Source: Bacillus sp. ISL-37
GTDB lineage: Bacteria; Bacillota; Bacilli; Bacillales; Cytobacillaceae
Assembly: GCF_018613315.1 (NCBI RefSeq)
Contig: NZ_JAGGQL010000003.1
Location: forward strand, 248,001 to 312,000
DNA length: 64,000 nucleotides
Direction of reading: 5' to 3'
Numbering within the stretch: the first letter of the stretch is position 1; each line of letters begins with the position of its first letter. Positions 1-64,000 of this stretch are shown piece by piece. Made by a program: the position numbers and the translations under genes. Below the pieces are notes generated by a model. The model was not told the DNA's origin. It saw only the letters and a program-made list of their open reading frames with translations, and ran no database searches.

Positions 1-76
1 AAATATTCGGTTACCCGATGTGTTTTGTTCCTTGGTATGGGGAAAAATATTTCCAACACACAAGGGGAGTGATAAA

Positions 77-340
77 ATGTTTGTCGAAGGGAAAATCATT
101 TCGGGTGAATTTGATCAATCCGTAAACGAATTTTCTTTGCAGCGTGTAAAGAGCTTGGAGACTCAATCTATTTTCAAAGAGTGCCAGATGGAGTCAGTTT
201 ATCATTACTTGAAAAAACACGGAAATGATCCTTATGGGCAAATCATCACTCTGTATGATCAAATGCCGGTCAGATTGACACAATCTGAAATTAAACAATT
301 GCTCAGCGATCTTGAGCGAATAAAGTCGCTATATCAGTGA
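77..340 (+). CDS. hypothetical protein, 87 aa
   Basis: I do not recognise this family. The product is small and soluble, has no signal peptide or membrane segment, and ends in an amphipathic helix-like stretch (LTQSEIKQLLSDLERI). An in-frame ATG exists at 20 but has no ribosome binding site; the ATG at 77 follows AAGGGGAGTG at a good distance, so I start there. A hairpin with a T run begins two bases after the stop, so this is the last gene of its transcript. What lies upstream is outside the window. The existence of the gene is well supported; its function is unknown. Confidence 0.6.
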   Translation: MFVEGKIISGEFDQSVNEFSLQRVKSLETQSIFKECQMESVYHYLKKHGNDPYGQIITLYDQMPVRLTQSEIKQLLSDLERIKSLYQ

Positions 341-341
341 G

Positions 342-370
342 AAGCAGGTCTTTTAAGACTTGCTTTTTCT
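342..370 (+). terminator. Rho-independent terminator
   Basis: Arms AAGCAGGTCTT and AAGACTTGCTT (one G-U pair) with a 2-nt gap and a T run, directly after the stop codon at 340. Confidence 0.75.
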
Positions 371-445
371 ATTTTCCAACAGGAATAACCGCTATTTTTC
401 CCGAATAGGTAACGAGTGATCTGTAATTGAATTCCATGTTAAGTT

Positions 446-453
446 AAAGGAGG
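446..453 (+). promoter_or_regulatory. strong RBS that decides an ATC start
   Basis: AAAGGAGG is a near-perfect Shine-Dalgarno sequence. The frame that follows has a stop at 445-447 and no ATG, GTG or TTG until 520, but an ATC lies at 463, nine bases after the RBS. Confidence 0.6.
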
Positions 454-462
454 AGAAACCTT

Positions 463-900
463 ATCAACGCAAAAATAGTACCACTAATCGGAGGGCTGAT
501 ATCAGGGATAGTCCTGGGGTTGTTTTTAAAACTCACTCAATCATTAACAAACCTTAAAGTGTATACCCTTTTGCTTAATGTTGACTACGTACCAATTCTT
601 AAAAATGTGAAATTGCCTGAAATTGTTGAGTTTGGTTTGCACATGATGATATCAATAGTGCTGGCCATCGGGATAAATTTTTACATAACCAAGAAGGACT
701 TACATAAAGAAACAATACAAAGCTTTGTCATTAGAGTGAGCTTAGTTGTTGGGGTGCTGTTATTTCCTACAACGCTTCTATCAGAACGGACACCGTCCAT
801 TACAAATATATATGCTTTTATATTTTGGATGGTGGGGCATTGGTTTTATGGCTTGGTTTTAGGCAGGGTTTTGTCAAATAAGGAAGGATTGAAGGCTTGA
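463..900 (+). CDS. small integral membrane protein, probable ATC start
   Basis: About 145 residues with four hydrophobic segments, the first beginning IVPLIGGLISGIVLGLF, so this is an integral membrane protein of unknown function. The first standard start in the frame is TTG at 520, which would cut the first membrane segment and has no proper RBS. The strong AAAGGAGG at 446-453 instead points to ATC at 463, giving an N-terminus of (M)NAKIVPLIGG. The stop overlaps the next gene's TTG start by four bases, so the two are translationally coupled. The existence of the gene is well supported; the start is an inference. Confidence 0.6.
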   Translation: MNAKIVPLIGGLISGIVLGLFLKLTQSLTNLKVYTLLLNVDYVPILKNVKLPEIVEFGLHMMISIVLAIGINFYITKKDLHKETIQSFVIRVSLVVGVLLFPTTLLSERTPSITNIYAFIFWMVGHWFYGLVLGRVLSNKEGLKA

Positions 901-1346
901 GGAAGAAAAACTTTTATATAGTATCAATCGTTATGTTAATTTTGGGTATCTATGGTTTTACCAAATGGGCTGATTACCGTGAAAAGAATTTAGTGGATCT
1001 GCTGGATTTCAATAAAATCGAAAAGATTCACTATAAGCAGCTACCATTAATGGATGATATGGCTGCTTATAATCGTCAATTAACTGATGACGCGGCGATT
1101 CAGGAACTGATCAGTTTCTTAAGTCAATATAAAGTAAAAAAACTCGGTGATAGGGATTTTATTTCAGCATATACAGAAGAACAATTCCAATTCCAGTTGG
1201 AATATAAAGATGACAGAGTTACGTTGCCTTCGTTAATCGAAAGAGATGTCCTACTAAATGATATGCATCAATACAAAATCATCAATGGCCCGGTGGATTA
1301 TGAATGGCTGGAGGAGTTTTTAGAGAGAAAGGGAGAAGAGTTGTGA
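897..1346 (+). CDS. membrane-anchored hypothetical protein, TTG start
   Basis: 149 residues. The N-terminus is an uncleaved signal anchor (KNFYIVSIVMLILGIYGF) followed by a mainly polar, probably extracytoplasmic domain rich in acidic and aromatic residues. The TTG start at 897 overlaps the stop of the preceding membrane protein (TTGA), which implies coupled translation and a shared role. I do not recognise the domain. There is no lipobox cysteine, unlike the lipoprotein that follows. Confidence 0.55.
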   Translation: MRKKNFYIVSIVMLILGIYGFTKWADYREKNLVDLLDFNKIEKIHYKQLPLMDDMAAYNRQLTDDAAIQELISFLSQYKVKKLGDRDFISAYTEEQFQFQLEYKDDRVTLPSLIERDVLLNDMHQYKIINGPVDYEWLEEFLERKGEEL

Positions 1347-1432
1347 AAAAGTGGTAAATAACTGATTTAGTTGAAACCTTTCTCATTCCTGATACGTATT
1401 TCCAATAACTACTAATCTTTCGGAGGTCTGCC

Positions 1433-1789
1433 ATGAAAAAGTATATTATTGTACTGGTAATGGTCATGATAGCTTTTTTATCCGGCTGCAGTGAAGAAGG
1501 CCAACAATTAAAAGGGCTTGTTTCTGAAAAAGAAGGTATTTATGGCCTTTATGTAGTAGGAGATGAAGACGTGGATGGGTCCAGACTTTCAAATGAGGGC
1601 ATTGATGATTCAAAATTACATGTCATCTTCCATCCAAAATCTTTGGAAGTCGCACAGGAGAGTTTTTCGACTGCGGATATTGAGAAAGAGCCAGCCTATG
1701 TTGTGCTGGACCATGAAGGAATAGCACTGAAAACGTATGAGTATGATGAAATGGTTGGTTACTTAAAAGCGAAAATTGGGCAAAAATAA
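1433..1789 (+). CDS. small lipoprotein
   Basis: 118 residues. A type II signal peptide is clear: MKKYIIVLVMVMIAFLSGC, with lipobox LSGC and predicted acylated Cys19. The mature part of about 100 residues is acidic and has an alternating strand/helix pattern (YVVLDHEGIALKTYEYDE) that could be a small thioredoxin-like or similar alpha/beta fold, but no active-site motif is visible. The RBS CGGAGG lies just upstream of the ATG. It follows two other envelope proteins on the same strand and could act with them at the cell surface; function unknown. Confidence 0.6.
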   Translation: MKKYIIVLVMVMIAFLSGCSEEGQQLKGLVSEKEGIYGLYVVGDEDVDGSRLSNEGIDDSKLHVIFHPKSLEVAQESFSTADIEKEPAYVVLDHEGIALKTYEYDEMVGYLKAKIGQK

Positions 1790-1827
1790 TGGCTTAATAT
1801 AAGGCCTTCTTTTAAGGTGGTTTTAGA

Positions 1828-2445
1828 GTGGAACAAAAATGGTTGGAATGGGCAAAAGAAATGCAATCAATCGCCCAGGCTGGTTTGACTTATTCTAGGG
1901 ATGTATATGACCTGGAACGGTTTGAACAATTGCGGAATTTGAGCATAGAAATCATAGCAAGTCATACGGACTTGGATATAAAGGTTATTAAGAATCTATT
2001 TGCCAATGATACTGGCTATCAGACACCAAAGGTCGATATCAGGGCGGTCGTTTTTAAGGAAAATAAAATACTGATGGTCAAAGAAAATACCGATGGAGGT
2101 TGGTCACTTCCAGGCGGGTGGGGGGACGTGGGCTTCACTCCGGCTGAAGTTGCGGTCAAGGAAGTAAGAGAAGAAGCTGGTTATGAAGTGAAGGCGGTTA
2201 AACTGATTGGCGTTCTAGATAAAAAATGTCATCCCCATCCTCCGTCATTGCATCATGTTTATAAAATCTTTATTCTATGCGAAATTGTGGGAGGGGAAGC
2301 CAAAAAGGGGATTGAAACAAGTGAAGTTGACTTTTTTTCGGAGGAAAATCTCCCGCCGTTATCCATTGCCAGGAATACAAAGTCTCAAATAGAACTTGCT
2401 TTTAAATACTTATATAATCCGGATGAACCTGCTTATTTTGACTGA
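1828..2445 (+). CDS. Nudix hydrolase with N-terminal extension domain
   Basis: 205 residues. The Nudix box GX5EX7REUXEEXGU is intact at about residues 97-119 (G-G-W-G-D-V-G start, core REVREEAGY), so the Mg-binding glutamates are present. The first 65 residues match the helical N-terminal domain seen in a family of Bacillus Nudix enzymes that hydrolyse nucleoside diphosphates linked to another moiety. The likely substrate is an NDP-linked sugar or cofactor; the exact one cannot be read from sequence. The start is GTG, preceded by AAGGTGG. It is a single cytoplasmic enzyme, and its transcript ends at the hairpin centred at 2514. Confidence 0.8.
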   Translation: MEQKWLEWAKEMQSIAQAGLTYSRDVYDLERFEQLRNLSIEIIASHTDLDIKVIKNLFANDTGYQTPKVDIRAVVFKENKILMVKENTDGGWSLPGGWGDVGFTPAEVAVKEVREEAGYEVKAVKLIGVLDKKCHPHPPSLHHVYKIFILCEIVGGEAKKGIETSEVDFFSEENLPPLSIARNTKSQIELAFKYLYNPDEPAYFD

Positions 2446-2490
2446 AGTTGCAAAAGTGTCCATATTCATCAGAGAAAGGTTTTCTATGTT

Positions 2491-2537
2491 AAAAACAGAA
2501 GCCAGGAGGTTATTATGCTCCTGGCTTCTGTTTTTGC
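2491..2537. terminator. bidirectional terminator shared by convergent genes
   Basis: Arms CAGAAGCCAGGAG and CTCCTGGCTTCTG flank a short loop, with A5 on the left and T5 on the right, so it can end transcription on both strands. The stop codon of the diguanylate cyclase (2513-2515) lies in the loop. Confidence 0.85.
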
Positions 2538-4153
2538 TTATTCGTATGGAAGGTAAATATATTTTTACCGGCTCGTTTTGAAGCATAGAGTGCCTCATCA
2601 GCATAACTAATGACGGTAAAAGGGTCGATATCATGATCGGGCCATACTGCACCACCAACACTGCATCCGACATGAAGCTTTGATCCAGCTATTTCATAAG
2701 GGTTGTTTATGTTCATAATCTGCTTGTTCGCTATTGCGCTAAGCACGTGTTTCTTTGATTCAGTCGGACTACTCACGACCACAAGGAATTCGTCACCACC
2801 AACCCTGAAGATAGGATCTTCTTTCCGTGTATTTTCTCTCAACCTGCTAGCCACTTCCTTTAGCAGCAGGTCTCCTGTTTGATGCCCATACGTATCGTTG
2901 ATTATTTTAAATCCATCCAAATCCAAATATAAAAAGGACAATGAATTCCCTGAAGTTTTGGCATGTTTTAAATATTGATCAAGCGCGACACGGTTTCCAA
3001 GACCGGTCAGGAGATCATGATGGGCCAGGTTTTCCATTTTGCCCAAATTGGATTCAGTACGTACCAATGTATCAACTAAGTCCCTTAAAGAACTGGATAG
3101 GAGTTCAAGGTCTTTAATTCCCTTTATTAGAGGGATAGTGCTTTCTTTGCCGATTCTTAAACTATGAGCAGCTCTTGATATCTTTTGTAAAGGATTGGTA
3201 ATGAAACCTGCTAGAAGCCAGCCAATAATAGCAAAGACAAAAGCAGTTATTGTGCCAAGTTTGATTATAAAAGATTTTAATTGTTCGACAGGGGCAAAAG
3301 CGTTCTCTTCAGGGATTCGGACAATGACCGTCCATCCCAGTCCAGAATAATCATGATGGCCGTCACCGACTGCAAATCCAGTCAAATATTTTTTTCCGTC
3401 CGGCCACTCTTCCACGAGCCAGCTATTCGCACCCTTCCTGGCCTTATGAACACTATCAACATCAAGGATATCCCCAGTCATACCATCTGGTCCAAGGAGG
3501 ACAGTACTGTCCAAACCACTCAAGACACAAACTTCAGCACCACTCAGTTCATCCTTTAATGGTTCCACAATTTCATCCTGTACTTGCCGAGACCATTCCC
3601 AACTGAGATGCGCAGCCAGAACACCAGTGAAATTTCCGTTTTCATCTGTTAGCGCTTTGCTGATATCGACAAATTGCATCGGCTCTCCAGTTGGATTCGG
3701 AAGCAGGTTCGCAAGAAGGACCGCGTTATGGACATCGCCCATGAAAGTTCCTTTTTTACCTTCTTGATAAACAGGGCGCTGTGAAATATCAGAGCCTACC
3801 AGAATGTTGTCTGATGCTGCGACCACAGTCCCAGCTGAATCTGTCAGGCCAATCCAGGAAAATACGGGAATACTGGACTTTAACTGGTCCAGCAAAACCT
3901 GAGCTGACTGCAGTTCCTCAGGGGATTTAATATCCTCTATTTGACTTAGGACCTCAACTTCCCCGATTCGTGACCACATAAACGAATCTAGTTTATCTGC
4001 CATATGATAAGCAGTAGAAGACAGGCTGTTACCAATCTCTCTTTTAATCGTTTCACTTGAATGCTTGCTGATCGTTATACTCAACAGCATCGTTAGCGCA
4101 ATGATAATAACGCCAAAAAATAGAGCCATATAAGCTCGAAGGTTGATTTTCAT
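2513..4153 (-). CDS. membrane diguanylate cyclase (Cache-HAMP-GGDEF)
   Basis: 546 residues. It makes cyclic di-GMP from two GTP. Order: N-terminal membrane segment (about 8-28), extracellular double-Cache-type sensor (about 35-290), second membrane segment (about 297-318), HAMP-like linker with FITNPLQKIS, then a GGDEF domain (about 375-540). The signature RVGGDEF is intact near residues 449-455, and an inhibitory-site RxxD (RKED) lies exactly five residues before GGDEF, so product feedback is expected. No EAL domain follows. The start ATG has GAAAGGAA upstream. It stands alone on the minus strand; the ligand sensed outside the cell is unknown. Confidence 0.9.
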   Translation of the reverse strand: MKINLRAYMALFFGVIIIALTMLLSITISKHSSETIKREIGNSLSSTAYHMADKLDSFMWSRIGEVEVLSQIEDIKSPEELQSAQVLLDQLKSSIPVFSWIGLTDSAGTVVAASDNILVGSDISQRPVYQEGKKGTFMGDVHNAVLLANLLPNPTGEPMQFVDISKALTDENGNFTGVLAAHLSWEWSRQVQDEIVEPLKDELSGAEVCVLSGLDSTVLLGPDGMTGDILDVDSVHKARKGANSWLVEEWPDGKKYLTGFAVGDGHHDYSGLGWTVIVRIPEENAFAPVEQLKSFIIKLGTITAFVFAIIGWLLAGFITNPLQKISRAAHSLRIGKESTIPLIKGIKDLELLSSSLRDLVDTLVRTESNLGKMENLAHHDLLTGLGNRVALDQYLKHAKTSGNSLSFLYLDLDGFKIINDTYGHQTGDLLLKEVASRLRENTRKEDPIFRVGGDEFLVVVSSPTESKKHVLSAIANKQIMNINNPYEIAGSKLHVGCSVGGAVWPDHDIDPFTVISYADEALYASKRAGKNIFTFHTNKQKQKPGA

Positions 4154-4347
4154 TTCAAGTATTCCTTTCGCAACAAAACTAAAAATCTCTACTTTGTCAT
4201 ATCGACAAATTTCGCTACTTTTTTAGACAAGAGATGAAAAATTCGAATGGTAAGGATGAGAGAGAGAGGGGGTCATCGTGATAAATTTAAATCTTTAAAA
4301 AGGCTAGTATAACGTTTTGATATTCACTTGCTATCCCACAGTAGAGT

Positions 4348-4560
4348 TTATTTTGACTGTCGATCTTTTAACATAAACCATATGCCAATTGAAAAAAGTA
4401 AAACAAGGGTTACTTTGATTAAAGAAAACTGCTCAATTAAAGGGGTATGGGTAGAACGATTTGCCGTGAAGATTGACCACCATACTGGGGCTGAGTAAAT
4501 GGAGGATACGGTGAGCCAGATAAAGAGTAAAAACATAATAGATAGCCAATAAAGTTTCAT
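4348..4560 (-). CDS. small two-TM membrane protein
   Basis: About 70 residues with two hydrophobic segments (YWLSIMFLLFIWLTVSSIY and LVLLFSIGIWFML) separated by a polar loop. A GTG three codons earlier (4569) is possible, but the RBS TGAGGTG overlaps it; the ATG at 4560 has correct spacing and is preferred. No known family is recognised. It is monocistronic, between the diguanylate cyclase and the M20 peptidase. Confidence 0.5.
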   Translation of the reverse strand: MKLYWLSIMFLLFIWLTVSSIYSAPVWWSIFTANRSTHTPLIEQFSLIKVTLVLLFSIGIWFMLKDRQSK

Positions 4561-4698
4561 CCATTTCACCTCATTTTAAATAACCGGAAAGAGAGTTCAG
4601 CCATGGTTCGGGTAAAAAAGCTGTTTGATAAACTCTAGCAATTGGGAGAGCATTACTTAAGTGGAATAACACTCAACCCAACCCATATAAATCCTACT

Positions 4699-6165
4699 CT
4701 ATTGTCCCTTATCCGCTTCTCTAATAACTTCCATATAAAAACTGATCGCCTTCAAATAGTTATCAATACTAATATGCTCATTCGTACCATGCATCCGGTT
4801 CAGGTCTTCTGATGTCAACTGGACAGGGAGGAACCGGTAGGTGTTTTCGGCGATGCTGTCGTAATGCTTTGCATCAGACCCGGCGAACATCAGATAGGGT
4901 GCGATGATTGCATCATCATAGACATTTATCGCACTTTGCTGGATTGTTCTGAAATGCCAGCTGTCAACGGCGGAAACACCTGAGGCTTCTGAACCCTCTA
5001 TTGTCACTTTGATATCCTCGTCATCAATCGTTTTTTCGATATACCCCTTCACTTCTTCCAACGAATCACCTGGCATGAGGCGAAGGTTGATAATTGCCGA
5101 AGCTTTTTCTGGAAGGGCATTATATTGCTCGCCTGCATGGAATATCGTTGGTGCGATCGTTGTCCTGATCAGCGCAGATGATGCAGGCTGCTGAAGCAGA
5201 ATTCTTTCGATAACCGGTTCGAAAATGAACTTGTTGGCAAAGACATATTTCATGGCAAAGCTCATTTCAGGAGCGACAAACTCAAATAGATCCTCACCAG
5301 GTCCTTTCAGGTCGGCGGGGAACTGGGTTTCTTCTAGCTTGGCAACCGCGCTGCCAATTCTCCCGATGTTCGTCCGGTCTTTTGGCTGCGATGAATGGCC
5401 GCCGCTTCCTTCGATAGACAGCTCTGCAGTCGCAGACCCTTTTTCAGAAACACCGACAACGCCCACAGGTTGATCGACACCTGGAACCATGTTCTCGACG
5501 ATGGCCCCGCCTTCATCTAAAACGAAGTCAAACTTGATACCTCTATCTTTAAGAGTACTCACAATAGAGGCAGCACCTTCATCACCGCCGATTTCTTCAT
5601 CATGTCCAAACATCAAATAGATATCGCGGGAAGGCTGATAACCTTCTTTGAGCAGGTGTTCTGCAGCTTCAAGTATTCCAACTACACCGATTTTGTCATC
5701 CAGTGTACCGCGTCCCCAAATCTTTCCGTCTGCGATAGTCCCGCTGAAAGGGTCATGCTCCCAGTTTTCCTCCGTGCCTTCAAGGACGGGAACGACATCG
5801 TAATGGCTTGTCAATCCAATTGGAAGCTTCGTAGAGTCTGTTCCTTTCCATTTATATACGAGTGCATGGCTATTCACTTTTTCAAGCTCAAGGTCTTCAT
5901 GTACAAGTGGAAAACTCTGTTCTAAAAAGGAAATGAAGCGGTCGAATTCAATCAAGTCAATTTTGCTCCGGTCCTGATAGGAAATAGTCTTGAATTGAAT
6001 CGCTTTTGATAGAGTATCAATCGCATGGTCATCTTGGATCGTACCGTTAAAGTGTTCGGGTGAGGGTTGGCGGGATTCCAAGGTGAAGGCATTGAACATG
6101 GTGACAATGATGAAAACAAGGAGCAAGCTGCCGATTATGATTAGGGAAAACTTTAGTTTTTTCAT
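4699..6165 (-). CDS. M20 family peptidase, membrane anchored
   Basis: 488 residues, close to the long PM20D1/carboxypeptidase S-like branch of M20. An N-terminal hydrophobic anchor (about 5-26) places the catalytic domain outside the membrane. Metal and catalytic motifs are visible: HYDVVPV with the first His ligand, GRGTLDDK with the bridging Asp, and DEEIGGDEGA with the catalytic Glu pair. The lid domain starts around GSGGHSSQP. The enzyme should hydrolyse peptides or N-acyl amino acids with two zinc ions. A terminator separates it from the MFS gene upstream on the same strand, so it is probably transcribed separately. Confidence 0.85.
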   Translation of the reverse strand: MKKLKFSLIIIGSLLLVFIIVTMFNAFTLESRQPSPEHFNGTIQDDHAIDTLSKAIQFKTISYQDRSKIDLIEFDRFISFLEQSFPLVHEDLELEKVNSHALVYKWKGTDSTKLPIGLTSHYDVVPVLEGTEENWEHDPFSGTIADGKIWGRGTLDDKIGVVGILEAAEHLLKEGYQPSRDIYLMFGHDEEIGGDEGAASIVSTLKDRGIKFDFVLDEGGAIVENMVPGVDQPVGVVGVSEKGSATAELSIEGSGGHSSQPKDRTNIGRIGSAVAKLEETQFPADLKGPGEDLFEFVAPEMSFAMKYVFANKFIFEPVIERILLQQPASSALIRTTIAPTIFHAGEQYNALPEKASAIINLRLMPGDSLEEVKGYIEKTIDDEDIKVTIEGSEASGVSAVDSWHFRTIQQSAINVYDDAIIAPYLMFAGSDAKHYDSIAENTYRFLPVQLTSEDLNRMHGTNEHISIDNYLKAISFYMEVIREADKGQ

Positions 6166-6189
6166 AGATTATTAGAAGACCTCCTTTTT

Positions 6190-6218
6190 AAAAAAAGCCC
6201 CCGGTTTCCCAGAGGCTA
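6190..6218 (-). terminator. terminator after the MFS gene
   Basis: On the minus strand the arms AGCCTCTGG and CCGGGGGCT with a GAAA loop are followed by T7, just after the MFS stop at 6223. Confidence 0.75.
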
Positions 6219-6222
6219 ATAA

Positions 6223-7494
6223 TTAAACAATTTCAGGCGCTTGAGGCTGTTGTTCTGGTTCTGGAACAAATGCGAGAATGACCATCCCAATAACGAATAG
6301 GATGACGAGGCTGAAAACTCCCATACTCGAATTGCCAGTAAGCTGTGCTGTCAGTCCAACCATGAGCGGGCCCATGATGGAAGCGAACTTTCCGAAGATG
6401 TTATAGAAACCGAAAAACTCATTCGCATTCGCTTTGGGTACCAATTTTGCAAAATAAGATCGGCTTAATGCCTGAATACCGCCCTGTGATGTAGCAACAA
6501 GCATTGCCAGGATCCAGAAGTCAGTCGTTGTTTCCAGGAAGTAAGCGTATATACAAACAAAGATATAAACGGTAATTCCGACATAAAGCATTTTTTTACC
6601 GGTAAAACGCTCGGATAATTTCCCGAATAAAATCGCGAACGGCCAGGCGACGACCTGGGTAGCGAACAGGATGATTAATAGGTTAGTAGAGCTGATGCCT
6701 AAATCGGTTCCGTAAGCTGTAGACATCGTAATGATCGTTCCAACACCGTCAATGTAAAAGAAATAAGCTAATAAGAATAAAAATAATGCCCTGTATTTCC
6801 GGATTTCCTTAAAGGTTTTCCCTAAACGTCTAAAGCTTTGCAGCACCATTTGCGATTCGCGTTCGATGTAATGTTTTTGGTGCACATTTTTAAACATAGG
6901 GATTGAGAAAAGTCCCCACCAGATGGCGGTAATGATAAAAGCTGTCTGACTGGCCAAGGTCATAGAAATTGGCAGGACCTTTGTCTGGGCTAAAATAATG
7001 ATTGCGATACTGATAATGAATGGAATCGTACTCCCGATGTAACCCATTCCATATCCGCGTGCTGATACTCTGTCCATCCGTTTATCTGTCGTTACATCAA
7101 CGATAAAGGCATCATAGAAAACATTGGAACCTGTCGAACCAAGCACGGCTAAGGTGTAGACGACAAGCAGCATGAGCCAATTTCCACTCGGCACAAAAGC
7201 AAGACCAGCAGTAAAGGTGATCCCTAACGTAAAGAAAATGGTGAAGAAGCGCTTCTTCATTCCTTGGTAGTCAGCAATGGTTCCGAGAATCGGGCCGATC
7301 AATGCCAAAATGAAGGTGGCGATGGCAATCGTATAACCCAAATAGGCGGTTGAATTTGACAGACTCACACCTGCCTCAGTTGCAGAAGCTTTATAAAATA
7401 GCGGGAACACAGCCGTCGAAATGATAATCGAATAAGCCGAGCTGGCCCAGTCATAACGAATCCAGCTGCTCTCTTCCTTCGTAAAATCTTTCAT
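6223..7494 (-). CDS. UMF1-type MFS transporter
   Basis: 423 residues, about 12 membrane segments. The motif region VDVTTDKRMDRVSARGYGMG and the short N-terminus beginning MKDFTKEESSWIRYDWASS are typical of the Atg22/UMF1 branch of the major facilitator superfamily, a family linked to amino-acid or small-solute efflux. The open frame continues 89 codons upstream through a repeat array, but that part is low-complexity (7-residue RLQQFYY/RLGRFYF repeats) and lacks an RBS. The ATG at 7494 has GGGGGC upstream and matches the family start, so I use it. Substrate unknown. Confidence 0.85.
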   Translation of the reverse strand: MKDFTKEESSWIRYDWASSAYSIIISTAVFPLFYKASATEAGVSLSNSTAYLGYTIAIATFILALIGPILGTIADYQGMKKRFFTIFFTLGITFTAGLAFVPSGNWLMLLVVYTLAVLGSTGSNVFYDAFIVDVTTDKRMDRVSARGYGMGYIGSTIPFIISIAIIILAQTKVLPISMTLASQTAFIITAIWWGLFSIPMFKNVHQKHYIERESQMVLQSFRRLGKTFKEIRKYRALFLFLLAYFFYIDGVGTIITMSTAYGTDLGISSTNLLIILFATQVVAWPFAILFGKLSERFTGKKMLYVGITVYIFVCIYAYFLETTTDFWILAMLVATSQGGIQALSRSYFAKLVPKANANEFFGFYNIFGKFASIMGPLMVGLTAQLTGNSSMGVFSLVILFVIGMVILAFVPEPEQQPQAPEIV

Positions 7495-7569
7495 CCTTTT
7501 GCCCCCAATAAGATCGTATTTTTGTCTATTAAGTTGCACCATAACTACTCTACGTTTATAAAAGTATCC

Positions 7570-7866
7570 CAACCGGTAATAAAGTTGCTGCAACCGGAAA
7601 TAAAAGCGTCCCAACCGGTAATAAAATTGCTGCAACCGGAGATAAAAGCGCTTCAACCGAAAATAAAAGCTCTTCAACCTGAAATAAAAGCGTCCCAACC
7701 GGTAATAAAATTGCTGCAACCGGTAATAAAAGCGTCCCAACCGGTAATAAAGTTGCTGCAACCGGTAATAAAACTTCTCTCACCCTAAAATAAGGCTATC
7801 CCAAGCGTGTAAAACTGTCTTAACCGCTAAAATATCTCTCCCAACTGGTATTATAATTCGCTTCAA
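7570..7866. repeat. array A: 21-bp tandem repeat, about 10 good copies
   Basis: Ten consecutive units of exactly 21 bp run from 7570 to 7779, core CAACCGGTAATAAAA followed by a six-base tail that mostly alternates between TTGCTG and GCGTCC, giving a 42-bp higher-order period. Three or four decayed units continue to about 7866. The 400-bp gap between the phosphodiesterase stop and the MFS start is almost entirely this array. Because 21 is divisible by three, it creates spurious open frames on both strands. Confidence 0.9.
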
Positions 7867-7893
7867 GTGCACGAAAGACCTTCTTTCCTAGTG

Positions 7894-9201
7894 CTAAATA
7901 TCCAAAATCCCTTCGAGGATGGAGCCATCTGTATCGCCGAGGTCAATTCCAAGCAGGCGAGCAAAGGTTGGGCCTTCATCTACAAGGTGCATCGACTTGA
8001 TGGAAATTCCTGGGCGAATACCTTTTCCAGCTGCAAAGAAAACGGTATGATAACCTTCTTTTTCAGGGGAGTATCCATGACAGGCAAAAGTGTACTTTTT
8101 CGTCCTGGCATCCTCTTCGGTTACTTCTTCAATATAGTCACCGTCTATTGCCTCGCTAAAGTAATATCCTCTGGCAGCTTCCAGCATCCTGAAGGCTGTT
8201 CCATCAGCTCCTTTTGCGTTAGCCTCGGCACCTGTGATAGCCGCTTCAATGCCATTGCTTTCGTCCTGTAAAAGTTCAGCTAATATATCTGCAACTAGAT
8301 TTTTCGCACCATCATCGTTTTGATCTTTTACATACACATAAGCTGAGCCGTCACAACTTTTGCAATAAGCTTTCCAGTCGGTCACTTTACCTGATGCATT
8401 GGTTTGGATAAGTCCTCGTTCTTTAAATAATACGTTCAATTTAATTACTTTAGACTCATCAAGTGCACTGTGGTCACCAAGAATGGCCACGGTCGAATTC
8501 TCAGCTATGCCAGCCTCTTTGAGTGCATCCATGATTCTTCCAAGTCTCTTATCATGGCGGTGAAGCGCAGCGTGTGCTTCTTCTGATGAAAAACCGTGAA
8601 TATGGCGCTGGGAGTCGAGATCGACAAAATGGATTAACATTAATTCAGGCTTCCTCGTTTTGATGGTTTCCACTGTTGATTCAAGAACGAAGTCATCAAG
8701 CGCAGGCTGGCTCAATCCGTTTCTGATATGTCCGAATTTCGAGTTCATTTCAAGCTGGTATCGAGGACTCCCATTGGAAAGCGAAACAGGAATCTGGTGA
8801 TGCCAGGGGCGATTTGCAAAAATTTCAGGCATGTTATAATCGATAGCAGCTTTTGCCGTGACTGGCCATAATAATGCGGCAGTTTTCATGCCCGCCTTTT
8901 TAGCCTCATCGTAGAGGGTTGTCCCTTTAACATGGCGCCGGTGCCAGTACCAGTCTGGTGAGATTTTGCCAGGCTGGATAAATGTATTGTTGACAATACC
9001 GTGCCGATTAGGGAAATTACCGGTCACGATTGTCGCATGGCAAGGGTATGTAACAGAAGGATAGATCGTATCCACCTGTGTACAGAAAGAACTATTTTCT
9101 ATAAAAGCCTTAAAATTTGGCAGCTCCCTGAGCAATGGAACATCATGTTCAGAAAGACAGTCAAAGGAAATGACGATTAAGTGGTCTGTCAGTTTTTCCA
9201 T
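7894..9201 (-). CDS. alkaline phosphatase superfamily phosphodiesterase
   Basis: 435 residues, of the type I phosphodiesterase/nucleotide pyrophosphatase family. The metal-binding residues are visible in order: D in ISFDCL, the nucleophile region PSVTYPCHATIVTG with the Thr, D and H in VDLDSQRHIHG, DH in GDHSALD, and a late His in FACHGYSPE. There is no signal peptide, so it is cytoplasmic, and it should hydrolyse phosphodiester or pyrophosphate bonds with two divalent metals. The ATG at 9201 follows TTTGGAGG; an ATG four codons earlier has no RBS. No terminator follows; repeat array A begins almost at once. Confidence 0.85.
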   Translation of the reverse strand: MEKLTDHLIVISFDCLSEHDVPLLRELPNFKAFIENSSFCTQVDTIYPSVTYPCHATIVTGNFPNRHGIVNNTFIQPGKISPDWYWHRRHVKGTTLYDEAKKAGMKTAALLWPVTAKAAIDYNMPEIFANRPWHHQIPVSLSNGSPRYQLEMNSKFGHIRNGLSQPALDDFVLESTVETIKTRKPELMLIHFVDLDSQRHIHGFSSEEAHAALHRHDKRLGRIMDALKEAGIAENSTVAILGDHSALDESKVIKLNVLFKERGLIQTNASGKVTDWKAYCKSCDGSAYVYVKDQNDDGAKNLVADILAELLQDESNGIEAAITGAEANAKGADGTAFRMLEAARGYYFSEAIDGDYIEEVTEEDARTKKYTFACHGYSPEKEGYHTVFFAAGKGIRPGISIKSMHLVDEGPTFARLLGIDLGDTDGSILEGILDI

Positions 9202-9340
9202 GTCAGCCTCCAAATGGTTTATATACTAAATATAGCAGAATATTTCGGGAAAAATAATCAGGTTTGCCATTTTCGTAAGGAAGGATTTCCTGTTCCATTA
9301 AAGAAGTAATTAAGTATCTGAAAAACTGGAGGCAGATTGA

Positions 9341-9976
9341 ATGGATTTAATTGAGAAAGCATTGCAAATTGCTTCAATGGCACATGAAGGACAATATCGT
9401 AAAAATACAAAAATCCCGTATATTGCCCACCCCGTGGCAGTAGGGATGATTTTACAAAAAGCGGGATACAGCGACGAAATGATTGCAGCCGGGATTCTGC
9501 ACGACACGGTTGAAGATACCGACTTAACAATGGAAGATATCGAGCGGGAGTTTGGTAAGGAAATTGCATTGATCGTCGAAGGCTGTTCAGAGCCAGACAA
9601 GTCTCTTTCCTGGGAAGAACGCAAGGAGCACACAATCGAGTTTTTGAAGACTGCATCAGAAGAAATCCGCGTGGTAGCTTGTGCAGACAAATTGCATAAT
9701 GTCAGGTCCATTCGCGAGGACGTCGAACAACTAGGCGAGGTAGTATGGAGCAGGTTCAATCGCGGAATAAAGCAACAGGAGTGGTATTACAAGAATGTTG
9801 TGGAGAGCCTTGGATATGCAACGAAGTTTCCGATTTTGGAAGAACTTGAAAAGGAAATAGAGCGCTTATTTAAAAGAGAAAAATTCAGTTACAACAAATA
9901 TGATTTTTCGGTAACAAAAGATGCTGGTTTGGACAAGGGTGACAACCTGGACAGGAAACAACCTAATCGGAAGTAA
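9341..9976 (+). CDS. HD-domain hydrolase, SpoT/MESH1-like
   Basis: 211 residues. An HD phosphohydrolase of the (p)ppGpp-hydrolase type: the first His in HPVAVGM, HD in ILHDTVEDT (about residues 52-60), and a later Asp in ADKLHNVRS. It is the length of stand-alone hydrolases without a synthetase domain. The predicted role is removal of a pyrophosphate group from an alarmone or related nucleotide, but the substrate is inferred only. The last 25 residues are polar and extend beyond the domain. The RBS GGAGG precedes the ATG. It is followed after 19 bp by the WGR gene, probably in one operon. Confidence 0.8.
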   Translation: MDLIEKALQIASMAHEGQYRKNTKIPYIAHPVAVGMILQKAGYSDEMIAAGILHDTVEDTDLTMEDIEREFGKEIALIVEGCSEPDKSLSWEERKEHTIEFLKTASEEIRVVACADKLHNVRSIREDVEQLGEVVWSRFNRGIKQQEWYYKNVVESLGYATKFPILEELEKEIERLFKREKFSYNKYDFSVTKDAGLDKGDNLDRKQPNRK

Positions 9977-9995
9977 GATAACAGGAGTGTGAACG

Positions 9996-10787
9996 ATGGA
10001 GACGACGCTCATATATAAAGATGGTTCTTCTAACAAGTTTTGGAAAATCCTAGTGTCCGGAAAGAGTTATACGCTTACCTATGACAAAATTGGAACCGTT
10101 GGCGCTGTGAAAGTGAAAAATTTTGATTCTGAAGAAGCCTGTCAAAAGGATGCCGATAAACTGATCAAATCTAAGTTGAAGAAAGGTTACACTCCGGCTA
10201 ATCCTGTCGACCAGGTGATGAAGGAAAGCTCGATGACCGAAATCGTATTTTGGGAGATGCTTAAGACTGCAAAGCAAAAAGGAGAAGACCCCGAGGAACA
10301 GATCGAATGGCTGGTAAACAATTTAACAAGGAAGCCAGACAAGGATATAGTGATGTTCGATTACTTATTCAATCAGAATTATCAGAAGTCATACACTTCC
10401 GACCTTTGGGCTGCGGCCTATATCATCATGGGAGGAGCCTCAGATGATTCTTTTGATTATTTTAGGGCCTGGCTGCTTTTTCAGGGAAAGGAAATATACG
10501 AAGAAGTCATCAATGACCCTGAGAAGATTATTCCTCATTTGAAAGTCTTGGAGGATGAAGAGGATGTCCCGCAGCTTGAGGATTTGTTGAGTACAGCAAG
10601 TATTGCGTATGAAGAAAAGACAGGGTTGGACTACGACGATTACTATGATTTATATGTAAAACTGACTGGAGACCAAACGATTCCTCTTGATATAGAATTC
10701 GACTGGGATGAGGAAGACATAGATGATTTGAAGAAGAAGTTCCCTGCCTTATGGGAAAAGTATGGAGATAATCCACTAGAATACTAA
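9996..10787 (+). CDS. WGR domain plus DUF4240 protein
   Basis: 263 residues. The N-terminal 75 residues form a WGR-type domain (K-F-W-K-I-L start, then TYDKIGTVGAVKVKNF). A second domain from about residue 80 to 235 matches the DUF4240 pattern (FWEMLKTAK near its start, AAYIIMGGASDDSFDYFRAW in the middle). The C-terminus is strongly acidic. WGR domains are found in PARP-like and other nucleic-acid-associated proteins, but the biochemical role of this combination is unknown. RBS AGGAGTG. It sits between the HD hydrolase and the VOC protein, all co-directional with short gaps. Confidence 0.75.
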   Translation: METTLIYKDGSSNKFWKILVSGKSYTLTYDKIGTVGAVKVKNFDSEEACQKDADKLIKSKLKKGYTPANPVDQVMKESSMTEIVFWEMLKTAKQKGEDPEEQIEWLVNNLTRKPDKDIVMFDYLFNQNYQKSYTSDLWAAAYIIMGGASDDSFDYFRAWLLFQGKEIYEEVINDPEKIIPHLKVLEDEEDVPQLEDLLSTASIAYEEKTGLDYDDYYDLYVKLTGDQTIPLDIEFDWDEEDIDDLKKKFPALWEKYGDNPLEY

Positions 10788-10812
10788 CAAGAGAATTGAG
10801 GAGGAAGAAAAA

Positions 10813-11187
10813 ATGAAATCACCGCTTTACAATAAAGTAAACAATGTTTTTATCCACGTGAGCAATTTGAAAAAATCTGCAGAATGGTACTATAACCTGC
10901 TGGGGATACCATTTGATGCCGAAAAGGTAGAGTCACCAGTCCATAACATCCCGGTTACATCTGAAACAGGATTAACCCTGGACGATCACACCTTCGACCC
11001 TGGTTTTAATTTGAAGCCTTCAGACCATGTTTTGTTTAATCTTCTAGTAGATGATGTTGATGAAGCCTATAGCTTTGTGAAGTCGAATGGAATCACAATC
11101 ACTAAAGAAATTGAGCGAATTGGCGATTTTGCCTACTTCAACTTCAAGGATCCAGACGGAAATGTCTTGATGATTTGTAACTGTTAA
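10813..11187 (+). CDS. VOC (glyoxalase/bleomycin-resistance) family protein
   Basis: 124 residues, a single vicinal-oxygen-chelate unit made of two beta-alpha-beta-beta-beta modules. Family features are NVFIHVSNLKKSAEWYYNLLG at the start and DFAYFNFKDPDGNVLMIC at the end, with the terminal Glu-type ligand position replaced (NVLMI rather than NxxE). Loss of that ligand weakens an enzymatic reading; it could bind a small molecule instead. RBS GAGGAGG. It is the last gene of the three-gene group; its stop runs into array B. Confidence 0.75.
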   Translation: MKSPLYNKVNNVFIHVSNLKKSAEWYYNLLGIPFDAEKVESPVHNIPVTSETGLTLDDHTFDPGFNLKPSDHVLFNLLVDDVDEAYSFVKSNGITITKEIERIGDFAYFNFKDPDGNVLMICNC

Positions 11188-11227
11188 GGCGCATTGGTGC
11201 CCATATAACGGTGATATTGGCTTTTAT

Positions 11228-11604
11228 GGTAACCAATAGGCGGTATTGGAGCCCTAAAAGGAGCCAAACTAAAGTTATGGGTAACCAATAAGTGGTATTG
11301 GTGACCTAAAAGAGCCAAAACTAGAGTTATGGGTAACCAATAAGTGGTATTGGTGACCTAAAAGAGCCAAAACTAGGATTATAGGTCCCCAATAGGCGGT
11401 AAAGGTGGCCTAAAAGAGCCGAAACTAGGATTATAGGAAACCAATAAGTATCATTGGTGCCCTAAAACCGCCGAAACTAGAATTATAGGTAATCAATAAG
11501 CCTGATTGGTGACTTAAAAGAGTCGAAACTAGGATTATAGGTAATCAAAAAGCATCATTGGTGCCCTGAAAATCCCGAAATCAAAATTATAGGTAACCAA
11601 TAAC
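11228..11604. repeat. array B: 52-bp tandem repeat, seven full units
   Basis: Units begin at 11228, 11280, 11332, 11384, 11436, 11488, 11540 and 11592, a strict 52-bp period. A degenerate unit precedes it and overlaps the end of the VOC gene. Each unit opens with a 27-bp inverted repeat, arms GGTAACCAATA and TATTGGTGACC around a 5-base loop, followed by about 25 bp with AAAAGAGCCAAAACTAG. Some units change both arms. The 520-bp gap between genes holds nothing else that I can see. Confidence 0.92.
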
Positions 11605-11706
11605 CTGGGAGTAAATTTCATTTACCCATAAATGGTTTTTATTTCCGGGATTTACCTGTATCATCCCTGGGTAAAGAAAGATAATTCCTAAGAAGGGGTG
11701 ATAAAG

Positions 11707-11925
11707 ATGAAGACGAAAGTGAAAATATCAAAAGAAGAGCTATTTAATCAAATCCAGAATAGTGATGGGAACTTAAGAATTTCGTCTGTGTCCTCAACTG
11801 AAGAAGGGGAAGAAGTGATCGCCCTGGCTAAGCACCTTGAACTTGAAGGCAAGATCGTTTTATTGGAATACTGTTTGGATAAAAAGCCACTGGCTGTTTC
11901 CCTGAAAACAAAAAATCCTGATTAA
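11707..11925 (+). CDS. hypothetical protein, 72 aa
   Basis: A small, soluble, acidic protein beginning MKTKVKISKEELFNQI. No domain is recognised. A GTG three codons earlier (11698) is part of the RBS AGAAGGGGTG, so the ATG at 11707 is preferred. It lies between repeat array B and a terminator, apparently monocistronic. Confidence 0.5.
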   Translation: MKTKVKISKEELFNQIQNSDGNLRISSVSSTEEGEEVIALAKHLELEGKIVLLEYCLDKKPLAVSLKTKNPD

Positions 11926-11940
11926 AAATATAAATCAACT

Positions 11941-11971
11941 GGCGAGCCGCTTTTATAGTGGTTCGCCTTTT
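11941..11971 (+). terminator. terminator
   Basis: Arms GGCGAGCC and GGTTCGCC followed by TTTT, 16 bases after the stop at 11925. Confidence 0.7.
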
Positions 11972-12003
11972 GGTTTACTAGGTACTAAGAACCAAAAAAG
12001 CTA

Positions 12004-12018
12004 AGGAAACGCTTTCTT
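12004..12018. promoter_or_regulatory. possible cre (CcpA) site
   Basis: GGAAACGCTTTCT fits 12 of 14 positions of the cre consensus TGNAANCGNNWNCA; only the outer bases differ. It lies just upstream of the promoter at 12041 and could confer carbon catabolite control on the transporter/M20 operon. Confidence 0.35.
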
Positions 12019-12040
12019 TTGAAAATTCTAAAATTTACAA

Positions 12041-12069
12041 TTGACTGAATATTATATCTATATTATTAT
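12041..12069 (+). promoter_or_regulatory. sigma-A promoter of the transporter/M20 operon
   Basis: -35 TTGACT at 12041-12046, a 17-bp spacer and -10 TATTAT at 12064-12069. The leader contains a GCGAAGCGAAGCG stretch before the RBS. Confidence 0.6.
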
Positions 12070-12134
12070 CGTCCTAATACTTTTTTTCTTTCGCGAAGCG
12101 AAGCGTTTAAGTAAAAAAGAAATTGGGGGGATTC

Positions 12135-13328
12135 ATGATGTCACAGATGTTAGCTTTGGTTATTGTTGTATTCATTTTACTAGTGGGTGATTTAGTTGCT
12201 GTTAGGACGAAGGCATGGATTCCGTCAATGTTCGTTTCAGCTGTATTGTTTCTGATTGGGTACTGGACGTTCTTCCCGAAAGAAATCGTCGCACTTGCTG
12301 GTGTGCCATCAGCCGTCGCTGTCATGATGATGTACTTGTTAATAACAAATATGGGAACATTGCTTTCGATTCAGGAATTGAAAAATCAATGGAAAACCAT
12401 TGTCATTGCGTTATCAGGTATTTTAGGAATTGTCGCTGTACTATTGAGTGTCGGTACTCTCATCTTTGGATTCCAGACAATGGTTGTTGCCATACCACCT
12501 TTAGTTGGTGGAGTCGTTTCCGCCTTGATCATGTCTGAAGGAGCAAAGGAAGCAGGTCTTGCAACACTGTCGGTATTCGCGATTGTTATTTATGTCATGC
12601 AGGGTTTTGCGGGTTACCCATTAACCTCACTCGTTCTGAAAAAAGAAGGCAAGAGACTACTAAAGCAATATCGCGAGGGCAGCCTTGCAGCTAATGAAGT
12701 GGCTGCAACAGTTGAAACCGCCGCGCCACCTGTTGAATTGAAGCTTTTTAAAAACATGCCCCAAAAATATAATACCGAATTCTTTAAGTTTTTCAGGCTC
12801 TCACTGGTCGCATATCTGGCTTATTTAACTTCAACACTATTGGCACCGTTCGTCTCAGTAAGTCCATTTGTACTTGCCCTATTATTCGGTGTCATCGCCA
12901 CTAGCGTTGGTTTCCTTGAAAAACAGGCCCTGCAGAAGGCCAATGGATTTGGGATCGCGATCCTCGTCTTGATGTTATTCATTTTCGATGGATTGAAGCA
13001 GGCTACACCAGGTATGCTCCTTGAAATCATTGTTCCGCTGCTTGGTGCAATTGTCCTTGGAATCACAGGAATGTACATTTTCTCATTTATTGTCGGCAAG
13101 ATTTTAAAGGTGAGCAAAGAAATGGCCTTTGCTGTATCATTGACGGCGCTTTATGGTTTTCCTGCAGACTATATCATAACCAATGAAGTGATCAATTCTT
13201 TAACCGAGGATGAAAAAGAAAGAGAAGCCTTGACCAGCCATATGCTTCCACCAATGCTTGTGGGCGGCTTTGTGACCGTCACGATCGTATCGGTCGTGCT
13301 TGCTGGTATCTTTGTAGGATTTCTGTAA
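12135..13328 (+). CDS. multi-pass membrane transporter of unknown substrate
   Basis: 397 residues with about ten hydrophobic segments in two halves, joined by a cytoplasmic loop around residues 175-215. Glycine/proline-rich re-entrant-like stretches (AIPPLVGGVVSALIMSEGAK and LYGFPADYII) resemble GltS/YhfA-like carriers. The frame opens at TTG 12123, but GGGGGG is the RBS, so ATG 12135 (or 12138) is the start. It is followed after 17 bp by two M20 hydrolases, which suggests it imports, or exports, their substrate or product, for example an N-carbamoyl, N-acyl or ureido compound. The substrate is inferred from context only. Confidence 0.7.
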   Translation: MMSQMLALVIVVFILLVGDLVAVRTKAWIPSMFVSAVLFLIGYWTFFPKEIVALAGVPSAVAVMMMYLLITNMGTLLSIQELKNQWKTIVIALSGILGIVAVLLSVGTLIFGFQTMVVAIPPLVGGVVSALIMSEGAKEAGLATLSVFAIVIYVMQGFAGYPLTSLVLKKEGKRLLKQYREGSLAANEVAATVETAAPPVELKLFKNMPQKYNTEFFKFFRLSLVAYLAYLTSTLLAPFVSVSPFVLALLFGVIATSVGFLEKQALQKANGFGIAILVLMLFIFDGLKQATPGMLLEIIVPLLGAIVLGITGMYIFSFIVGKILKVSKEMAFAVSLTALYGFPADYIITNEVINSLTEDEKEREALTSHMLPPMLVGGFVTVTIVSVVLAGIFVGFL

Positions 13329-13345
13329 GAAAAGAGGGGATGAGA

Positions 13346-14575
13346 ATGGTAGAGTTGAAGGAACGAATTGAACAGCATATTCATCAAATCAGTGAATACA
13401 CTGCGACTCCTGGTAAAGGAACGACAAGACTGACATATAGCCAGGAGGATTTAAAGACTCGCAATTATATCAAAGGAAAAATGAGAGAGTATGGACTCGA
13501 GGTTAGAGAAGATGGATTCGGTAATATTTTTGGCAAATTGGAGGGAGCTCTGAAGGACGCACCGAGCGTGATGGTCGGGTCGCATTTTGACTCCGTCCCT
13601 CACGGCGGCTCCTATGATGGACCAGCAGGCGTTGTCGCCGCACTAGAAGTGGCAGGGCTTTTTGCTAAAAATAACCTAACGCCAAAGTATCCTCTCGAAG
13701 TTGTTGGATTGGTTGAAGAAGAAGGAGCAAGGTTTGGCGGAGGGTTAATGGGATCCCGCGGGATGGTCGGGTTACTCGGCGAGGAGGATTTTCATAACCT
13801 GAGAGATTCAAACGGTGTTTCCACAGTAGAAGCAATGACTGAAATAGGGCTTGATCCATCTCTTCCGAAAAAAAGAGATATGAAAACGATAAAGGCTTTC
13901 CTCGAGTTACATATTGAACAAGGGCCTATTTTAGAAGAAAAAAAGATTCCTATAGGAGTTGTCGAAGCAATTGTAGGACTGACTCAGCTGGAAGTGACTG
14001 TGAAAGGGCAGGCAGGACACGCAGGAACCACCCCAATGGATCGCCGCGCCGACGCACTGGTGGCGTCAGCTAATATTATCGGTCGTTTGCCAGAACTTGC
14101 TGAAGAAGAAGGGGAAGGAACGGTCATCACCACCGGTCGTTTGAATGTTTACCCGAATGGCGCCAATGTGATTCCGGATCAGGTAGTCTTTTCGGTTGAT
14201 ATTCGCTCTGGTAAGGAAGAAAACGTCTTGAGTGTCATCGAGAAAACAAAGACTCTAGTTCATTCTTATAGTAAAAATGGAATTGAAACAGCGGTAGAAC
14301 AGCTTTTATACATTCAGCCGAAAGAACTGAATCCAGGCATCCGCTCTCTTTTAAAAGAGAAAAGCGAAGCGTTGGATATTCCCTATTGTTCGATCAATAG
14401 CGGAGCAGGTCATGATGCAATGGTTTTATCCGACTATACAGTTGTAGGAATGCTATTCATTCCAAGCAAAAATGGACTTAGTCATTGTCCGGAGGAATGG
14501 TCAGATTCAGAAGACATAGCTAGAGCGGTAGAAATTTTTTACGAAACAGCCAAGAGCTTAACGGAGGCGGAATGA
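13346..14575 (+). CDS. M20 Zn-dependent amidase (carbamoylase/allantoate amidohydrolase type)
   Basis: 409 residues. The HyuC/AmaB/AllC branch of M20: GSHFDSVPHGGSYDGPAG supplies the first His and bridging Asp, EEEGARFGGGLMGSRG the catalytic Glu, ELHIEQGP a His ligand, AGTTPMDRRADAL the dimerisation/lid region, and LSHCPEEWS the last His. It should hydrolyse an N-carbamoyl-amino acid, ureido acid or related amide. ATG 13340 touches the RBS AGAGGGG; the second ATG at 13346 has proper spacing and is preferred. Its stop overlaps the next gene (ATGA), so translation is coupled. Confidence 0.85.
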   Translation: MVELKERIEQHIHQISEYTATPGKGTTRLTYSQEDLKTRNYIKGKMREYGLEVREDGFGNIFGKLEGALKDAPSVMVGSHFDSVPHGGSYDGPAGVVAALEVAGLFAKNNLTPKYPLEVVGLVEEEGARFGGGLMGSRGMVGLLGEEDFHNLRDSNGVSTVEAMTEIGLDPSLPKKRDMKTIKAFLELHIEQGPILEEKKIPIGVVEAIVGLTQLEVTVKGQAGHAGTTPMDRRADALVASANIIGRLPELAEEEGEGTVITTGRLNVYPNGANVIPDQVVFSVDIRSGKEENVLSVIEKTKTLVHSYSKNGIETAVEQLLYIQPKELNPGIRSLLKEKSEALDIPYCSINSGAGHDAMVLSDYTVVGMLFIPSKNGLSHCPEEWSDSEDIARAVEIFYETAKSLTEAE

Positions 14576-15750
14576 TGATAAACGATAGATTAAAAGAAGC
14601 TATTAAGGAATACAAAGACGAATTAACAGAGTTGCGCAGGAAGCTTCACAGTGAGCCTGAAGTTTCATGGGAAGAATATAGAACCACAGATTTCGTTTGT
14701 GAATACCTGGACCAATTAGGAGTTTCTTATAGAAGAACCGAACCAACCGGTGTCATTGCTGAAATCAAGGGTGGTAAGTCTGGCAAAACCGTCGCTTTAA
14801 GAGGGGATATGGATGCACTTTCTGTCGAAGAACTAAACAAGGACCTGCCTTATTCTTCAAACGAAGATGGAAAAATGCATGCATGCGGACATGATGCGCA
14901 CACTTCAATGCTGATGGTCGCATCAAAGGCGTTGAATGAAATCAAGGATGAGCTGCCAGGAAATGTCCGTCTATTGTTCCAGCCTGCCGAAGAGGTAGCA
15001 GAAGGGGCCAAAGCTCTGGTAAAACAGGGTGCAGTCGAAGGAGTCGATAACGTTTTTGGCATCCACATTTGGTCGCAGATGCCGACTCATAAGGTGAGTT
15101 GCACACCGGGGCCATCCTTTGCTTCGGCTGATTTATTCAAGGTCACTTTCAAAGGAAGAGGCGGACATGGAGCGATTCCGCAGGATTGTATTGATACCGC
15201 AATCGTTGCCTCATCCTTTGTCATGAACGTCCAATCCGTCGTGTCGAGAACAATCGATCCGCAGCAGGGAGCAGTTCTCACAGTTGGAAAAATGGTAGTA
15301 GGCACACGCTTTAATGTCATTGCCGAAAATGCAGTAATCGAAGGAACAGTACGCTGCTTCGACCCGGCAACACGTGACCACATCGAAGCGCAGCTAACAC
15401 ATTATGCTGAAAATGTAGCGGCTTTATATGGCGCTACGGCAAAAGTAGAATACACGCGAGGGACACAGGCAGTCATCAATGACGAGGAAAGTGCGTTGCT
15501 TGTTCAACAGGTCGCATCTGAGTCTTTCGGTGAGGATGTCATCTATCATGAAAAGCCAACGATGGGAGGGGAAGACTTCAGTTTCTATCTTGACGAGGTT
15601 CCAGGCAGTTTTGCCCTCGTCGGTAGTGGGAATCCCGATAAAGATACAGAATGGGCTCACCATCATGGCAAATTCAATATTGATGAAGACGCGTTGGCAA
15701 CTGGAGCAGAACTTTATGCACAGTATGCCTGGGCTTTTTTGAACAAATAA
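14572..15750 (+). CDS. M20D amidohydrolase (N-acyl-amino acid hydrolase type)
   Basis: 392 residues. Peptidase family M20D, as in hippurate and N-acetyl-amino-acid hydrolases: LRRKLHSEPEVSWEE at the start, GDMDAL, HACGHDAH with a metal Cys-Gly-His-Asp, FQPAEE with the catalytic Glu, GIHIWSQ, and GGEDFSFY near the end. RBS CGGAGGCGG lies inside the previous gene and the start overlaps its stop by four bases. With the carbamoylase and transporter it forms a three-gene operon ending at a strong terminator; together they would free amino acids from N-substituted forms. Confidence 0.87.
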   Translation: MMINDRLKEAIKEYKDELTELRRKLHSEPEVSWEEYRTTDFVCEYLDQLGVSYRRTEPTGVIAEIKGGKSGKTVALRGDMDALSVEELNKDLPYSSNEDGKMHACGHDAHTSMLMVASKALNEIKDELPGNVRLLFQPAEEVAEGAKALVKQGAVEGVDNVFGIHIWSQMPTHKVSCTPGPSFASADLFKVTFKGRGGHGAIPQDCIDTAIVASSFVMNVQSVVSRTIDPQQGAVLTVGKMVVGTRFNVIAENAVIEGTVRCFDPATRDHIEAQLTHYAENVAALYGATAKVEYTRGTQAVINDEESALLVQQVASESFGEDVIYHEKPTMGGEDFSFYLDEVPGSFALVGSGNPDKDTEWAHHHGKFNIDEDALATGAELYAQYAWAFLNK

Positions 15751-15755
15751 TAAAA

Positions 15756-15785
15756 AATGGAGAACCCCCGCGTGGTTCTCCATTT
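15756..15785. terminator. bidirectional terminator
   Basis: Arms AATGGAGAACC and GGTTCTCCATT with A6 on the left and T-rich sequence on the right; serves the M20 operon and the convergent small gene. Confidence 0.8.
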
Positions 15786-15789
15786 CTTA

Positions 15790-16008
15790 TTACCTTTTCT
15801 TCTTTTTGGCAGGGTCGGCCGCTACGCCAGGTTTCGCTTTCGCTTCCAAGGCAACTTGTACATGGTATGTTTTCTCATCGATTTCCGTCACACTCGAAAC
15901 CTTAGCTTTACGACCCTTGATTTTCAAATCCTCCCCAACCTCGGGCACACGCTTAAGCAACTGATTCAGCATTTCATTTTTCTGCTCATAAAAATGGACA
16001 ACAAACAC
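15790..16008 (-). CDS. small basic hypothetical protein, GTG start
   Basis: About 72 residues, strongly basic at the C-terminus (PAKKKKR), with an OB-like or small beta-rich central pattern. A further in-frame GTG at 16017 lies inside the RBS AAAGGTGA; the GTG at 16008 has the right spacing and gives MFVVHFYEQ. No family recognised. It points away from repeat array C and ends at the shared terminator. Confidence 0.45.
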   Translation of the reverse strand: MFVVHFYEQKNEMLNQLLKRVPEVGEDLKIKGRKAKVSSVTEIDEKTYHVQVALEAKAKPGVAADPAKKKKR

Positions 16009-16152
16009 TTCAATCACCTTTTTCTAGAGTATTGGCTTTCCTATCACTAAGATATTGACGGGATACTAGGTTTAGAACTAATTAATAGAAGGAATTTTAG
16101 TAGGGTTGATTTATTGAGGAGCGGGGAAGAATTTGTAGTGAGGAAATGAGGA

Positions 16153-16738
16153 AGTGTCTAATGAGAAATGAATTTAGACAGCTTAAGGCTTAGTAGTGAA
16201 AAGCTGTCAAGAAAAGGCTGGAATCGTGACAGGTTCGGGGCCACCAGGCGAAAAGCTGTCAAGAAAAGGCCAGAATCGTGACAGGTTCGGGGCCACCAGG
16301 CGAAAAGCTGTCAAGAAAAGGACGGAATCGTGACAGGTTCACGGCCACAAAGTGAAAAGCTGTCAAGAAGAGGCTGGAATTGTGACAGGTTCACGGCCAC
16401 ATAGTGAAAAGCTGTCAAGAAAGGGCTGGAATTGTGACAGGTTCACCGCCACCAGGCGAAAAGCTGTCAAGAAAAAGCCGGAATCGTGACAGGTTCACCG
16501 CCACCAGGCGAAAAGCTGTCAAGAAAAAGCCGGAATCGTGACAGGTTCACCGCCATAAAGCGAAAAGCTGTCAAGAAAAGGCTGGAATCGTGACAGGTTC
16601 AGGGCTACAAGGCGAAAAGCTGTCAAGAAAAAGCCGGAATCGTGACAGGTTCGGGGCCACCAGGCGAAAAGCTGTCAAGAAAAATCCGGAATTGTGACAG
16701 GTTCACCGCCACAAAGCGAAAAGCTGTCAAAAAAAAAT
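16153..16738. repeat. array C: 52-bp tandem repeat, ten full units
   Basis: AGCTGTC recurs at 16202 and then every 52 bp without exception up to 16722. Each unit has inverted arms CTGTCA and TGACAG spanning 29 bp, followed by a variable GC-rich half (GTTC, then GGGGCCACC, ACGGCCACA or ACCGCCACC) and GCGAAAAG. The last unit is cut after its first arm. A decayed leader unit at 16155-16180 keeps the same plan with other arms, TGTCTAA and TTAGACA. It occupies most of the 800-bp gap between divergent genes; 16009-16150 shows nothing recognisable. Confidence 0.93.
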
Positions 16739-16760
16739 CACGCCAGCTCGTTCGGTCTAG

Positions 16761-18251
<1,491 letters not shown>

Positions 18252-18261
18252 AAGACTTTTA

Positions 18262-18295
18262 AAGGGCTGCCAGCTATGTTGGTAGCTCTTTTTTA
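18262..18295 (+). terminator. terminator after GH1
   Basis: Arms GGGCTGCC and GGTAGCTC (two wobble pairs) with T6. Confidence 0.7.
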
Positions 18296-18383
18296 TAGAA
18301 GAAAGTCCTTAGCAATAAAAGGAAAAATGAATCTTTTGTCGAATAATATCTCGTTATACACTTAACATACAGGAGGAAATCTT

Positions 18384-18944
18384 ATGTTTCTATTTAAAAT
18401 AGATGAACAATTATCTTTAAAACTAACAGAGGTGTCTGATGCGGATCGCCTATTTGAACTGACTGAAAAGGCACGGGAATATTTAAAAGAGTGGCTTCCG
18501 TGGCTGGACTTTACAACAGATGTTGAAGATACTAGAGAGTTCCTAAAAGGCACAATGAAAGGTTACGCCGAAAGTAAAAGCATGACGACGGTTATTTTAT
18601 ATGAAGGAGAAATAGTCGGAACAGCAGGCTTCAACAGTATCAACTGGTCAAACAAAACGGCATATATCGGTTATTGGCTCGGGCATGAATACCAGGGAAA
18701 AGGAATCATGACCAAGGTTGCCAGGGCATTGACTGATTACGCATTTAACCATTTGAAATTGAACAAAGTTGAAATCAGAGCTGCCGAGGAAAATAAGAAG
18801 AGCAGAGGAATTCCTGAAAGATTAGGCTTTGTAAAAGAAGGCAGGATTCGGCAAGCAGAATGGCTGTATGATCACTATGTGGACCATGTTGTTTATGGGA
18901 TTTTAGCTGAAGAATGGGATAAAAATAAGAATTTACAAAAGTAG
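18384..18944 (+). CDS. GNAT acetyltransferase, RimL-like
   Basis: 186 residues. GCN5-related N-acetyltransferase close to the RimJ/RimL/YdaF group: IGYWLGHEYQGKGIMTKV is motif A with the acetyl-CoA pyrophosphate loop (Q-G-K-G), and NKVEIRAAEENKKSRGIPERLGF is the following motif B region. The usual acceptor for this group is the N-terminus of a ribosomal protein or another amine; not determinable here. RBS CAGGAGG. It is the first of four consecutive GNAT genes. Confidence 0.85.
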   Translation: MFLFKIDEQLSLKLTEVSDADRLFELTEKAREYLKEWLPWLDFTTDVEDTREFLKGTMKGYAESKSMTTVILYEGEIVGTAGFNSINWSNKTAYIGYWLGHEYQGKGIMTKVARALTDYAFNHLKLNKVEIRAAEENKKSRGIPERLGFVKEGRIRQAEWLYDHYVDHVVYGILAEEWDKNKNLQK

Positions 18945-18952
18945 GGATAAAT

Positions 18953-19483
18953 GTGTTATTCCAAAAAGGCAGTTTAATGGTTCGTAGATTAGATGAAAAA
19001 GATAAACACTTATTAGCAAAATGGCTTTCTACTCCTGAAGTCCTTGAATTTTATGAAGGCAGGGATAATTCCTTTGATGTAGAAAAAGTCGAGAGGGTTT
19101 TTTACTCTCCAGATGACGATGAAGTTAAATGCATTATTGAGTATGAAGGTAAGTCAATAGGCTATATTCAATATTATGAATTGGATGAGGAAACTAAAAA
19201 AGAGTATGGATATGAGAGCGGAAGAATTTTCGGAACTGATCAATTTATCGGTGAAGTCGACTATTGGAATAGAGGCATTGGAACTTTGCTTGTTTCATCC
19301 ATGATAGAGTTTCTTTTTGATGTCATGGAAGCCGACAAAGTTGTAATGGATCCACAAGTAAGGAATGAGCGAGCAATAAAATGCTACGAAAAGTGCGACT
19401 TCAATAAAGTTAAACTACTGCCTAAACACGAACTCCACGAAGGAGAACTCCGTGATTGCTGGTTGATTGAGTGTAGGAAATAA
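18953..19483 (+). CDS. GNAT acetyltransferase, AAC(6')-like
   Basis: 176 residues. Fold and motifs match the aminoglycoside 6'-N-acetyltransferase branch of GNATs: IQYYELDEE, GTDQFIGEVDYWNRGIGT with the acetyl-CoA loop (N-R-G-I-G-T), and MDPQVRNERAIKCYEKCDF. Whether it acts on an aminoglycoside cannot be told from sequence; many chromosomal Bacillus members of this group have no proven drug substrate. The GTG start has only a weak RBS (AGTAGGG), eight bases after the previous stop, so it may depend on coupling. Confidence 0.75.
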   Translation: MLFQKGSLMVRRLDEKDKHLLAKWLSTPEVLEFYEGRDNSFDVEKVERVFYSPDDDEVKCIIEYEGKSIGYIQYYELDEETKKEYGYESGRIFGTDQFIGEVDYWNRGIGTLLVSSMIEFLFDVMEADKVVMDPQVRNERAIKCYEKCDFNKVKLLPKHELHEGELRDCWLIECRK

Positions 19484-19501
19484 AAAGGAAGTGTTAGTTG
19501 A

Positions 19502-20440
19502 ATGGACCTGAAAATCACCCCTTTAACCTCCAAAAACTTTTCTGAAATTGTACTTGAAATTGGTTCCGGGTTACCTAACATAGATACCATTAAAATGCTT
19601 GAAAAAAAGGCTACTAGCGAAACGATTTTAAAGATTTTGGGAGTGATTACTCCGAATGGCAGATTAATTGGGTACGGTATGTATGTTACTGGACCATGGG
19701 ATCCCATATTAGAACCGGAATTCGCTGAGGTTTTTATCAAGGTGAATCCTGAGTGGCGTAATCAGGGGATCGGGGGCTGGATATTTACTGAAACCGAGGA
19801 TATTGCCCATCAGAACAAGTCCAAAGTTCTCCAAACTCAAATCCAGGATACAAAGGAGAGAGACCTGAATTGGGCTAAAACGAAAGGCTTTGACATAACC
19901 AGTCATGTTTTCGAATCTCAACTAGAGATTTCTCAGTTTAACATAGATCAATATAGATCTATTTTTAAAAATCTAGAATCATCCGGAATTCATTTTACTA
20001 CTTTAGATGATTATCCAAAGGATAAAGATACCCAAAATCGGTTCTGGGATTTCTGGTGGGAGCTTGTTTCTGATGTTCCAGGCATGAAAGGAAAACCTCG
20101 TCCGGATAATGATAGAATGATAGCCTTGTTGAAAGATTATGATAAGAAGGGCTTTATTTTGGCAGTTGATGGGGATCAATGGATTGCTATGTCTATGATT
20201 GTTAAGGAAACTGAGGATGTCTACTATAATTCGATGACTGGAGTAGATCAGCGATACCGTGGTAAAGGGCTTGCCCTGGCGGTAAAAATAAAAGCCATCG
20301 ATTATGCCTTGCAACATAAAGTGAAATATATTCGAACCCACAACAATTCCAAAAATGCACCAATGCTTTATGTTAATAGAAAGTTAGGTTATGAAGAAAA
20401 GCCTGGAATTTACGGCTTAACAAAGCGAATTGGAGATTAA
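19502..20440 (+). CDS. two-domain GNAT acetyltransferase
   Basis: 312 residues, about twice a single GNAT domain. The N-terminal half has VNPEWRNQGIGGWIFTE and the C-terminal half VDQRYRGKGLALAVKIKAID, both acetyl-CoA loops of the Q/RxxGxG/A type, so both halves look competent or one retains a structural role. The C-terminal half ends YVNRKLGYEEKPG, typical of GNAT motif B. The acceptor is unknown. RBS AAAAGGAAG. It follows the AAC(6')-like gene by 18 bp. Confidence 0.8.
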   Translation: MDLKITPLTSKNFSEIVLEIGSGLPNIDTIKMLEKKATSETILKILGVITPNGRLIGYGMYVTGPWDPILEPEFAEVFIKVNPEWRNQGIGGWIFTETEDIAHQNKSKVLQTQIQDTKERDLNWAKTKGFDITSHVFESQLEISQFNIDQYRSIFKNLESSGIHFTTLDDYPKDKDTQNRFWDFWWELVSDVPGMKGKPRPDNDRMIALLKDYDKKGFILAVDGDQWIAMSMIVKETEDVYYNSMTGVDQRYRGKGLALAVKIKAIDYALQHKVKYIRTHNNSKNAPMLYVNRKLGYEEKPGIYGLTKRIGD

Positions 20441-20484
20441 TCATTTTTGAAGAAGTATTTGATTCTTGTATTGGGGGGCTTGGA

Positions 20485-21027
20485 ATGACCTATGATCATA
20501 AAAATAAAACAATTACTACTAGTAGGCTAATTCTTCGAATGTTTCAAAAATCCGATGCGGAAGACGTTGCCAGGCTTTGTCATAATTACAATATCTATAA
20601 GAATACTTTGTACCTGCCGTATCCTTACTCATTAAAAGACGCTTTATCTTGGATGGAAAGCCATCAAGATAATTTTGAAGCGGAAAAATCATACGAGTAC
20701 GCTATAACAAATAAGGAAAGTGGAGAATTAATCGGCGCTATAGCATTATCCAACAACCAGAGGTTCAATCATGGTGAAATAGCTTACTGGATTGGTGAAG
20801 AGTTTTGGGGAAGAGGCTTTGCAACAGAGGCAGCAGAAGCAATCGTACAATTCGCGTTCAGTGAAAAGAAATACCATAAAGTATTTGCTCGCTGCTTTCA
20901 TTCCAATCCGGCTTCAGGACGGGTGTTGCAAAAGCTTGGAATGAGGGAAGAAGGTATTTTAATTGACCATGTCAGGAAAGAAAACCGTTATGAAGACTTA
21001 GTTCACTATGGAATGATTAACACCTAA
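20485..21027 (+). CDS. GNAT acetyltransferase, RimJ/RimL family
   Basis: 180 residues. TTSRLILRMFQKSDAEDVAR is the classic RimJ/RimL N-terminus; IAYWIGEEFWGRGFATEAAE is motif A with G-R-G-F-A-T, and NPASGRVLQKLGM is motif B. Probable acceptor: a protein N-terminus such as a ribosomal protein. The RBS is GGGGGG. It is the last of the four-gene GNAT run and ends at a strong terminator. Confidence 0.85.
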   Translation: MTYDHKNKTITTSRLILRMFQKSDAEDVARLCHNYNIYKNTLYLPYPYSLKDALSWMESHQDNFEAEKSYEYAITNKESGELIGAIALSNNQRFNHGEIAYWIGEEFWGRGFATEAAEAIVQFAFSEKKYHKVFARCFHSNPASGRVLQKLGMREEGILIDHVRKENRYEDLVHYGMINT

Positions 21028-21060
21028 AAAAATGCTCAGGCAGCCCTGAGCATTTTTCTT
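21028..21060. terminator. bidirectional terminator
   Basis: Arms AATGCTCAGG and CCTGAGCATT, A7 before and TTTTCTTTT after; shared by the GNAT run and the convergent SDR gene. Confidence 0.85.
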
Positions 21061-21843
21061 TTATAAAAGCGATTCCGCTCCATCTATATAGACTTCTGTG
21101 CCGGTGATATGCGATGACAGATCGGAAGCGAGAAAGAACACGAGGTCTGCTACTTGTTCTGGTTTTCCGGCACGTTCTTCCAGTGGTTGATTGCCCTCTG
21201 GATATTCAACTGGGATTTTTATTTTTTCTAGGTCTTCCTCTTGCGGGAAAGTGTTTTTGCCTATGTTGGTTTCAATAGCACCCGGGCAGATGATATTGAC
21301 TCTAATTTTATATTGCGCAAGTTCCAGGGCTGCCATTTTACCAAAGCCTGTTTGACCGATTTTGGAAGTACTGTAGGCAGACATCCCGAAATTCTTATAA
21401 ATCCTGTTTCCGTTTATTGAGCTCGTGATGATGATGCTGCCACCATGCTTCTTCATATGGGGAATTGCATATTTTACGGTAAGAAATGTTCCTTTGAGGT
21501 TCGTGTTGATGGTTTCGTCCCAGTCCTCAGGGGTTAGATCTTCAATTGGGGCCATTACACCATTGATGCCAGCGTTGGCAAATACGATATCGACTTTTCC
21601 CCAGGCATCAACAACCTTTTGATAGCTTCGTTCCATTTCTTCCGGGTTTGCGATATCACATTCGACGATGAGCGCGCTCCCGCCAGACTTTACAATTGAC
21701 TCCTCAACAACCTTGGCGTTTTCTTCCTTCACATCGATTAAGGCAACCTTTGCACCCTCCTGGGCCAGTTTTATAGCTGCGGCTCTTCCGATACCGGAGC
21801 TGGCACCTGTTATAAAAGCGACTTTACCATCTAATTGACTCAA
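21061..21843 (-). CDS. SDR family oxidoreductase, TTG start
   Basis: 260 residues. Classical short-chain dehydrogenase: TGASSGIGRAA cofactor loop near residue 12, NAGING in strand 4, catalytic Ser in IITSSINGN, and YSTSK with Tyr and Lys. CDIANPEEM and LIDVKEE suggest preference for NAD(H). The open frame runs 36 codons further upstream, but the RBS AAGGAGG is placed for TTG at 21843, which gives (M)SQLDGKVAFITGAS, the normal family start. Substrate unknown. Confidence 0.85.
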   Translation of the reverse strand: MSQLDGKVAFITGASSGIGRAAAIKLAQEGAKVALIDVKEENAKVVEESIVKSGGSALIVECDIANPEEMERSYQKVVDAWGKVDIVFANAGINGVMAPIEDLTPEDWDETINTNLKGTFLTVKYAIPHMKKHGGSIIITSSINGNRIYKNFGMSAYSTSKIGQTGFGKMAALELAQYKIRVNIICPGAIETNIGKNTFPQEEDLEKIKIPVEYPEGNQPLEERAGKPEQVADLVFFLASDLSSHITGTEVYIDGAESLL

Positions 21844-22063
21844 AATAGCTGCCTCCTTTTTGGTGATCCGAATATTTTTAACTATGCCCCATTTTTTGAT
21901 AAATAAAACAGTGGAAACTAGCAAACTGTCATTCCATGAAACTTTTTCCATACAAGTTCGTAATAAATATAAAGCCTCCTTATGATGGGAGGATTTTTCA
22001 TCATCCAGATTTGTCGATTAAAAGGGTAATTTGTATTTTTTTAGTGATACAGGGGGGAGATAT

Positions 22064-22771
22064 ATGGACAAGCAGGAAAAAGTCATTTCTAAGCTTGATG
22101 AACTATTAACAGAATTAAAGGCGGGAAAAGAGGAAAGCTCGGCTTCCCTGGCTGCACATCCGCCGAGGTCATCAAAGCTTAGTACAATTAGCAGGATTCT
22201 AATCATTACACTTTTCGTAGCTTCTGGCATAGGTGCTGGTTTCTGGTATTTTACGGGGAGCACAGGCAAGGCTGAGTCGACTGTATTCATTGAACAAGTA
22301 CACGGATTGGCAACCTTGGCCACGGCAGAGGCACATGTGAAGGTTATCATTGAACAAAAAGATAATGAGTTTCTCGGGGAGAAAATAAACTTCAATATAC
22401 CAGGGACAAAGCGTGAATTGCTATTGATCGTACCAGCAACTGTGATAGCAGGTGTTGATTTGCAAGCAATCGATAAAAAAGACATGAAGGTGGACGAGGT
22501 GAAAAAAGTAGTAGAGATTGTACTGCCTCAGGCACAATTCATTCAAGAGCCGTCAGTTAAGATGGACGAGGTGAGGACATTTTCCGATGAAGGCCTTTTC
22601 CGTGGAAAAGTACGGTGGGATCAAGGATTCGATTTGGCCGCAATAGCCCAGGAACAAATTAAGCAGGAAGCGGTAGATTCAGGTATTTTACAAAAAGCTG
22701 ATAAAAATGCAGAAACAGTGTTGAAGGAATTTTTTGGGCATTTGGGATACGATGTCATTATAAATAGATAA
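22064..22771 (+). CDS. DUF4230 membrane-anchored protein
   Basis: 235 residues. A polar N-terminus with a helical stretch (EKVISKLDELLTELKAG), one membrane segment around residues 46-66 (ILIITLFVASGIGAGFWYF), then an extracytoplasmic DUF4230 domain that begins near EQVHGLATLATAEAHVKVII. Function not known. RBS GGGGGGAG favours ATG 22064 over an upstream frame opening. Monocistronic. Confidence 0.7.
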   Translation: MDKQEKVISKLDELLTELKAGKEESSASLAAHPPRSSKLSTISRILIITLFVASGIGAGFWYFTGSTGKAESTVFIEQVHGLATLATAEAHVKVIIEQKDNEFLGEKINFNIPGTKRELLLIVPATVIAGVDLQAIDKKDMKVDEVKKVVEIVLPQAQFIQEPSVKMDEVRTFSDEGLFRGKVRWDQGFDLAAIAQEQIKQEAVDSGILQKADKNAETVLKEFFGHLGYDVIINR

Positions 22772-23009
22772 TAATATTATGTAAACCGAGTTGGTTTTGA
22801 ATTGCAATTCTTGAGTACAGTAATTTGATAATAAAATTATATCAATTGAATGATCTATGTTAGAGATTCTCCTTTTTAAATATATTTTGTTCTCCTTAAA
22901 TATTTTCACACATCTTGTAAATATTATTAATAAACCCAAGTGTTGGACAGGTTAGCAAGCCGCTACAGAACTTAGCCATTTGACAATTGATTAAAATGAG
23001 GTGAAATGG

Positions 23010-23150
23010 ATGAGGATTTGCGAAGTTTGTGGACGGAAGGATGTTTCAGAGAATAAGGAAGAAAAGCTTTTTCAACCCGTTAGGCTTCATGTATGCGAGA
23101 GCTGCAAGCAGAATCGTAAGATGACACCTCTTGGTGATTGGGCTTACTAA
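23010..23150 (+). CDS. 46-aa zinc-ribbon protein
   Basis: A short gene with a good RBS (TGAGGTG) and its own terminator. The product starts MRICEVCGRKDVS and has a second pair in HVCESCKQN, so two CxxC knuckles about 22 residues apart form a probable structural zinc site. It resembles the small CxxC-type proteins common in Bacillus; no specific function can be assigned. Confidence 0.65.
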   Translation: MRICEVCGRKDVSENKEEKLFQPVRLHVCESCKQNRKMTPLGDWAY

Positions 23151-23153
23151 ATG

Positions 23154-23185
23154 AATCCAGGCGCAGGCCTGGATTATTTATTTTA
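23154..23185 (+). terminator. terminator after zinc-ribbon gene
   Basis: Arms AATCCAGGC and GCCTGGATT, then ATTTATTTT. Confidence 0.7.
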
Positions 23186-23254
23186 TAAGTAAATATAAAA
23201 TCAATCTAGCTCGAATGCTTAGCCTTACAGTCCCTAACTCTTTTTGCCTTTAAA

Positions 23255-23282
23255 AGTTTAAGGCTCTCAAAAACGAGAGCCT
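23255..23282 (-). terminator. hairpin at the end of sspH
   Basis: Minus-strand arms GGCTCTC and GAGAGCC; the hairpin starts at the stop codon. The following T tract is interrupted (TTAAACTTTT), so it is a weaker terminator. Confidence 0.5.
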
Positions 23283-23460
23283 AGTTTTCATCCAAGCCGT
23301 CAATAGATACAAGCTGTCTTTCTTCATGTGTTCCTCTTGGTGAAATGACCGCCATGCTAGAAGTAAGATCGATGCTTTCAATCCAGATCGGGACTCCGTG
23401 GTAATGTACAGATATTTCACTTTCCGCGGCCAGTATTTCTTTTACACGTTGTAAATCCAT
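23281..23460 (-). CDS. sspH: H-type small acid-soluble spore protein
   Basis: 59 residues matching the SspH family: MDLQRVKEILAAESEISVHY followed by GVPIWIESI and a polar tail. The family is made in the forespore and packed in the spore core, which marks the organism as a spore former. A GTG three codons earlier belongs to the RBS AGAGGTGA; ATG 23460 is the start. Forespore sigma-G control is expected from the family, but I did not locate a convincing promoter. Confidence 0.85.
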   Translation of the reverse strand: MDLQRVKEILAAESEISVHYHGVPIWIESIDLTSSMAVISPRGTHEERQLVSIDGLDEN

Positions 23461-23530
23461 ATCAATCACCTCTTACTTAAAATATCCATAGATAGCTTCA
23501 GGTATGTATGGAGGTTGTTGTGGGGGAATC

Positions 23531-23566
23531 AAAAAAGCGAACCAAGGTAATCATGATTCGCTTTTT
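23531..23566. terminator. terminator of the interrupted phosphodiesterase gene
   Basis: Arms AAAAGCGAA and TTCGCTTTT around a 15-nt loop, T runs on both strands, just after the stop at 23571. Confidence 0.7.
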
Positions 23567-23570
23567 ATAA

Positions 23571-25511
23571 TTATTTAGTTAGATTTTTTATTCTTTTACC
23601 CTCTACATAATTGGGAATTTGCAGCCCAAGTAATTCATAAATAGTTGGTGCTATATCGAGATTGGTGATTGGCTCTATCTGTTTTCCACGGGGGATGTCA
23701 GGTCCCATTGCCACGAATACGGCTCTCAGTTGCTCGCGATTCGGATTCCCGCCATGTGTACCTAACTCGGATGTTGGTTTTACAATATGGGATTCACCCT
23801 GGCCCATTATATAACCAGGAGCAGCCATCAATAAAAGATCCCCGGCATTTTGCTCCTTTGATTTTTTGTTTTGGGATATTTTTTTAATATCCTGGTAGGG
23901 GTGGACATCGGCGTTAACGAGATAACCAAATAAATCTTTTGTATTTTCTTTTACACCGGTAAATGAGAAATTCACGGTGCTGTTCCATATCTCTTTCAGC
24001 TGGTGCCTGATGACAGGACCGTTTTCATTCCTGTTCACCTTAATCCCTTTGAAGGCCTGGATAATGTCATTCCTGACATGTTCATAATCTTCCTCTGGAA
24101 CGATTCCATGCTTTTCTCTCGATTTCAGGTTGATGTATACATGTGCTGCCGAACCGCTTGGAATTGCAATCGCTTTTGATTTCTTATAATCAATCTTTCC
24201 GTCGGAATCTAATACAAGAAGCCCATTGTCCTTGAGAACCTTATTGGGCTCTAGTGCTGAATGCGCCGGTTCCATGCCGTGGTCGGAAACTATGAAGAGA
24301 TGATCGTTCCCGTCTAATGATTCAACGGTCTTGCCGACGACACTGTCTGCAACTTTATAGGACCATTTTATATAATCCATGTACTTTTCCGTTTTTTCAG
24401 GTGTATAGTCAGGCTGCCTAGGGTCTGTCAACAAGTACTAATGCTCCTGAAGGTCAATTTGCGGTGCGTAGAACATTAGCAAATCCGGCTGGTATTCTTT
24501 TTTGATAAAAAGGGATACATCTGTTACCCAGTTTACGAACCTCTCCGAAACTTCCTCGTATTCTTTCCTGGAAATCCAGCCTTTTTCAAGGGCGATGTCA
24601 TCATCCTGAGGCGGGAAAAAACCAAATTGGTCCCTGATTCGTTCAGGAAATCCTTCTGGCCCATCAATTAAACCTGACGTCACTGCTGAACGGTACATGA
24701 CAGCTTCCTTACCCAATGCTGGGTCAGTTGAAGTGAAGTTGAACCAAAAACCTGCTGTCTGGTCTTCTTTTACCTGAAGCGTGACGGATCCCCAATCTTT
24801 TGGACTAACTCCTTTTTTATCAATCTTTTTATTGTCAGAGACGATAAATTTGTCGTAATTCTTCGTCTCATCGTTGCTTGAATCGTACGCAAGCACATGG
24901 ATTTCTTTGTTTTTACTATCCTCGACCTTAATCTTGAAGGAGGTTTCCATCAATGGACTGAAGCTTGTCGGAGTGTTGCTCCAGCCTGATGCTTCTGTAA
25001 ATTTGAGCTTTTCCTGATTACTGGGGGACAGAGTATCTCCATAGTAAATCGTATAGTCCGCCTGCTTACCAGTGGAAGGATTCGCCCCGGCAAATGCAAC
25101 CGTAGCTGTAGTTTTTCCTTGCTTCCTGGCTTCGACCCAGAGTGGGTCTACCTCAAATTCACTTAAAAAGGCATTTTTCTGCTTTGTAAGAGCTGCATCT
25201 TTCTGCTGCCAGGCATTGCTGACAATGGTTGTTTTAAGCGGTGTTGCACCGGTCGCTATAGCAGCGTGTGACGGAGCAGTAAGGGACGGGCTTACTGTTC
25301 TGGCGTATTTGGCGATAGTTCCTTTTTCGATTACATTCTTTATATTAGGCAGTTTGCCGTCTTTTACATAACTCCGGGTGAGATCATTGCGCATGCCGTC
25401 AAAAGAAATAAGAATTACCTGGCGGTCGCTTGCTGCTTCTGCCATAGTCACGTTGATGGATGAAAAAGTGATAAATAATAGAATAATTACTTTTAAAAAT
25501 CTAGTTGTCAT
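23571..25511 (-). pseudogene. secreted alkaline-phosphatase-family phosphodiesterase, interrupted by an amber codon
   Basis: One reading frame of 647 codons broken only by TAG at 24438-24440 (codon 358). The N-terminus has a signal peptide (KVIILLFITFSSINVTMAEA) after ATG 25511 with RBS TAGGAG. The first part carries ISFDGMRNDL and the nucleophile region PSLTAPSHAAIATG; the stop falls right after IDLQEH, which supplies an Asp and a His ligand. The second part, in the same frame, continues YLLTDPRQPDY and has VSDHGMEP and GTHGG with the remaining metal ligands. Without readthrough the product cannot bind both metals. CAG to TAG is the simplest change. It could also be a sequencing error. Confidence 0.8.
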
Positions 25512-25680
25512 AGAATCTCCTACTTCGATGTTATACAGGGATTTACCTATTTTTAAGGGGTTTAAAACTTTTTGAAAATTAGCTATACAACCGCCAGGCA
25601 AAAACGGGAACCGTGCTCGATAAAATCTGCATATATTCATGATATAAATTTTTTATAAAATAGGGAGGGATAGATGTAGT

Positions 25681-26238
25681 ATGAAACTAAAAAATAGATT
25701 TATAATGGTATTTTTAGCGATTAGCACCGCATTATTTTTAACTGCTTGCTCTGGTGAAGAAGAAAAATCAAGCACTGAAGACCACAACAGCCATGCAAAT
25801 ATGGAGCATTCGGGATCGGGAGAATTACCACAAGGTCTGCAGGAAGCATCAGACCCAACATACAAAGTTGGCAGCAAGGCAATCATCACGGACGACCACA
25901 TGACAGGAATGGTTGGAGCAGAAGCGGAGATCGTAGGAGCATATGAGACTGTCGTCTATTCGTTATCCTATGACCCTACCAATGGTGGAGACCGAGTAGA
26001 ACAGCATAAATGGGTCATCCATGAAGAACTGCTTGATGTCGGTGACGAACCATTAAAGCCAGGGGATGAAGCCACGATCAATACCGATCATATGGAAGGA
26101 ATGAAAGGAGCAAAAGCGGTTATTGACTCAGCTGAAAAAATGACAGTATATATGGTCGATTTCACGCCAACAGATGGCTCTGAAAAAGTGACGAACCATC
26201 AGTGGGTAACCGAAGACGAACTTTCTCCCGCTAAATAA
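25681..26238 (+). CDS. ydhK: YdhK-family lipoprotein (DUF1541 repeats)
   Basis: 185 residues. Signal peptide with lipobox LTAC (Cys22 acylated). A histidine/methionine-rich stretch (DHNSHANMEHSGSG) follows, then two DUF1541-type repeats of about 60 residues, each with a DHMxGMxGAxA motif (TDDHMTGMVGAEAEI and NTDHMEGMKGAKAVI) and ending in HKWVIHEEL or HQWVTEDEL. The His/Met content suggests copper or other metal binding at the cell surface, an inference. Related proteins occur next to copper or stress genes in Bacillus and staphylococci. Confidence 0.85.
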   Translation: MKLKNRFIMVFLAISTALFLTACSGEEEKSSTEDHNSHANMEHSGSGELPQGLQEASDPTYKVGSKAIITDDHMTGMVGAEAEIVGAYETVVYSLSYDPTNGGDRVEQHKWVIHEELLDVGDEPLKPGDEATINTDHMEGMKGAKAVIDSAEKMTVYMVDFTPTDGSEKVTNHQWVTEDELSPAK

Positions 26239-26263
26239 TATCGAGATTGCCAAAATCATGCAG

Positions 26264-26289
26264 GATTGTCCCTCATATCGTCTGGGTAT
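26264..26289 (+). promoter_or_regulatory. possible sigma-B promoter
   Basis: GGGTAT at 26284 with GATTGT 14 bp upstream; the -10 is identical in context (GGGTATATAAG) to the candidate at 50027. It would drive the 37-aa gene. Confidence 0.3.
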
Positions 26290-26320
26290 ATAAGTACTAA
26301 GACATGAGGAGGGATGACAC

Positions 26321-26434
26321 ATGAAAAAATTAATCAGAACGGCGCTTAAATGGGGACCAGTTCTATATCCGATTGTGAAGAAAATGTTGAATAACAAAAA
26401 AACATCCTCGATTAAAACTAGCTATTCAAAATAA
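26321..26434 (+). CDS. 37-aa basic peptide
   Basis: Short gene with a strong RBS (GAGGAGGGA) and a strong terminator after it. The product starts MKKLIRTALKWGPVLYPIVK and is positively charged with an amphipathic helix, so it may associate with the membrane. No annotated family is recognised. The nearby GGGTATATAAG element suggests general-stress control. Confidence 0.55.
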   Translation: MKKLIRTALKWGPVLYPIVKKMLNNKKTSSIKTSYSK

Positions 26435-26444
26435 ATGTCCTACC

Positions 26445-26487
26445 GACCGCACAGGAGTCATAAGGTGGCTGCTGTGCGGTCTTTTTC
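26445..26487 (+). terminator. terminator
   Basis: Arms GACCGCACAG and CTGTGCGGTC with T5. Confidence 0.8.
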
Positions 26488-26647
26488 TATTTATGCCAAA
26501 TGACCGAACCGTGAACTGGTAGGAGGATTGCCACTTTGGTAAATAATCTTTATATTTCAGACTATTGTTCATGTTATAATGGTAAAATGAATCATAAACT
26601 ATGTACATAAAGTTGGCTTGCATGGGTCTAGTAAAAGGAAGGTATCT

Positions 26648-27814
26648 ATGGGCGAGGAAAATATAACGAGAATTGAAATGAATGGCAAGGAATACATATT
26701 GATTGGAACTGCACATGTCTCAAAGCACAGTGCGGAGCAGGTAAAGGAAGTAATTGAAGCTGAGAGGCCTGATTCTGTCTGCGTCGAATTGGACGAGCAG
26801 CGCTACAAGACAATTTCCGAGGGTTCAAAGTGGCAGGAGATGGATATCATCCAGGTTATCAAAGAAAAACGGGCTTCATTATTACTGATGAATCTCGCTA
26901 TTTCGTCTTTCCAAAATCGAATGGCGAAGGAACTTGGTATTAAAGCAGGCCAGGAAATGATCCAGGGAATTGAATCTGCGAAAGAAGTAGGGGCTAAACT
27001 TGTGCTTGCAGATCGAAATATCCAGATTACTTTTTCAAGGATTTGGGGAAATCTTGGCTTGAAAGGAAAGGCCATTTTGCTCAGCCAGATCATAACGAGT
27101 ATCTTCAGCCGGGACAGCATCTCGGAGGAAGAACTGGAAAAGCTGAAGGAACAGGATACGATCAACGCAATGCTGAATGAATTCACTGAAACATTCCCAC
27201 GGTTGAAAAAGCCATTGATTGACGAGCGGGACCAATACTTAGCTCAGAAAATCAAGGAAGCACCTGGAGATAAAATTGTCGCTGTCCTGGGGGCTGCACA
27301 CGTACCGGGAATTAAAGAAGAGATTAAAAAAGATCATGATTTGAAAAAATTAAGAGCAATTCCGCCGAAATCCAATTGGCCAAAATACATTGGCTGGGGC
27401 ATACCTGTATTGATTCTGGCTATTATCGTCTATACTTTTTTGGCTAATCCATCTGCGGGTTTTGCCCAAACAGTCAGCTGGATTTTATGGAACGGAAGCC
27501 TTTCCGCCTTGGGAGCTGCGATCGCAATGGGGCATCCACTGACCATTTTGACAGCATTTATAGCGGCACCGATCACTTCCTTAAATCCTTTGCTTGCGGC
27601 AGGCTGGTTTGCCGGTTTGACACAGGCCTATATCCGCAGGCCAAGTGTAAAGGACTTTGAGAGCCTATCTGAAGATGTTTTTAGTTTTAAAGGATTTTGG
27701 CGAAACAAAGTCAGTCGTGTACTGCTGATCGTCGTACTTGCCAATCTGGGAAGTTCACTTGGAACTTTCATAGGCGGCGCTGATGTCATCAGGGTCTTTA
27801 TCGAGAATTTATAA
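26648..27814 (+). CDS. TraB/PrgY family membrane protein
   Basis: 388 residues. The N-terminal 235 residues form the TraB domain: LIGTAHVSKHS near the start with the conserved GxxH, VCVELDEQRY with the Glu, and VLGAAHVPGI with a second GxxH; these match the metal-dependent hydrolase-like fold proposed for TraB. The C-terminal part has about four membrane segments (from about residue 250). Enterococcal relatives reduce pheromone activity, but the role in Bacillaceae is unknown. The frame opens at 26618; AAGGAAGG places the start at ATG 26648. Confidence 0.82.
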   Translation: MGEENITRIEMNGKEYILIGTAHVSKHSAEQVKEVIEAERPDSVCVELDEQRYKTISEGSKWQEMDIIQVIKEKRASLLLMNLAISSFQNRMAKELGIKAGQEMIQGIESAKEVGAKLVLADRNIQITFSRIWGNLGLKGKAILLSQIITSIFSRDSISEEELEKLKEQDTINAMLNEFTETFPRLKKPLIDERDQYLAQKIKEAPGDKIVAVLGAAHVPGIKEEIKKDHDLKKLRAIPPKSNWPKYIGWGIPVLILAIIVYTFLANPSAGFAQTVSWILWNGSLSALGAAIAMGHPLTILTAFIAAPITSLNPLLAAGWFAGLTQAYIRRPSVKDFESLSEDVFSFKGFWRNKVSRVLLIVVLANLGSSLGTFIGGADVIRVFIENL

Positions 27815-27818
27815 GGAC

Positions 27819-27853
27819 TAGAACGAAATCTACATGGTTTCGTTCTTTTTTTA
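27819..27853 (+). terminator. terminator after TraB gene
   Basis: Arms AGAACGAAATC and GGTTTCGTTCT with T7. Confidence 0.8.
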
Positions 27854-27953
27854 TAAAAAGTCTGCAATTCAAAGAAGAAACCTGACGAAAAAAGAGGATT
27901 TATGTTACATAAAATGGAATAAGAAAAGGAAAAGATTTTACAGGAGTGATATT

Positions 27954-28160
27954 TTGAACGTCTTAAAACCTGCCATGTCGATTTCGATCTTAATTCATTT
28001 TCTATACATACTAGGAATTCTGTTTTTTGCTAACTATAACAACATTGCTTTTCCTCAAGCTGAAATCCCGATCTTTCTGCTGTTTTCAACTTTCGTTTTT
28101 GCGGCAATTATTGGCTTGATCCTCTGTGCAATTAACAGCAATACGAATTTGAAAAGCTAG
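27954..28160 (+). CDS. small two-TM membrane protein, TTG start
   Basis: 68 residues with two membrane segments (ISILIHFLYILGILFF and FLLFSTFVFAAIIGLILC). The frame opens at 27834 inside the previous terminator; the RBS ACAGGAGTG sits before TTG 27954, which gives (M)NVLKPAMS, so I start there. Unknown function. Confidence 0.55.
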   Translation: MNVLKPAMSISILIHFLYILGILFFANYNNIAFPQAEIPIFLLFSTFVFAAIIGLILCAINSNTNLKS

Positions 28161-28243
28161 AGTGATTCCTTTTTGAGTCAAAAAAAATCATCCTCAATGG
28201 CAGGATGACAAGAAGATGAATGTACAACCGTAAGGCGGAATAT

Positions 28244-28339
28244 CTATTTCGCCTTTGTTTTTGTATTCTTTTGAAACTCAGACTGACGCTTTGCATCCTT
28301 TTTAAAAGCTTCCATTGCCTTGCTGTACAACAAACTCAC
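28244..28339 (-). CDS. 31-aa basic peptide
   Basis: GTG start with a strong RBS (GGGAGGTG). The product starts MSLLYSKAMEAFKKDAKRQS and is rich in Lys and Gln; no membrane segment. The stop lies inside a hairpin (AAGGCGAAA / CCGCCTT) that may terminate transcription. It is too short for family assignment. Confidence 0.5.
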   Translation of the reverse strand: MSLLYSKAMEAFKKDAKRQSEFQKNTKTKAK

Positions 28340-28471
28340 CTTCAGCACCTCCCATATCATTCTTATTACGTTCCTTCCCCGTGTATACTAATCTAAAACT
28401 TAAATTTGAAAAAGAGATTTGGTATTATGTTCCTTCTGGACAGAGAGTTAAGAAATCCTGAGTAAAGAAGA

Positions 28472-28498
28472 AAAGACGCCCGAGTAATGGGGCGTCTT
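28472..28498 (-). terminator. terminator of the 51-aa minus-strand gene
   Basis: Minus-strand arms AAGACGCCC and GGGCGTCTT followed by TTCTTCTTT. Confidence 0.75.
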
Positions 28499-28502
28499 CC
28501 TG

Positions 28503-28658
28503 TTACTTTTTATTCACTTGTTTACCGCTTTTTTTCTGGCTCTGCGATTTTGAATTCCCGACCTGGAACTCGGCGCCAAGCTCAATATCATTTCTTTTAT
28601 CATGTTTCTCTGTTTGTTCTCTTGTTTGATCCCTGTTGTGCATACCTTGTCTCGCCAT
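28503..28658 (-). CDS. 51-aa polar protein
   Basis: A polar, Gln/Lys/Asp-rich product starting MARQGMHNRDQTREQTEKHD, probably disordered, of a type common among spore or stress proteins in Bacillus. The terminator right after the stop supports a real gene on this strand. The start is uncertain: the frame stays open and protein-like for 13 more codons upstream (GHLGKPKESELNE) without a standard start, and the RBS for ATG 28658 is weak. Confidence 0.45.
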   Translation of the reverse strand: MARQGMHNRDQTREQTEKHDKRNDIELGAEFQVGNSKSQSQKKSGKQVNKK

Positions 28659-28724
28659 TTCATTCAGCTCACTTTCCTTGGGTTTACCTAAATGGCCTTA
28701 TTATTATGTTCATTTATTATTTAA

Positions 28725-29204
28725 TTATTGATGGGTACTATCTGATTGCCCCCGAATGACTTTGTCATAAAATACCTGAAATCCATATAGAACTAAGGTT
28801 TTGATTAAGAATACTATAGATAACTGGAATTTTGTTAATCGGACCAATGAAACATAGCCAAATTTCTTGAAGATGTCCAGACCGTAATAAGTAAACAGTG
28901 AGTCAATCAGGATATTGACCAGCAAATACAGATTGAATTTTTTATATGTGTACTTCATGATCCAGAAGGAACCAATAAAAAACGGACCCCAGATTAAAGG
29001 CAGTTCACCCAATACGTTTGGTTTAATTTTAAAGGGAAACCACCACCATTTTCTCTTTTCAGCTAACCTTCCTTCAAAGATTAAATAAATGGCCATGAAT
29101 AACGTACCTGGCAAGAACTTTCTGAATGTTTGTCTACCAAGGAGAGGCAGCGATAGCCAGGGCAGGACAGCCATTAAAAATATGTAAAGTTTTAGATTTT
29201 TCAT
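28725..29204 (-). CDS. multi-pass membrane protein
   Basis: 159 residues with four or five hydrophobic segments, the first LYIFLMAVLPWLSLPLLG. No family recognised; EKRKWWWFPFKIKPNVLGELP between segments is distinctive. The RBS AAAAGGTG overlaps an in-frame GTG at 29213, so ATG 29204 is preferred. Confidence 0.55.
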   Translation of the reverse strand: MKNLKLYIFLMAVLPWLSLPLLGRQTFRKFLPGTLFMAIYLIFEGRLAEKRKWWWFPFKIKPNVLGELPLIWGPFFIGSFWIMKYTYKKFNLYLLVNILIDSLFTYYGLDIFKKFGYVSLVRLTKFQLSIVFLIKTLVLYGFQVFYDKVIRGQSDSTHQ

Positions 29205-29344
29205 GAGCAACACCTTTTGGGAGAGAATAGGGATTGTTTTTCTTAGTATCTCTAATCATGCTAAAAGTATTAAAAGTTTCCTGAGGTCATCATTTCTTTC
29301 GCTCTTGAACAGTAAGTATAAGTAGGTAAAGGAGGGGGAGTGAG

Positions 29345-30157
29345 ATGATTTCTCTTTGGGATGAACATTCATTTTGGCTGGAAATGCTTCAGGATCACGC
29401 CTATTTTGTCCGGGATGGTTTGTCAGTGAGTGAAAAGGAGTACGTAAAAATCGCCCAGCAATTCATTGGTTTATATGATGACCTTTTAGCTAATTTGCAG
29501 TCAATACCTCGGCAAGCTGGCCACCAGGACGGTCAAATGATCGATTTTTCAAGAAAAGTTTGGAAGGTTGCTAAAAACTATTATGATTTTGAAGGTACAC
29601 TGCAATCATTGAGGATAGATAACAAAGTAAACCTGAGCCTGTCCCCAACATATTTAAACGGTACCCTGAGTGAAAACCAGGAATATTTACGGATATTGAG
29701 CTATCTAGTACAGGGGCAGGAACCAGTACGGTTGTCAGCGACCCAGGTTATGGACCTCTGGCTTGAAGATCAACTCGGTCACGCTGTGCTTTTTGAAAAT
29801 CTGCTTGACCCGATTGAAGTAGGAGCCAACACAGCAGCGCAAGAATTCAAACGGAGATTCCAGCTATTTATTGTCCAAAATCATCATTTGAAAAATTATT
29901 TACGGGTAAAACAGCCAGGCTTTGCCCGCCAGCAGGAATTCATTTATGAAGTAGGAAAGACGACACTGGAAATGAATCAGTTCATTAAAAATATGGTCGA
30001 GAAGTACAAAGAAGATACGATTTTGAATAAGACCAACCTCCGCTTCCTAGAGCATCACTTTCCAGAAACATGCTACTTCCTCGCTAATTTAAGTTACTAT
30101 GAACCTAGGTTGCAGGCTTTAGTAGGAAATTGCTCTTTGTCTAAGCCATCTTTTTAG
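29345..30157 (+). CDS. DUF2935 protein
   Basis: 270 residues, an all-helical protein of the DUF2935 family: SLWDEHSFWLEMLQDHAYFV opens the first four-helix unit, and VMDLWLEDQLGHAVLFENLL opens the second about 135 residues later. Conserved His and Glu in both units (WxxEHxFWxxxxxDH and EDQLGHA) suggest a di-metal ferritin-like site, inferred. Function unknown. RBS GGAGGGGG. Ends at a bidirectional terminator. Confidence 0.75.
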   Translation: MISLWDEHSFWLEMLQDHAYFVRDGLSVSEKEYVKIAQQFIGLYDDLLANLQSIPRQAGHQDGQMIDFSRKVWKVAKNYYDFEGTLQSLRIDNKVNLSLSPTYLNGTLSENQEYLRILSYLVQGQEPVRLSATQVMDLWLEDQLGHAVLFENLLDPIEVGANTAAQEFKRRFQLFIVQNHHLKNYLRVKQPGFARQQEFIYEVGKTTLEMNQFIKNMVEKYKEDTILNKTNLRFLEHHFPETCYFLANLSYYEPRLQALVGNCSLSKPSF

Positions 30158-30175
30158 TAAAAAAATAATTGATTA

Positions 30176-30206
30176 AAACAACGGGCAGTAACCCGTTGTT
30201 TTTTAC
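30176..30206. terminator. bidirectional terminator
   Basis: Arms AACAACGGG and CCCGTTGTT with T6; lies between convergent DUF2935 and tenA. Confidence 0.8.
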
Positions 30207-30216
30207 ATATCAATTT

Positions 30217-30888
30217 TTAGAGTATAACAGGCCATTTTTCTTGATTGTAGGCCATGTCCCAGAACAAGAATTCATACTGGCTGCTGATAATAAAATGCTG
30301 TTTCATTTTTTCTTGTTCCGATTTTGGCGCCTCCGATGCAAGCTCATTTAGTCTGCTTAATTGCTCATTTACCAATTCACTGAACCATTCTCCGCCATAT
30401 GCATTAATCCATTCTTGATAAATTTGAACATTTGGAGTGGATTCCTTTAGCAATTGTCCAATTTCATAATAAATCCAGTAGCACGGCAGGATCGCTGCGA
30501 TGATTTCAGCGAGGCTTCCAGAAGCAGCGACCCGATAAAGATGTGATGTATAAGCATAGGCAGTGGGAGATGGGACGAACTCTTTTAATTCTTGTTTTGT
30601 TACTCTCAATTGCTTTAGGAAATTTTCGTGCAGACCAAGCTCAGCCTCATAAGTCCCCATCGAATGAGCTGCCATTCTGGAAGTCGTGAACAAATCGGAT
30701 GCTCTCGCCGCTCCAATTGCCTGTATCCTGGCAAAATGGGAAAGATAATAGGAATCCTGTAAAACATAATAGCGAAAGGACTCCAATGCTAAATTTCCAT
30801 TAGCGATTCCCTTAATAAAAGGGTGGTCAAAATTCGCCTGCCAAATTGGCTCAGCCTGGTGTCTTAATACTTCAGTGAATTTTGTCAT
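30217..30888 (-). CDS. tenA: TenA, aminopyrimidine aminohydrolase (thiaminase II)
   Basis: 223 residues, the typical TenA length. It salvages thiamine by hydrolysing aminomethyl-pyrimidine breakdown products to HMP. Features: FIKGIANGNLALESFRYYV, the active-site Cys in ILPCYWIYYEIG (about residue 135), and EYLFWDMAY-like end (QYEFLFWDMAYNQEKWP) with the C-terminal Glu. A TPP riboswitch and terminator lie in the leader, so it is repressed by thiamine pyrophosphate. It is alone, not in the usual thi operon. RBS GAGGAGGAGC. Confidence 0.93.
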   Translation of the reverse strand: MTKFTEVLRHQAEPIWQANFDHPFIKGIANGNLALESFRYYVLQDSYYLSHFARIQAIGAARASDLFTTSRMAAHSMGTYEAELGLHENFLKQLRVTKQELKEFVPSPTAYAYTSHLYRVAASGSLAEIIAAILPCYWIYYEIGQLLKESTPNVQIYQEWINAYGGEWFSELVNEQLSRLNELASEAPKSEQEKMKQHFIISSQYEFLFWDMAYNQEKWPVIL

Positions 30889-30920
30889 TTAAAAGCTCCT
30901 CCTCATCCTTTTTAACCCAA

Positions 30921-30950
30921 TAAAAAAACCACTTTCATAGAAAGTGGTTG
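30921..30950 (-). terminator. tenA: riboswitch expression-platform terminator
   Basis: Minus-strand arms AACCACTTTC and GAAAGTGGTT with T7. The left arm can also pair with GAAAGTGG at the 3' end of the TPP aptamer, which gives a direct antiterminator switch. Confidence 0.85.
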
Positions 30951-30977
30951 TATTGGCACAATAAAAAATGTCCCAAA

Positions 30978-31075
30978 GTCCACTTTCCTACGCTGGTGTA
31001 AACCAGATCAGGTTCCAAGGGTCTCAAAGTCTCACTTTAATCTCAGCCTTTAAATCAAAGGCACCCCTAGTGGTA
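30978..31075 (-). ncRNA. TPP riboswitch (THI element)
   Basis: The minus strand carries the conserved elements in order: ACCACTAGGGGTGCC, GGCTGAGA, GACCCTTGGAACCTGATCTG, and ACCAGCGTAGGAAAGTGG. P1 forms between the two ends. It is followed by the terminator at 30921-30950 and then tenA; TPP binding should favour termination. Confidence 0.95.
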
Positions 31076-31252
31076 AAATTTAGATATTTATTTTCATCTT
31101 TAATCATAATAGCATGGCTGATGTAAGAGTCAAGCAAATAGTGGGTTAGTAAATTGTGAAAAAGTTTGGTGCTAATTGTGAACATTATGTGACATTTTTT
31201 ATTAAATTCTGTTAATATAAAAAATACATACGAAAAAGTGGGGGAATGAGAA

Positions 31253-31468
31253 GTGGGAAAACTTCTTATGTACTTTTATTTAATTGTTGGTCTATATTGT
31301 CTTGTAAGCGGATTCCTGGCATTGTTATCACATGGATTCCAGCACGCTGTACTTTCACTGTTCCTTGCGGCATTTAATTTCGCGATGTTTTCTTTATTCC
31401 GCAAAGAAGGTAAGCTACCCCGTTTACGTTTGATCAAAGGACGTAAACGCGAGATGGCAAAAATTTAA
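31253..31468 (+). CDS. small two-TM membrane protein, GTG start
   Basis: 71 residues: two membrane segments (LLMYFYLIVGLYCLVSGFLA and AVLSLFLAAFNFAMFSLF) then a basic tail (KLPRLRLIKGRKREMAK). GTG start 31253 with GGGGGAATGAG upstream. No family recognised. The gene runs into repeat array D without a visible terminator. Confidence 0.55.
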   Translation: MGKLLMYFYLIVGLYCLVSGFLALLSHGFQHAVLSLFLAAFNFAMFSLFRKEGKLPRLRLIKGRKREMAKI

Positions 31469-31517
31469 TTCTGTTGTATAGGCAATCGAGGTATTTTTTC
31501 AAAACCATAATACCATC

Positions 31518-31777
31518 GGATAAAATCCCGACCGTACAAGCGGAAATTGTCTGAAGTAGGGTCAGGTTCGGACAAAGTCCCGACCGTACAAGCGGAAATT
31601 GTCTGAAGTAGGGTCAGGTTCGGACAAAGTCCCGACCGATTAAGCGCAATCTGTCCGAAGTAGGGTCAGGTTCGGACAAAATCTCGACTGTACAAGCGGA
31701 AGTTGTCCGAAGTAGGGTTAGGTTCGGACAACATTTCGGCTCACCAAGCCAAAGTTGTCTAAAACAGCATCAATCAT
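31518..31777. repeat. array D: 52-bp tandem repeat, five units
   Basis: Units start (GGACAAA/GGATAAA) at 31518, 31570, 31622, 31674 and 31726, again exactly 52 bp apart. Each contains arms TTGTCCGA and TCGGACAA spanning 29 bp with AGTAGGGTCAGGT between, then AGTCCCGACCGTACAAGCGG. In two units one arm is TTGTCTGA, which still pairs through a G-U. The last unit is degenerate. The array fills the 370-bp gap between convergent genes. Confidence 0.92.
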
Positions 31778-31793
31778 CCCAAAAAAGTCCACA

Positions 31794-31831
31794 AAAAAAC
31801 CAGGTCACCCCCGAGAGGATGCCTGGTTTCA
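31794..31831 (-). terminator. terminator of the qox operon
   Basis: Minus-strand arms AACCAGGCATCC and GGGGGTGACCTGGTT, then T7. Confidence 0.8.
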
Positions 31832-31837
31832 TTCTTT

Positions 31838-32137
31838 TTAATGCGAGTGTCCTGAAGTCATAACCCAAATGGATCCTGCGACAATGACGACTGCGATAAA
31901 TGCTGAGTAAATGATATTGATATTATTTGTTACTTTATCGTCGCCTTCATTGATGTGCATGAACATGTACAGCTGGATTCCGGCTTGGACTACTGCCAGT
32001 GTGCCGATGATCCACATGACTGCCTTCATTGAAAGAGAGCTCTGAAGGGCAATCCATGCTGCGCCGAATGTCAGAACGAGTGACATGAAGAATCCGATGA
32101 CATGGCTGATTGGGAAGCTATTTGAATGCTTATCCAT
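31838..32137 (-). CDS. qoxD: aa3 menaquinol oxidase subunit IV
   Basis: 99 residues, three membrane segments, HVIGFFMSLVLTFGAAW at the start and the conserved QLYMFMHINEGDD in the middle. A non-catalytic assembly/stability subunit of the haem-copper quinol oxidase. It starts one base after the qoxC stop region and is the last gene of qoxABCD. The C-terminus ends GHSH. Confidence 0.93.
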   Translation of the reverse strand: MDKHSNSFPISHVIGFFMSLVLTFGAAWIALQSSLSMKAVMWIIGTLAVVQAGIQLYMFMHINEGDDKVTNNINIIYSAFIAVVIVAGSIWVMTSGHSH

Positions 32138-32138
32138 A

Positions 32139-32744
32139 TTACATCACCAACCCTTGTAAATAAACGAATGTGAAGATGAAAATCCAAACGACATCAAGGA
32201 AGTGCCAGTACAGTCCGAAGATGAATGCTTTGCGTGCTGTAACAGGTGTCAATCCTCGCTGCAAGATCTGGATGATTAGCAGGATGGCCCAGCCAATCCC
32301 GATGGTGACGTGCAAACCGTGTGTTCCAAGAAGAACGAAGAAACTGGATAGGAACGCACTGGTCTGCATCGTCGCACCTTCGTGCACGTAGTGGATGAAC
32401 TCGCGAACCTCCATGAACAGGAAGCCGCCGCCCAGCAATAATGTGAATACGAGCCACATCAGCATGCCTTTAATATTGCTGCGGCGCATTTCAAAAATCG
32501 AGATTCCCATGGTGAAACTGCTTGTCAGCAGCAGGAAAGTCTGAATCATAACATCTTTTACTATGAAGATATCCTTTTGTGTCGGTCCGCCGGCATAACG
32601 CTCACCGAGGACTCCATACACTCCAAAAAGGGTAGCGAAAAGGACAATTTCAGCTCCGAGGAAGACCCAGAAGCCAAGGATATTCATCCTGTTTTGTTCT
32701 GTCTGGTATTCAAGCGGCAAAGCGGCATTGACTTTAGCTGACAT
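32139..32744 (-). CDS. qoxC: aa3 menaquinol oxidase subunit III
   Basis: 201 residues with five membrane segments. NILGFWVFLGAEIVLFATLF and GTHGLHVTIGI are subunit III signatures, and HFLDVVWIFIFTFVYLQG is the end typical of heme-copper oxidase subunit III. It overlaps the end of qoxB by 11 bases, so translation is coupled. Confidence 0.94.
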   Translation of the reverse strand: MSAKVNAALPLEYQTEQNRMNILGFWVFLGAEIVLFATLFGVYGVLGERYAGGPTQKDIFIVKDVMIQTFLLLTSSFTMGISIFEMRRSNIKGMLMWLVFTLLLGGGFLFMEVREFIHYVHEGATMQTSAFLSSFFVLLGTHGLHVTIGIGWAILLIIQILQRGLTPVTARKAFIFGLYWHFLDVVWIFIFTFVYLQGLVM

Positions 32745-34713
32745 GGTTCTTCACTCCTTTGTTTGCGCCTTTTCTCCATTTGCTTTCTGTTTCAAAGACT
32801 TCATCTTTGTGGACATGGAAGCCTTCATCGTAGTCAAATGAACGGAAGGCAAGGCCAGCTAGAATACCTAGAGCGGCAACTCCGGCAGCAATCGTCCATT
32901 CGAAAACAAGCAGGAATCCAGAAATTCCGAATACAACACCCATATAAATTGGAATCCATGTGTTGCTTGGCAAATGGATTTCTTCAATATCATCTTCAGA
33001 AAGTGGCTGAAGTTGATTGTTCTTTTTCATGTGCCAAAATGCATCAAGCTTTGTAACCTCAGGGAGGGAAGCAAAGTTATAATGCTGTACTGGTGTTGCT
33101 GTTGCCCACTCAAGCGTTCTTGCATCCCATGGGTCATTGCCGATATTGCGGTCAGCATGGCGAGCGCTCCAGTAAATGTTGTACACCAATGCCGCGAAGC
33201 CTGCCGCAAGAATCACTGAACCAACAGCAGAAATCATCATCAATGGACCAAACCCAGTTTCAGCTGAGTAAGTGTACGCGCGGCGGACCGCACCGTCAAG
33301 TCCAAGGAAGAACATTGGCATGAACGTTACGTTGAACCCGACAACAAACAGCCAGAAGTGCCATTTACCGATTTTCTCATTAAGCATATAGCCGAACATT
33401 TTTGGCCACCAGAAGTAAAGACCGGCAAAGATCGGGAACACAACACCAGGAATCAATACATAGTGGAAGTGTGCCACAAGGAATAATGTGTTGTGATACT
33501 GATAGTCAGCGGCAGCCATCGCAAGCATGACACCAGTAACACCGCCAATGACAAAGTTAGGAACGAACGCCAGTGCCCAAAGCATGGCTGTCGTAAACTT
33601 GATTCGGCCTTTTCTCATCGTGAACAGCCAGTTGAATACCTTCACCCCGGTCGGGATGGCAATTGCCATCGTAGTGATCGAGAAGAATGAGTTCACTCCT
33701 GCGCTGTTCCCCATTGTGAAGAAGTGGTGAACCCAAACGAGCATACTCAATACTGAGATCATCACAATCGAGATGACCATGGATTTATAACCGTAAAGGG
33801 TTTTACGGGCAAAAGTCGAGATAATATCTGACAGCATACCGAATGCTGGCAGAACGACGATATAAACTTCAGGGTGTCCCCATAACCAGAACAGGTTCGC
33901 CCAGAGCATATCCATACCGCCGCCGGAAATCGTAAAGAAGTGAGTACCGAACGTGCGGTCAAATGTCATCAATGCCAGCGCTACTGTGAAAATAGGGAAG
34001 CTGGCTACAATGATGATCGAAGTGATGAAAGATGTCCATGTGAACATCGGCATCTTCATCAAGGTCATGCCTTTAGTTCTCATTTTTAACACTGTGACTA
34101 CGAAGTTAATACCCGTCATTAAAGTACCAGCACCTGCTATTTGCAGGGCCACTGCGTAAAAGTTATTCCCGATGCCCGGACTGAATTCTTTTCCGGCAAG
34201 AGGGAAGTATGAGGTCCATCCTGCGTCAGGTGAACCACCGATGATGAAAGAAATATTGAACAGTGCTGCGCCGCTCACAGTCAGCCAGAAACTAAGGGCA
34301 TTCAGCTGTGGAAAAGCAACATCACGGGCGCCGATTTGCAGCGGAATCACAAAGTTCATTAGACCGATCAGAAGCGGCATCGCAACGAACAAGATCATGA
34401 TGACGCCGTGTGTTGTGAATACCTCGTTATAGTGCTGGGCATTCAGGAATTCATTTTCCGGCACTGCTGTCTGGCCCTTCATCATCAAGCCATCAATACC
34501 GCCGCGGACAAACATCACGACGCCAAGCAGGATATACATAATCCCGATTTTCTTGTGGTCAACAGTTGTAAACCACTCCGACCAAAGATAATTCCATTTT
34601 TTAAAATAGGTGAGACCGGCTAATGCACCGATCAATGTCAGGGCAATCCCGATTTGTGATGCGAATATTAATGGATCACCTGTTACGAAAAATTCATCCC
34701 ATTTAATGCCCAC
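32734..34713 (-). CDS. qoxB: aa3 menaquinol oxidase subunit I
   Basis: 659 residues, the catalytic subunit that reduces O2 to water and pumps protons. Key motifs: the heme a His in FTTHGVIMI, the CuB/heme a3 region FWLWGHPEVYIVVLPAFG with the cross-linked His and Tyr, VHHFFTMG with two CuB His, and VAHFHYVL with the heme ligands. The frame opens at GTG 34722, but GGGGGTG is the RBS; GTG 34713 gives (M)GIKWDEFFVTGDP, matching the start of B. subtilis QoxB. It overlaps qoxA by 11 bases. Confidence 0.95.
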   Translation of the reverse strand: MGIKWDEFFVTGDPLIFASQIGIALTLIGALAGLTYFKKWNYLWSEWFTTVDHKKIGIMYILLGVVMFVRGGIDGLMMKGQTAVPENEFLNAQHYNEVFTTHGVIMILFVAMPLLIGLMNFVIPLQIGARDVAFPQLNALSFWLTVSGAALFNISFIIGGSPDAGWTSYFPLAGKEFSPGIGNNFYAVALQIAGAGTLMTGINFVVTVLKMRTKGMTLMKMPMFTWTSFITSIIIVASFPIFTVALALMTFDRTFGTHFFTISGGGMDMLWANLFWLWGHPEVYIVVLPAFGMLSDIISTFARKTLYGYKSMVISIVMISVLSMLVWVHHFFTMGNSAGVNSFFSITTMAIAIPTGVKVFNWLFTMRKGRIKFTTAMLWALAFVPNFVIGGVTGVMLAMAAADYQYHNTLFLVAHFHYVLIPGVVFPIFAGLYFWWPKMFGYMLNEKIGKWHFWLFVVGFNVTFMPMFFLGLDGAVRRAYTYSAETGFGPLMMISAVGSVILAAGFAALVYNIYWSARHADRNIGNDPWDARTLEWATATPVQHYNFASLPEVTKLDAFWHMKKNNQLQPLSEDDIEEIHLPSNTWIPIYMGVVFGISGFLLVFEWTIAAGVAALGILAGLAFRSFDYDEGFHVHKDEVFETESKWRKGANKGVKNHVS

Positions 34714-35728
34714 TGTGGTCACCCCCGTGTGAATCTTCAGTTTCAGATTCTTTATGGTTCATATCTTCATTGTTTTCATGATTAGAACTCTCATTGTTTC
34801 CATCTTTATTTTTGTAATTGTCCTTGTCCTCAAAGATCTTCCCGGGCCAGCCATGTCCTCTATCGTACATTTCTGGATTCGTGTAGTTCTTTGAATGTGG
34901 ATCAGAGTGGTCAACCCATTCAAGGTGTGTGTTTGAGAATGTCTTGCGTCCAAGGTGGGAAGGCTCGAGCATCTTCTCATATTCCTCCAAAGTCATTTTT
35001 GGAGCAGTTTCCTTTACGTCTTGAATCCATTGATCAAAATCTTTTTGTGTCTGGGAAAGCACTTCAAACTCCATGCCCGCATATCCCTGGCCGTTGAAGT
35101 TCGTGTTCTTGCCGACATAAGAACCAGGATTGTCTGCAACCAGATAAAGCTGTGTTTCAGCTTTTGCCATCGTGTACTTCTGTCCCGCCAATGCAGGGAT
35201 CCAGAAGCTTTGCATTGTACCTGCGGAAGTCAGCCTGAAATCAATTGGACGGTCTTCAGGAATATTCACATAGTTGACTGTTTCAATTCCTTGTTCAGGG
35301 TAACTGAAAATCCATTTCCAGTCAGCTGAAGTCACGTTGATGACCAGTGGTTCATCATTCTCATAGCCTTTTGGTACTTCATCTATCGCATAAATTGTTT
35401 TGACCGTTGGGATCGTCAAAGCAACAATGATCAAAATCGGAATCACTGTCCAGATGATTTCCAAAACGGTGCTGCCATGTTCTTCAGGCGGCTCGTAATC
35501 CATATTGTCCTTCTTTTCACGATACTTCCAGACTATGAATCCGAATAGCCCGAAAACAACCACTGTAACAAGTAGCATCAAAGCAATTGAAAAGTTGATT
35601 AACTCAAGAATTTGCCTTGCGATTGGTCCCTCTGGGTTGAATACCACCATATTGTTTTCACAGCCGCTAAGCAACAGCATAGCCATGATCGAGGTGAGGG
35701 AGACCAAAAATAATTTTGATTTCTTCAT
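34703..35728 (-). CDS. qoxA: aa3 menaquinol oxidase subunit II, lipoprotein
   Basis: 341 residues. Lipobox LLSGC near residue 21, two membrane segments, then a cupredoxin-like domain (ADWKWIFSYPEQGIETVN, LTSAGTMQSFWIPALAGQKY). The CuA Cys pair of cytochrome c oxidases is missing, as expected for a quinol oxidase. The last 45 residues are unusually rich in Asn, His, Glu and Asp (ESSNHENNEDMNHKES, ending DHSGH). RBS AAAGGAG before ATG 35728. First gene of qoxABCD; an FNR-type palindrome lies about 115 bp upstream. Confidence 0.94.
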   Translation of the reverse strand: MKKSKLFLVSLTSIMAMLLLSGCENNMVVFNPEGPIARQILELINFSIALMLLVTVVVFGLFGFIVWKYREKKDNMDYEPPEEHGSTVLEIIWTVIPILIIVALTIPTVKTIYAIDEVPKGYENDEPLVINVTSADWKWIFSYPEQGIETVNYVNIPEDRPIDFRLTSAGTMQSFWIPALAGQKYTMAKAETQLYLVADNPGSYVGKNTNFNGQGYAGMEFEVLSQTQKDFDQWIQDVKETAPKMTLEEYEKMLEPSHLGRKTFSNTHLEWVDHSDPHSKNYTNPEMYDRGHGWPGKIFEDKDNYKNKDGNNESSNHENNEDMNHKESETEDSHGGDHSGH

Positions 35729-35841
35729 CACTGCAGCTCCTTTCAAATATCAACCTTGTTCATTCTATCACAAACTTATGTTCATTTGTTCACAAAGATT
35801 TCGAAATTACTCCAGAAATGAACGGTAAGTTGTGGCAAAAG

Positions 35842-35859
35842 GTGTGATAAATATCACAC
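35842..35859. promoter_or_regulatory. FNR/CRP-type palindrome upstream of qoxA
   Basis: GTGTGATAAATATCACAC is an inverted repeat with 8-bp perfect arms and fits TGTGA-N6-TCACA. Its position in the qoxA leader region suggests oxygen- or redox-linked control. Confidence 0.55.
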
Positions 35860-35975
35860 TGCTTTATTTGTAATCATTCTAACATGCAAATTGTTACGAT
35901 TTTGATGACAAATGTGAACAAATTATGAAAACAAAAATTGTCAACTTAGTGAATTAAAAATATATTCTATTGACG

Positions 35976-36010
35976 AAAAAGCAGGGCCCTCAAATTGAGG
36001 CCCTGCTTCG
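35976..36010 (-). terminator. terminator after small zinc-ribbon gene
   Basis: Minus-strand arms AAGCAGGGCCTC and GAGGGCCCTGCTT with T5. Confidence 0.8.
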
Positions 36011-36015
36011 TAAGA

Positions 36016-36180
36016 TTATGATACTTTATTTCTTTCAATATATGTTTCCAATGCTGGATGAAATTCTTTTTCATAATGGCCAGCCGGACAAGCCTTAATT
36101 ACGATCGCCTTACATGAAGGATGATCTTTTACTTCCAGCGCCGTCTTACAACGCGGGCATTTTTCAACAAAAAGATTCAT
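36016..36180 (-). CDS. 54-aa zinc-ribbon-like protein
   Basis: ATG with a strong RBS (GGAGGG). The product begins MNLFVEKCPRCKTALEV and has further Cys in PSCKAIVIKACPAGH, giving CxxC plus C-x7-C, a likely zinc site. It ends in a short helix. It has its own terminator, so the gene is well supported; function unknown. Confidence 0.65.
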   Translation of the reverse strand: MNLFVEKCPRCKTALEVKDHPSCKAIVIKACPAGHYEKEFHPALETYIERNKVS

Positions 36181-36338
36181 TTCAATATCCCTCCAATAAT
36201 TCCTATGAGTTTAGTATGAATTAAATTCAATGTAATTTCAATGGTTAATAAGACCAATTGTGATAAGATAATTGAAGAGAAAATTCATATTCCAATATTA
36301 TTAGAGAAATCGATTTACATACTAAATGGGGTGTATTT

Positions 36339-37232
36339 ATGTTAAAGGAGAACTTATCAGGCAAGACAATTATTATCACTGGAGCCAATAGCGGGATCGG
36401 CTATGAGGCGGCAAAGAAACTCTCAGGAAAGGGGGCACATGTCATTCTCGCAGTGAGAAATGAGGAAAAGGGCAAGGTTGCTGTTGACTCTATTGTGCAA
36501 GGAAATCGTGAAGCATCAGTAGAAATGATGAAGCTGGATTTAGCAGACCTCGCAAGTGTCCGCAATTTCACTTCAGCTTTTATGGAAAAATACAGCTCCC
36601 TGGACATACTGATCAATAACGCTGGAGTCATGATCCCTCCATATGGCAAGACGAAGGATGGATTCGAGCTTCAATTCGGAAGCAATCACCTCGGCCACTT
36701 TGCGTTGACAGGCCTTTTACTGCCGCTTCTGAAAAAGACCCCTGGATCCCGGGTAGTCACTTTAAGCAGTATCGCTCATCGGGGAGCTTCGATTGATTTT
36801 GATAATCTGGACGGCTCAAAAGGATACAAAGCAATGAAGTTTTATGGACAGAGCAAGCTTGCAAACCTGTTATTTGCTAGGGAACTTGACAATCGTTTTA
36901 AACAGCATGGAATCGAAACAATCAGCGTCGCCTGCCACCCTGGTATTTCCAATACGAATTTATTCAACTTAGGGAAAGGTGAAACGCCTAAATATATGAA
37001 AGGATTGATGAAATTTTTTTCACAGCCCGCAGAAATGGGCGCTCTTCCAACCATCTACGCTGCAGCGGATGACAGCTTGGCCGGCGGTGAATACATTGGT
37101 CCGGACGGGAGGGGGAACAGAAAAGGATATCCTGCGATTGAGATTCCTGCACCTGGAGTTTTTAATGAAGAAACAATGACAAGATTATGGACCGAATCGG
37201 AGGAATTAACGGGAGTATACTTTGATTTTTAG
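36339..37232 (+). CDS. SDR family oxidoreductase (retinol-dehydrogenase-like)
   Basis: 297 residues. TGANSGIGYEAA cofactor loop, LDLADLASV, NNAGVMIPP, catalytic Ser in TLSSIAHRG and YGQSK with Tyr and Lys. LAVRNEEKG after strand 2 with Arg suggests NADP(H). This longer SDR type acts on lipophilic alcohols or aldehydes; substrate unknown here. The stop lies in a terminator. It is separate from the convergent zinc-ribbon gene. Confidence 0.85.
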   Translation: MLKENLSGKTIIITGANSGIGYEAAKKLSGKGAHVILAVRNEEKGKVAVDSIVQGNREASVEMMKLDLADLASVRNFTSAFMEKYSSLDILINNAGVMIPPYGKTKDGFELQFGSNHLGHFALTGLLLPLLKKTPGSRVVTLSSIAHRGASIDFDNLDGSKGYKAMKFYGQSKLANLLFARELDNRFKQHGIETISVACHPGISNTNLFNLGKGETPKYMKGLMKFFSQPAEMGALPTIYAAADDSLAGGEYIGPDGRGNRKGYPAIEIPAPGVFNEETMTRLWTESEELTGVYFDF

Positions 37233-37260
37233 AGACTCGTTCCTAGAGTCTCTTTCTCCC
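37231..37260 (+). terminator. terminator after SDR
   Basis: Arms AGAGACTC and GAGTCTCT followed by TTCTCC; overlaps the stop codon. Confidence 0.65.
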
Positions 37261-37353
37261 TATATTAATATATTAAAATAATAAAGCGTTTGTAAGCGAT
37301 TACATTCTGTTGTTCTTCAGTCTTTTAAAAGTTAATAAAGAATAGTTCATATA

Positions 37354-37371
37354 TTGTTCAACATTTCACAA
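37354..37371. promoter_or_regulatory. Rex-like operator (imperfect)
   Basis: TTGTTCAACATTTCACAA resembles the Rex consensus TTGTGAAATATTTCACAA, with one weak half. It lies before the 75-aa gene. Confidence 0.4.
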
Positions 37372-37428
37372 ACTATTATTCTGTTTATGTGATAATCTTT
37401 AATTAGAAAAGGAAAAGGAGTGATCAAA

Positions 37429-37656
37429 ATGATGTATTGCGAATTTAAACCCTTCTCAACCGATACAGAGACATACACCCAGGAAATGCTCGAAGAAGTC
37501 ATTGGTGATGAATTTGAGGCGATGATGTTTAAAGATGATAAAGAAATACCAGCATACATCTGGACAGTAAACTTCGTGGTCATAGTGAAGAGAAGTACAA
37601 AGTTTGTAACAGACATTAGCTTTGAAAAAATACCAAGAAATCCAGTTTGTGAGTAA
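37429..37656 (+). CDS. hypothetical protein, 75 aa
   Basis: A small acidic protein beginning MMYCEFKPFSTDTETYTQEM; no domain recognised. RBS AAAAGGAG eight bases before the ATG at 37429. It lies between two Rex-like sites, directly upstream of adhE, so it may share NADH-responsive control. No terminator separates it from adhE. Confidence 0.5.
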   Translation: MMYCEFKPFSTDTETYTQEMLEEVIGDEFEAMMFKDDKEIPAYIWTVNFVVIVKRSTKFVTDISFEKIPRNPVCE

Positions 37657-37675
37657 ATTATTTTTTTGAACAATC

Positions 37676-37693
37676 ATGTGAAAACATTCACAA
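37676..37693. promoter_or_regulatory. Rex-type operator for adhE
   Basis: ATGTGAAAACATTCACAA; the core TGTGAAAACATTCACA is a perfect 6-4-6 palindrome and fits the Rex consensus. It lies 70 bp before the adhE start, so repression at low NADH/NAD ratio is expected. Confidence 0.65.
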
Positions 37694-37763
37694 ATTGAAA
37701 CTAACAACATATGAACTACATAAATACAGCAGTCATCACTAAAACAATAAGGAGGTCCTGAAG

Positions 37764-40367
37764 ATGGGGACAATTGAGAAAGTGGTAAAGGAACAATCAT
37801 CTGTTACGAAAATGGTTGATGGTCTATTGGATAAAGGGATAAAAGCATTAACACAAATGCGTGAGCTGGATCAAGAAGCTGTAAATAAAATCGTAAAGGA
37901 AATGGCGCTGGCAGGACTTGATCAGCATATGCCACTCGCAAAAATGGCGGTTGAAGAAACAAAACGCGGTGTTTATGAAGATAAGATCATCAAGAACATG
38001 TTTGCTACTGAATATGTTTACCACAATATCAAATATGATAAAACGGCTGGGATCATCGACGAAAATGAGCATGAAGGCATGATTACGATTGCTGAGCCAG
38101 TTGGTGTGATTGCTGGCGTAACCCCGGTGACGAATCCAACCTCGACAACCATGTTCAAAGCGTTGATCTCGATCAAGACAAGAAACCCAATCATATTCGC
38201 TTTCCATCCATCTGCGCAAAAATGCAGCAGTGAGGCGGCGAGAATTCTCCGCGACGCAGCTGTTAAAGCAGGTGCACCGGAAGATTGTATCCAGTGGATT
38301 GAAAAACCATCACTTGAAGCGACACAAGCTTTAATGAACCATTCGAAAATTTCGATGATTTTAGCTACTGGCGGTGCCGGTATGGTAAAATCCGCCTACA
38401 GTTCAGGAAAGCCGGCACTAGGTGTTGGTCCTGGAAATGTACCTTGCTATATTGAACGAACTGCAATTGTAAAACGGGCAGTCAATGACCTGATTTTATC
38501 CAAAACATTCGATAACGGAATGATCTGCGCTTCTGAACAGGCGGTCATCATTGATAAAGAAATTTACCATGATGTAAAAACAGAAATGATCGCGAATAGC
38601 TGCTACTTTTTGAACGAGGAAGAAAGAACGAAAGTCGAGAAGCTTGTCATCAATGAACAATCATGCGCTGTTAATGCTGATATAGTGGGCGTGTCAGCTC
38701 ATAAAATTGCTGAAATGGCTGGTGTGTCAGTACCTGAGGAGACGAAAATCCTTGTTGCTGAGCTGAAAGGCGTGGGTGCTCAATATCCACTTTCCCGTGA
38801 AAAACTTAGCCCTGTGTTAGCTTGCTATAAAGTGAATGGAACAGAGGAAGGATTTAAGCGCGCAGAAGAGATGCTTGAATTCGGAGGGCTTGGCCACTCT
38901 GCTGTCATCCATTCAACAAATGATGAAGTGATTAAAGCATATGGCTTAAGAATGAAGGCAGGACGCGTCATTGTAAACGCACCGTCTTCCCAGGGCGCTA
39001 TTGGAGATATCTATAATGCCTACCTGCCTTCTCTGACACTTGGCTGCGGAACTTACGGCGGGAACTCCGTGTCTACCAACGTAGGTGCGATCAATTTGAT
39101 CAATGTTAAAAAAGTCGCGAGAAGGAATGTGAATATGCAGTGGTTTAAGGTGCCAGCAAAAATATACTTTGAAAAGAATTCAACACAGTATCTTGCGAAA
39201 ATGCCGAAAATCTCAAAGGCATTCATCGTCACTGATCCTGGTATGGTGAAGCTAGGATATGTTGACAAAGTTCTCTATCATTTAAGAAAGCGTCCGGATT
39301 ACGTACACTGTGAAATCTTCTCTGATGTAGAACCAGATCCATCAATTGAGACCGTGATGAAAGGCGCAGAAATGATGGCTAGCTTCCAGCCGGATGTCAT
39401 TATTGCGCTAGGTGGCGGCTCGGCAATGGACGCAGCAAAAGGCATGTGGCTGTTCTATGAATACCCGGATGCAGACTTCCATGGCTTGAAGCAGAAGTTC
39501 CTTGATATCCGCAAGCGGATTGTCAAATATCCGCAGCTAGGCCGCAAAGCTCAATTTGTAGCGATTCCGACAACATCAGGTACAGGTTCAGAAGTGACAT
39601 CCTTCTCGGTCATTACTGATAAAAAAGCGAACATCAAATATCCGCTCGCAGACTATGAGTTGACTCCAGACGTGGCTATTGTTGATCCGCAGTTTGTGAT
39701 GACGGTGCCAAAACATATTACTGCTGATACTGGAATGGACGTATTGACACATGCCATTGAAGCGTATGTCAGCTGTATGGCAAATGACTATACAGATGGT
39801 CTTGCCATCAAAGCGATCCAGCTTGTGTTTGAATATCTGCCAAGAGCGTATCGAAATGGCCAGGATGAGGTGGCACGCGAGAAGGTGCATAATGCGTCCA
39901 CGATTGCAGGTATGGCGTTTGCCAATGCTTTCCTTGGAATCAACCATAGTCTGGCGCATAAGCTTGGTGCGGAATTTCATATCGCCCACGGCCGCTCGAA
40001 TACCATCTTGATGCCGCATGTTATCCGTTATAACGCGACAAAACCAAAGAAATTTACCGCTTTCCCTAAGTATGAAAGTTTCGTCGCCGACCAGCGCTAC
40101 GCAGAAATCGCACGCATACTCGGACTGCCGTGCCGTACCACTGAAGAAGGTGTTGAAAGCCTTGTCCAGGCGATTATCAAATTGGCGAGGGAAATGGATA
40201 TTCCAATGAGCATCGAAGCCAACGGTGTTGATAAAGCCGAATTTGAAGCAAAGGTTGAGCAGCTTGCAGACCGGGCTTTCGAAGACCAGTGCACAACAGC
40301 CAACCCTAAGCTACCATTAGTATCAGAACTGGCAGAAATCTATCGATTGGCTTTTAAGGGAGTTTAA
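37764..40367 (+). CDS. adhE: bifunctional acetaldehyde-CoA / alcohol dehydrogenase
   Basis: 867 residues, the full length of AdhE. It reduces acetyl-CoA to acetaldehyde and then ethanol with NADH, regenerating NAD in fermentation. The N-terminal ALDH half (about 1-440) has ITIAEPVGVIAGVTPVTNPT and the catalytic Cys in FDNGMICASEQ. The C-terminal iron ADH half (about 450-867) has ALGGGSAMDAAKGMW, AIPTTSGTGSEVT and the iron ligands in DVLTHAIEAY, GINHSLAHKLGAEFHI and AHGRSN. RBS AAGGAGG. Rex-type operators upstream suggest induction when NADH accumulates; a terminator follows. Confidence 0.96.
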   Translation: MGTIEKVVKEQSSVTKMVDGLLDKGIKALTQMRELDQEAVNKIVKEMALAGLDQHMPLAKMAVEETKRGVYEDKIIKNMFATEYVYHNIKYDKTAGIIDENEHEGMITIAEPVGVIAGVTPVTNPTSTTMFKALISIKTRNPIIFAFHPSAQKCSSEAARILRDAAVKAGAPEDCIQWIEKPSLEATQALMNHSKISMILATGGAGMVKSAYSSGKPALGVGPGNVPCYIERTAIVKRAVNDLILSKTFDNGMICASEQAVIIDKEIYHDVKTEMIANSCYFLNEEERTKVEKLVINEQSCAVNADIVGVSAHKIAEMAGVSVPEETKILVAELKGVGAQYPLSREKLSPVLACYKVNGTEEGFKRAEEMLEFGGLGHSAVIHSTNDEVIKAYGLRMKAGRVIVNAPSSQGAIGDIYNAYLPSLTLGCGTYGGNSVSTNVGAINLINVKKVARRNVNMQWFKVPAKIYFEKNSTQYLAKMPKISKAFIVTDPGMVKLGYVDKVLYHLRKRPDYVHCEIFSDVEPDPSIETVMKGAEMMASFQPDVIIALGGGSAMDAAKGMWLFYEYPDADFHGLKQKFLDIRKRIVKYPQLGRKAQFVAIPTTSGTGSEVTSFSVITDKKANIKYPLADYELTPDVAIVDPQFVMTVPKHITADTGMDVLTHAIEAYVSCMANDYTDGLAIKAIQLVFEYLPRAYRNGQDEVAREKVHNASTIAGMAFANAFLGINHSLAHKLGAEFHIAHGRSNTILMPHVIRYNATKPKKFTAFPKYESFVADQRYAEIARILGLPCRTTEEGVESLVQAIIKLAREMDIPMSIEANGVDKAEFEAKVEQLADRAFEDQCTTANPKLPLVSELAEIYRLAFKGV

Positions 40368-40375
40368 TAGACAGA

Positions 40376-40409
40376 GAGGATGGAATCTTTAGGTTCCATC
40401 CTCTTTTAT
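40376..40409 (+). terminator. terminator after adhE
   Basis: Arms GAGGATGGAA and TTCCATCCTC with TTTT. Confidence 0.8.
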
Positions 40410-40518
40410 AAGTAACTTGACCTACTTCGGTAAGGATTGGTTTAAAAATTGTTCTATTTACCTAGTAAAAATAGTAATAAATTAACTAGTTAGTATTTTT
40501 AGAATATTATATTATTTA

Positions 40519-40547
40519 TCCCGGATAACTATTTTACTAATCCGGGA
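40519..40547 (+). promoter_or_regulatory. hairpin that overlaps the RBS of the M28 peptidase
   Basis: Perfect 8-bp arms TCCCGGAT and ATCCGGGA around a 13-nt loop. The 3' arm contains the GGGA of the Shine-Dalgarno GGGAGGT (40544-40550), so folding would hide part of the ribosome binding site. Confidence 0.55.
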
Positions 40548-40554
40548 GGTAATT

Positions 40555-41958
40555 ATGAAGAAGAAGCCTTATCTATCATTCGCATTAGCAGCAGGTCTGG
40601 CAGTTAGCACATTAGGAGCGCAGGCCAGTTATGCTCAGCCGGCAGAAACTCCTAAACAGGTGCAGCCATTCAATGTATTTGACAACAAGGTACTGGACAA
40701 AATCAATGTTGAAAATATGTACAACAACATTGAATATCTATCAAGAACGCCTCGTGTTGCCGGTACAGAAGCCGAACACAATGCGATTCAGTATGTCAAA
40801 GAGCAATTCGAGTCATACGGTTATGAAACAGAGCTTCAGGAATTTACTTTCTATGGTTACACAGCACCGCACACAGTAGAGCTGGAAGTAGACGGTTATT
40901 CAGGTGAAATCAAGCCGAAATCCTTTACATATGGACTGGATGGAAGTGTTTCAGGTGAACTGGTCTATGCTGGATTAGGACAAGCAGGGGATTTTGAAGG
41001 AAAAGATGTTAGCGGCAAAATCGCTTTGATTCAGCGTGGTGCAATTTCATTTGCTGATAAAGTCCTGAATGCAGCAGCAAACGGTGCAGCTGGAGTCATT
41101 ATTTTTAACAATGCAGCAGGGGACCTTAACGGAACATTTGGTTCACCGAATGATGCTTATGTACCGGCTGTCGCCATTACCCAGGAAGTTGGACAAGCTT
41201 TGGTGACACAGTTGAACAATGGTGAAACTCTAACAGGATCGATTAACATTGAGGGTGCAGATGCAGGAATGAGGACTTCATATAATGTCATCGCCACGAA
41301 AGCACCTACTAATAAAAATAAAGCAAAAGACGGAATCGTCGCATTGGGTGCCCATCACGATTCAGTTCCAGGTGCCCCTGGTGCAAACGACGATGCATCA
41401 GGTACAGCGATGACGCTCGAGCTCGCCCGCGTCATGAAGGATTTGCCGACAAATATGGAAATGCGCTTTATTACTTTTGGAGCCGAGGAACTTGGATTGA
41501 TTGGTTCACGTTATTATGTCAGCCAGCTTTCTGAGGAGGAAAAGGATCGCTTCGTAGGCTACTTTAATATGGATATGGTAGGAAGCCGGGATGCAGGTGA
41601 TTTGGTCATCAATACGCCGGACGGCAACGAAAACATTGTTTCCCAAACTGCTCAAGCTTCCAGTGCACGCTTAAATGGAGAACCAACTCCGATACAGCCA
41701 GGCGGTAGCAGTGACCACGTATCGTTCTTTGAAGGCGGAATCGCATCAGGCTCATTTATCCATAGACCTTTAGAGCCATGGTACCATACACCAGAAGATA
41801 CAATTGATAAAATTAGCAAAGAAAAACTGCAGGATGTAGCGGAGATCATTGGCACAGCAGTCTATGATATTGTTCGTCCAGAGAATCAGGGGCCAAAGGC
41901 AAATAGAGGAACAGAACAAAAAGTACCTCACCTATATTACGAAGAAGAAATTAAATAA
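40555..41958 (+). CDS. secreted M28 aminopeptidase with PA domain
   Basis: 467 residues, of the YwaD/aminopeptidase Y type. Signal peptide MKKKPYLSFALAAGLAVSTL with a likely AQA or SYA cleavage. A PA insert (about 130-240, GKIALIQRGAISFADKV) precedes the zinc domain: ALGAHHDSVPGAPGANDDASG gives the His and bridging Asp, FGAEELGLIGSRYY the catalytic Glu pair, MDMVGS the Asp, and FIHRPLEPWYHTPEDT the last His. It removes N-terminal residues from peptides outside the cell, which fits the secreted S8 protease nearby. Translation may be regulated by the hairpin over its RBS. Confidence 0.9.
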   Translation: MKKKPYLSFALAAGLAVSTLGAQASYAQPAETPKQVQPFNVFDNKVLDKINVENMYNNIEYLSRTPRVAGTEAEHNAIQYVKEQFESYGYETELQEFTFYGYTAPHTVELEVDGYSGEIKPKSFTYGLDGSVSGELVYAGLGQAGDFEGKDVSGKIALIQRGAISFADKVLNAAANGAAGVIIFNNAAGDLNGTFGSPNDAYVPAVAITQEVGQALVTQLNNGETLTGSINIEGADAGMRTSYNVIATKAPTNKNKAKDGIVALGAHHDSVPGAPGANDDASGTAMTLELARVMKDLPTNMEMRFITFGAEELGLIGSRYYVSQLSEEEKDRFVGYFNMDMVGSRDAGDLVINTPDGNENIVSQTAQASSARLNGEPTPIQPGGSSDHVSFFEGGIASGSFIHRPLEPWYHTPEDTIDKISKEKLQDVAEIIGTAVYDIVRPENQGPKANRGTEQKVPHLYYEEEIK

Positions 41959-42059
41959 TTTTTCATCGCCAACGATTATTTTCCAAGGATCTTACTAGCC
42001 AAAAAAAGCAAAATTAGGGTTTCGGGAGTATAAGTGGGGACCATAATGACATACATGAT

Positions 42060-42182
42060 ATGATCTCGAGACTTACCCAAAGAAATATAGCTGAAATTTT
42101 TGAAGATACACGCCAAGCTGAGCAACCGGATTGGCTCGGAAATATTGTGAAATCCCAACAGGTACATCTCGAACAAGAATGA
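42060..42182 (+). CDS. possible 40-aa protein
   Basis: Reads MISRLTQRNIAEIFEDTRQA onward, with codon use and composition of a real protein, and stops at a terminator. The frame stays open for 14 codons upstream (GDHNDIHD before the Met), and the best RBS-like sequence (GTGGGGA) is about 20 bases from the ATG, so the start is uncertain and it could be a gene remnant. Confidence 0.35.
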   Translation: MISRLTQRNIAEIFEDTRQAEQPDWLGNIVKSQQVHLEQE

Positions 42183-42218
42183 AGAGGCCTTACGCTAAGA
42201 AAGCGGGGCCTCTTTTTA
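42183..42218. terminator. terminator
   Basis: Arms AGAGGCC and GGCCTCT with T5 on the plus strand; lies between the small ORF and the convergent DUF421 gene. Confidence 0.65.
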
Positions 42219-42914
42219 ATGCAAAACGTCATCTCTTTTATCAATATATAGTTTTCCATCAGTCTGAACTTCTGCGAAGAAAACATCATCCACTGATTGA
42301 ACTCCAGCCTGTTGCAGTTGATCGTTAAGCCAGTTTTGATCCTTATTCATTTTGTTCAGATTTCTCAGATTGACCTTTCCGTCAGCTACCAACTCTGTAG
42401 AAAGAGGAACGAAATTCCCTTGTGACATAGCGATATTCAAATCGCTTTTCGTAACCGTTTGTTTGCTTTCTTTTTTCATGATTGAAAGCTTCCCATCTGT
42501 TTCAAAAATTGCATAATCAACATCGCTCATAGAAAAAATGTTCTTTTCCCTGAGCATGGCTTGAAGTGAGTCTGTATCAAGCCGTGTCTGCCTTAGAGCA
42601 TCTTCCATGATTTTTCCTTTTTTTATCACGATGACCGGGTCACCCATTAGCAGCTTCCTGGCTTTTTTAGATTTTATGTGTATTTGGTCAGTTAAAACGG
42701 TAAAAGCGGCCCAACCTAGTAAAGCAATCATTCCATTTAAAATACTTACACTTGGATTGACAACAAGTGCTGCTGCTATTGAACCAAACGCAATAGCAGA
42801 CACAAGGTTAAAGAATGTCATTTGACTGATTTCTTTTCTGCCGGACCATCTTGCCATTGAAAATAACACTATAAATCCAATTGCGATTCTAAGTACTAAT
42901 TCTAACTGATTCAT
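42216..42914 (-). CDS. DUF421 membrane protein (YetF/YcaP family)
   Basis: 232 residues. Three membrane segments in the first 85 residues (FIVLFSMARWSGRKEISQMT is the family signature), then two soluble YetF-type subdomains: about 95-160 (GDPVIVIKKGKIMEDALRQT) and 165-232 (FVPLSTELVADGKVNLRNL, ending with DDVFFAEVQTDGKLYID). Family members are linked to spore or stress envelope functions, but the role is not defined. RBS AAGGGGGGG. Confidence 0.88.
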   Translation of the reverse strand: MNQLELVLRIAIGFIVLFSMARWSGRKEISQMTFFNLVSAIAFGSIAAALVVNPSVSILNGMIALLGWAAFTVLTDQIHIKSKKARKLLMGDPVIVIKKGKIMEDALRQTRLDTDSLQAMLREKNIFSMSDVDYAIFETDGKLSIMKKESKQTVTKSDLNIAMSQGNFVPLSTELVADGKVNLRNLNKMNKDQNWLNDQLQQAGVQSVDDVFFAEVQTDGKLYIDKRDDVLH

Positions 42915-43075
42915 TTTTACCCCCCCTTATCATTAATCACGTTAATTATTTGCGTGTAGGAGGGATAATATTCTAAGTGACAGGCGAACCAATTCGATCA
43001 GAGTGGGAGAGCTGAATATAGATAGGTCAGATGAAGTTTTTTAGATGGGAGAGGGAAGAGGTTATGGAGACAAAA

Positions 43076-43106
43076 TAAAAAGAAGGTCCCATAGGAACCT
43101 TCTTCT
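43076..43106 (-). terminator. terminator after csp
   Basis: Minus-strand arms AAGAAGGTT and GACCTTCTT with T5. Confidence 0.75.
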
Positions 43107-43122
43107 TTAAACAAAACTAATA

Positions 43123-43323
43123 TTATAGTTTTGATACGTTAGCAGCTTGTGGTCCGCGAGCGCCTTGCTCAACGTCGAAAGATACTTTTTGACCTTCGTC
43201 TAATGATTTGAAACCTTCAGATTGGATAGCAGAGAAGTGTACGAATACGTCGTCTCCACCTTCGCGCTCGATGAATCCAAAACCTTTTTCTGCGTTAAAC
43301 CATTTTACTGTACCTTGTTCCAT
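43123..43323 (-). CDS. CspA-family cold-shock protein
   Basis: 66 residues, a single OB-fold cold-shock domain. RNP1 KGFGFIE and RNP2 VFVHFSAI are intact, and [15 protein letters not shown] is the family N-terminus. It binds single-stranded RNA and DNA and acts as an RNA chaperone. RBS GGGAGG. The long AT-rich leader upstream is typical of csp genes. Confidence 0.96.
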
Positions 43324-43894
43324 TTCTTGTTACCTCCCAGTGCGTTAGCACATTATGTTACTATCCTTGCCCAAAGTGATCATTAAGACGAAATAATTTC
43401 TATCCTTTACACCGAACAAAAATAATTCTTCTTAAGAATAACAGGATGTGGAAGAAAAATCAACTTAAATCTATTTTTCCATTTATAATCCTCCATAAGC
43501 CCCAGTATAACTATTAGAGAAAAACCCCGTTTACTAAGAAAGAGATTGAGAGTAGGATTCTAGTAACGAAAAGCGGTGTACAACTTTATAAAAGCAGGAG
43601 TATTTACCCTTTTTTTCTTTCGCAGCCGAATGACATTTGTATTTTTACTAGTAAATTGGGCATTTAGTGTGCGCATATCCTGTTCATTCCTGGAAGACAC
43701 ACTCCTTTGGATTTATTTACCTATTTTCCCAACAACTACTTATTAATCATTTACTGAATATTCAGATTTAAATCCTATTTTTCGACACAAAAACAAGCCT
43801 TAGAGGTCTATTTTTAAATTAGCACCTATTTTTACATAGAAAATGCGACGGGAGGAGGATAGCTATTTCAAAAAAATACTTAGGAGGTAAGTGG
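43324..43894. other. 571-bp intergenic region between csp and the S8 protease
   Basis: The left part should be the csp leader. On the right, CTATTTT(T) occurs four times (43721, 43775, 43808, 43826) within 110 bp before the protease RBS, without a fixed period. I see no gene, no tandem repeat and no clear promoter with consensus spacing. Confidence 0.4.
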
Positions 43895-46800
43895 ATGAAA
43901 CGAAAGAAAAAAAGATTATTATCCGTTCTTCTCACGACCGCACTAGTATTGCCAATGCTTTTACAGCCCCAGATGAATACTGCAGCGGCAAACAAAGGAG
44001 TAAGTGTTTCTGCAAAAGATGCGATCCAGACTTCAGAGCAAAAGGTAAATAAGAAGTTATATGATCAATTCGGTGAGCAGGAAAAGGTCACCTTCCTTAT
44101 TAAAATGAGGGAACAGGTAGACACGAATGCTGTTGCCAAGGAGGCTGACAAAAAAGCCAGCTTAAAAAAGGCGACGGCTGCCAAAGCTAAATCAATGAAA
44201 CGCTCCACGATCGTTTCCGAGTTGAAGGCAAAAGCACAGCAGACTCAATTTGATGTCCTGGAATACTTAAGGGAGGAAGAGAAAAAAGGAATCGCTAAAG
44301 ATGTTCACTCTTATTATGTGGTTAATGGTATTGCCGTTACCGCCACTAAAGAGGTAATGGAAAAAGTAGCGGGCTTCCAGGAAGTTGATAAAATCCTTCC
44401 TAATGAAACAAGGCAGCTATTTGTTCCGGAAAAGTCGGCTGTTGCGGTACAGGACCCTGCAGCTAAAACCAACTCGATCGAATGGAATATTGACCGGGTC
44501 GGAGCACCAGCTGTATGGGACATGGGGATTGACGGCAGCGGCATCACAGTTGCCTCCATTGACACAGGTGTACAGTGGAACCACCCGGCTTTACGTGATC
44601 AATACCGAGGTTATGATTCAGCAACTGGTGAATCGTCTCATGCAGATCACTGGTTTGATGCAGTAGCAGGTCAGTCTGCACCCTATGATGATCATGGTCA
44701 CGGGACTCATGTAACCGGAACGATGGTCGGCGCAGAGGCAGATGGTTCGAATGCAATCGGAGTTGCACCGGGAGCAAAATGGATTGCTGTTAAGGCATTT
44801 ACAGCTGCTGGAGGCACTGATGTTGACCTCCTAGAAGCAGGCGAGTGGATTATAGCGCCGAACGGAAACCCGGATTTAGCACCTGATGTTGTCAACAATT
44901 CATGGGGCGGGGGACCAGGGATGGATGAATGGTATCGCCCGATGGTCCAGGCGTGGAGAGCGGCAGAGATCTTCCCGGAATTTTCAGCGGGAAATACTAC
45001 GTTCAGTAACCCTGGCGGACCGGGTTCAGTAGCTAACCCTGCTAACTATCCTGAATCAGTGGCTACAGGAGCGACTGATATCAACAATAACCTGGGGAGC
45101 TTTTCATTGCTTGGACCATCTCCTTATGGAGAAATCAAGCCTGAGCTTTCGGCACCGGGAGTCAATATTCGATCATCTGTACCAGGAGGCGGATATGAAG
45201 GTGGATGGAACGGCACTTCGATGGCAGGGCCGCATGTATCAGCGGCTGTAGCATTACTGCTGCAGGCAAATTCAAGTCTGAGCGTTGATGAATTGGAAGA
45301 AATCCTGATGACTACCGCACTGCCACTAACCGACAATGCATACCCAGAATCTCCAAATAACGGCTATGGAGCTGGATTATTGAATGTATTCGATGCTGTG
45401 TCATCTGTTGTATCGGGCCTAGGGAAATTGAAAGGCCAGGTAACAAAAGATGGAGACGACAGTGAAGCACCGGTCTTGGAGCATTCCCAACCTGCCACGG
45501 TTTTCGCAGGAATGCCAATGAGCTTAGAGGCTTCAGCTGTCGACAACATCAGTGTAACAAATGTAGAACTTGAATATCAATTAGAGGATGGATCATGGTC
45601 ATCTGTCGCAGCAGTTCGCACAAGCGGCGACTATAAAAATGGAACCTATCGTGCAGACGTGCCAGGGGAAGCCATCTTTGGCAGCGAGTTCAACTACAAA
45701 TGGAAAGCGGTTGACTTCGGCGGCAACGAAACAGTAAGTGAGCATAGAGTTACTGTATTGCCAGGTATCGCTGTTGGATATGAACAAGACTTTGAAAATG
45801 ATACTGCTGGATGGACCACCTACGGAGATGCCAACAGCTGGGAATGGGGAACTCCGACATCAGGTCCTGGATCAGCTTTCTCAGGTGAAAAAGTATATGG
45901 AACGACACTTGCAGGCACGTACCAGAACCGTGCGAACATGTCCCTGCAAATGCCGCCGATCGATTTGCCGGAGGGCAGCAGCTACCTTCAATTCAAGCAG
46001 TGGTATAACCTTGAAAGAAACTATGATTACGGCCATGTTTTTGTATCGACTGATGCAGTCAACTGGGTTCAAAAACTGCGGGTTAACAATTTATCTAATG
46101 GCTGGATCGATGGCGAAGTGGATTTAAGTGAATATGCCGGCCAAAGAATCTATATTGCATTCAATGTAACAACTGATGGCAGCGTGGTAAGGGATGGCTG
46201 GTACCTGGATGACGTCCGCTTGGCGGATACTGCTCTCCCTGAACCGGCAACTGCCAAACTTGGAATTGAAAAAGATGATTCAAAAGCGAGCTTGAAAGAG
46301 CCAGTGGATCCAAATAAGATTACCATCGCACTTCCTAAGGCTAAAAAAGCTGAAAACACATCTTCACTTATGGCCTTGCCAATGCAGGCACAAGTGACAG
46401 TGGTGGAATCGGGGCGTTCGGCAAAAACAAACCCTGCAAACGGCAGTTATGAATTAACCCATGCTGCAGGTACTTTTACAGTTATTGCAGAGGCTTATGG
46501 TTTCCGTCCGCAAACCCAAACGGTAGACATTGAACAGGATGGAGAGGCGATCGCCAACTTTAACCTTGAAGAATTGCCTAAGGGTACGGTAACTGGAGCC
46601 ATTACAAACAAAGCAACAGGTGAGCCTGTTGCAGGGGCAACTGTTTACTTGCTAGAGGATGCGAACATCTCCCCAGTTTCAACTGATGAAAATGGTCAAT
46701 ACTCACTAACAGCATATGAAGGCGAGTATACATTAAAGGTAATTGCGCCTCACTATTACAGTCAGGAAGCTTCAATTAATATTGAAGGAAACATCGAGCA

Positions 46801-48163
46801 GGATTTTGAAATCAAACCATTCATCGGGTATCCTGGTGAGATTGGCTATGATGATGGCACTGCCGAAAATGCGAGAGCCTTCTATGATGCAGGCAATGGC
46901 TGGGCAGTGAAGATGTCATTGGCGAATGGCAATGACAAAGCATTAGTTACGGGAGGCTTGTTCCGCTTCTGGGATACAGAGTGGCCGGTTCCAGGCGGTA
47001 CAGCTTTCAAGGTAGCAGTATATGACGCTACCGGTACTGATGGTGCACCAGGCAAGAAGCTCGCAGGACCGATCGATGCAACTGCATTAAGAAATGGCGA
47101 GTGGACGCATGTAGATTTGAGCAGCCATGGAATCGTTGTAGAAGGAGATTTCTACCTAGTGTACATCCAGGCTGGCATCAATACAACTTCACCGGGACTT
47201 GCAACGGATGAAAATGGCGAAAACGCACTAAGGAGCTGGCAGCTCGTTGGCGGTGCATGGTCAGCTTCTCCGGAATCTGAAGGGAACTATATGATCCGGG
47301 CTGTCGTGGATTATGAAGTGACTGCTCCAACTATTTCATCGCCAGTTGATGGTTCTTATACTAACGAGAGAACTGTTACGGTTAAAGGTGAAGCAGCCCC
47401 TACGACGAATGTCCATATTTACAATGATGGTGAAGAAATCGCCACCGTTGCCGCCAATGATGATAGATCCTACGAAGTTGAGGTTGAACTTCAGGAAGGT
47501 GAAAATACTCTAACAGCTAAAGCTTCGACAGAGCAAGGTGTTACAGACCCATCTGAAGCAGTTAAGGTCACTTATGATCCACATGCACCAGAGTTGACGA
47601 TTACTTCACCAGCAGACAGCAGTAAGATTAATAAAGAAACGGTGACAGTAACGGGAACGATTGCTGATGATCATCTGGACACAGTAACAGTCAATGGAAC
47701 TCCAGCCAAGCTAGAGGACGGAAAGTATTCAGCGAGAGTGATGCTGGATGAGGGTGTTAATGAAATCAGGGTTGTTGCCAATGATAAAGCGGGCAACACT
47801 TCAGAAGAAATTGTGAGTGTCGATGTAAAATTCACGGCTCCTGTCATCTCAGAATTGAAACCGGCAGAGGACGTAACACTCAAGAAAGGAGAAAGCGTCA
47901 AAATTGAATTCACGAGTGAAGAGGACCTAGATGCGACATTCGTCCTTCATATGCCGTTAACAAACATCGCGCAAACTGCGAATGCGACTGAACTTCCGAT
48001 GCGCGAGGTGTCCCCAGGTTATTATGTAGGATATTATACCGCTACGAAGGATATGGTAGCAGACGGAGCAGGTATTGAAGTTAAAGCAGTTGATTCTTAT
48101 GGTAATGAAACAAGAAAGACAGCTGATGGAAAGTTGTTCATCAACGTAAAGAAAAAGAAATAA
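43895..48163 (+). CDS. bpr: bacillopeptidase F-like S8 protease
   Basis: 1422 residues, close to the length of B. subtilis Bpr (about 1430). Signal peptide in the first 33 residues, an I9-type propeptide (about 55-165), then the subtilisin domain with Asp223 in ASIDTGV, His269 in HGHGTHVTG and Ser442 in GTSMAGPH, all intact. After it come a jelly-roll MAM-like domain (about 630-780, WTTYGDANSWEWG), carboxypeptidase-regulatory-like beta domains (GKPVAGATVYL-type, two copies), and Ig-like repeats (about 1150-1400). The end is basic (KKKK). It is a secreted serine endopeptidase. RBS TTAGGAGG. Ends at a terminator. Confidence 0.92.
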   Translation: MKRKKKRLLSVLLTTALVLPMLLQPQMNTAAANKGVSVSAKDAIQTSEQKVNKKLYDQFGEQEKVTFLIKMREQVDTNAVAKEADKKASLKKATAAKAKSMKRSTIVSELKAKAQQTQFDVLEYLREEEKKGIAKDVHSYYVVNGIAVTATKEVMEKVAGFQEVDKILPNETRQLFVPEKSAVAVQDPAAKTNSIEWNIDRVGAPAVWDMGIDGSGITVASIDTGVQWNHPALRDQYRGYDSATGESSHADHWFDAVAGQSAPYDDHGHGTHVTGTMVGAEADGSNAIGVAPGAKWIAVKAFTAAGGTDVDLLEAGEWIIAPNGNPDLAPDVVNNSWGGGPGMDEWYRPMVQAWRAAEIFPEFSAGNTTFSNPGGPGSVANPANYPESVATGATDINNNLGSFSLLGPSPYGEIKPELSAPGVNIRSSVPGGGYEGGWNGTSMAGPHVSAAVALLLQANSSLSVDELEEILMTTALPLTDNAYPESPNNGYGAGLLNVFDAVSSVVSGLGKLKGQVTKDGDDSEAPVLEHSQPATVFAGMPMSLEASAVDNISVTNVELEYQLEDGSWSSVAAVRTSGDYKNGTYRADVPGEAIFGSEFNYKWKAVDFGGNETVSEHRVTVLPGIAVGYEQDFENDTAGWTTYGDANSWEWGTPTSGPGSAFSGEKVYGTTLAGTYQNRANMSLQMPPIDLPEGSSYLQFKQWYNLERNYDYGHVFVSTDAVNWVQKLRVNNLSNGWIDGEVDLSEYAGQRIYIAFNVTTDGSVVRDGWYLDDVRLADTALPEPATAKLGIEKDDSKASLKEPVDPNKITIALPKAKKAENTSSLMALPMQAQVTVVESGRSAKTNPANGSYELTHAAGTFTVIAEAYGFRPQTQTVDIEQDGEAIANFNLEELPKGTVTGAITNKATGEPVAGATVYLLEDANISPVSTDENGQYSLTAYEGEYTLKVIAPHYYSQEASINIEGNIEQDFEIKPFIGYPGEIGYDDGTAENARAFYDAGNGWAVKMSLANGNDKALVTGGLFRFWDTEWPVPGGTAFKVAVYDATGTDGAPGKKLAGPIDATALRNGEWTHVDLSSHGIVVEGDFYLVYIQAGINTTSPGLATDENGENALRSWQLVGGAWSASPESEGNYMIRAVVDYEVTAPTISSPVDGSYTNERTVTVKGEAAPTTNVHIYNDGEEIATVAANDDRSYEVEVELQEGENTLTAKASTEQGVTDPSEAVKVTYDPHAPELTITSPADSSKINKETVTVTGTIADDHLDTVTVNGTPAKLEDGKYSARVMLDEGVNEIRVVANDKAGNTSEEIVSVDVKFTAPVISELKPAEDVTLKKGESVKIEFTSEEDLDATFVLHMPLTNIAQTANATELPMREVSPGYYVGYYTATKDMVADGAGIEVKAVDSYGNETRKTADGKLFINVKKKK

Positions 48164-48185
48164 TCGAGCTATTTTACGGAATTTT

Positions 48186-48228
48186 TTGGAGCCCTACGCC
48201 GATGGTGAAGGGCTCTATTTTTTAATTA
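48186..48228 (+). terminator. terminator after bpr
   Basis: Arms GAGCCCT and AGGGCTC with T-rich tail TATTTTTT. Confidence 0.7.
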
Positions 48229-48391
48229 AAATAAATGTTCCTAATCATGAATCCACTATCGGAAAGGTTGGGATCCTGAAAAGCACTATTTTTAGAGCTA
48301 AGATGCTTGGGCAGTCAAGAACATTTACAAAAACCACCGATGAATGTGAAATAAGCCTAAAACAAATAGTAAGGAAAAGGAGGTTAGGTTA

Positions 48392-48580
48392 ATGGGAAAA
48401 TGGAATGAAGAAGGTGCTCCGAATAACAACCTTTCTGCCAAAACAATTTCGAGCTCAAAGCTTGTGGGAAAGCCAGGACTTCAGGTTCACGAACATGAGT
48501 TTTCAGAAGAACTTGCAGATGGAGGAGAGAGGGATAAGGCGATTGAGAAACAAATGAAGGAACATCAACCAGGTATGTAA
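48392..48580 (+). CDS. 62-aa polar protein, YfhD-like motif
   Basis: RBS AAGGAGG before ATG 48392. The product is polar and acidic and contains HEHEFSEELADG, close to the EFSRELAD motif of B. subtilis YfhD; the rest is not clearly alignable, so the link is weak. Followed after 19 bp by another short polar gene, probably in one transcript. Confidence 0.5.
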   Translation: MGKWNEEGAPNNNLSAKTISSSKLVGKPGLQVHEHEFSEELADGGERDKAIEKQMKEHQPGM

Positions 48581-48599
48581 TAGAAAAGGAGTGGATTTA

Positions 48600-48722
48600 A
48601 TGAAATATAAAAGCAATTTCCTCGACCAAAGAGGAGATTTCACTGCGCCGCCTGAAGGTGCTGCTGATTATCCGAAAAAACTGGAACACAGGAAAATTGA
48701 AAAGCAAAATAAAAGGAAATGA
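48600..48722 (+). CDS. 40-aa polar protein
   Basis: RBS AAAAGGAG, ATG 48600. The product starts MKYKSNFLDQRGDFTAPPEG and ends with a basic helix (KIEKQNKRK). Probably disordered. It pairs with the 62-aa gene and precedes a strong hairpin; function unknown. Confidence 0.5.
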   Translation: MKYKSNFLDQRGDFTAPPEGAADYPKKLEHRKIEKQNKRK

Positions 48723-48791
48723 TTGGAAGTTGTCTGGTGTGAGGAGCCAGAGACTTCTCACTTCATTCTAGTGAGCTTAGGACGTCACCGG

Positions 48792-48832
48792 GCACAAAGA
48801 AGGACAGCTATTACAGCTGTCCTTCTTTGTGC
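48792..48832. terminator. 18-bp perfect hairpin, probable shared terminator
   Basis: Arms GCACAAAGAAGGACAGCT and its exact complement around ATTAC. T5 follows within four bases on the plus strand; on the minus strand no T run follows, so the action towards bioY is less certain. Confidence 0.65.
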
Positions 48833-48860
48833 AACTTTTTAAAACAATAGTAAATCTTAA

Positions 48861-49451
48861 TTAAGCTGTTTTGCGTAAATGGCTGAAGCTTGGTCTCGAA
48901 AGCACAGATCTTTCAAGTCTTGCTGCCATCAGGCCCGCAAAAACGGCAAGGATGATATCTTTTGGCAGCGGAACGACCATCCAAAGCCATGCCATTTCAT
49001 ACGAAAAGCCTTCTGGAGCTGCTGCCCAGAATTTATAGGCAAAATACATCCAGTTTGTTCCGATGATATAATTAATGGCAAGTCCAATTAATGAGGCAAT
49101 GATGAATGTCGCAACACTACGTTTCTTCTCAACAATTTTACCAACAGCGTAAGCAGTAAAAATAAATGAAAGAATAAATCCAAAAGTCGGGCTGATCAAT
49201 GTTCCAAAACCTGCGCCGAATTGAGCGAAAACAGGGACACCTACTAGTCCTACTAATGCGTAAACGACCATTGAAATAGCGCCTAACCGGCTGCCTAGAA
49301 CGGCTCCAGCAAGAATGGCAAAGAAGGTTTGCAATGTGATTGGCACGCCGCCGACAACCATAAAAGGTACGATAGATGTGATGTTCGAGCCAAAAGCCAT
49401 CAGGGCAACAAACATCGCTGCCAATGTTAAATCTAGTGTTCTAAATTTCAT
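48861..49451 (-). CDS. bioY: BioY biotin transporter (ECF S component)
   Basis: 196 residues with six membrane segments. VPFMVVGGVPITLQTFFAIL is the BioY signature; ISPTFGFILSFIFTAY and VPLPKDIILAV follow in the usual places. It binds biotin and works with energy-coupling-factor ATPases encoded elsewhere, or alone. An operator-like BirA site lies upstream, so repression by biotinyl-AMP-BirA is expected. RBS AAAGGGG. Confidence 0.93.
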   Translation of the reverse strand: MKFRTLDLTLAAMFVALMAFGSNITSIVPFMVVGGVPITLQTFFAILAGAVLGSRLGAISMVVYALVGLVGVPVFAQFGAGFGTLISPTFGFILSFIFTAYAVGKIVEKKRSVATFIIASLIGLAINYIIGTNWMYFAYKFWAAAPEGFSYEMAWLWMVVPLPKDIILAVFAGLMAARLERSVLSRPSFSHLRKTA

Positions 49452-49510
49452 TACTAAATCCCCTTTATGTATTTACTGTACATTAATAGATTAAACTTTT
49501 TGAATATTAT

Positions 49511-49540
49511 ATGTCAACATTAAATTTATTTGGTTAACAT
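49511..49540 (-). promoter_or_regulatory. BirA operator of bioY
   Basis: On the minus strand ATGTTAAC, 14 bases, GTTGACAT. This fits the BirA pattern TTGTTAAC-N14-GTTAACAA with one substitution in each half. Confidence 0.6.
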
Positions 49541-49650
49541 AAAATCGATAACTAAATTAAACAGGTGTTTTTTAATCCATGCGACAATGCACCAGATACA
49601 TATGTTACACATGACTACATTAAAGAGGAAGAGGATAGACGGATTTCTAT

Positions 49651-49683
49651 AATAAAAGGTGCACGGAAAACCCGTGCACCTGG
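49651..49683 (-). terminator. terminator
   Basis: Minus-strand arms AGGTGCACGG and CCGTGCACCT with TTTTATT. Confidence 0.8.
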
Positions 49684-49685
49684 TC

Positions 49686-49994
49686 TTACCTGATGCGATT
49701 ATGCATAGCTCGTTCAGGCAACGGCCTGTCGATATCTTTGTTTTTATTCGTTTCTACCCCGGGGTTTTCTGAAGGGTCATCTTCGTAATCTTTAAATGCA
49801 GGTTCTCCCATATCAAGCTCGCCTGGGCTGAACGCGTTGGTAGGATATTCTTTAGTCGCTTTCTCTTCGACATTATAGCCTGAAATGGAACTGCTGACAG
49901 GATGATCTTTTTCATCCTTTATCTTTTCAATTGAATCGATAGCTTCTTGTTCGTTTTTATATGATTTAAGGATATGTTTTTTCTCAATTCCCAT
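49686..49994 (-). CDS. 102-aa acidic protein with YflT-like N-terminus
   Basis: Starts MGIEKKHILKSYKNEQEAID; the KSYKNEQEAIDSIEKIKDE stretch resembles the N-terminal strand-helix of YflT-type general stress proteins, but the rest is a long acidic, probably disordered tail (ELDMGEPAFKDYEDDPSENP). RBS TAGGAGG fixes ATG 49994; the frame opens earlier. A sigma-B-like promoter lies 33 bp upstream, which fits a stress role. Confidence 0.55.
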   Translation of the reverse strand: MGIEKKHILKSYKNEQEAIDSIEKIKDEKDHPVSSSISGYNVEEKATKEYPTNAFSPGELDMGEPAFKDYEDDPSENPGVETNKNKDIDRPLPERAMHNRIR

Positions 49995-50026
49995 TTCAAT
50001 CAGCCTCCTATCGGTTTTACTTATAT

Positions 50027-50052
50027 ATACCCATTGAACGGGCAAATCTAAC
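50027..50052 (-). promoter_or_regulatory. possible sigma-B promoter
   Basis: Minus strand GTTAGA, 14-bp spacer, GGGTAT; fits GTTTAA-N12-15-GGGTAT with two mismatches in the -35. Directly upstream of the 102-aa gene. Confidence 0.4.
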
Positions 50053-50148
50053 TTTTACAAAATCCTGCAAATTGGTCTTTTTTTTCGCCCTATCTGGTAA
50101 ACTATTTTTAAATAGAAAAGTAACTAGGGGAAAAAGGGGAATCTGGCT

Positions 50149-51114
50149 GTGAAGAAAAAGATAATATTGATAGCGAGCGGTACGTTTCTCGCGATTTTCA
50201 TCGGGTTGATTGCTGCTGGTAATTACTTTTATAATGTTGCCATAAATCGAAGTCAAGAATCTGTGGATCTTCATGGCGGCGGGGAAAGTGTCACAGCAGC
50301 CAAACTGCTAAGTGCAGAAGAGGAGCAGAAGAAGCTGGAGGAAATTATAGCCTGGACAGAAAAACAAACCTTCGAAATGGTTGAAATAAAATCGGAAGAC
50401 GGCCTTAAGCTGAAAGCGCGGTTTTTAAAAAATAATCAGCCCTCGGGTAAAGCTGTTATCCTAGCCCATGGATATAAAGGGAATAGTGAGCAAATGCCAG
50501 GAATCACGAAGTTTTACTATGAGCAAGGGTATGATATTCTTAAGCCTGATGCGAGAGGTCATGGCTTGAGTGAAGGTGATTATATAGGTTATGGTTGGCA
50601 TGATCGCAAGGATTATGTACTATGGTCAAAGTTTTTAGCTAAAGAAGCTGGGGCTGATGATATTTTCCTGCATGGCTTTTCCATGGGTGCAGCAACTGTA
50701 CTGATGGTAAGCGGAGAAAAACTTCCTGAACAGGTCAAGGGAATTATTGCTGACAGTGGGTATACGACGGTTCTTGAGGAACTGAGCCACCAATTGAAAT
50801 ACTTGTATAATCTTCCAGCATTTCCGGTCATGCAGGTTACCTCTGTGATTACGAATATCAGGGCAGGCTACACATTCGCTGAAGCTTCGGCATTAGACAG
50901 TGTTGAGAAAAATAGACTACCATTACTCATCATTCACGGTGACAAGGATGCATTAGTACCGACTGAAATGGGAAAACGCATTTTTGAAATAGCGAAAAGC
51001 GATAAGGAGCTATGGATTGTTCCTGGCGCCGGGCACACGGAGGCATACACGATCGCTGAACAAGAGTATCAAGAAAAACTAAAGGCTTTCTGGACGAAAG
51101 CCACTGGAAAATAG
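50149..51114 (+). CDS. membrane-anchored alpha/beta hydrolase
   Basis: 321 residues. N-terminal signal anchor (IILIASGTFLAIFIGLIAAG), then an alpha/beta hydrolase domain: oxyanion region LAHGYKGNSEQM, nucleophile elbow GFSMGAAT with Ser, Asp in IIHGDKDALVP and His in PGAGHTEAY. It matches a common Bacillus family of extracellular-facing esterase-like enzymes with no known substrate. GTG start 50149 with RBS AAAAGGGGA. The MBL gene follows nine bases later. Confidence 0.85.
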   Translation: MKKKIILIASGTFLAIFIGLIAAGNYFYNVAINRSQESVDLHGGGESVTAAKLLSAEEEQKKLEEIIAWTEKQTFEMVEIKSEDGLKLKARFLKNNQPSGKAVILAHGYKGNSEQMPGITKFYYEQGYDILKPDARGHGLSEGDYIGYGWHDRKDYVLWSKFLAKEAGADDIFLHGFSMGAATVLMVSGEKLPEQVKGIIADSGYTTVLEELSHQLKYLYNLPAFPVMQVTSVITNIRAGYTFAEASALDSVEKNRLPLLIIHGDKDALVPTEMGKRIFEIAKSDKELWIVPGAGHTEAYTIAEQEYQEKLKAFWTKATGK

Positions 51115-51123
51115 GTGAATTAA

Positions 51124-51981
51124 ATGCAATCAATCGAAAGAATAGGGAAGCGATTTTGGTATATGACGCCTGTTTCCGAAACAGACAGGCCAATCCTCGG
51201 GATGGTCGTTGGCAATGAAAGATCGCTGATGATTGACGCCGGGAACTCTGAAGCGCACGTCAATCTTTTCAATGATATGTTAAAAGAACAGGGAGTAGAT
51301 GAGCCATCTTATGTGGTTTTGACACACTGGCATTGGGACCATATATTCGGCCTGTCTGCGCTTGGAAATACCGTTTCAATCTCTTCAAAGAAAACGAGGA
51401 ATGATATTGAAAAGCTGCTCCCGTTTTCCTGGTCAAATGAGGCACTCGATCAAAGGGTAGCAGAAGGAACTGAAATTGAATTTTGCGCGAACGCGATAAA
51501 ACAAGAGTTTCCGGATCATCGGGACATTACAATCACTTTGCCTGAGATGACCTTTGAAGATGAAATCGAAATAGATCTTGGCGGCATTACCTGCATTATC
51601 AAGCATGTGGGCGGTGACCATGCTGAAGATTCGGTGGTCGTATATGTCAAAGAAGAAAAAATATTGTTCCTGGCTGACAGCATTTATCCTGATATCTTTT
51701 CGGCAAAAGACAACTATACTGTCGAGGGAACAAGAGACTTACTGAGGAAAATTGAAGTGTTTGATGCAGACACTTACATACTTTCTCATTCTGGCATAAT
51801 TTCTAAAAAAGAGTTCCAAGACCAAGCGAATCTACTAAGATCTATTGGTGATTTGACCCAAAAGCATGGTGGAGATTCAAAATTGATGATAGAGGAATTC
51901 AGAAAAGAGGTTAACAGAGACCTTACAGAGGAAGAACTTGAAACGATAGAATACTTCGTCAACGGATTTGAAATGAAGTAA
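51124..51981 (+). CDS. MBL-fold metallo-hydrolase
   Basis: 285 residues. HWHWDHIFG is the HxHxDH metal motif (about 61-66); further ligands are His in HVGGDHAEDS, Asp in FLADSIYP and His in LSHSGI. It is a metallo-beta-lactamase fold hydrolase of unknown substrate; the C-terminal helical part (about 225-285) is an added segment. Start ATG 51124 has AGGTGA upstream. It forms an operon with the alpha/beta hydrolase and ends at a hairpin. Confidence 0.87.
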   Translation: MQSIERIGKRFWYMTPVSETDRPILGMVVGNERSLMIDAGNSEAHVNLFNDMLKEQGVDEPSYVVLTHWHWDHIFGLSALGNTVSISSKKTRNDIEKLLPFSWSNEALDQRVAEGTEIEFCANAIKQEFPDHRDITITLPEMTFEDEIEIDLGGITCIIKHVGGDHAEDSVVVYVKEEKILFLADSIYPDIFSAKDNYTVEGTRDLLRKIEVFDADTYILSHSGIISKKEFQDQANLLRSIGDLTQKHGGDSKLMIEEFRKEVNRDLTEEELETIEYFVNGFEMK

Positions 51982-51989
51982 ATATCGTT

Positions 51990-52017
51990 AAGCACACCGA
52001 ATTGGTGTGTTTTTTTC
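51990..52017 (+). terminator. terminator after MBL gene
   Basis: Arms CACACC and GGTGTG with T7. Confidence 0.75.
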
Positions 52018-52069
52018 ATATAAAAGGGAAAGTACTGATTGTATGCTCCGAGTGATTAATGCCAGTTGG

Positions 52070-52195
52070 CGTATTCTCTTCGAAATGACCGTCAATCTCT
52101 ATATTTTCGGTGATAATATCTACGAATCTGCAAATATTCTCTACGAAATTTGAAATATTTACTACAAAATCACTCGTATTCTCTACGTTATCCAA
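52070..52195. repeat. array E: degenerate 21-bp repeat, about six units
   Basis: TATTCTCTACGAAAT-like words recur every 20-21 bp (for example TATTCTCTTCGAAATGACC, AATATCTACGAATCTGC, TATTCTCTACGAAATTTGA). Copies are diverged. It fills most of the 300-bp gap between the MBL and SRPBCC genes; because 21 is divisible by three, a spurious minus-strand frame runs through it. Confidence 0.7.
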
Positions 52196-52281
52196 TTTGT
52201 TGGCAGTTGGGAAGGACAAAGAATAAATCTGCACGAAAAACATATATCTCTTAAAGGATGTTCTACAAAGGAGGAGATATT

Positions 52282-52734
52282 ATGCCAGAAGGAAAACACG
52301 ATATCATAATTGATGTTCCGATAGACCAGGTTTGGGATTTTGTAAAAGACATGGACAACTGGGCACCATTATTGCCCGGATATATCAGCCATGAAAAATT
52401 AAGCGAAAAGCAGTCCAACTGGACATTCAAGGAAACGGTGGGTGTATTAAAGAAAAAAATCAGCTTACAGGTGACCATAACGGAGTGGATTGAACCCACC
52501 AGGGTGATGTTTGACTTGAAGGGAATCAATGAAAATCTGACAGGGAACGGATATTTTAACGCAGAAGCGTTAGGGCCAAACCGGACAAAGATGACTGGGT
52601 ATCTGGAAATGACGGCAGATGGTGCCCTTGCACCAGTTATGAATGCAGTCATGAAGAGTTCACTCCCAAAAAGTGGCCAAGAGCTTACGACAGCGATCGC
52701 CCAGAAACTTGAGGAAAGAAAAGCTATTCGATAA
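52282..52734 (+). CDS. SRPBCC family protein (CoxG-like)
   Basis: 150 residues, a START-like helix-grip fold: HDIIIDVPIDQVWDFVKDMD at the start, VMFDLKGINENLTGNGYF in the sheet, and a long C-terminal helix (SGQELTTAIAQKLEE). This fold binds small hydrophobic ligands; related CoxG proteins are membrane-associated in other bacteria. No catalytic residues can be named. RBS AAGGAGGAG fixes ATG 52282. Ends at a terminator shared with the convergent gene. Confidence 0.8.
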   Translation: MPEGKHDIIIDVPIDQVWDFVKDMDNWAPLLPGYISHEKLSEKQSNWTFKETVGVLKKKISLQVTITEWIEPTRVMFDLKGINENLTGNGYFNAEALGPNRTKMTGYLEMTADGALAPVMNAVMKSSLPKSGQELTTAIAQKLEERKAIR

Positions 52735-52739
52735 AAAGT

Positions 52740-52776
52740 GCAGGGAGCCCGCAATCAGCTGGCTCCCTAGTCTATT
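52740..52776. terminator. bidirectional terminator
   Basis: Arms AGGGAGCC and GGCTCCCT; lies between convergent genes and overlaps the stop of the minus-strand gene. Confidence 0.6.
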
Positions 52777-53072
52777 TTCTCGATTTTAACAGGACCATCA
52801 ATTCGGCCGCTCTTATCAAAATAAACTAGAACGGAATCGCCACTTTGGATTTTCAGGTAAGCTGGCACTTTTTCTTTTTTAAAATAAATGCTTTTTCCAT
52901 CCGTGCTCTTTCCATAAAAACCAGAATCGTCGCTCTTGTTGATGATAAATTCTTCTGTAATATAATCAGTTTCAACCTCATTGGAAACCTTTCGCGCTTC
53001 ATCCATTTCAAACTTCAGGAAAACCATCAACCCAAGAAGAAGGGTCAATAAAAACAGCAACAATACCCTCAT
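52767..53072 (-). CDS. single-pass membrane or secreted small protein
   Basis: 101 residues. An N-terminal hydrophobic segment (VLLLFLLTLLLGLMVF) is followed by a charged linker and a small beta-rich domain (SGFYGKSTDGKSIYFKKE, ending DKSGRIDGPVKIEKID) that looks like an OB- or SH3-type barrel. No family recognised. RBS TGGAGG fixes ATG 53072. Confidence 0.55.
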   Translation of the reverse strand: MRVLLLFLLTLLLGLMVFLKFEMDEARKVSNEVETDYITEEFIINKSDDSGFYGKSTDGKSIYFKKEKVPAYLKIQSGDSVLVYFDKSGRIDGPVKIEKID

Positions 53073-53198
53073 TTGTTCATCCTCCACTGCATAATCCGTA
53101 ACCATTATATGTAGCTGGCTTGTCTAAATGACTTAATCCATTTAAAAAGTTTGCTATAATGGTAGGAAAAATGGCAGGATGACAGAAGGGTTTGACAC

Positions 53199-53909
53199 AT
53201 GACGAAAATTTACGAATCCGATTTATATGAGCCAATCCGAAAGCATTTTATTAAACAAGGCTATCGTGTTAATGGTGAAGTACACGATTGCGATTTAACA
53301 GCTGTTAAGGATGAGGATCTAATAATCGTCGAATTAAAACTGAATCTGAATATCGACCTTTTGCTTCAGGCAACGAGACGGCAGCGGCTGACTGATCTCG
53401 TATATATCGCGATTCCGAAACCAAAACGCATTTCAAGGAAACGCTGGAATGATATCATCCAATTAGTAAAAAGACTGGAATTGGGACTGATCATAGTATC
53501 ATTTTCTGGTAATCGGAAAAGTGTTGAGTTTAAGGTTCACCCGGAACCATATAAACGCATGACAAGCAAGAATACGAGGAAGAAAGCAGCGTTAATCAAA
53601 GAAATAGAAGGAAGAAGCGCTGACTACAATATCGGCGGAAGCAGCAAAACAAAGATCATGACTGCCTACAAAGAAAATTGCATCCAAATCGCCTGTTATC
53701 TAGAAAAACTTGGACAAATGTCTCCAAAAGCGCTGGTTGCTCTTGGTACAGGGGAAAAGACACCATTAATCCTTCAAAAAAACTATTACAATTGGTTTGA
53801 AAGAGTACAGAGAGGTGTTTATTCCATCACAGAGCAAGGAAAGAAAGAACTTGAAGACTATCCTGATCTTGTGGAATATTATTTAGGCGAACTGAAAACG
53901 GCAGATTGA
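53199..53909 (+). CDS. DUF2161 putative PD-(D/E)xK phosphodiesterase
   Basis: 236 residues. The N-terminal 130 residues show the nuclease-like core: ESDLYEPIRKHFIKQGY, then an acidic residue in DLTAV and the E-x-K signature in LIIVELKLN, which is the PD-(D/E)xK arrangement with LLLQATRRQRLTDLVYIAIP following. The C-terminal half is winged-helix-like (MSPKALVALGTGEKTPLIL, GVYSITEQGKKELEDY). It may act on nucleic acid, but the family has no proven activity that I know of. Monocistronic. Confidence 0.8.
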   Translation: MTKIYESDLYEPIRKHFIKQGYRVNGEVHDCDLTAVKDEDLIIVELKLNLNIDLLLQATRRQRLTDLVYIAIPKPKRISRKRWNDIIQLVKRLELGLIIVSFSGNRKSVEFKVHPEPYKRMTSKNTRKKAALIKEIEGRSADYNIGGSSKTKIMTAYKENCIQIACYLEKLGQMSPKALVALGTGEKTPLILQKNYYNWFERVQRGVYSITEQGKKELEDYPDLVEYYLGELKTAD

Positions 53910-54042
53910 CTTTAAGTGCACGTTAAGCCTTAAGTTGCAGGAGAGAATTACATAAAAAAGCAAATCATAGTTATAATAGAAAGCTGTTTTTGACCCTATC
54001 ACTAGTTTGTTAGCTGGAAAAAAACATTCAAAATTTCCAGTT

Positions 54043-54175
54043 CGCCAATAAATTTCAATTATCGCCAATAAACAAGTGCTTATCGCCAATAAAAATTTAT
54101 TTTCGCCAATAAAATTGTGAAAACCGCCAATAAAATTCTCTAAGCAATAAAATGCCCATCATTAATAAAGAAAAT
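54043..54175. repeat. array F: 20-21-bp repeat with core CGCCAATAAA
   Basis: CGCCAATAAA begins at 54043, 54063, 54084, 54104 and 54125, with a weaker copy at 54145 (spacings 20, 21, 20, 21, 20). Between the cores the sequence is AT-rich and not conserved. The 460-bp gap between convergent genes holds this array and otherwise only AT-rich sequence. Confidence 0.8.
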
Positions 54176-54330
54176 TGAACGAAAATACTGCTGCTAATGT
54201 GAGTAAAAAACAAAAAAAGCAACTTATGCCACATTTATATTGATAACGGGAAGAAAAAGCGAGAAAAACAAATGCAAAATGAATACTCGCCACTTGCTTA
54301 GCCAATAGAATGTTCACATTAGATTACAAA

Positions 54331-54372
54331 AAAGCGGGGAGAAACAAATAAACTGTTTTCTCCCCGTTTTTT
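54331..54372 (-). terminator. terminator after tetR
   Basis: Minus-strand arms ACGGGGAGAAA and TTTCTCCCCGC with T6. Confidence 0.8.
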
Positions 54373-55240
54373 ATGCCTTCTCGAGCAAATTCTCATCGAT
54401 CAATGCTTTTAGCTCGCTAAGTTCATTTTTATCGATCGCTGCCATAGATACCAAAACACTGTCAATCAGGAATTTTCTTGGGCTTGAGGACCGAAGGATT
54501 TCTTCTTCGATGAAATCAAGCTTTTTATGATGATCATTATTATTGTATTCAAGCTTTTTCATGCGGGAAATGACTGATTGAACTTTAATCCTCCAGTCTA
54601 GCTCCTCTGCTTGGGAAACGGGAAGCCATGTATCCAAGATTTCAGGTGGAACTAATTGTTCCCCAGATAGCGCTAGCTCTTCAAGCATATTCAAAATCCG
54701 AGTTACACTATAGCGAACTACTGTGCGTAAACTCGCTGCCTCACCGTTTGCTTTTCGATGAAACCTGATATTCTGAAGCAGGATTCCATTAAGCATTATG
54801 GCCGCATCAAGAAGGTATGGCTGGCAAATCTCATCCGTTATGTCTCCGAGCCGATCCGAAAACCAGCGTAATATTTTCATTTGTCCCACTTCGATGTATT
54901 GCTTGAGCTCTTTATCTCCGGAGAAAAAAACTTCCTCAAATAGCGGGACGATTTTGTTTTCACGGTTTGCGTACATCTGAAATTCTATTTGGCTAATAAA
55001 GATTTCCGGGTCACCAGGGTCCTTGCCATGCAGCAATCCATTACGATCAATCTCCATTTTTCTAAAGGCTGTTTTAAAAATATCCATAAGCAATTGATTC
55101 TTGGATGAGAAATAATTATAGAAGGTTCCTTTTGATATTCCACTGTAATCGAGGATATCCTGAATAGAGGTGGCCTGGAATCCTTTTTCTATGAATAGCT
55201 GATGGGCTTTTTCAATAACATGCCGTTTTCTGTCGTTCAT
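54371..55240 (-). CDS. TetR/AcrR family repressor
   Basis: 289 residues, longer than the usual 190-220. The N-terminal helix-turn-helix is clear: AHQLFIEKGFQATSIQDILD followed by SGISKGTFYNYFSSKNQLL. The remainder is a helical ligand/dimer domain with an extra C-terminal extension of about 80 residues. It is divergently transcribed from the drug-type MFS exporter and two matching operator sequences lie between them, so it probably represses the exporter and itself. RBS AAGGTGATG. Confidence 0.9.
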   Translation of the reverse strand: MNDRKRHVIEKAHQLFIEKGFQATSIQDILDYSGISKGTFYNYFSSKNQLLMDIFKTAFRKMEIDRNGLLHGKDPGDPEIFISQIEFQMYANRENKIVPLFEEVFFSGDKELKQYIEVGQMKILRWFSDRLGDITDEICQPYLLDAAIMLNGILLQNIRFHRKANGEAASLRTVVRYSVTRILNMLEELALSGEQLVPPEILDTWLPVSQAEELDWRIKVQSVISRMKKLEYNNNDHHKKLDFIEEEILRSSSPRKFLIDSVLVSMAAIDKNELSELKALIDENLLEKA

Positions 55241-55258
55241 TTCATCACCTTAACCTTT

Positions 55259-55273
55259 TATACCGATTGTATA
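55259..55273. promoter_or_regulatory. TetR operator O1
   Basis: TATACCGATTGTATA, inverted arms TATAC and GTATA, just upstream of tetR. It matches the second site at 55347 in 13 of 15 positions. Confidence 0.6.
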
Positions 55274-55336
55274 AAAAATATACTACAGTAAATTTTCGGA
55301 CATTACAAATCCCTTTGTAAAGGTGGTTTAAAAACG

Positions 55337-55365
55337 TTGCAAAAATTGTACCGATGGTATATGCT
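55337..55365 (+). promoter_or_regulatory. promoter of the MFS exporter
   Basis: -35 TTGCAA at 55337-55342, 17-bp spacer, -10 TATGCT at 55360-55365. Operator O2 covers the spacer and reaches the -10. Confidence 0.5.
55347..55361. promoter_or_regulatory. TetR operator O2
   Basis: TGTACCGATGGTATA with inner arms TACC and GGTA around GAT; shares TACCGAT-GTATA with O1 and lies in the exporter promoter. Confidence 0.6.
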
Positions 55366-55422
55366 AATTTCTATGCAATTACATTGTTTACAAATTTGTG
55401 AACAATTTTAGGGGGATATAGA

Positions 55423-56961
55423 ATGGAACAAAATATGAAAACACCTGACAAACCGCCCTATGGAATATTGGCGGTATTAATTGTTGGAGCTTTTATCGCA
55501 TTTTTAAATAATACATTGCTTAATATAGCTTTGCCTTCGATCATGACTGACCTTAAGGTAGAGGCAACGACAGTCCAATGGCTGACAACCGGGTTCATGC
55601 TCGTCAGTGGAATCATGATTCCTCTTAGTGCGTATTTGATCCAAAAGTATTCGGTTAGGAATTTATTTTTGACCGCAATGGGCTTATTCACATTGGGTAC
55701 GATCTTATCAGGAGCCTCTCATATATTCCCGGTATTGTTAGCAGGGCGGATGATTCAGGCATCGGGTACAGCGATCATGATGCCGCTTTTGATGAATGTC
55801 ATGCTAGTAAGTTTCCCGATCGAAAAACGTGGTACCGCAATGGGTGTATTCGGATTGGTGCTTATGTTTGCACCAGCAATAGGTCCGACACTTTCTGGGT
55901 GGCTCATCGAGCATTACGACTGGAGGATGCTTTTCCATTTTGTAACACCAATCGCAGCAATGGTTTTGTTACTCGGATTCTTCCTGTTAAAAGATAAAAA
56001 AGAGAAAGTGCATATGCGTCTGGACGTTATTTCACTATCGTTATCGAGCGTTGGATTTGGCGGACTTCTGTACGGCTTTAGCTCTGCCGGTTCGAAGGGA
56101 TGGGACAGTCCGCATGTTTATCTAACATTAGCGATAGGTGCCGTTTCACTTATCGTCTTTATCCTTCGTCAATTACGCCAGGATAATCCAATGTTGAATT
56201 TCCGAATTTATAAGTATCCAATGTTTGCTTTATCTTCAGTAATTTCGATGATCGTGACAATGGCGATGTTCTCTGGAATGCTGTTGCTTCCAATCTACGT
56301 GCAGACAATACGAGGGATTTCACCACTGGATGCGGGCTTAATGCTGTTGCCAGGCGCGATTGCCATGGCAATTATGTCACCGATTACCGGAAGATTATTT
56401 GATAAATTTGGCGGCCGCGCTATGGCTGTCATTGGTCTGATTATCACGCTTGTGACGAGCTACTATTTCAGCAATCTTTCAATGGAAACGACTTATACTC
56501 AACTAATTATCCTTTACACAGTTCGGATGTTCGGCATGTCGATGGTCAATATGCCTGTTAACACAAATGGACTAAACCAATTGCCAGCACGTTATTATCC
56601 ACACGGCACAGCAATGAACAACACCTTGCAGCAGGTTTCCGGTGCAATTGGAACAGCCTTGTTGGTGACGGTGATGTCAATGCGTGCAGAATCTTATGGA
56701 AAAGAATTAGCTGCGTCAGCACTCAAAGAAGCTGCAGCTGCGGGTAAAGCTGTTACTCCTGCTGTTCAAGCAGAAATGGAGCAGCAGATTGCGATGCAAG
56801 CGATGCTTCAGGGAATCAATGACGCATTTTTTGTCACTGTATTTTTATCAGCGATTGCGTTGGTCCTTGCATTCTTTATCAAACGCGCAACACAGGCGGA
56901 AGACACCATTGGCAAAAAAGCTCCTGCAAAGAAACATTCACAAAAATTGGTTAATAACTAA
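55423..56961 (+). CDS. DHA2-type MFS multidrug exporter (14 TM)
   Basis: 512 residues, the size of EmrB/QacA/LmrB drug:proton antiporters. NNTLLNIALPSIMTDL and TVQWLTTGFMLVSGIMIPLS are the DHA2 start; LAGRMIQASGTAIMMPLL and GPTLSGWLIEHYDWRMLF are motif C-type regions. About 14 membrane segments. It exports toxic compounds with proton uptake; drug unknown. Controlled by the divergent TetR protein. RBS AGGGGGA. Confidence 0.92.
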   Translation: MEQNMKTPDKPPYGILAVLIVGAFIAFLNNTLLNIALPSIMTDLKVEATTVQWLTTGFMLVSGIMIPLSAYLIQKYSVRNLFLTAMGLFTLGTILSGASHIFPVLLAGRMIQASGTAIMMPLLMNVMLVSFPIEKRGTAMGVFGLVLMFAPAIGPTLSGWLIEHYDWRMLFHFVTPIAAMVLLLGFFLLKDKKEKVHMRLDVISLSLSSVGFGGLLYGFSSAGSKGWDSPHVYLTLAIGAVSLIVFILRQLRQDNPMLNFRIYKYPMFALSSVISMIVTMAMFSGMLLLPIYVQTIRGISPLDAGLMLLPGAIAMAIMSPITGRLFDKFGGRAMAVIGLIITLVTSYYFSNLSMETTYTQLIILYTVRMFGMSMVNMPVNTNGLNQLPARYYPHGTAMNNTLQQVSGAIGTALLVTVMSMRAESYGKELAASALKEAAAAGKAVTPAVQAEMEQQIAMQAMLQGINDAFFVTVFLSAIALVLAFFIKRATQAEDTIGKKAPAKKHSQKLVNN

Positions 56962-56967
56962 TCATTT

Positions 56968-56991
56968 TGCCCCTGGACTCCAGGGGTTTTT
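56968..56991 (+). terminator. terminator after MFS exporter
   Basis: Arms CCCCTG and CAGGGG with T5. Confidence 0.7.
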
Positions 56992-57036
56992 GTATAATAA
57001 AAAGTGGATAAATTATAAAGGATAGGGAGAATAATT

Positions 57037-57375
57037 ATGGAAGAAATCTCTGCAATGCTCGCACAAAAACAGCTCGATGCGTATAACAAACAAAATTTAG
57101 AAGAGTTTTTATCAGTGTATAGTGAAAATGTAGTAATCATGGAATTTCCGAGTAACGAGGTAACCACCAGAGGGATAGAGGAAATGCGGGCCAGATATGG
57201 CAAGCTTTTTAAAAATCATCCAAATAACCATGCGGAACTTTTGGGCAGGATGGTTCATGGAAACAAGGTTATTGATCATGAACTCGTTACAGGCAGGGAA
57301 AATTCCGAGCCGAAAAAAGCTGTTGCCATATATGAAATTAAAGGCGAAAAGATCGTGAAAGTTTGGTTCTTATAA
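57037..57375 (+). CDS. SnoaL-like / NTF2-fold protein
   Basis: 112 residues with the NTF2 cone fold: AQKQLDAYNKQNLEEFLSVY, then VVIMEFPSNEVTTRGIEEMR, and the final strand AIYEIKGEKIVKVWFL. The pocket may bind or convert a small molecule; no catalytic residue can be named. Monocistronic, RBS ATAGGGAG, and a strong terminator follows. Confidence 0.8.
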   Translation: MEEISAMLAQKQLDAYNKQNLEEFLSVYSENVVIMEFPSNEVTTRGIEEMRARYGKLFKNHPNNHAELLGRMVHGNKVIDHELVTGRENSEPKKAVAIYEIKGEKIVKVWFL

Positions 57376-57388
57376 TCCCTGCAATAGA

Positions 57389-57430
57389 ATGCCAGCACCT
57401 GTATCTGTACAAGGTGCTGGCTTTTTCTTT
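57389..57430 (+). terminator. terminator
   Basis: Arms GCCAGCACCT and AGGTGCTGGC with T5. Confidence 0.85.
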
Positions 57431-57565
57431 TGGAGTAATATAGTTTGCATCAAAAATCAGTCAAATAAAATTGTAAAAGCTGCCCATAACCGGTGCAGTA
57501 ATACCATTATAATTTCATTATCAAGGGGGAATCTATTCTTAAATAAACAGAAGGGTTTTAAAGAA

Positions 57566-58570
57566 GTGGCAAATCATGAAAACATTCAGTTGACTTCAGC
57601 CGAGTTAGCAGCACTCCACCAGAATTACCTTGGAGATACAATGTCTATGTTTGTTTTTGGGCATTTCCTTGAAACGGTAGAGGATTCGGAAATAAAGACA
57701 GTGGTGGAACACGCACTGGATATATCAAGACAGCATGTAGAAGGTATTAAAGAAACCTTTGTTAAGGAAAATATTCCTATTCCCATTGGTTTTACAGATC
57801 AGGATGTAAACAAACGAGCACCAAGGTTATTTTCAGATCCATTCTATCTGTATTACATCAAGCACATGGCAAGAGGGGGATTGGCTATCTATGGTTTCAT
57901 TCAGCCCCATATGTTCAGGGATGATATTTTATCTTTTTACACGAAATGTTTGCAGTCAACAATTGAGTTGAATAATGAAGCAACTGACTTATTAAAAAAG
58001 AAGGGGCTATCAGTCAGGCCTGCGTATATTCCTTATCCGGACAAAAATGAGTTCATTCATAAGCAATCCTTTTTATCAGGCTTTATGGGTGATAAACGGC
58101 CATTGACTGGGATGGAAATCACACATCTCTTTGGGAATATACAAACGAATAAATTGGGGGAAGCACTTGCAACTGGTTTTAGCCAGGTTGCACAATCCAA
58201 AAAGGTTACGAAGTATTTTCTGAGAGGGAAGGAAATAGCGGAAAAACACATCAAGGTTTTTTCGGAATATCTTCGTGTTGAAAATCTTCCGGTACCGATG
58301 ACTTGGGATCATGAGGTATCAAAATCCCAGGAAGCCCCTTTCTCTGATAAATTAATGATGTTCCATTTTGGAATAATGAACTTTTCCGGCAGCGGCAACT
58401 ATGGAATGTCGGTAGCGGCCAGTCAAAGAAAGGATATTGCAGCAATTTACGCTCGTTTAAACGCAGAAATCTTATTATATGCTGAGGACGGGGCAAACAT
58501 CATGATTGATGAGGGATGGTTAGAACAGCCACCACTCGCAGCAGATCGCAATGATTTGGCTAAAACATAG
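57566..58570 (+). CDS. DUF3231 protein
   Basis: 334 residues, all-helical, with two similar halves: ENIQLTSAELAALHQNYLGD opens the first and LTGMEITHLFGNIQTNKLGE the second, each a ferritin-like four-helix unit. Conserved His and Glu in both suggest metal binding, not proven. In Bacillus such proteins occur near spore or stress genes. The frame opens at 57389 within a terminator; GTG 57566 with GAAGGG upstream is the likely start. A small gene follows after 62 bp. Confidence 0.78.
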   Translation: MANHENIQLTSAELAALHQNYLGDTMSMFVFGHFLETVEDSEIKTVVEHALDISRQHVEGIKETFVKENIPIPIGFTDQDVNKRAPRLFSDPFYLYYIKHMARGGLAIYGFIQPHMFRDDILSFYTKCLQSTIELNNEATDLLKKKGLSVRPAYIPYPDKNEFIHKQSFLSGFMGDKRPLTGMEITHLFGNIQTNKLGEALATGFSQVAQSKKVTKYFLRGKEIAEKHIKVFSEYLRVENLPVPMTWDHEVSKSQEAPFSDKLMMFHFGIMNFSGSGNYGMSVAASQRKDIAAIYARLNAEILLYAEDGANIMIDEGWLEQPPLAADRNDLAKT

Positions 58571-58632
58571 CAAATTTTTTTGATCTCGGATTAAAACCGC
58601 AGCTAGAAAGACAATGGAGGGAGGTGAATATC

Positions 58633-58779
58633 GTGAGAAAAGATAAGATGGAAGGGGCTTATGAGAATGAAGTAGCCAAGTTATTCGGACTGGATGAAGA
58701 AACGAGCCTGCAATCCGTCAATTTTGCCACAACTGAAAACCGCTTGTTAAATGAACATTTCCAGGAGGAACAGCAATAA
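58633..58779 (+). CDS. 48-aa hypothetical protein, GTG start
   Basis: Strong RBS GGAGGGAGGTG before GTG 58633. The product starts MRKDKMEGAYENEVAKLFGL and is acidic; a helical, possibly spore- or stress-type protein. It follows the DUF3231 gene and could be cotranscribed. No family recognised. Confidence 0.55.
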   Translation: MRKDKMEGAYENEVAKLFGLDEETSLQSVNFATTENRLLNEHFQEEQQ

Positions 58780-58786
58780 TAAATAA

Positions 58787-58810
58787 AAGCCAGGCTTATA
58801 GCCCAGCTTA
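58787..58810 (-). terminator. terminator after the SGNH gene
   Basis: Minus-strand arms AGCTGGGC and GCCTGGCT (two G-U pairs) with TTTATTT. Confidence 0.6.
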
Positions 58811-59644
58811 ATTTTGGCGGTTTGCCAGGACGGCATCCGCTTTATGCTGTTGTTGGAATTGCTCAAGCATCTGACTTGATATAGCTGTATTGCCTGAAGG
58901 GTTCGGGTGCACTCCATCACTAGCCAGGAATTCCAAATTATCGCTGTTGATGACATTCGTAGTTTGTACCACAATGGAAGACGATGTACCTTTTGCAGCT
59001 TCGTAAATCATTAAATTCCACTTTGGAAGAAGTTTATCCGCAAGAGAATAAAATTGATGATCGGCTGGCATCGGGTTATAAAGCTCAAGAAGGACGATTG
59101 TCGCCGAAGGATTCAACTCACCAATTTTTGAAGTGATCTCCGCAAGGTTTTGTGAAAAACCTTCTTGCAGACTTTCAAAGGATTTTAGCGCACTATAGAT
59201 ATCGCTTTTTTTTACTGCTTTGAGAATGTCATTGCCACCAACATTAACGGTAATGAGGTCAGCTTCCTTGATCGCTTCGTCATACGCACCATCCTGAATG
59301 AGCAGATTTAACCTCTCACTTGTTATCCCGATCACTCCTTCGTTTTGTGAAAGAACTTGTTTGCCAGTTTCAGCACCGAGTTGGGTGGAAAATTGACTGA
59401 TGAAATTCTCTTCCTCTGGAATACGGTAACCACGTATGATTGAATCACCGAGAGCGAGATGGTTAATGGTACTGTCTGGAATTGTTCTATAGTAATCTAT
59501 ATAAGTGAGCTTATTTGTCTTTTCAACAGAAGGCGCAGTTTCCTGCTTGATTTTATTGATTTGGTATTGGGGATAGTAAATCCACGCGGAAAACGACAGG
59601 ACGGCAAGCAGGGACGAAAGCAGTAGAATTTTTATGATTTTCAT
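58808..59644 (-). CDS. SGNH/GDSL-family lipase-acylhydrolase
   Basis: 278 residues. N-terminal signal anchor (ILLLSSLLAVLSFSAWIYY), then the SGNH hydrolase: block I LALGDSIIRGY with Ser, block II NEGVIGIT, block III VNVGGNDIL with the Asn, and block V DGVHPNPSG with Asp and His. It should cleave an ester or acyl bond on the outer face of the membrane, similar to B. subtilis YpmR. RBS GAGGAGTG. Confidence 0.87.
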   Translation of the reverse strand: MKIIKILLLSSLLAVLSFSAWIYYPQYQINKIKQETAPSVEKTNKLTYIDYYRTIPDSTINHLALGDSIIRGYRIPEEENFISQFSTQLGAETGKQVLSQNEGVIGITSERLNLLIQDGAYDEAIKEADLITVNVGGNDILKAVKKSDIYSALKSFESLQEGFSQNLAEITSKIGELNPSATIVLLELYNPMPADHQFYSLADKLLPKWNLMIYEAAKGTSSSIVVQTTNVINSDNLEFLASDGVHPNPSGNTAISSQMLEQFQQQHKADAVLANRQN

Positions 59645-59755
59645 GTTGATTCACTCCTCGATATACTTCTATTGTATCAAGGATTTAGAAGGAAATAATT
59701 AGGGGGGTATTTCCATTTTTAAAAATAGTGATAATATTTAGGGATACGAAAAAAA

Positions 59756-59786
59756 TTCCGTTATCGGAAAGATATTTTGTTATAAT
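59756..59786 (+). promoter_or_regulatory. inverted repeat and -10 upstream of the MATE gene
   Basis: TTCCGTTATCGGAA (arms TTCCG and CGGAA) lies 12 bases before TATAAT at 59781-59786, over the expected -35 position. It may bind a regulator. Confidence 0.35.
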
Positions 59787-59817
59787 TATATAATTAATAT
59801 ATTCAAGGAGTACACAG

Positions 59818-61185
59818 ATGTACCAGACTTTTTCGACAAAGGAAAAAATAAAACAGATTTTTGTCATGTTGATCCCGATCTTGATTACACAATTAGGGAT
59901 GTTTTCAATGGTCTTTTTTAATACCATCATGTCAGGAAAATATAATTCTTCAGACCTTGCTGGTGTGGCCATCGGGTCATCGATTTGGAGCCCGGTCTTC
60001 ACCGGTCTCAGCGGGATACTCCTTGCTGTTTCGCCAATTGCAGCCCAGCGCTTTGGGGAAAAGAAGGGGAAAGAAGTTTCATCGATCCTCACTCATGGAA
60101 TATATTTGGCATTGATCATTGCAGTAATTGTCATCATTTTAGGTGTTTTTCTGCTAGATCCTATATTAACAGCGATGAACCTGCCTGAAAGTGTACACGA
60201 AACAGCGTTCCGCTACCTGGCTGGATTAGGATTTGGAATCATTCCATTGTTTATTTTTAACGTATTAAGATCATTCATTTATGCACTCGGAAAAACTAGA
60301 GTGGTTATGTATATCCTCCTGATGTCGTTACCAATCAACTTCTTCTTGAACTATGTCCTGATTTTCGGTCATTGGGGTTTTCCTGAATTAGGAGGAGCCG
60401 GAGCAGGTTATGCTACTTCAATTACTTATTATCTGATTGCGGGATTGACGGCAGCAGTCATTATCAAGCAAAAACCATTCTCGGATTTTGTCGGTTTGAA
60501 ATACTTCAAGGAATTTTCCGGTGAAAAAGTGAAGGAAATCCTCAAAATAGGGGTCCCTATGGGTTTATCAATCTTTTTCGAAACAAGTATGTTTGCCGTC
60601 GTCACGATTTTGATCAGTAAATTCAATATCACGACGATTGCCGCGTACCAGTCTGCTCTAAATATTGTATCCTTTTTATATATGATTCCGATGAGCATCT
60701 CTATGGCGCAAACTGTTTTGGTCGGATTTGAAGTCGGTGCCGGCCGTTATAATGATGCCAAAGCCTACAGCTGGATGGGGATTTATCTTGGTGCCATTAT
60801 TGCAGTTGGTGCCGGATTGCTAGTCGTGCTATTCCGTTATGAGGTAGCAGGATTTTATTCAAATGAACCAGCAGTGATCGCTTTAACTGGACAATTTTTG
60901 ATATATGCCTTGTTTTTCATGATATCCGACGCAATTCAGGCCACGGCACTCGCAGCATTGCGCGGGTATAGAGATGTAAATATATCCTTTATTATCACCT
61001 TGATTGCCTACTGGCTCATCTGCTTGCCGGTTGGCTATCTGCTAGCCCATAATACCGGACTTGGAGCTTCGGGATATTGGGTAGGGCTGACCATCGGATT
61101 GCTTGCAGCAGGAATATCCTTGTCACTAAGATTGATATTTATCCAAAAACGACGTTTTAACGGTAACTTGGCAGGGGTGGTATAA
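59818..61185 (+). CDS. MATE family efflux transporter
   Basis: 455 residues with 12 membrane segments. PILITQLGMFSMVFFNTIMS and VSPIAAQRFGEKKGKEVS are the N-lobe MATE signatures, and the pattern repeats in the C-lobe (MAQTVLVGFEVGAGRYNDAK). It belongs to the NorM-type branch that exports cationic compounds with Na+ or H+. RBS AAGGAG. A possible operator lies in the promoter. Confidence 0.9.
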   Translation: MYQTFSTKEKIKQIFVMLIPILITQLGMFSMVFFNTIMSGKYNSSDLAGVAIGSSIWSPVFTGLSGILLAVSPIAAQRFGEKKGKEVSSILTHGIYLALIIAVIVIILGVFLLDPILTAMNLPESVHETAFRYLAGLGFGIIPLFIFNVLRSFIYALGKTRVVMYILLMSLPINFFLNYVLIFGHWGFPELGGAGAGYATSITYYLIAGLTAAVIIKQKPFSDFVGLKYFKEFSGEKVKEILKIGVPMGLSIFFETSMFAVVTILISKFNITTIAAYQSALNIVSFLYMIPMSISMAQTVLVGFEVGAGRYNDAKAYSWMGIYLGAIIAVGAGLLVVLFRYEVAGFYSNEPAVIALTGQFLIYALFFMISDAIQATALAALRGYRDVNISFIITLIAYWLICLPVGYLLAHNTGLGASGYWVGLTIGLLAAGISLSLRLIFIQKRRFNGNLAGVV

Positions 61186-61189
61186 AAAT

Positions 61190-61226
61190 GTGTGAGGTTC
61201 CTTATTAGGAATCTCACTTTTTTTTG
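61190..61226 (+). terminator. terminator after MATE gene
   Basis: Arms GTGAGGTTCC and GGAATCTCAC with T8. Confidence 0.85.
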
Positions 61227-61363
61227 AAAAACTAATATGATTAATCCTATTGTACTGATCAAATTTAAAGGAACCAATCCTTAAAAATTTTATCCTGATT
61301 ATGGAAAATCGCAGAAGGAATCCAGTCTTTTTGGAGGAATATTATTTTAGGGAGTTGCGGAAA

Positions 61364-61900
61364 ATGAGTTATTTAAAGTTAGCTAATGAAAATTTCAAAA
61401 ACATTAAAAGTCAGGCGGAGAAAGCGATGGAACAATTGAATCTGGACCAGCTCAATTTTTCTCCAAATGAAGAATCCAACAGTATTGCCATAATTGCAAA
61501 GCATATGAGCGGTAATCTTAAATCGAGATTCCGTGACTTTTTGACCTCTGATGGTGAAAAACCAGATCGTAATAGAGATGGAGAATTCAAGGGAACATTT
61601 GCGGCGAGGGAAGACTTGCTGACTCATTGGAATGATGGCTGGACTGTGCTTTTTCAGACGCTTTCACAGTTAACGGAAAAGGACTTGGAACAAACAGTCT
61701 TAATCAGAAACGAACCGCACACTGCGATTAAAGCCATCCAGCGACAAATTGTCCATCAAGCAACTCATGCTGGGCAGATTGTCTATCTAGCAAAGATGAT
61801 CAAAAATGAGGAATGGAATACAGTCAGTATTCCTAAGGGTCACTCTCAGCAATTCAACGAAAAAATGATGGGGATGTCAAAAAAAGAAGAGACCCGCTAG
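61364..61900 (+). CDS. DUF1572 (DinB-like) protein
   Basis: 178 residues. A DinB/DUF1572 four-helix protein: SIAIIAKHMSGNLKSRFRDF carries the first His, and QRQIVHQATHAGQIVYL the HxxxH metal pair. The family binds a divalent metal and may be a thiol-dependent enzyme such as a bacillithiol transferase; not shown here. The frame opens at 61301; ATG 61364 with GGGAG upstream matches the family start. The stop lies in a hairpin. Confidence 0.8.
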   Translation: MSYLKLANENFKNIKSQAEKAMEQLNLDQLNFSPNEESNSIAIIAKHMSGNLKSRFRDFLTSDGEKPDRNRDGEFKGTFAAREDLLTHWNDGWTVLFQTLSQLTEKDLEQTVLIRNEPHTAIKAIQRQIVHQATHAGQIVYLAKMIKNEEWNTVSIPKGHSQQFNEKMMGMSKKEETR

Positions 61901-61922
61901 TAAAAAAGACGGGTCCTTCTTA
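61887..61922. terminator. hairpin between convergent genes
   Basis: Arms GACCCG and CGGGTC around the stop codon of the DUF1572 gene; the T run after it is short (CTTCTTAA), and the opposite-strand flank is CTCTTCTTTTTTT. Confidence 0.5.
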
Positions 61923-62351
61923 AGAATTAGTTGCATGTTTCTTTGGCTTATATTTAGACAATTGAAAACGGATGAAGCAGCCTATGCAAAATCCCAGAAT
62001 TGCAATAAAAGCGGCCAACGCTACCATCACGGTAAATATAAGTCCCAATGCCGTTAAGCCGCTTGCATAGGAAATGATTCCGCCTGCTAAGCAGACAACA
62101 GCAATTTTTTGATTGAACTGCTGTTGTTCCCAGTCTTCTGGGATATAATCAGACGTTTGTTTTCGCAGGAAACGTCTGGCGATTCGCATTACCGGATTGT
62201 ATCCGAACAGCAGTCCTGAAATTCCTGCGACCAGTGGCAAAGTCAAGATCCATTCAATACCTGTTAACCAGGTGCTTACTACACTTAAGACAATGAACCA
62301 CTGATTGGTTCTTACCAAGGGCCGAGGAATTGAGCGAATCTCAGTAGTCAT
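61920..62351 (-). CDS. DUF4395 membrane protein
   Basis: 143 residues with four membrane segments. IPRPLVRTNQWFIVLSVVS is the DUF4395 signature (RxVRxNQ), then FGYNPVMRIARRFLRK, and the C-terminal GFCIGCFIRFQL has a CxxxC-type end. Family function unknown; members are often near thiol-disulfide genes, which are not seen here. Confidence 0.82.
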   Translation of the reverse strand: MTTEIRSIPRPLVRTNQWFIVLSVVSTWLTGIEWILTLPLVAGISGLLFGYNPVMRIARRFLRKQTSDYIPEDWEQQQFNQKIAVVCLAGGIISYASGLTALGLIFTVMVALAAFIAILGFCIGCFIRFQLSKYKPKKHATNS

Positions 62352-62523
62352 GTTAAATCCGACCTTTCTTATTGGTTTATATGTATTTTATCTTTATTTC
62401 CCTAAAATGTGAAGACTAAAGCAATTAATTTTTCAGAAGTGAATTTTTTAGGAAATATGGAAAAGTATTCCTGAATATAATAGAATGCTGGTTTTAAATA
62501 TAAATAGAAATGATGGGGGAAAC

Positions 62524-63548
62524 ATGGGGAGAAATTTGAAGGTCATTTGGTTTTTATTTTTTGCGGCATTCATTGGATTAGCTGGCTGTTCACAACCAAT
62601 TGCAGAGAAAGCTGGAACGGAAAAAAAGGGGATTGAACAGGAGGGCAAGACAGGAAGTGAAGATGAAAAAAAGAAAAGGAGGCAGCTGAACAAGAAGAAG
62701 AAGAAGAAGAAGAAGCTCGACCAATAGTAGTGAATATAATTGAGCCTACCACTCAAGAAGTGATCAGGTCACTTACACCGGTTGAAATGGGTTACGGAAG
62801 CGATGATGAGAAGTTTAGAGCTGAATTGGAACAATGGGCTCGAGAATTGGCTCGCGGAAATGATGCGACACCAGGTTACTATCAACGGATGATTCCAGAT
62901 AAACTTGGTCCGGATGGCCAGGTGATAAAAGGGAGTCCATTGATTATTCTGGAAGAATCTGAGCTGGTTGAAAGCATCATCCAGGCTTCAGAAATTGGGG
63001 GGAACGTCGAGCTTCCGCTTTATGTAACGGCAAGCGGATATGAAATCGATGATGCTGCCCTGCTCGGCGAGGTTATTGTAGGAAAGTATACAACCTATTT
63101 TAACGCTGGGGTTGCGGGCAGAACAAAGAATATTGAGCTGTCAGCGGAAGCAATCAACAATGTCATCCTAGGCGCAGGGGATGTGTTTTCCTTTAATACA
63201 ACTGTCGGGCCGAGCGACGAAGCTCATGGCTATCAGCCTGCTGAGGAAATTGTCAACAAAAAGCTGGTTATGGGGATAGGAGGCGGCATCTGCCAGACTT
63301 CTTCAACTTTGTATAATGCTGTGGATGTTCTTGGTGTTGGTTATGTGGAGAAACATCATCATTCCCTATCTGTAGGCTATGTTCCTGAAGGAAGGGACGC
63401 AACGGTTTCCTATGGAGGCAAGGATTTCAGGTTCGAGAACACAACAGGCGTGCCACTTTTACTGAAAGCAATAGTAGGAAAAGGTACTTTGACCGTAGAA
63501 GTGAGGACATCCAAGGAATATGAAACCCAAATGAAAAAAGGCATTTAA
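62524..63548 (+). pseudogene. VanW-family lipoprotein with a -1 frameshift at A AAA AAG
   Basis: The first frame starts at ATG 62524 (RBS GGGGGA) with a signal peptide and lipobox LAGC (Cys19), then a polar stretch up to GSEDEKK. The VanW domain continues in the -1 frame (EKEAAEQ, then an acidic run, then PIVVNIIEPTTQEV) to 63548, with GIGGGICQTSSTLYNAV as the VanW signature. The frames join exactly at A-AAA-AAG (62667-62673). One missing A in the A7 run, or a -1 shift on the heptamer, would restore a 341-residue protein. An unshifted ribosome makes only about 68 residues. It may be a sequencing error, a mutation or programmed. Confidence 0.75.
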
Positions 63549-63658
63549 CAGTCTTAAATCAATTCCGTCAAAAGGCGTAGAAAGAATCAATCTGATGGTG
63601 AATGTTTCCATTCTTCAATTCCCTTATTCTTGAATTAAGAACAAGGGAGGCGAACCAT

Positions 63659-63721
63659 ATGGATATGAGCTTTAGAATATATCTGGAATACAAAGAAAGA
63701 AGAAATGAAGCGGAAAGATGA
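63659..63721 (+). CDS. 20-aa peptide ORF
   Basis: Very good RBS AAGGGAGGCG before ATG 63659; the product is MDMSFRIYLEYKERRNEAER. A second ORF (63705-63806, MKRKDDFRETYKLYQEFKRF onward) overlaps it in another frame and repeats the FRxxYxxYxEFKR pattern, so a single frameshifted gene is also possible. Confidence 0.35.
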   Translation: MDMSFRIYLEYKERRNEAER

Positions 63722-63782
63722 TTTTCGAGAAACATATAAACTTTATCAAGAATTTAAAAGGTTTAGCTGGAACAATGCTTTT

Positions 63783-63789
63783 AGGAGGG
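63783..63789 (+). promoter_or_regulatory. strong RBS before an ATC start
   Basis: AGGAGGG lies seven bases before ATC 63797; the codon just before the ATC is TAG, so no upstream start is possible in that frame. Confidence 0.6.
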
Positions 63790-63796
63790 AGAATAG

Positions 63797-64000
63797 ATCA
63801 AAGTAATAAAGTATTTATTTTATACAGCAGGTTTTATCATTTTGTTGATTGTTATTGGTAACCTTCAGCAAAGCTTTGAGAATATTGGAAAGGAGACCTT
63901 TAGGCTCTATCCATGGAGTTTCATTGCTGTTATATTGTATTTTCCTATCGGCGTTTATCTAGGAATACCAGGGTTACTGAAGGAATATCAAAAGAATGGA
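63797..64000 (+). CDS. membrane protein, probable ATC start, runs off the window
   Basis: 68 residues seen. The frame begins right after a TAG stop and opens (M)KVIKYLFYTAGFIILLIVIG, a membrane segment, then a polar loop and a second segment (WSFIAVILYFPIGVYLGIPG). No ATG or GTG occurs before the middle of the first segment. AGGAGGG seven bases upstream supports ATC 63797. The 3' end is outside the window. Family unknown. Confidence 0.55.
   Translation, partial: MKVIKYLFYTAGFIILLIVIGNLQQSFENIGKETFRLYPWSFIAVILYFPIGVYLGIPGLLKEYQKNG

Follow-up and report, generated by a model that had tools for sequence, protein, structure and literature searches.

Intergenic 52-bp tandem arrays of a Mesobacillus genome mostly share a 27-bp dyad, show helically phased A/T content over whole units and may serve as DNA platforms

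The window analysed here, a stretch of 64,000 nucleotides from a genome that is a Mesobacillus, contains three intergenic tandem arrays, B, C and D (Table 1). The first-pass annotation had described them as exact 52-bp tandem arrays, which was confirmed both by TRF, with 0% indels in all three, and by self-matching, with a best lag of 52 for each. Besides, the consensus unit of each array carries a base-centred dyad of 27 bp, i.e., GGTAACCAATAAGTGGTATTGGTGACC in B (9/10 arm pairs), TGTCAAGAAAAGGCCGGAATCGTGACA in C (7/10) and TGTCCGAAGTAGGGTCAGGTTCGGACA in D (8/10), so that the dyad plan ascribed to all three also holds. TGTC and GACA do fall at equal offsets in C and D, and B carries a GG..CC version. 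The unit is thus formed by a 27-bp base-centred dyad and a 25-bp spacer, the dyad consisting of two arms of ~10 bp round a centre of ~7 bp, with TGTC/GACA or GG..CC at its tips. The family pattern of array C, GCTGTC..GACAGGTT, matches its own genome 187 times, and the family of array D, TGTCCGAA..TTCGGACA, has 69 DNA matches there (D itself counted) at 66-100% identity. Array D is flanked by qoxD and a convergent small gene, and is followed by a degenerate half unit, recognized by eye, up to ~31765. No ORF of at least 90 aa overlaps array B, and such an overlap is absent from 29 of the 35 listed arrays of the own genome, B, C and D included.

Table 1. Positions of the three arrays, an example dyad of each, and qoxD in the window
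Feature	Position	Strand	Description
Array B	11224..11603	+	TRF period 52, 7.3 copies, 81% match, 0% indels; GG..CC core class
Array B, example 27-bp dyad	11280..11306		GGTAACCAATAAGTGGTATTGGTGACC; from sequence
Array C	16198..16735	+	TRF period 52, 10.3 copies, 90% match, 0% indels; TGTC..GACA class
Array C, example 27-bp dyad	16205..16231		TGTC-N19-GACA; chain start 16205
Array D	31516..31731	+	TRF period 52, 4.2 copies, 88% match, 0% indels
Array D, example 27-bp dyad	31548..31574		TGTCTGAAGTAGGGTCAGGTTCGGACA; from sequence
qoxD	31838..32137	-	TIGR02901

The wider occurrence of this plan was followed in 824 kb of the own genome (contigs C33, C55 and C62), a sample that is not fully blind because these contigs were among those named by an earlier search. 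The dyad test (a G at -12 with a C at +12, and 7/10 arm pairs or more) was passed by 29 of its 33 arrays, against 0.6 expected from shuffled units, while the remaining four have 5 or 6 arm pairs. The three arrays had been taken to be unrelated in sequence; instead, they are variants of one plan, and we place B, C and D in a single superfamily of intergenic DNA arrays. The dyad does not extend to every array, p being >0.05 for 16 of 51 from the own genome and its relatives. The exact 27/52 geometry, searched as TGTC-N19-GACA-N25-TGTC-N19-GACA, was present in 98 of 151 genomes of the family, and the backward-pattern control gave 0 matches in the same 151 genomes except for one in each of two. 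The same unit length and core span were found in 17 of 25 genera. The core pattern has 506 matches in the own genome, and the strict pattern gave no match in 53 of the 151 family genomes, including the congener G100, which shows the arrays to be dispensable. Sharp array ends at a half-site, hinted by B, C and D, were dropped as a feature, as edges are degenerate in the wider sample.

A check on the spread of periods, suggested by the first-pass annotation, was run on the 58 arrays of the 824-kb sample that reach 2.5 copies and a period of 10. Periods were 51-53 or 104 bp in 33 arrays and 20-21 bp in 16, with nine scattered; the objection of a broad spread fails because the periods cluster at these sizes. 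Several non-coding families of one size thus occur in one genome (the former 33 arrays in 824 kb), and B, C and D, with a unit length within 51-53 and no fewer than 4 copies each, fall in a 52-nt constant-size class. The belief that no such element had been described did not survive, since Subirana and Messeguer (2021; PMC8161180) report Bacillus arrays with variable sequence whose size is fixed at either 52 or 20-21 nt, in species including selenatarsenatis, boroniphilus and subterraneus, i.e., the group of the present genome. As reported there, those repeats share with ours the period, the several families per genome, the mostly 4-10 copies, and short characteristic sequences occurring with their reverse within the repeat, a role taken in our arrays by the TGTC/GACA or GG/CC dyad tips. 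According to the same article, the sequences are not conserved and each species has its own, whereas the present arrays show a 27-bp core with TGTC/GACA tips common to several genera. Compared with the portion of that article considered here, the cross-genus core, the covariation, the 10.4-bp phasing and the polarity are new; helical turns or palindromes may figure in the authors' J. Bacteriol. 2020 paper.

For the analysis of arm pairing, arrays were grouped at 75% identity and a single member of each group was retained, leaving 51 representatives out of 96 arrays. Arm covariation reached z 11.2 in register, compared with -3.1 to 3.7 in slid registers, and 18 of the 19 two-sided arm changes between the closest arrays restored pairing. 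The exchange of arms that still pair is therefore substantiated, covariation exceeding both the arm-swap and the slid-register controls. Because the pairing is base-specific, the arms would at some stage also come together in a hairpin, either as a cruciform or on the lagging-strand template, and this stage could be functional or a by-product of a symmetry-keeping mutational process.

Over whole units, A/T content varies with a period of 10.4 bp, which supports the proposal that 52 bp corresponds to five helical turns. Harmonic 5 (10.4 bp) was the strongest harmonic in all four unit sets, for which only consensus units measuring exactly 52 bp were used, i.e., own-genome units (n = 26, z 8.1), units of relatives (n = 12, z 7.1), anchored representatives (n = 51, z 10.2, and 8.0 with the anchor columns blanked) and units without TGTC/GACA (n = 14, z 5.6), with z 1.9 in a control of 400 random genomic 52-mers. 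Floating-mean fits of whole units also peak at 10.4 bp, and the 20-22 bp arrays (n = 28) show a periodicity of 10.5 bp (z 5.0). Phase coherence among the representatives was 0.95, a common phase to which shared descent can contribute. Part of the sharp 10.4-bp peak in whole-array periodograms stems from the 52-bp period acting as a comb, and the argument thus rests on the single-unit harmonics. Against it, spacers taken alone as 25-mers are better fitted by ~8 bp than by 10.4 bp (z 6.6 vs 0.9), a DFT on isolated 25-bp spacers gave z 1.1 at 10.4 bp, and the inner 21 spacer bases gave z 3.2 at 10.4 bp and z 3.7 at 9-9.5 bp. Changes in the spacers of close arrays preserved the A/T-vs-G/C class in 59 of 149 cases at peaks and 82 of 248 at troughs, with no clear difference.

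Array orientation follows replication better than transcription. In the single-contig genome G121, arrays of one polar family occupy one strand between 62 kb and 2.20 Mb and the other strand between 2.76 and 4.54 Mb (9 and 5 arrays, with zero exceptions). Orientation agreed in sign with the local GC skew in 19 of 20 polar-family arrays read with their flanks, a set comprising 14/14 arrays of G121 and 6/15 of G003, the exception of the latter included. Four of these 20 arrays oppose both flanking genes, and three of the four still match the skew. One array (L241) runs against the skew-linked polarity, and leading-strand base bias may contribute to the polarity. Regarding gene context, divergent gaps hold 3/35 arrays in the own genome and 4/46 in relatives vs 80/388 own-genome gaps, and convergent gaps hold 7/35 and 18/46 vs 70/388, where the background covers own-genome gaps of at least 100 bp by mechanical ORF calls missing small genes, and the relatives are represented by 50 arrays minus 4 without a flanking gene on one side. 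The slot 3' of qoxD is occupied by one or more exact TGTC-N19-GACA dyads in 12 of 21 genomes of the genus, its content ranging from 1 exact dyad up to an array of ~19 copies; among the nine dyad-free slots, that of L220 ends at a contig edge, and the convergent neighbour was located in three of the nine.

The mirror-symmetric core, length, helix fit and replication direction that are largely conserved despite variable letters point to a role at the DNA level. We give about even chances to the arrays being helix-phased, BIME-like platforms for a protein that binds or wraps double-stranded DNA. The double helix would set the unit length through A/T-rich steps placed on average each 10.4 bp, five per unit, so that dyads, and likewise A/T steps, would share one face from one unit to the next, and a two-fold symmetric protein would land on or wrap the repeated dyads in double-stranded DNA. 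Such platforms would rarely lie between divergent genes and would be oriented with replication. By analogy, DNA gyrase is the leading candidate for the bound protein and for a topological role, a nucleoid protein being the alternative, and the arrays could be the counterpart of the BIME-2 palindromes of E. coli, which are described as strong gyrase sites, the E. coli gyrase motif of ~130 bp having flanks with a periodic GC% of 10.75 bp (PMC6379681). The array period of 10.4 bp differs from this published 10.75, in a comparison where the periods accessible to a 52-bp array are limited to harmonics of 52. As presented in PMC6379681 and PMC3733652, BIME/REP elements resemble our arrays in being intergenic palindromes in repeated arrangements, and the 27-bp dyad lies within the 20-40 bp of REP/BIME palindromes; our arrays differ in keeping an exact head-to-tail 52-bp period and in lacking the unpaired GTAG/CGTC tag that PMC3733652 gives for REP, their tips being paired TGTC/GACA or GG/CC. 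What the platform reading does not require is the base-specific arm covariation, which wrapping of double-stranded DNA can do without.

The main rival is a neutral or selfish satellite without host function, in which hairpins on the lagging-strand template lead to slippage and template switching that expand the array, homogenize its units and repair the arms into palindromes. Joint arm changes restoring pairing in 18/19 cases, the variable content of one orthologous slot (1 dyad to ~19 copies), an orientation linked to replication as fits a fork-linked process, degenerate units at the array edges and the absence of the core pattern from the congener G100 are all in line with it. We nevertheless consider it doubtful, as it leaves unexplained both the constant unit length and core span in 17/25 genera and the helix-phased A/T content over the whole unit; moreover, the hairpin nuclease subunit SbcD scored above the cut-off in 21/21 genomes checked (10 pattern-rich and 11 pattern-free), by which nuclease loss as the cause was rejected. 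Transcription of the arrays into a tandem hairpin RNA, acting as a small RNA, as a sponge or at the 3' end of an mRNA, is an RNA role also considered by Subirana and Messeguer and is still less likely in our view. It would account for the base-specific covariation and the slight excess of G-T over A-C mismatches (15 vs 9 among representatives, 6.3 vs 2.7 array-weighted, 36 vs 26 within arrays), four stretches fold with z -1.9 to -2.9, and B. coagulans is reported to transcribe 52-nt arrays (PMC8625621). However, the G-T excess is small, with 47 of 71 representative mismatches being neither G-T nor A-C, a clean one-unit hairpin was obtained in four folds for array B alone, C and D pairing across units, replication predicts polarity better than transcription, and helical phasing would be superfluous. 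The arrays are also without an Rfam match, the two matches in the window to Rfam 15 at gathering score being cspA and TPP. Of the structure proposed to be under selection in DNA or RNA, we thus retain the DNA side, on the five turns and the phasing, and find little for the RNA side. Five or more T among the 8 bases that follow the dyad were counted in 13/51 units on the pyrimidine-rich strand (8.5 expected) and in 0/51 on the other strand (0.5 expected), and a bank of intrinsic terminators was rejected too.

Constant tips, variable symmetric arms and many dispersed loci could also suggest palindromic repeats that are mobile and owe their spread to a transposase or a site-specific recombinase, as for REP/RAYT, and two 10-bp arms round a 7-bp centre resemble the core sites of tyrosine recombinases. 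We regard this as highly improbable. Y1_Tnp (PF01797) has 0 matches in the own genome despite the 506 core-pattern matches, and occurs in the other 9 pattern-rich and in 9/11 pattern-free genomes checked; the family therefore does not track the arrays, so that a RAYT/Y1 transposase was rejected as the spreader. Array ends are not sharp, and the pattern was found in 19 of 2.9 million viral contigs, at a single place each, taken as chance level with total bases unspecified; phage carriage was accordingly rejected. Iterons of plasmid origins are direct repeats with whole-helical-turn spacing and cooperative protein binding, whereas our arrays are chromosomal, with many dispersed loci, locus-specific sequence and a dyad core. 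The constant repeats and unique spacers of CRISPR are not seen here, as the repetition, at 81-90%, extends over the entire 52-bp unit.

Ever since their first description, 52-nt arrays have posed an open puzzle, with a constant length without explained function; phasing, covariation and polarity favour a DNA-level, fork-linked role. If true, the platform reading would imply bacterial selection on DNA shape and spacing despite sequence turnover. As a tentative extension, the arrays might be a helix-ruled chromatin element of bacteria, with a symmetric wrapping machine reading shape and spacing, not sequence, and the 52-bp spacing, 27-bp dyad and fork direction would be kept while letters turn over. 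The arrays of 20-21 bp that these genomes also contain could then be a two-turn version of the same code; 20-21 nt was noted as two helical turns in PMC8161180.

The first-pass annotation had claimed three arrays with a 52-bp period (B, C and D), and all three are present as claimed. Self-match lag scoring gave 52 as the best lag in each of them, and no ORF of at least 90 aa lies over B, C or D. The genome (4.74 Mb in 62 contigs) is taken to be a Mesobacillus because its QoxB shares 98% identity with the QoxB proteins of M. selenatarsenatis SF-1 and Bacillus sp. ISL-41.

Features of the window (contig C33, 248001-312000), in window positions
Feature	Position	Strand	Description	Source
Array B	11224-11603		period 52, 7.3 copies, 0% indels	TRF
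Array C	16198-16735		period 52, 10.3 copies, 0% indels	TRF
Array D	31516-31731		period 52, 4.2 copies, 0% indels	TRF
20-21 bp array	7558-7773			TRF
20-21 bp array	52119-52171			TRF
20-21 bp array	54031-54135			TRF
TPP riboswitch	30968-31078	minus	above gathering score	Rfam
cspA thermoregulator RNA element	43077-43443	minus	above gathering score	Rfam

The first-pass annotation knew of no described element like these arrays, yet 52-nt constant-size Bacillus repeats have been published. That survey (Subirana and Messeguer, PMC8161180) covered 176 Bacillus genomes and counted 4029 tandem repeats, of which 1886 have units of 51-53 nt and 781 have units of 20-21 nt, constant in size and variable in sequence; its Table 1 gives B. 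selenatarsenatis many families, common to boroniphilus and subterraneus. In a later paper (PMC8625621), transcription of 52-nt arrays was found in B. coagulans. Our census of arrays with at least 2.5 copies covered 824 kb of the genome (C33:1-240000, the window, C55:1-440000 and C62:1-80000), a sample not fully blind because the contigs came from those already matching array D. Rather than a broad spread of periods, the 58 arrays comprise 33 with a unit of 51-53 or 104 bp, 16 with a unit of 20-21 bp and nine others, in line with that survey. The 52-bp arrays are a real feature, of an already known but unexplained kind; no earlier description of their plan, which combines a covarying dyad of 27 bp, a ruler of five turns and polarity with replication, was found in the parts of the literature searched. 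Words such as CTGGTATTA are common to a few of the genome's 20-21 bp arrays. Matches to array D start within 40 bases of the beginning of contigs C4, C12, C25, C54 and C59, so the assembly seems to be interrupted by arrays, and draft genomes may undercount them.

The sequences of B, C and D, previously described as unrelated, share with most other 52-bp arrays sampled in the genome a 27-bp core with two tip types, which makes them variants of one plan. The core (G and C at -12 and +12, respectively, and 7 or more of 10 arm pairs) was found in 29/33 sampled own-genome arrays, with 0.6 expected, and the remaining four have 5 or 6 arm pairs. The tips are TGTC/GACA or of GG..CC type, with neither in one weak case (C55:28010). 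When arrays of relatives are included, the consensus unit has its best dyad centred on a base in 46/51 arrays, and the dyad exceeds shuffled units at p 0.05 in 35; the 16 without a significant dyad (e.g., L028, L031 and L073) count against its being universal.

The arms were also said to be exchanged while still pairing, and this is borne out. Among 51 representatives of 96 TGTC-anchored arrays (<75% identical over the inner 19 positions), the Watson-Crick share at arm pairs 5-10 was 0.67, 0.65, 0.80, 0.80, 0.69 and 0.47, against 0.41, 0.30, 0.36, 0.46, 0.33 and 0.29 after arm swap, with up to four pair types at one position; pairs 11-13 showed no clear excess over this control. Combined, pairs 5-10 gave z 11.2 in register and -3.1 to 3.7 in eight slid registers, the swap control ignoring relatedness. 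Between closest arrays (38 disjoint pairs, compared both ways), pairing was restored in 18 of 19 two-sided changes, compared with 20 of 40 in six slid registers; one-sided changes numbered 56. Inner pairs of the same class (A/T or G/C) were complementary at 0.82 versus 0.61 after arm swap. The covariation is base-specific, so the arms either come together as a duplex at some point or are copied from each other. Pairing at the level of RNA has little support: G-T mismatches slightly exceed A-C ones (15 vs 9 among representatives, 36 vs 26 within arrays), but most representative mismatches are neither.

The suggestion that 52 bp amounts to about five helical turns agrees with the A/T content of the units, in which the fifth of 26 harmonics (10.4 bp) is the strongest, with z 8.1 in 26 own-genome units and 7.1 in 12 units of relatives. 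Among the 51 representatives it reached z 10.2, or 8.0 once the anchors were blanked, with a phase coherence of 0.95; in 14 units without TGTC/GACA it reached 5.6, versus 1.9 in 400 random genomic 52-mers. Common descent can contribute to the shared phase. Free-mean fits to whole units peak at 10.4 and fade by 9.5 and 11.5. Core and spacer both add to the signal, as power fell from 2.41 to 1.12 with the core shuffled, 1.44 with the spacer shuffled and 1.02 with all shuffled. Against a helix ruler, the core alone fits best at 11 bp (z 4.8; 4.7 at 10.4) and the 25-bp spacer alone at 8 bp (z 6.6; a poor 0.9 at 10.4); the inner 21 spacer bases give z 3.7 at 9-9.5 bp and 3.2 at 10.4. The A/T class at spacer peaks showed no clear conservation between close arrays. 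Arrays of 20-22 bp (n=28, own genome and relatives) are phased at 10.5 bp (z 5.0).

In 29/33 own-genome arrays, purines are enriched on the leading strand, as judged from the GC skew of the contig and the strand of the genes. In the single-contig genome G121, the 14 arrays of the polar family AAAGCTGTCAAGAA-N13-TGACAGGTTT occupy one strand between 62 kb and 2.20 Mb and the opposite strand between 2.76 and 4.54 Mb, with no exceptions. Of the 15 arrays of this family in genome G003, those at 176, 374, 1388 and 1589 kb, like those at 4.64 and 4.69 Mb, are on the plus strand, and those between 2.58 and 4.38 Mb are on the minus strand; the array at 1188 kb is the one exception. Flanks were read for 20 arrays (14/14 of G121 and 6/15 of G003, including its exception), and 19 of these agree in sign with the local GC skew, among them three of the four that oppose both adjoining genes; replication is thus a better guide to orientation than transcription. 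A general compositional bias between the strands may contribute to this.

Based on sequence anatomy, the arrays fit a platform on double-stranded DNA, lying along one helix face, which a symmetric protein would bind or wrap. By analogy, DNA gyrase would be the most specific precedent for such a reader: PMC6379681 describes periodic GC% in the E. coli gyrase motif and gyrase cutting of BIME-2 palindromes. The main rival is a satellite maintained at the replication fork, where hairpins would promote slippage and template switching; this accounts for polarity, arm covariation and copy-number turnover, but leaves unexplained the helical phasing and the fixed 27/52 geometry across genera. Presence of the hairpin nuclease subunit SbcD, found in 21/21 genomes checked, does not track array load. 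RAYT-type mobility is unlikely because the genome has no Y1 transposase.

By mechanical gene calls, convergent gaps hold 7/35 own arrays and 18/46 in relatives (background 70/388 own-genome gaps), and divergent gaps hold few arrays, 3/35 and 4/46 (background 80/388). The slot downstream of qoxD, where array D lies, carries at least one exact dyad in 12/21 genus genomes, with TRF arrays of up to about 19 copies, and none in nine; of these nine, three have a short slot, measured at 81-142 bp, and in L220 the slot is truncated at the end of a contig.

A strict pattern of 16 fixed bases (TGTC-N19-GACA-N25-TGTC-N19-GACA), which leaves out other core variants and is expected about 0.001 times per genome by an arithmetic estimate, has 506 matches in the genome. 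The pattern occurs in 98/151 genomes and 17/25 genera of the family, where the backward-read control had no match, or one in two genomes; 16/21 genus genomes have more than 100 matches. The congener G100 (a draft rated 100% complete) has no strict-pattern match, making it a case for comparing what accompanies the arrays. In a class-wide sample the pattern is rare, occurring in 8/398 genomes; six of the eight lie outside the family, and two of those six have just one match. In addition, 19 viral contigs carry it in one place each. The 27/52 core was also seen beyond the family in Ammoniphilus sp. YIM 78166 (L041) and genomes G287, G298 and G319, where it may have been either inherited or transferred.
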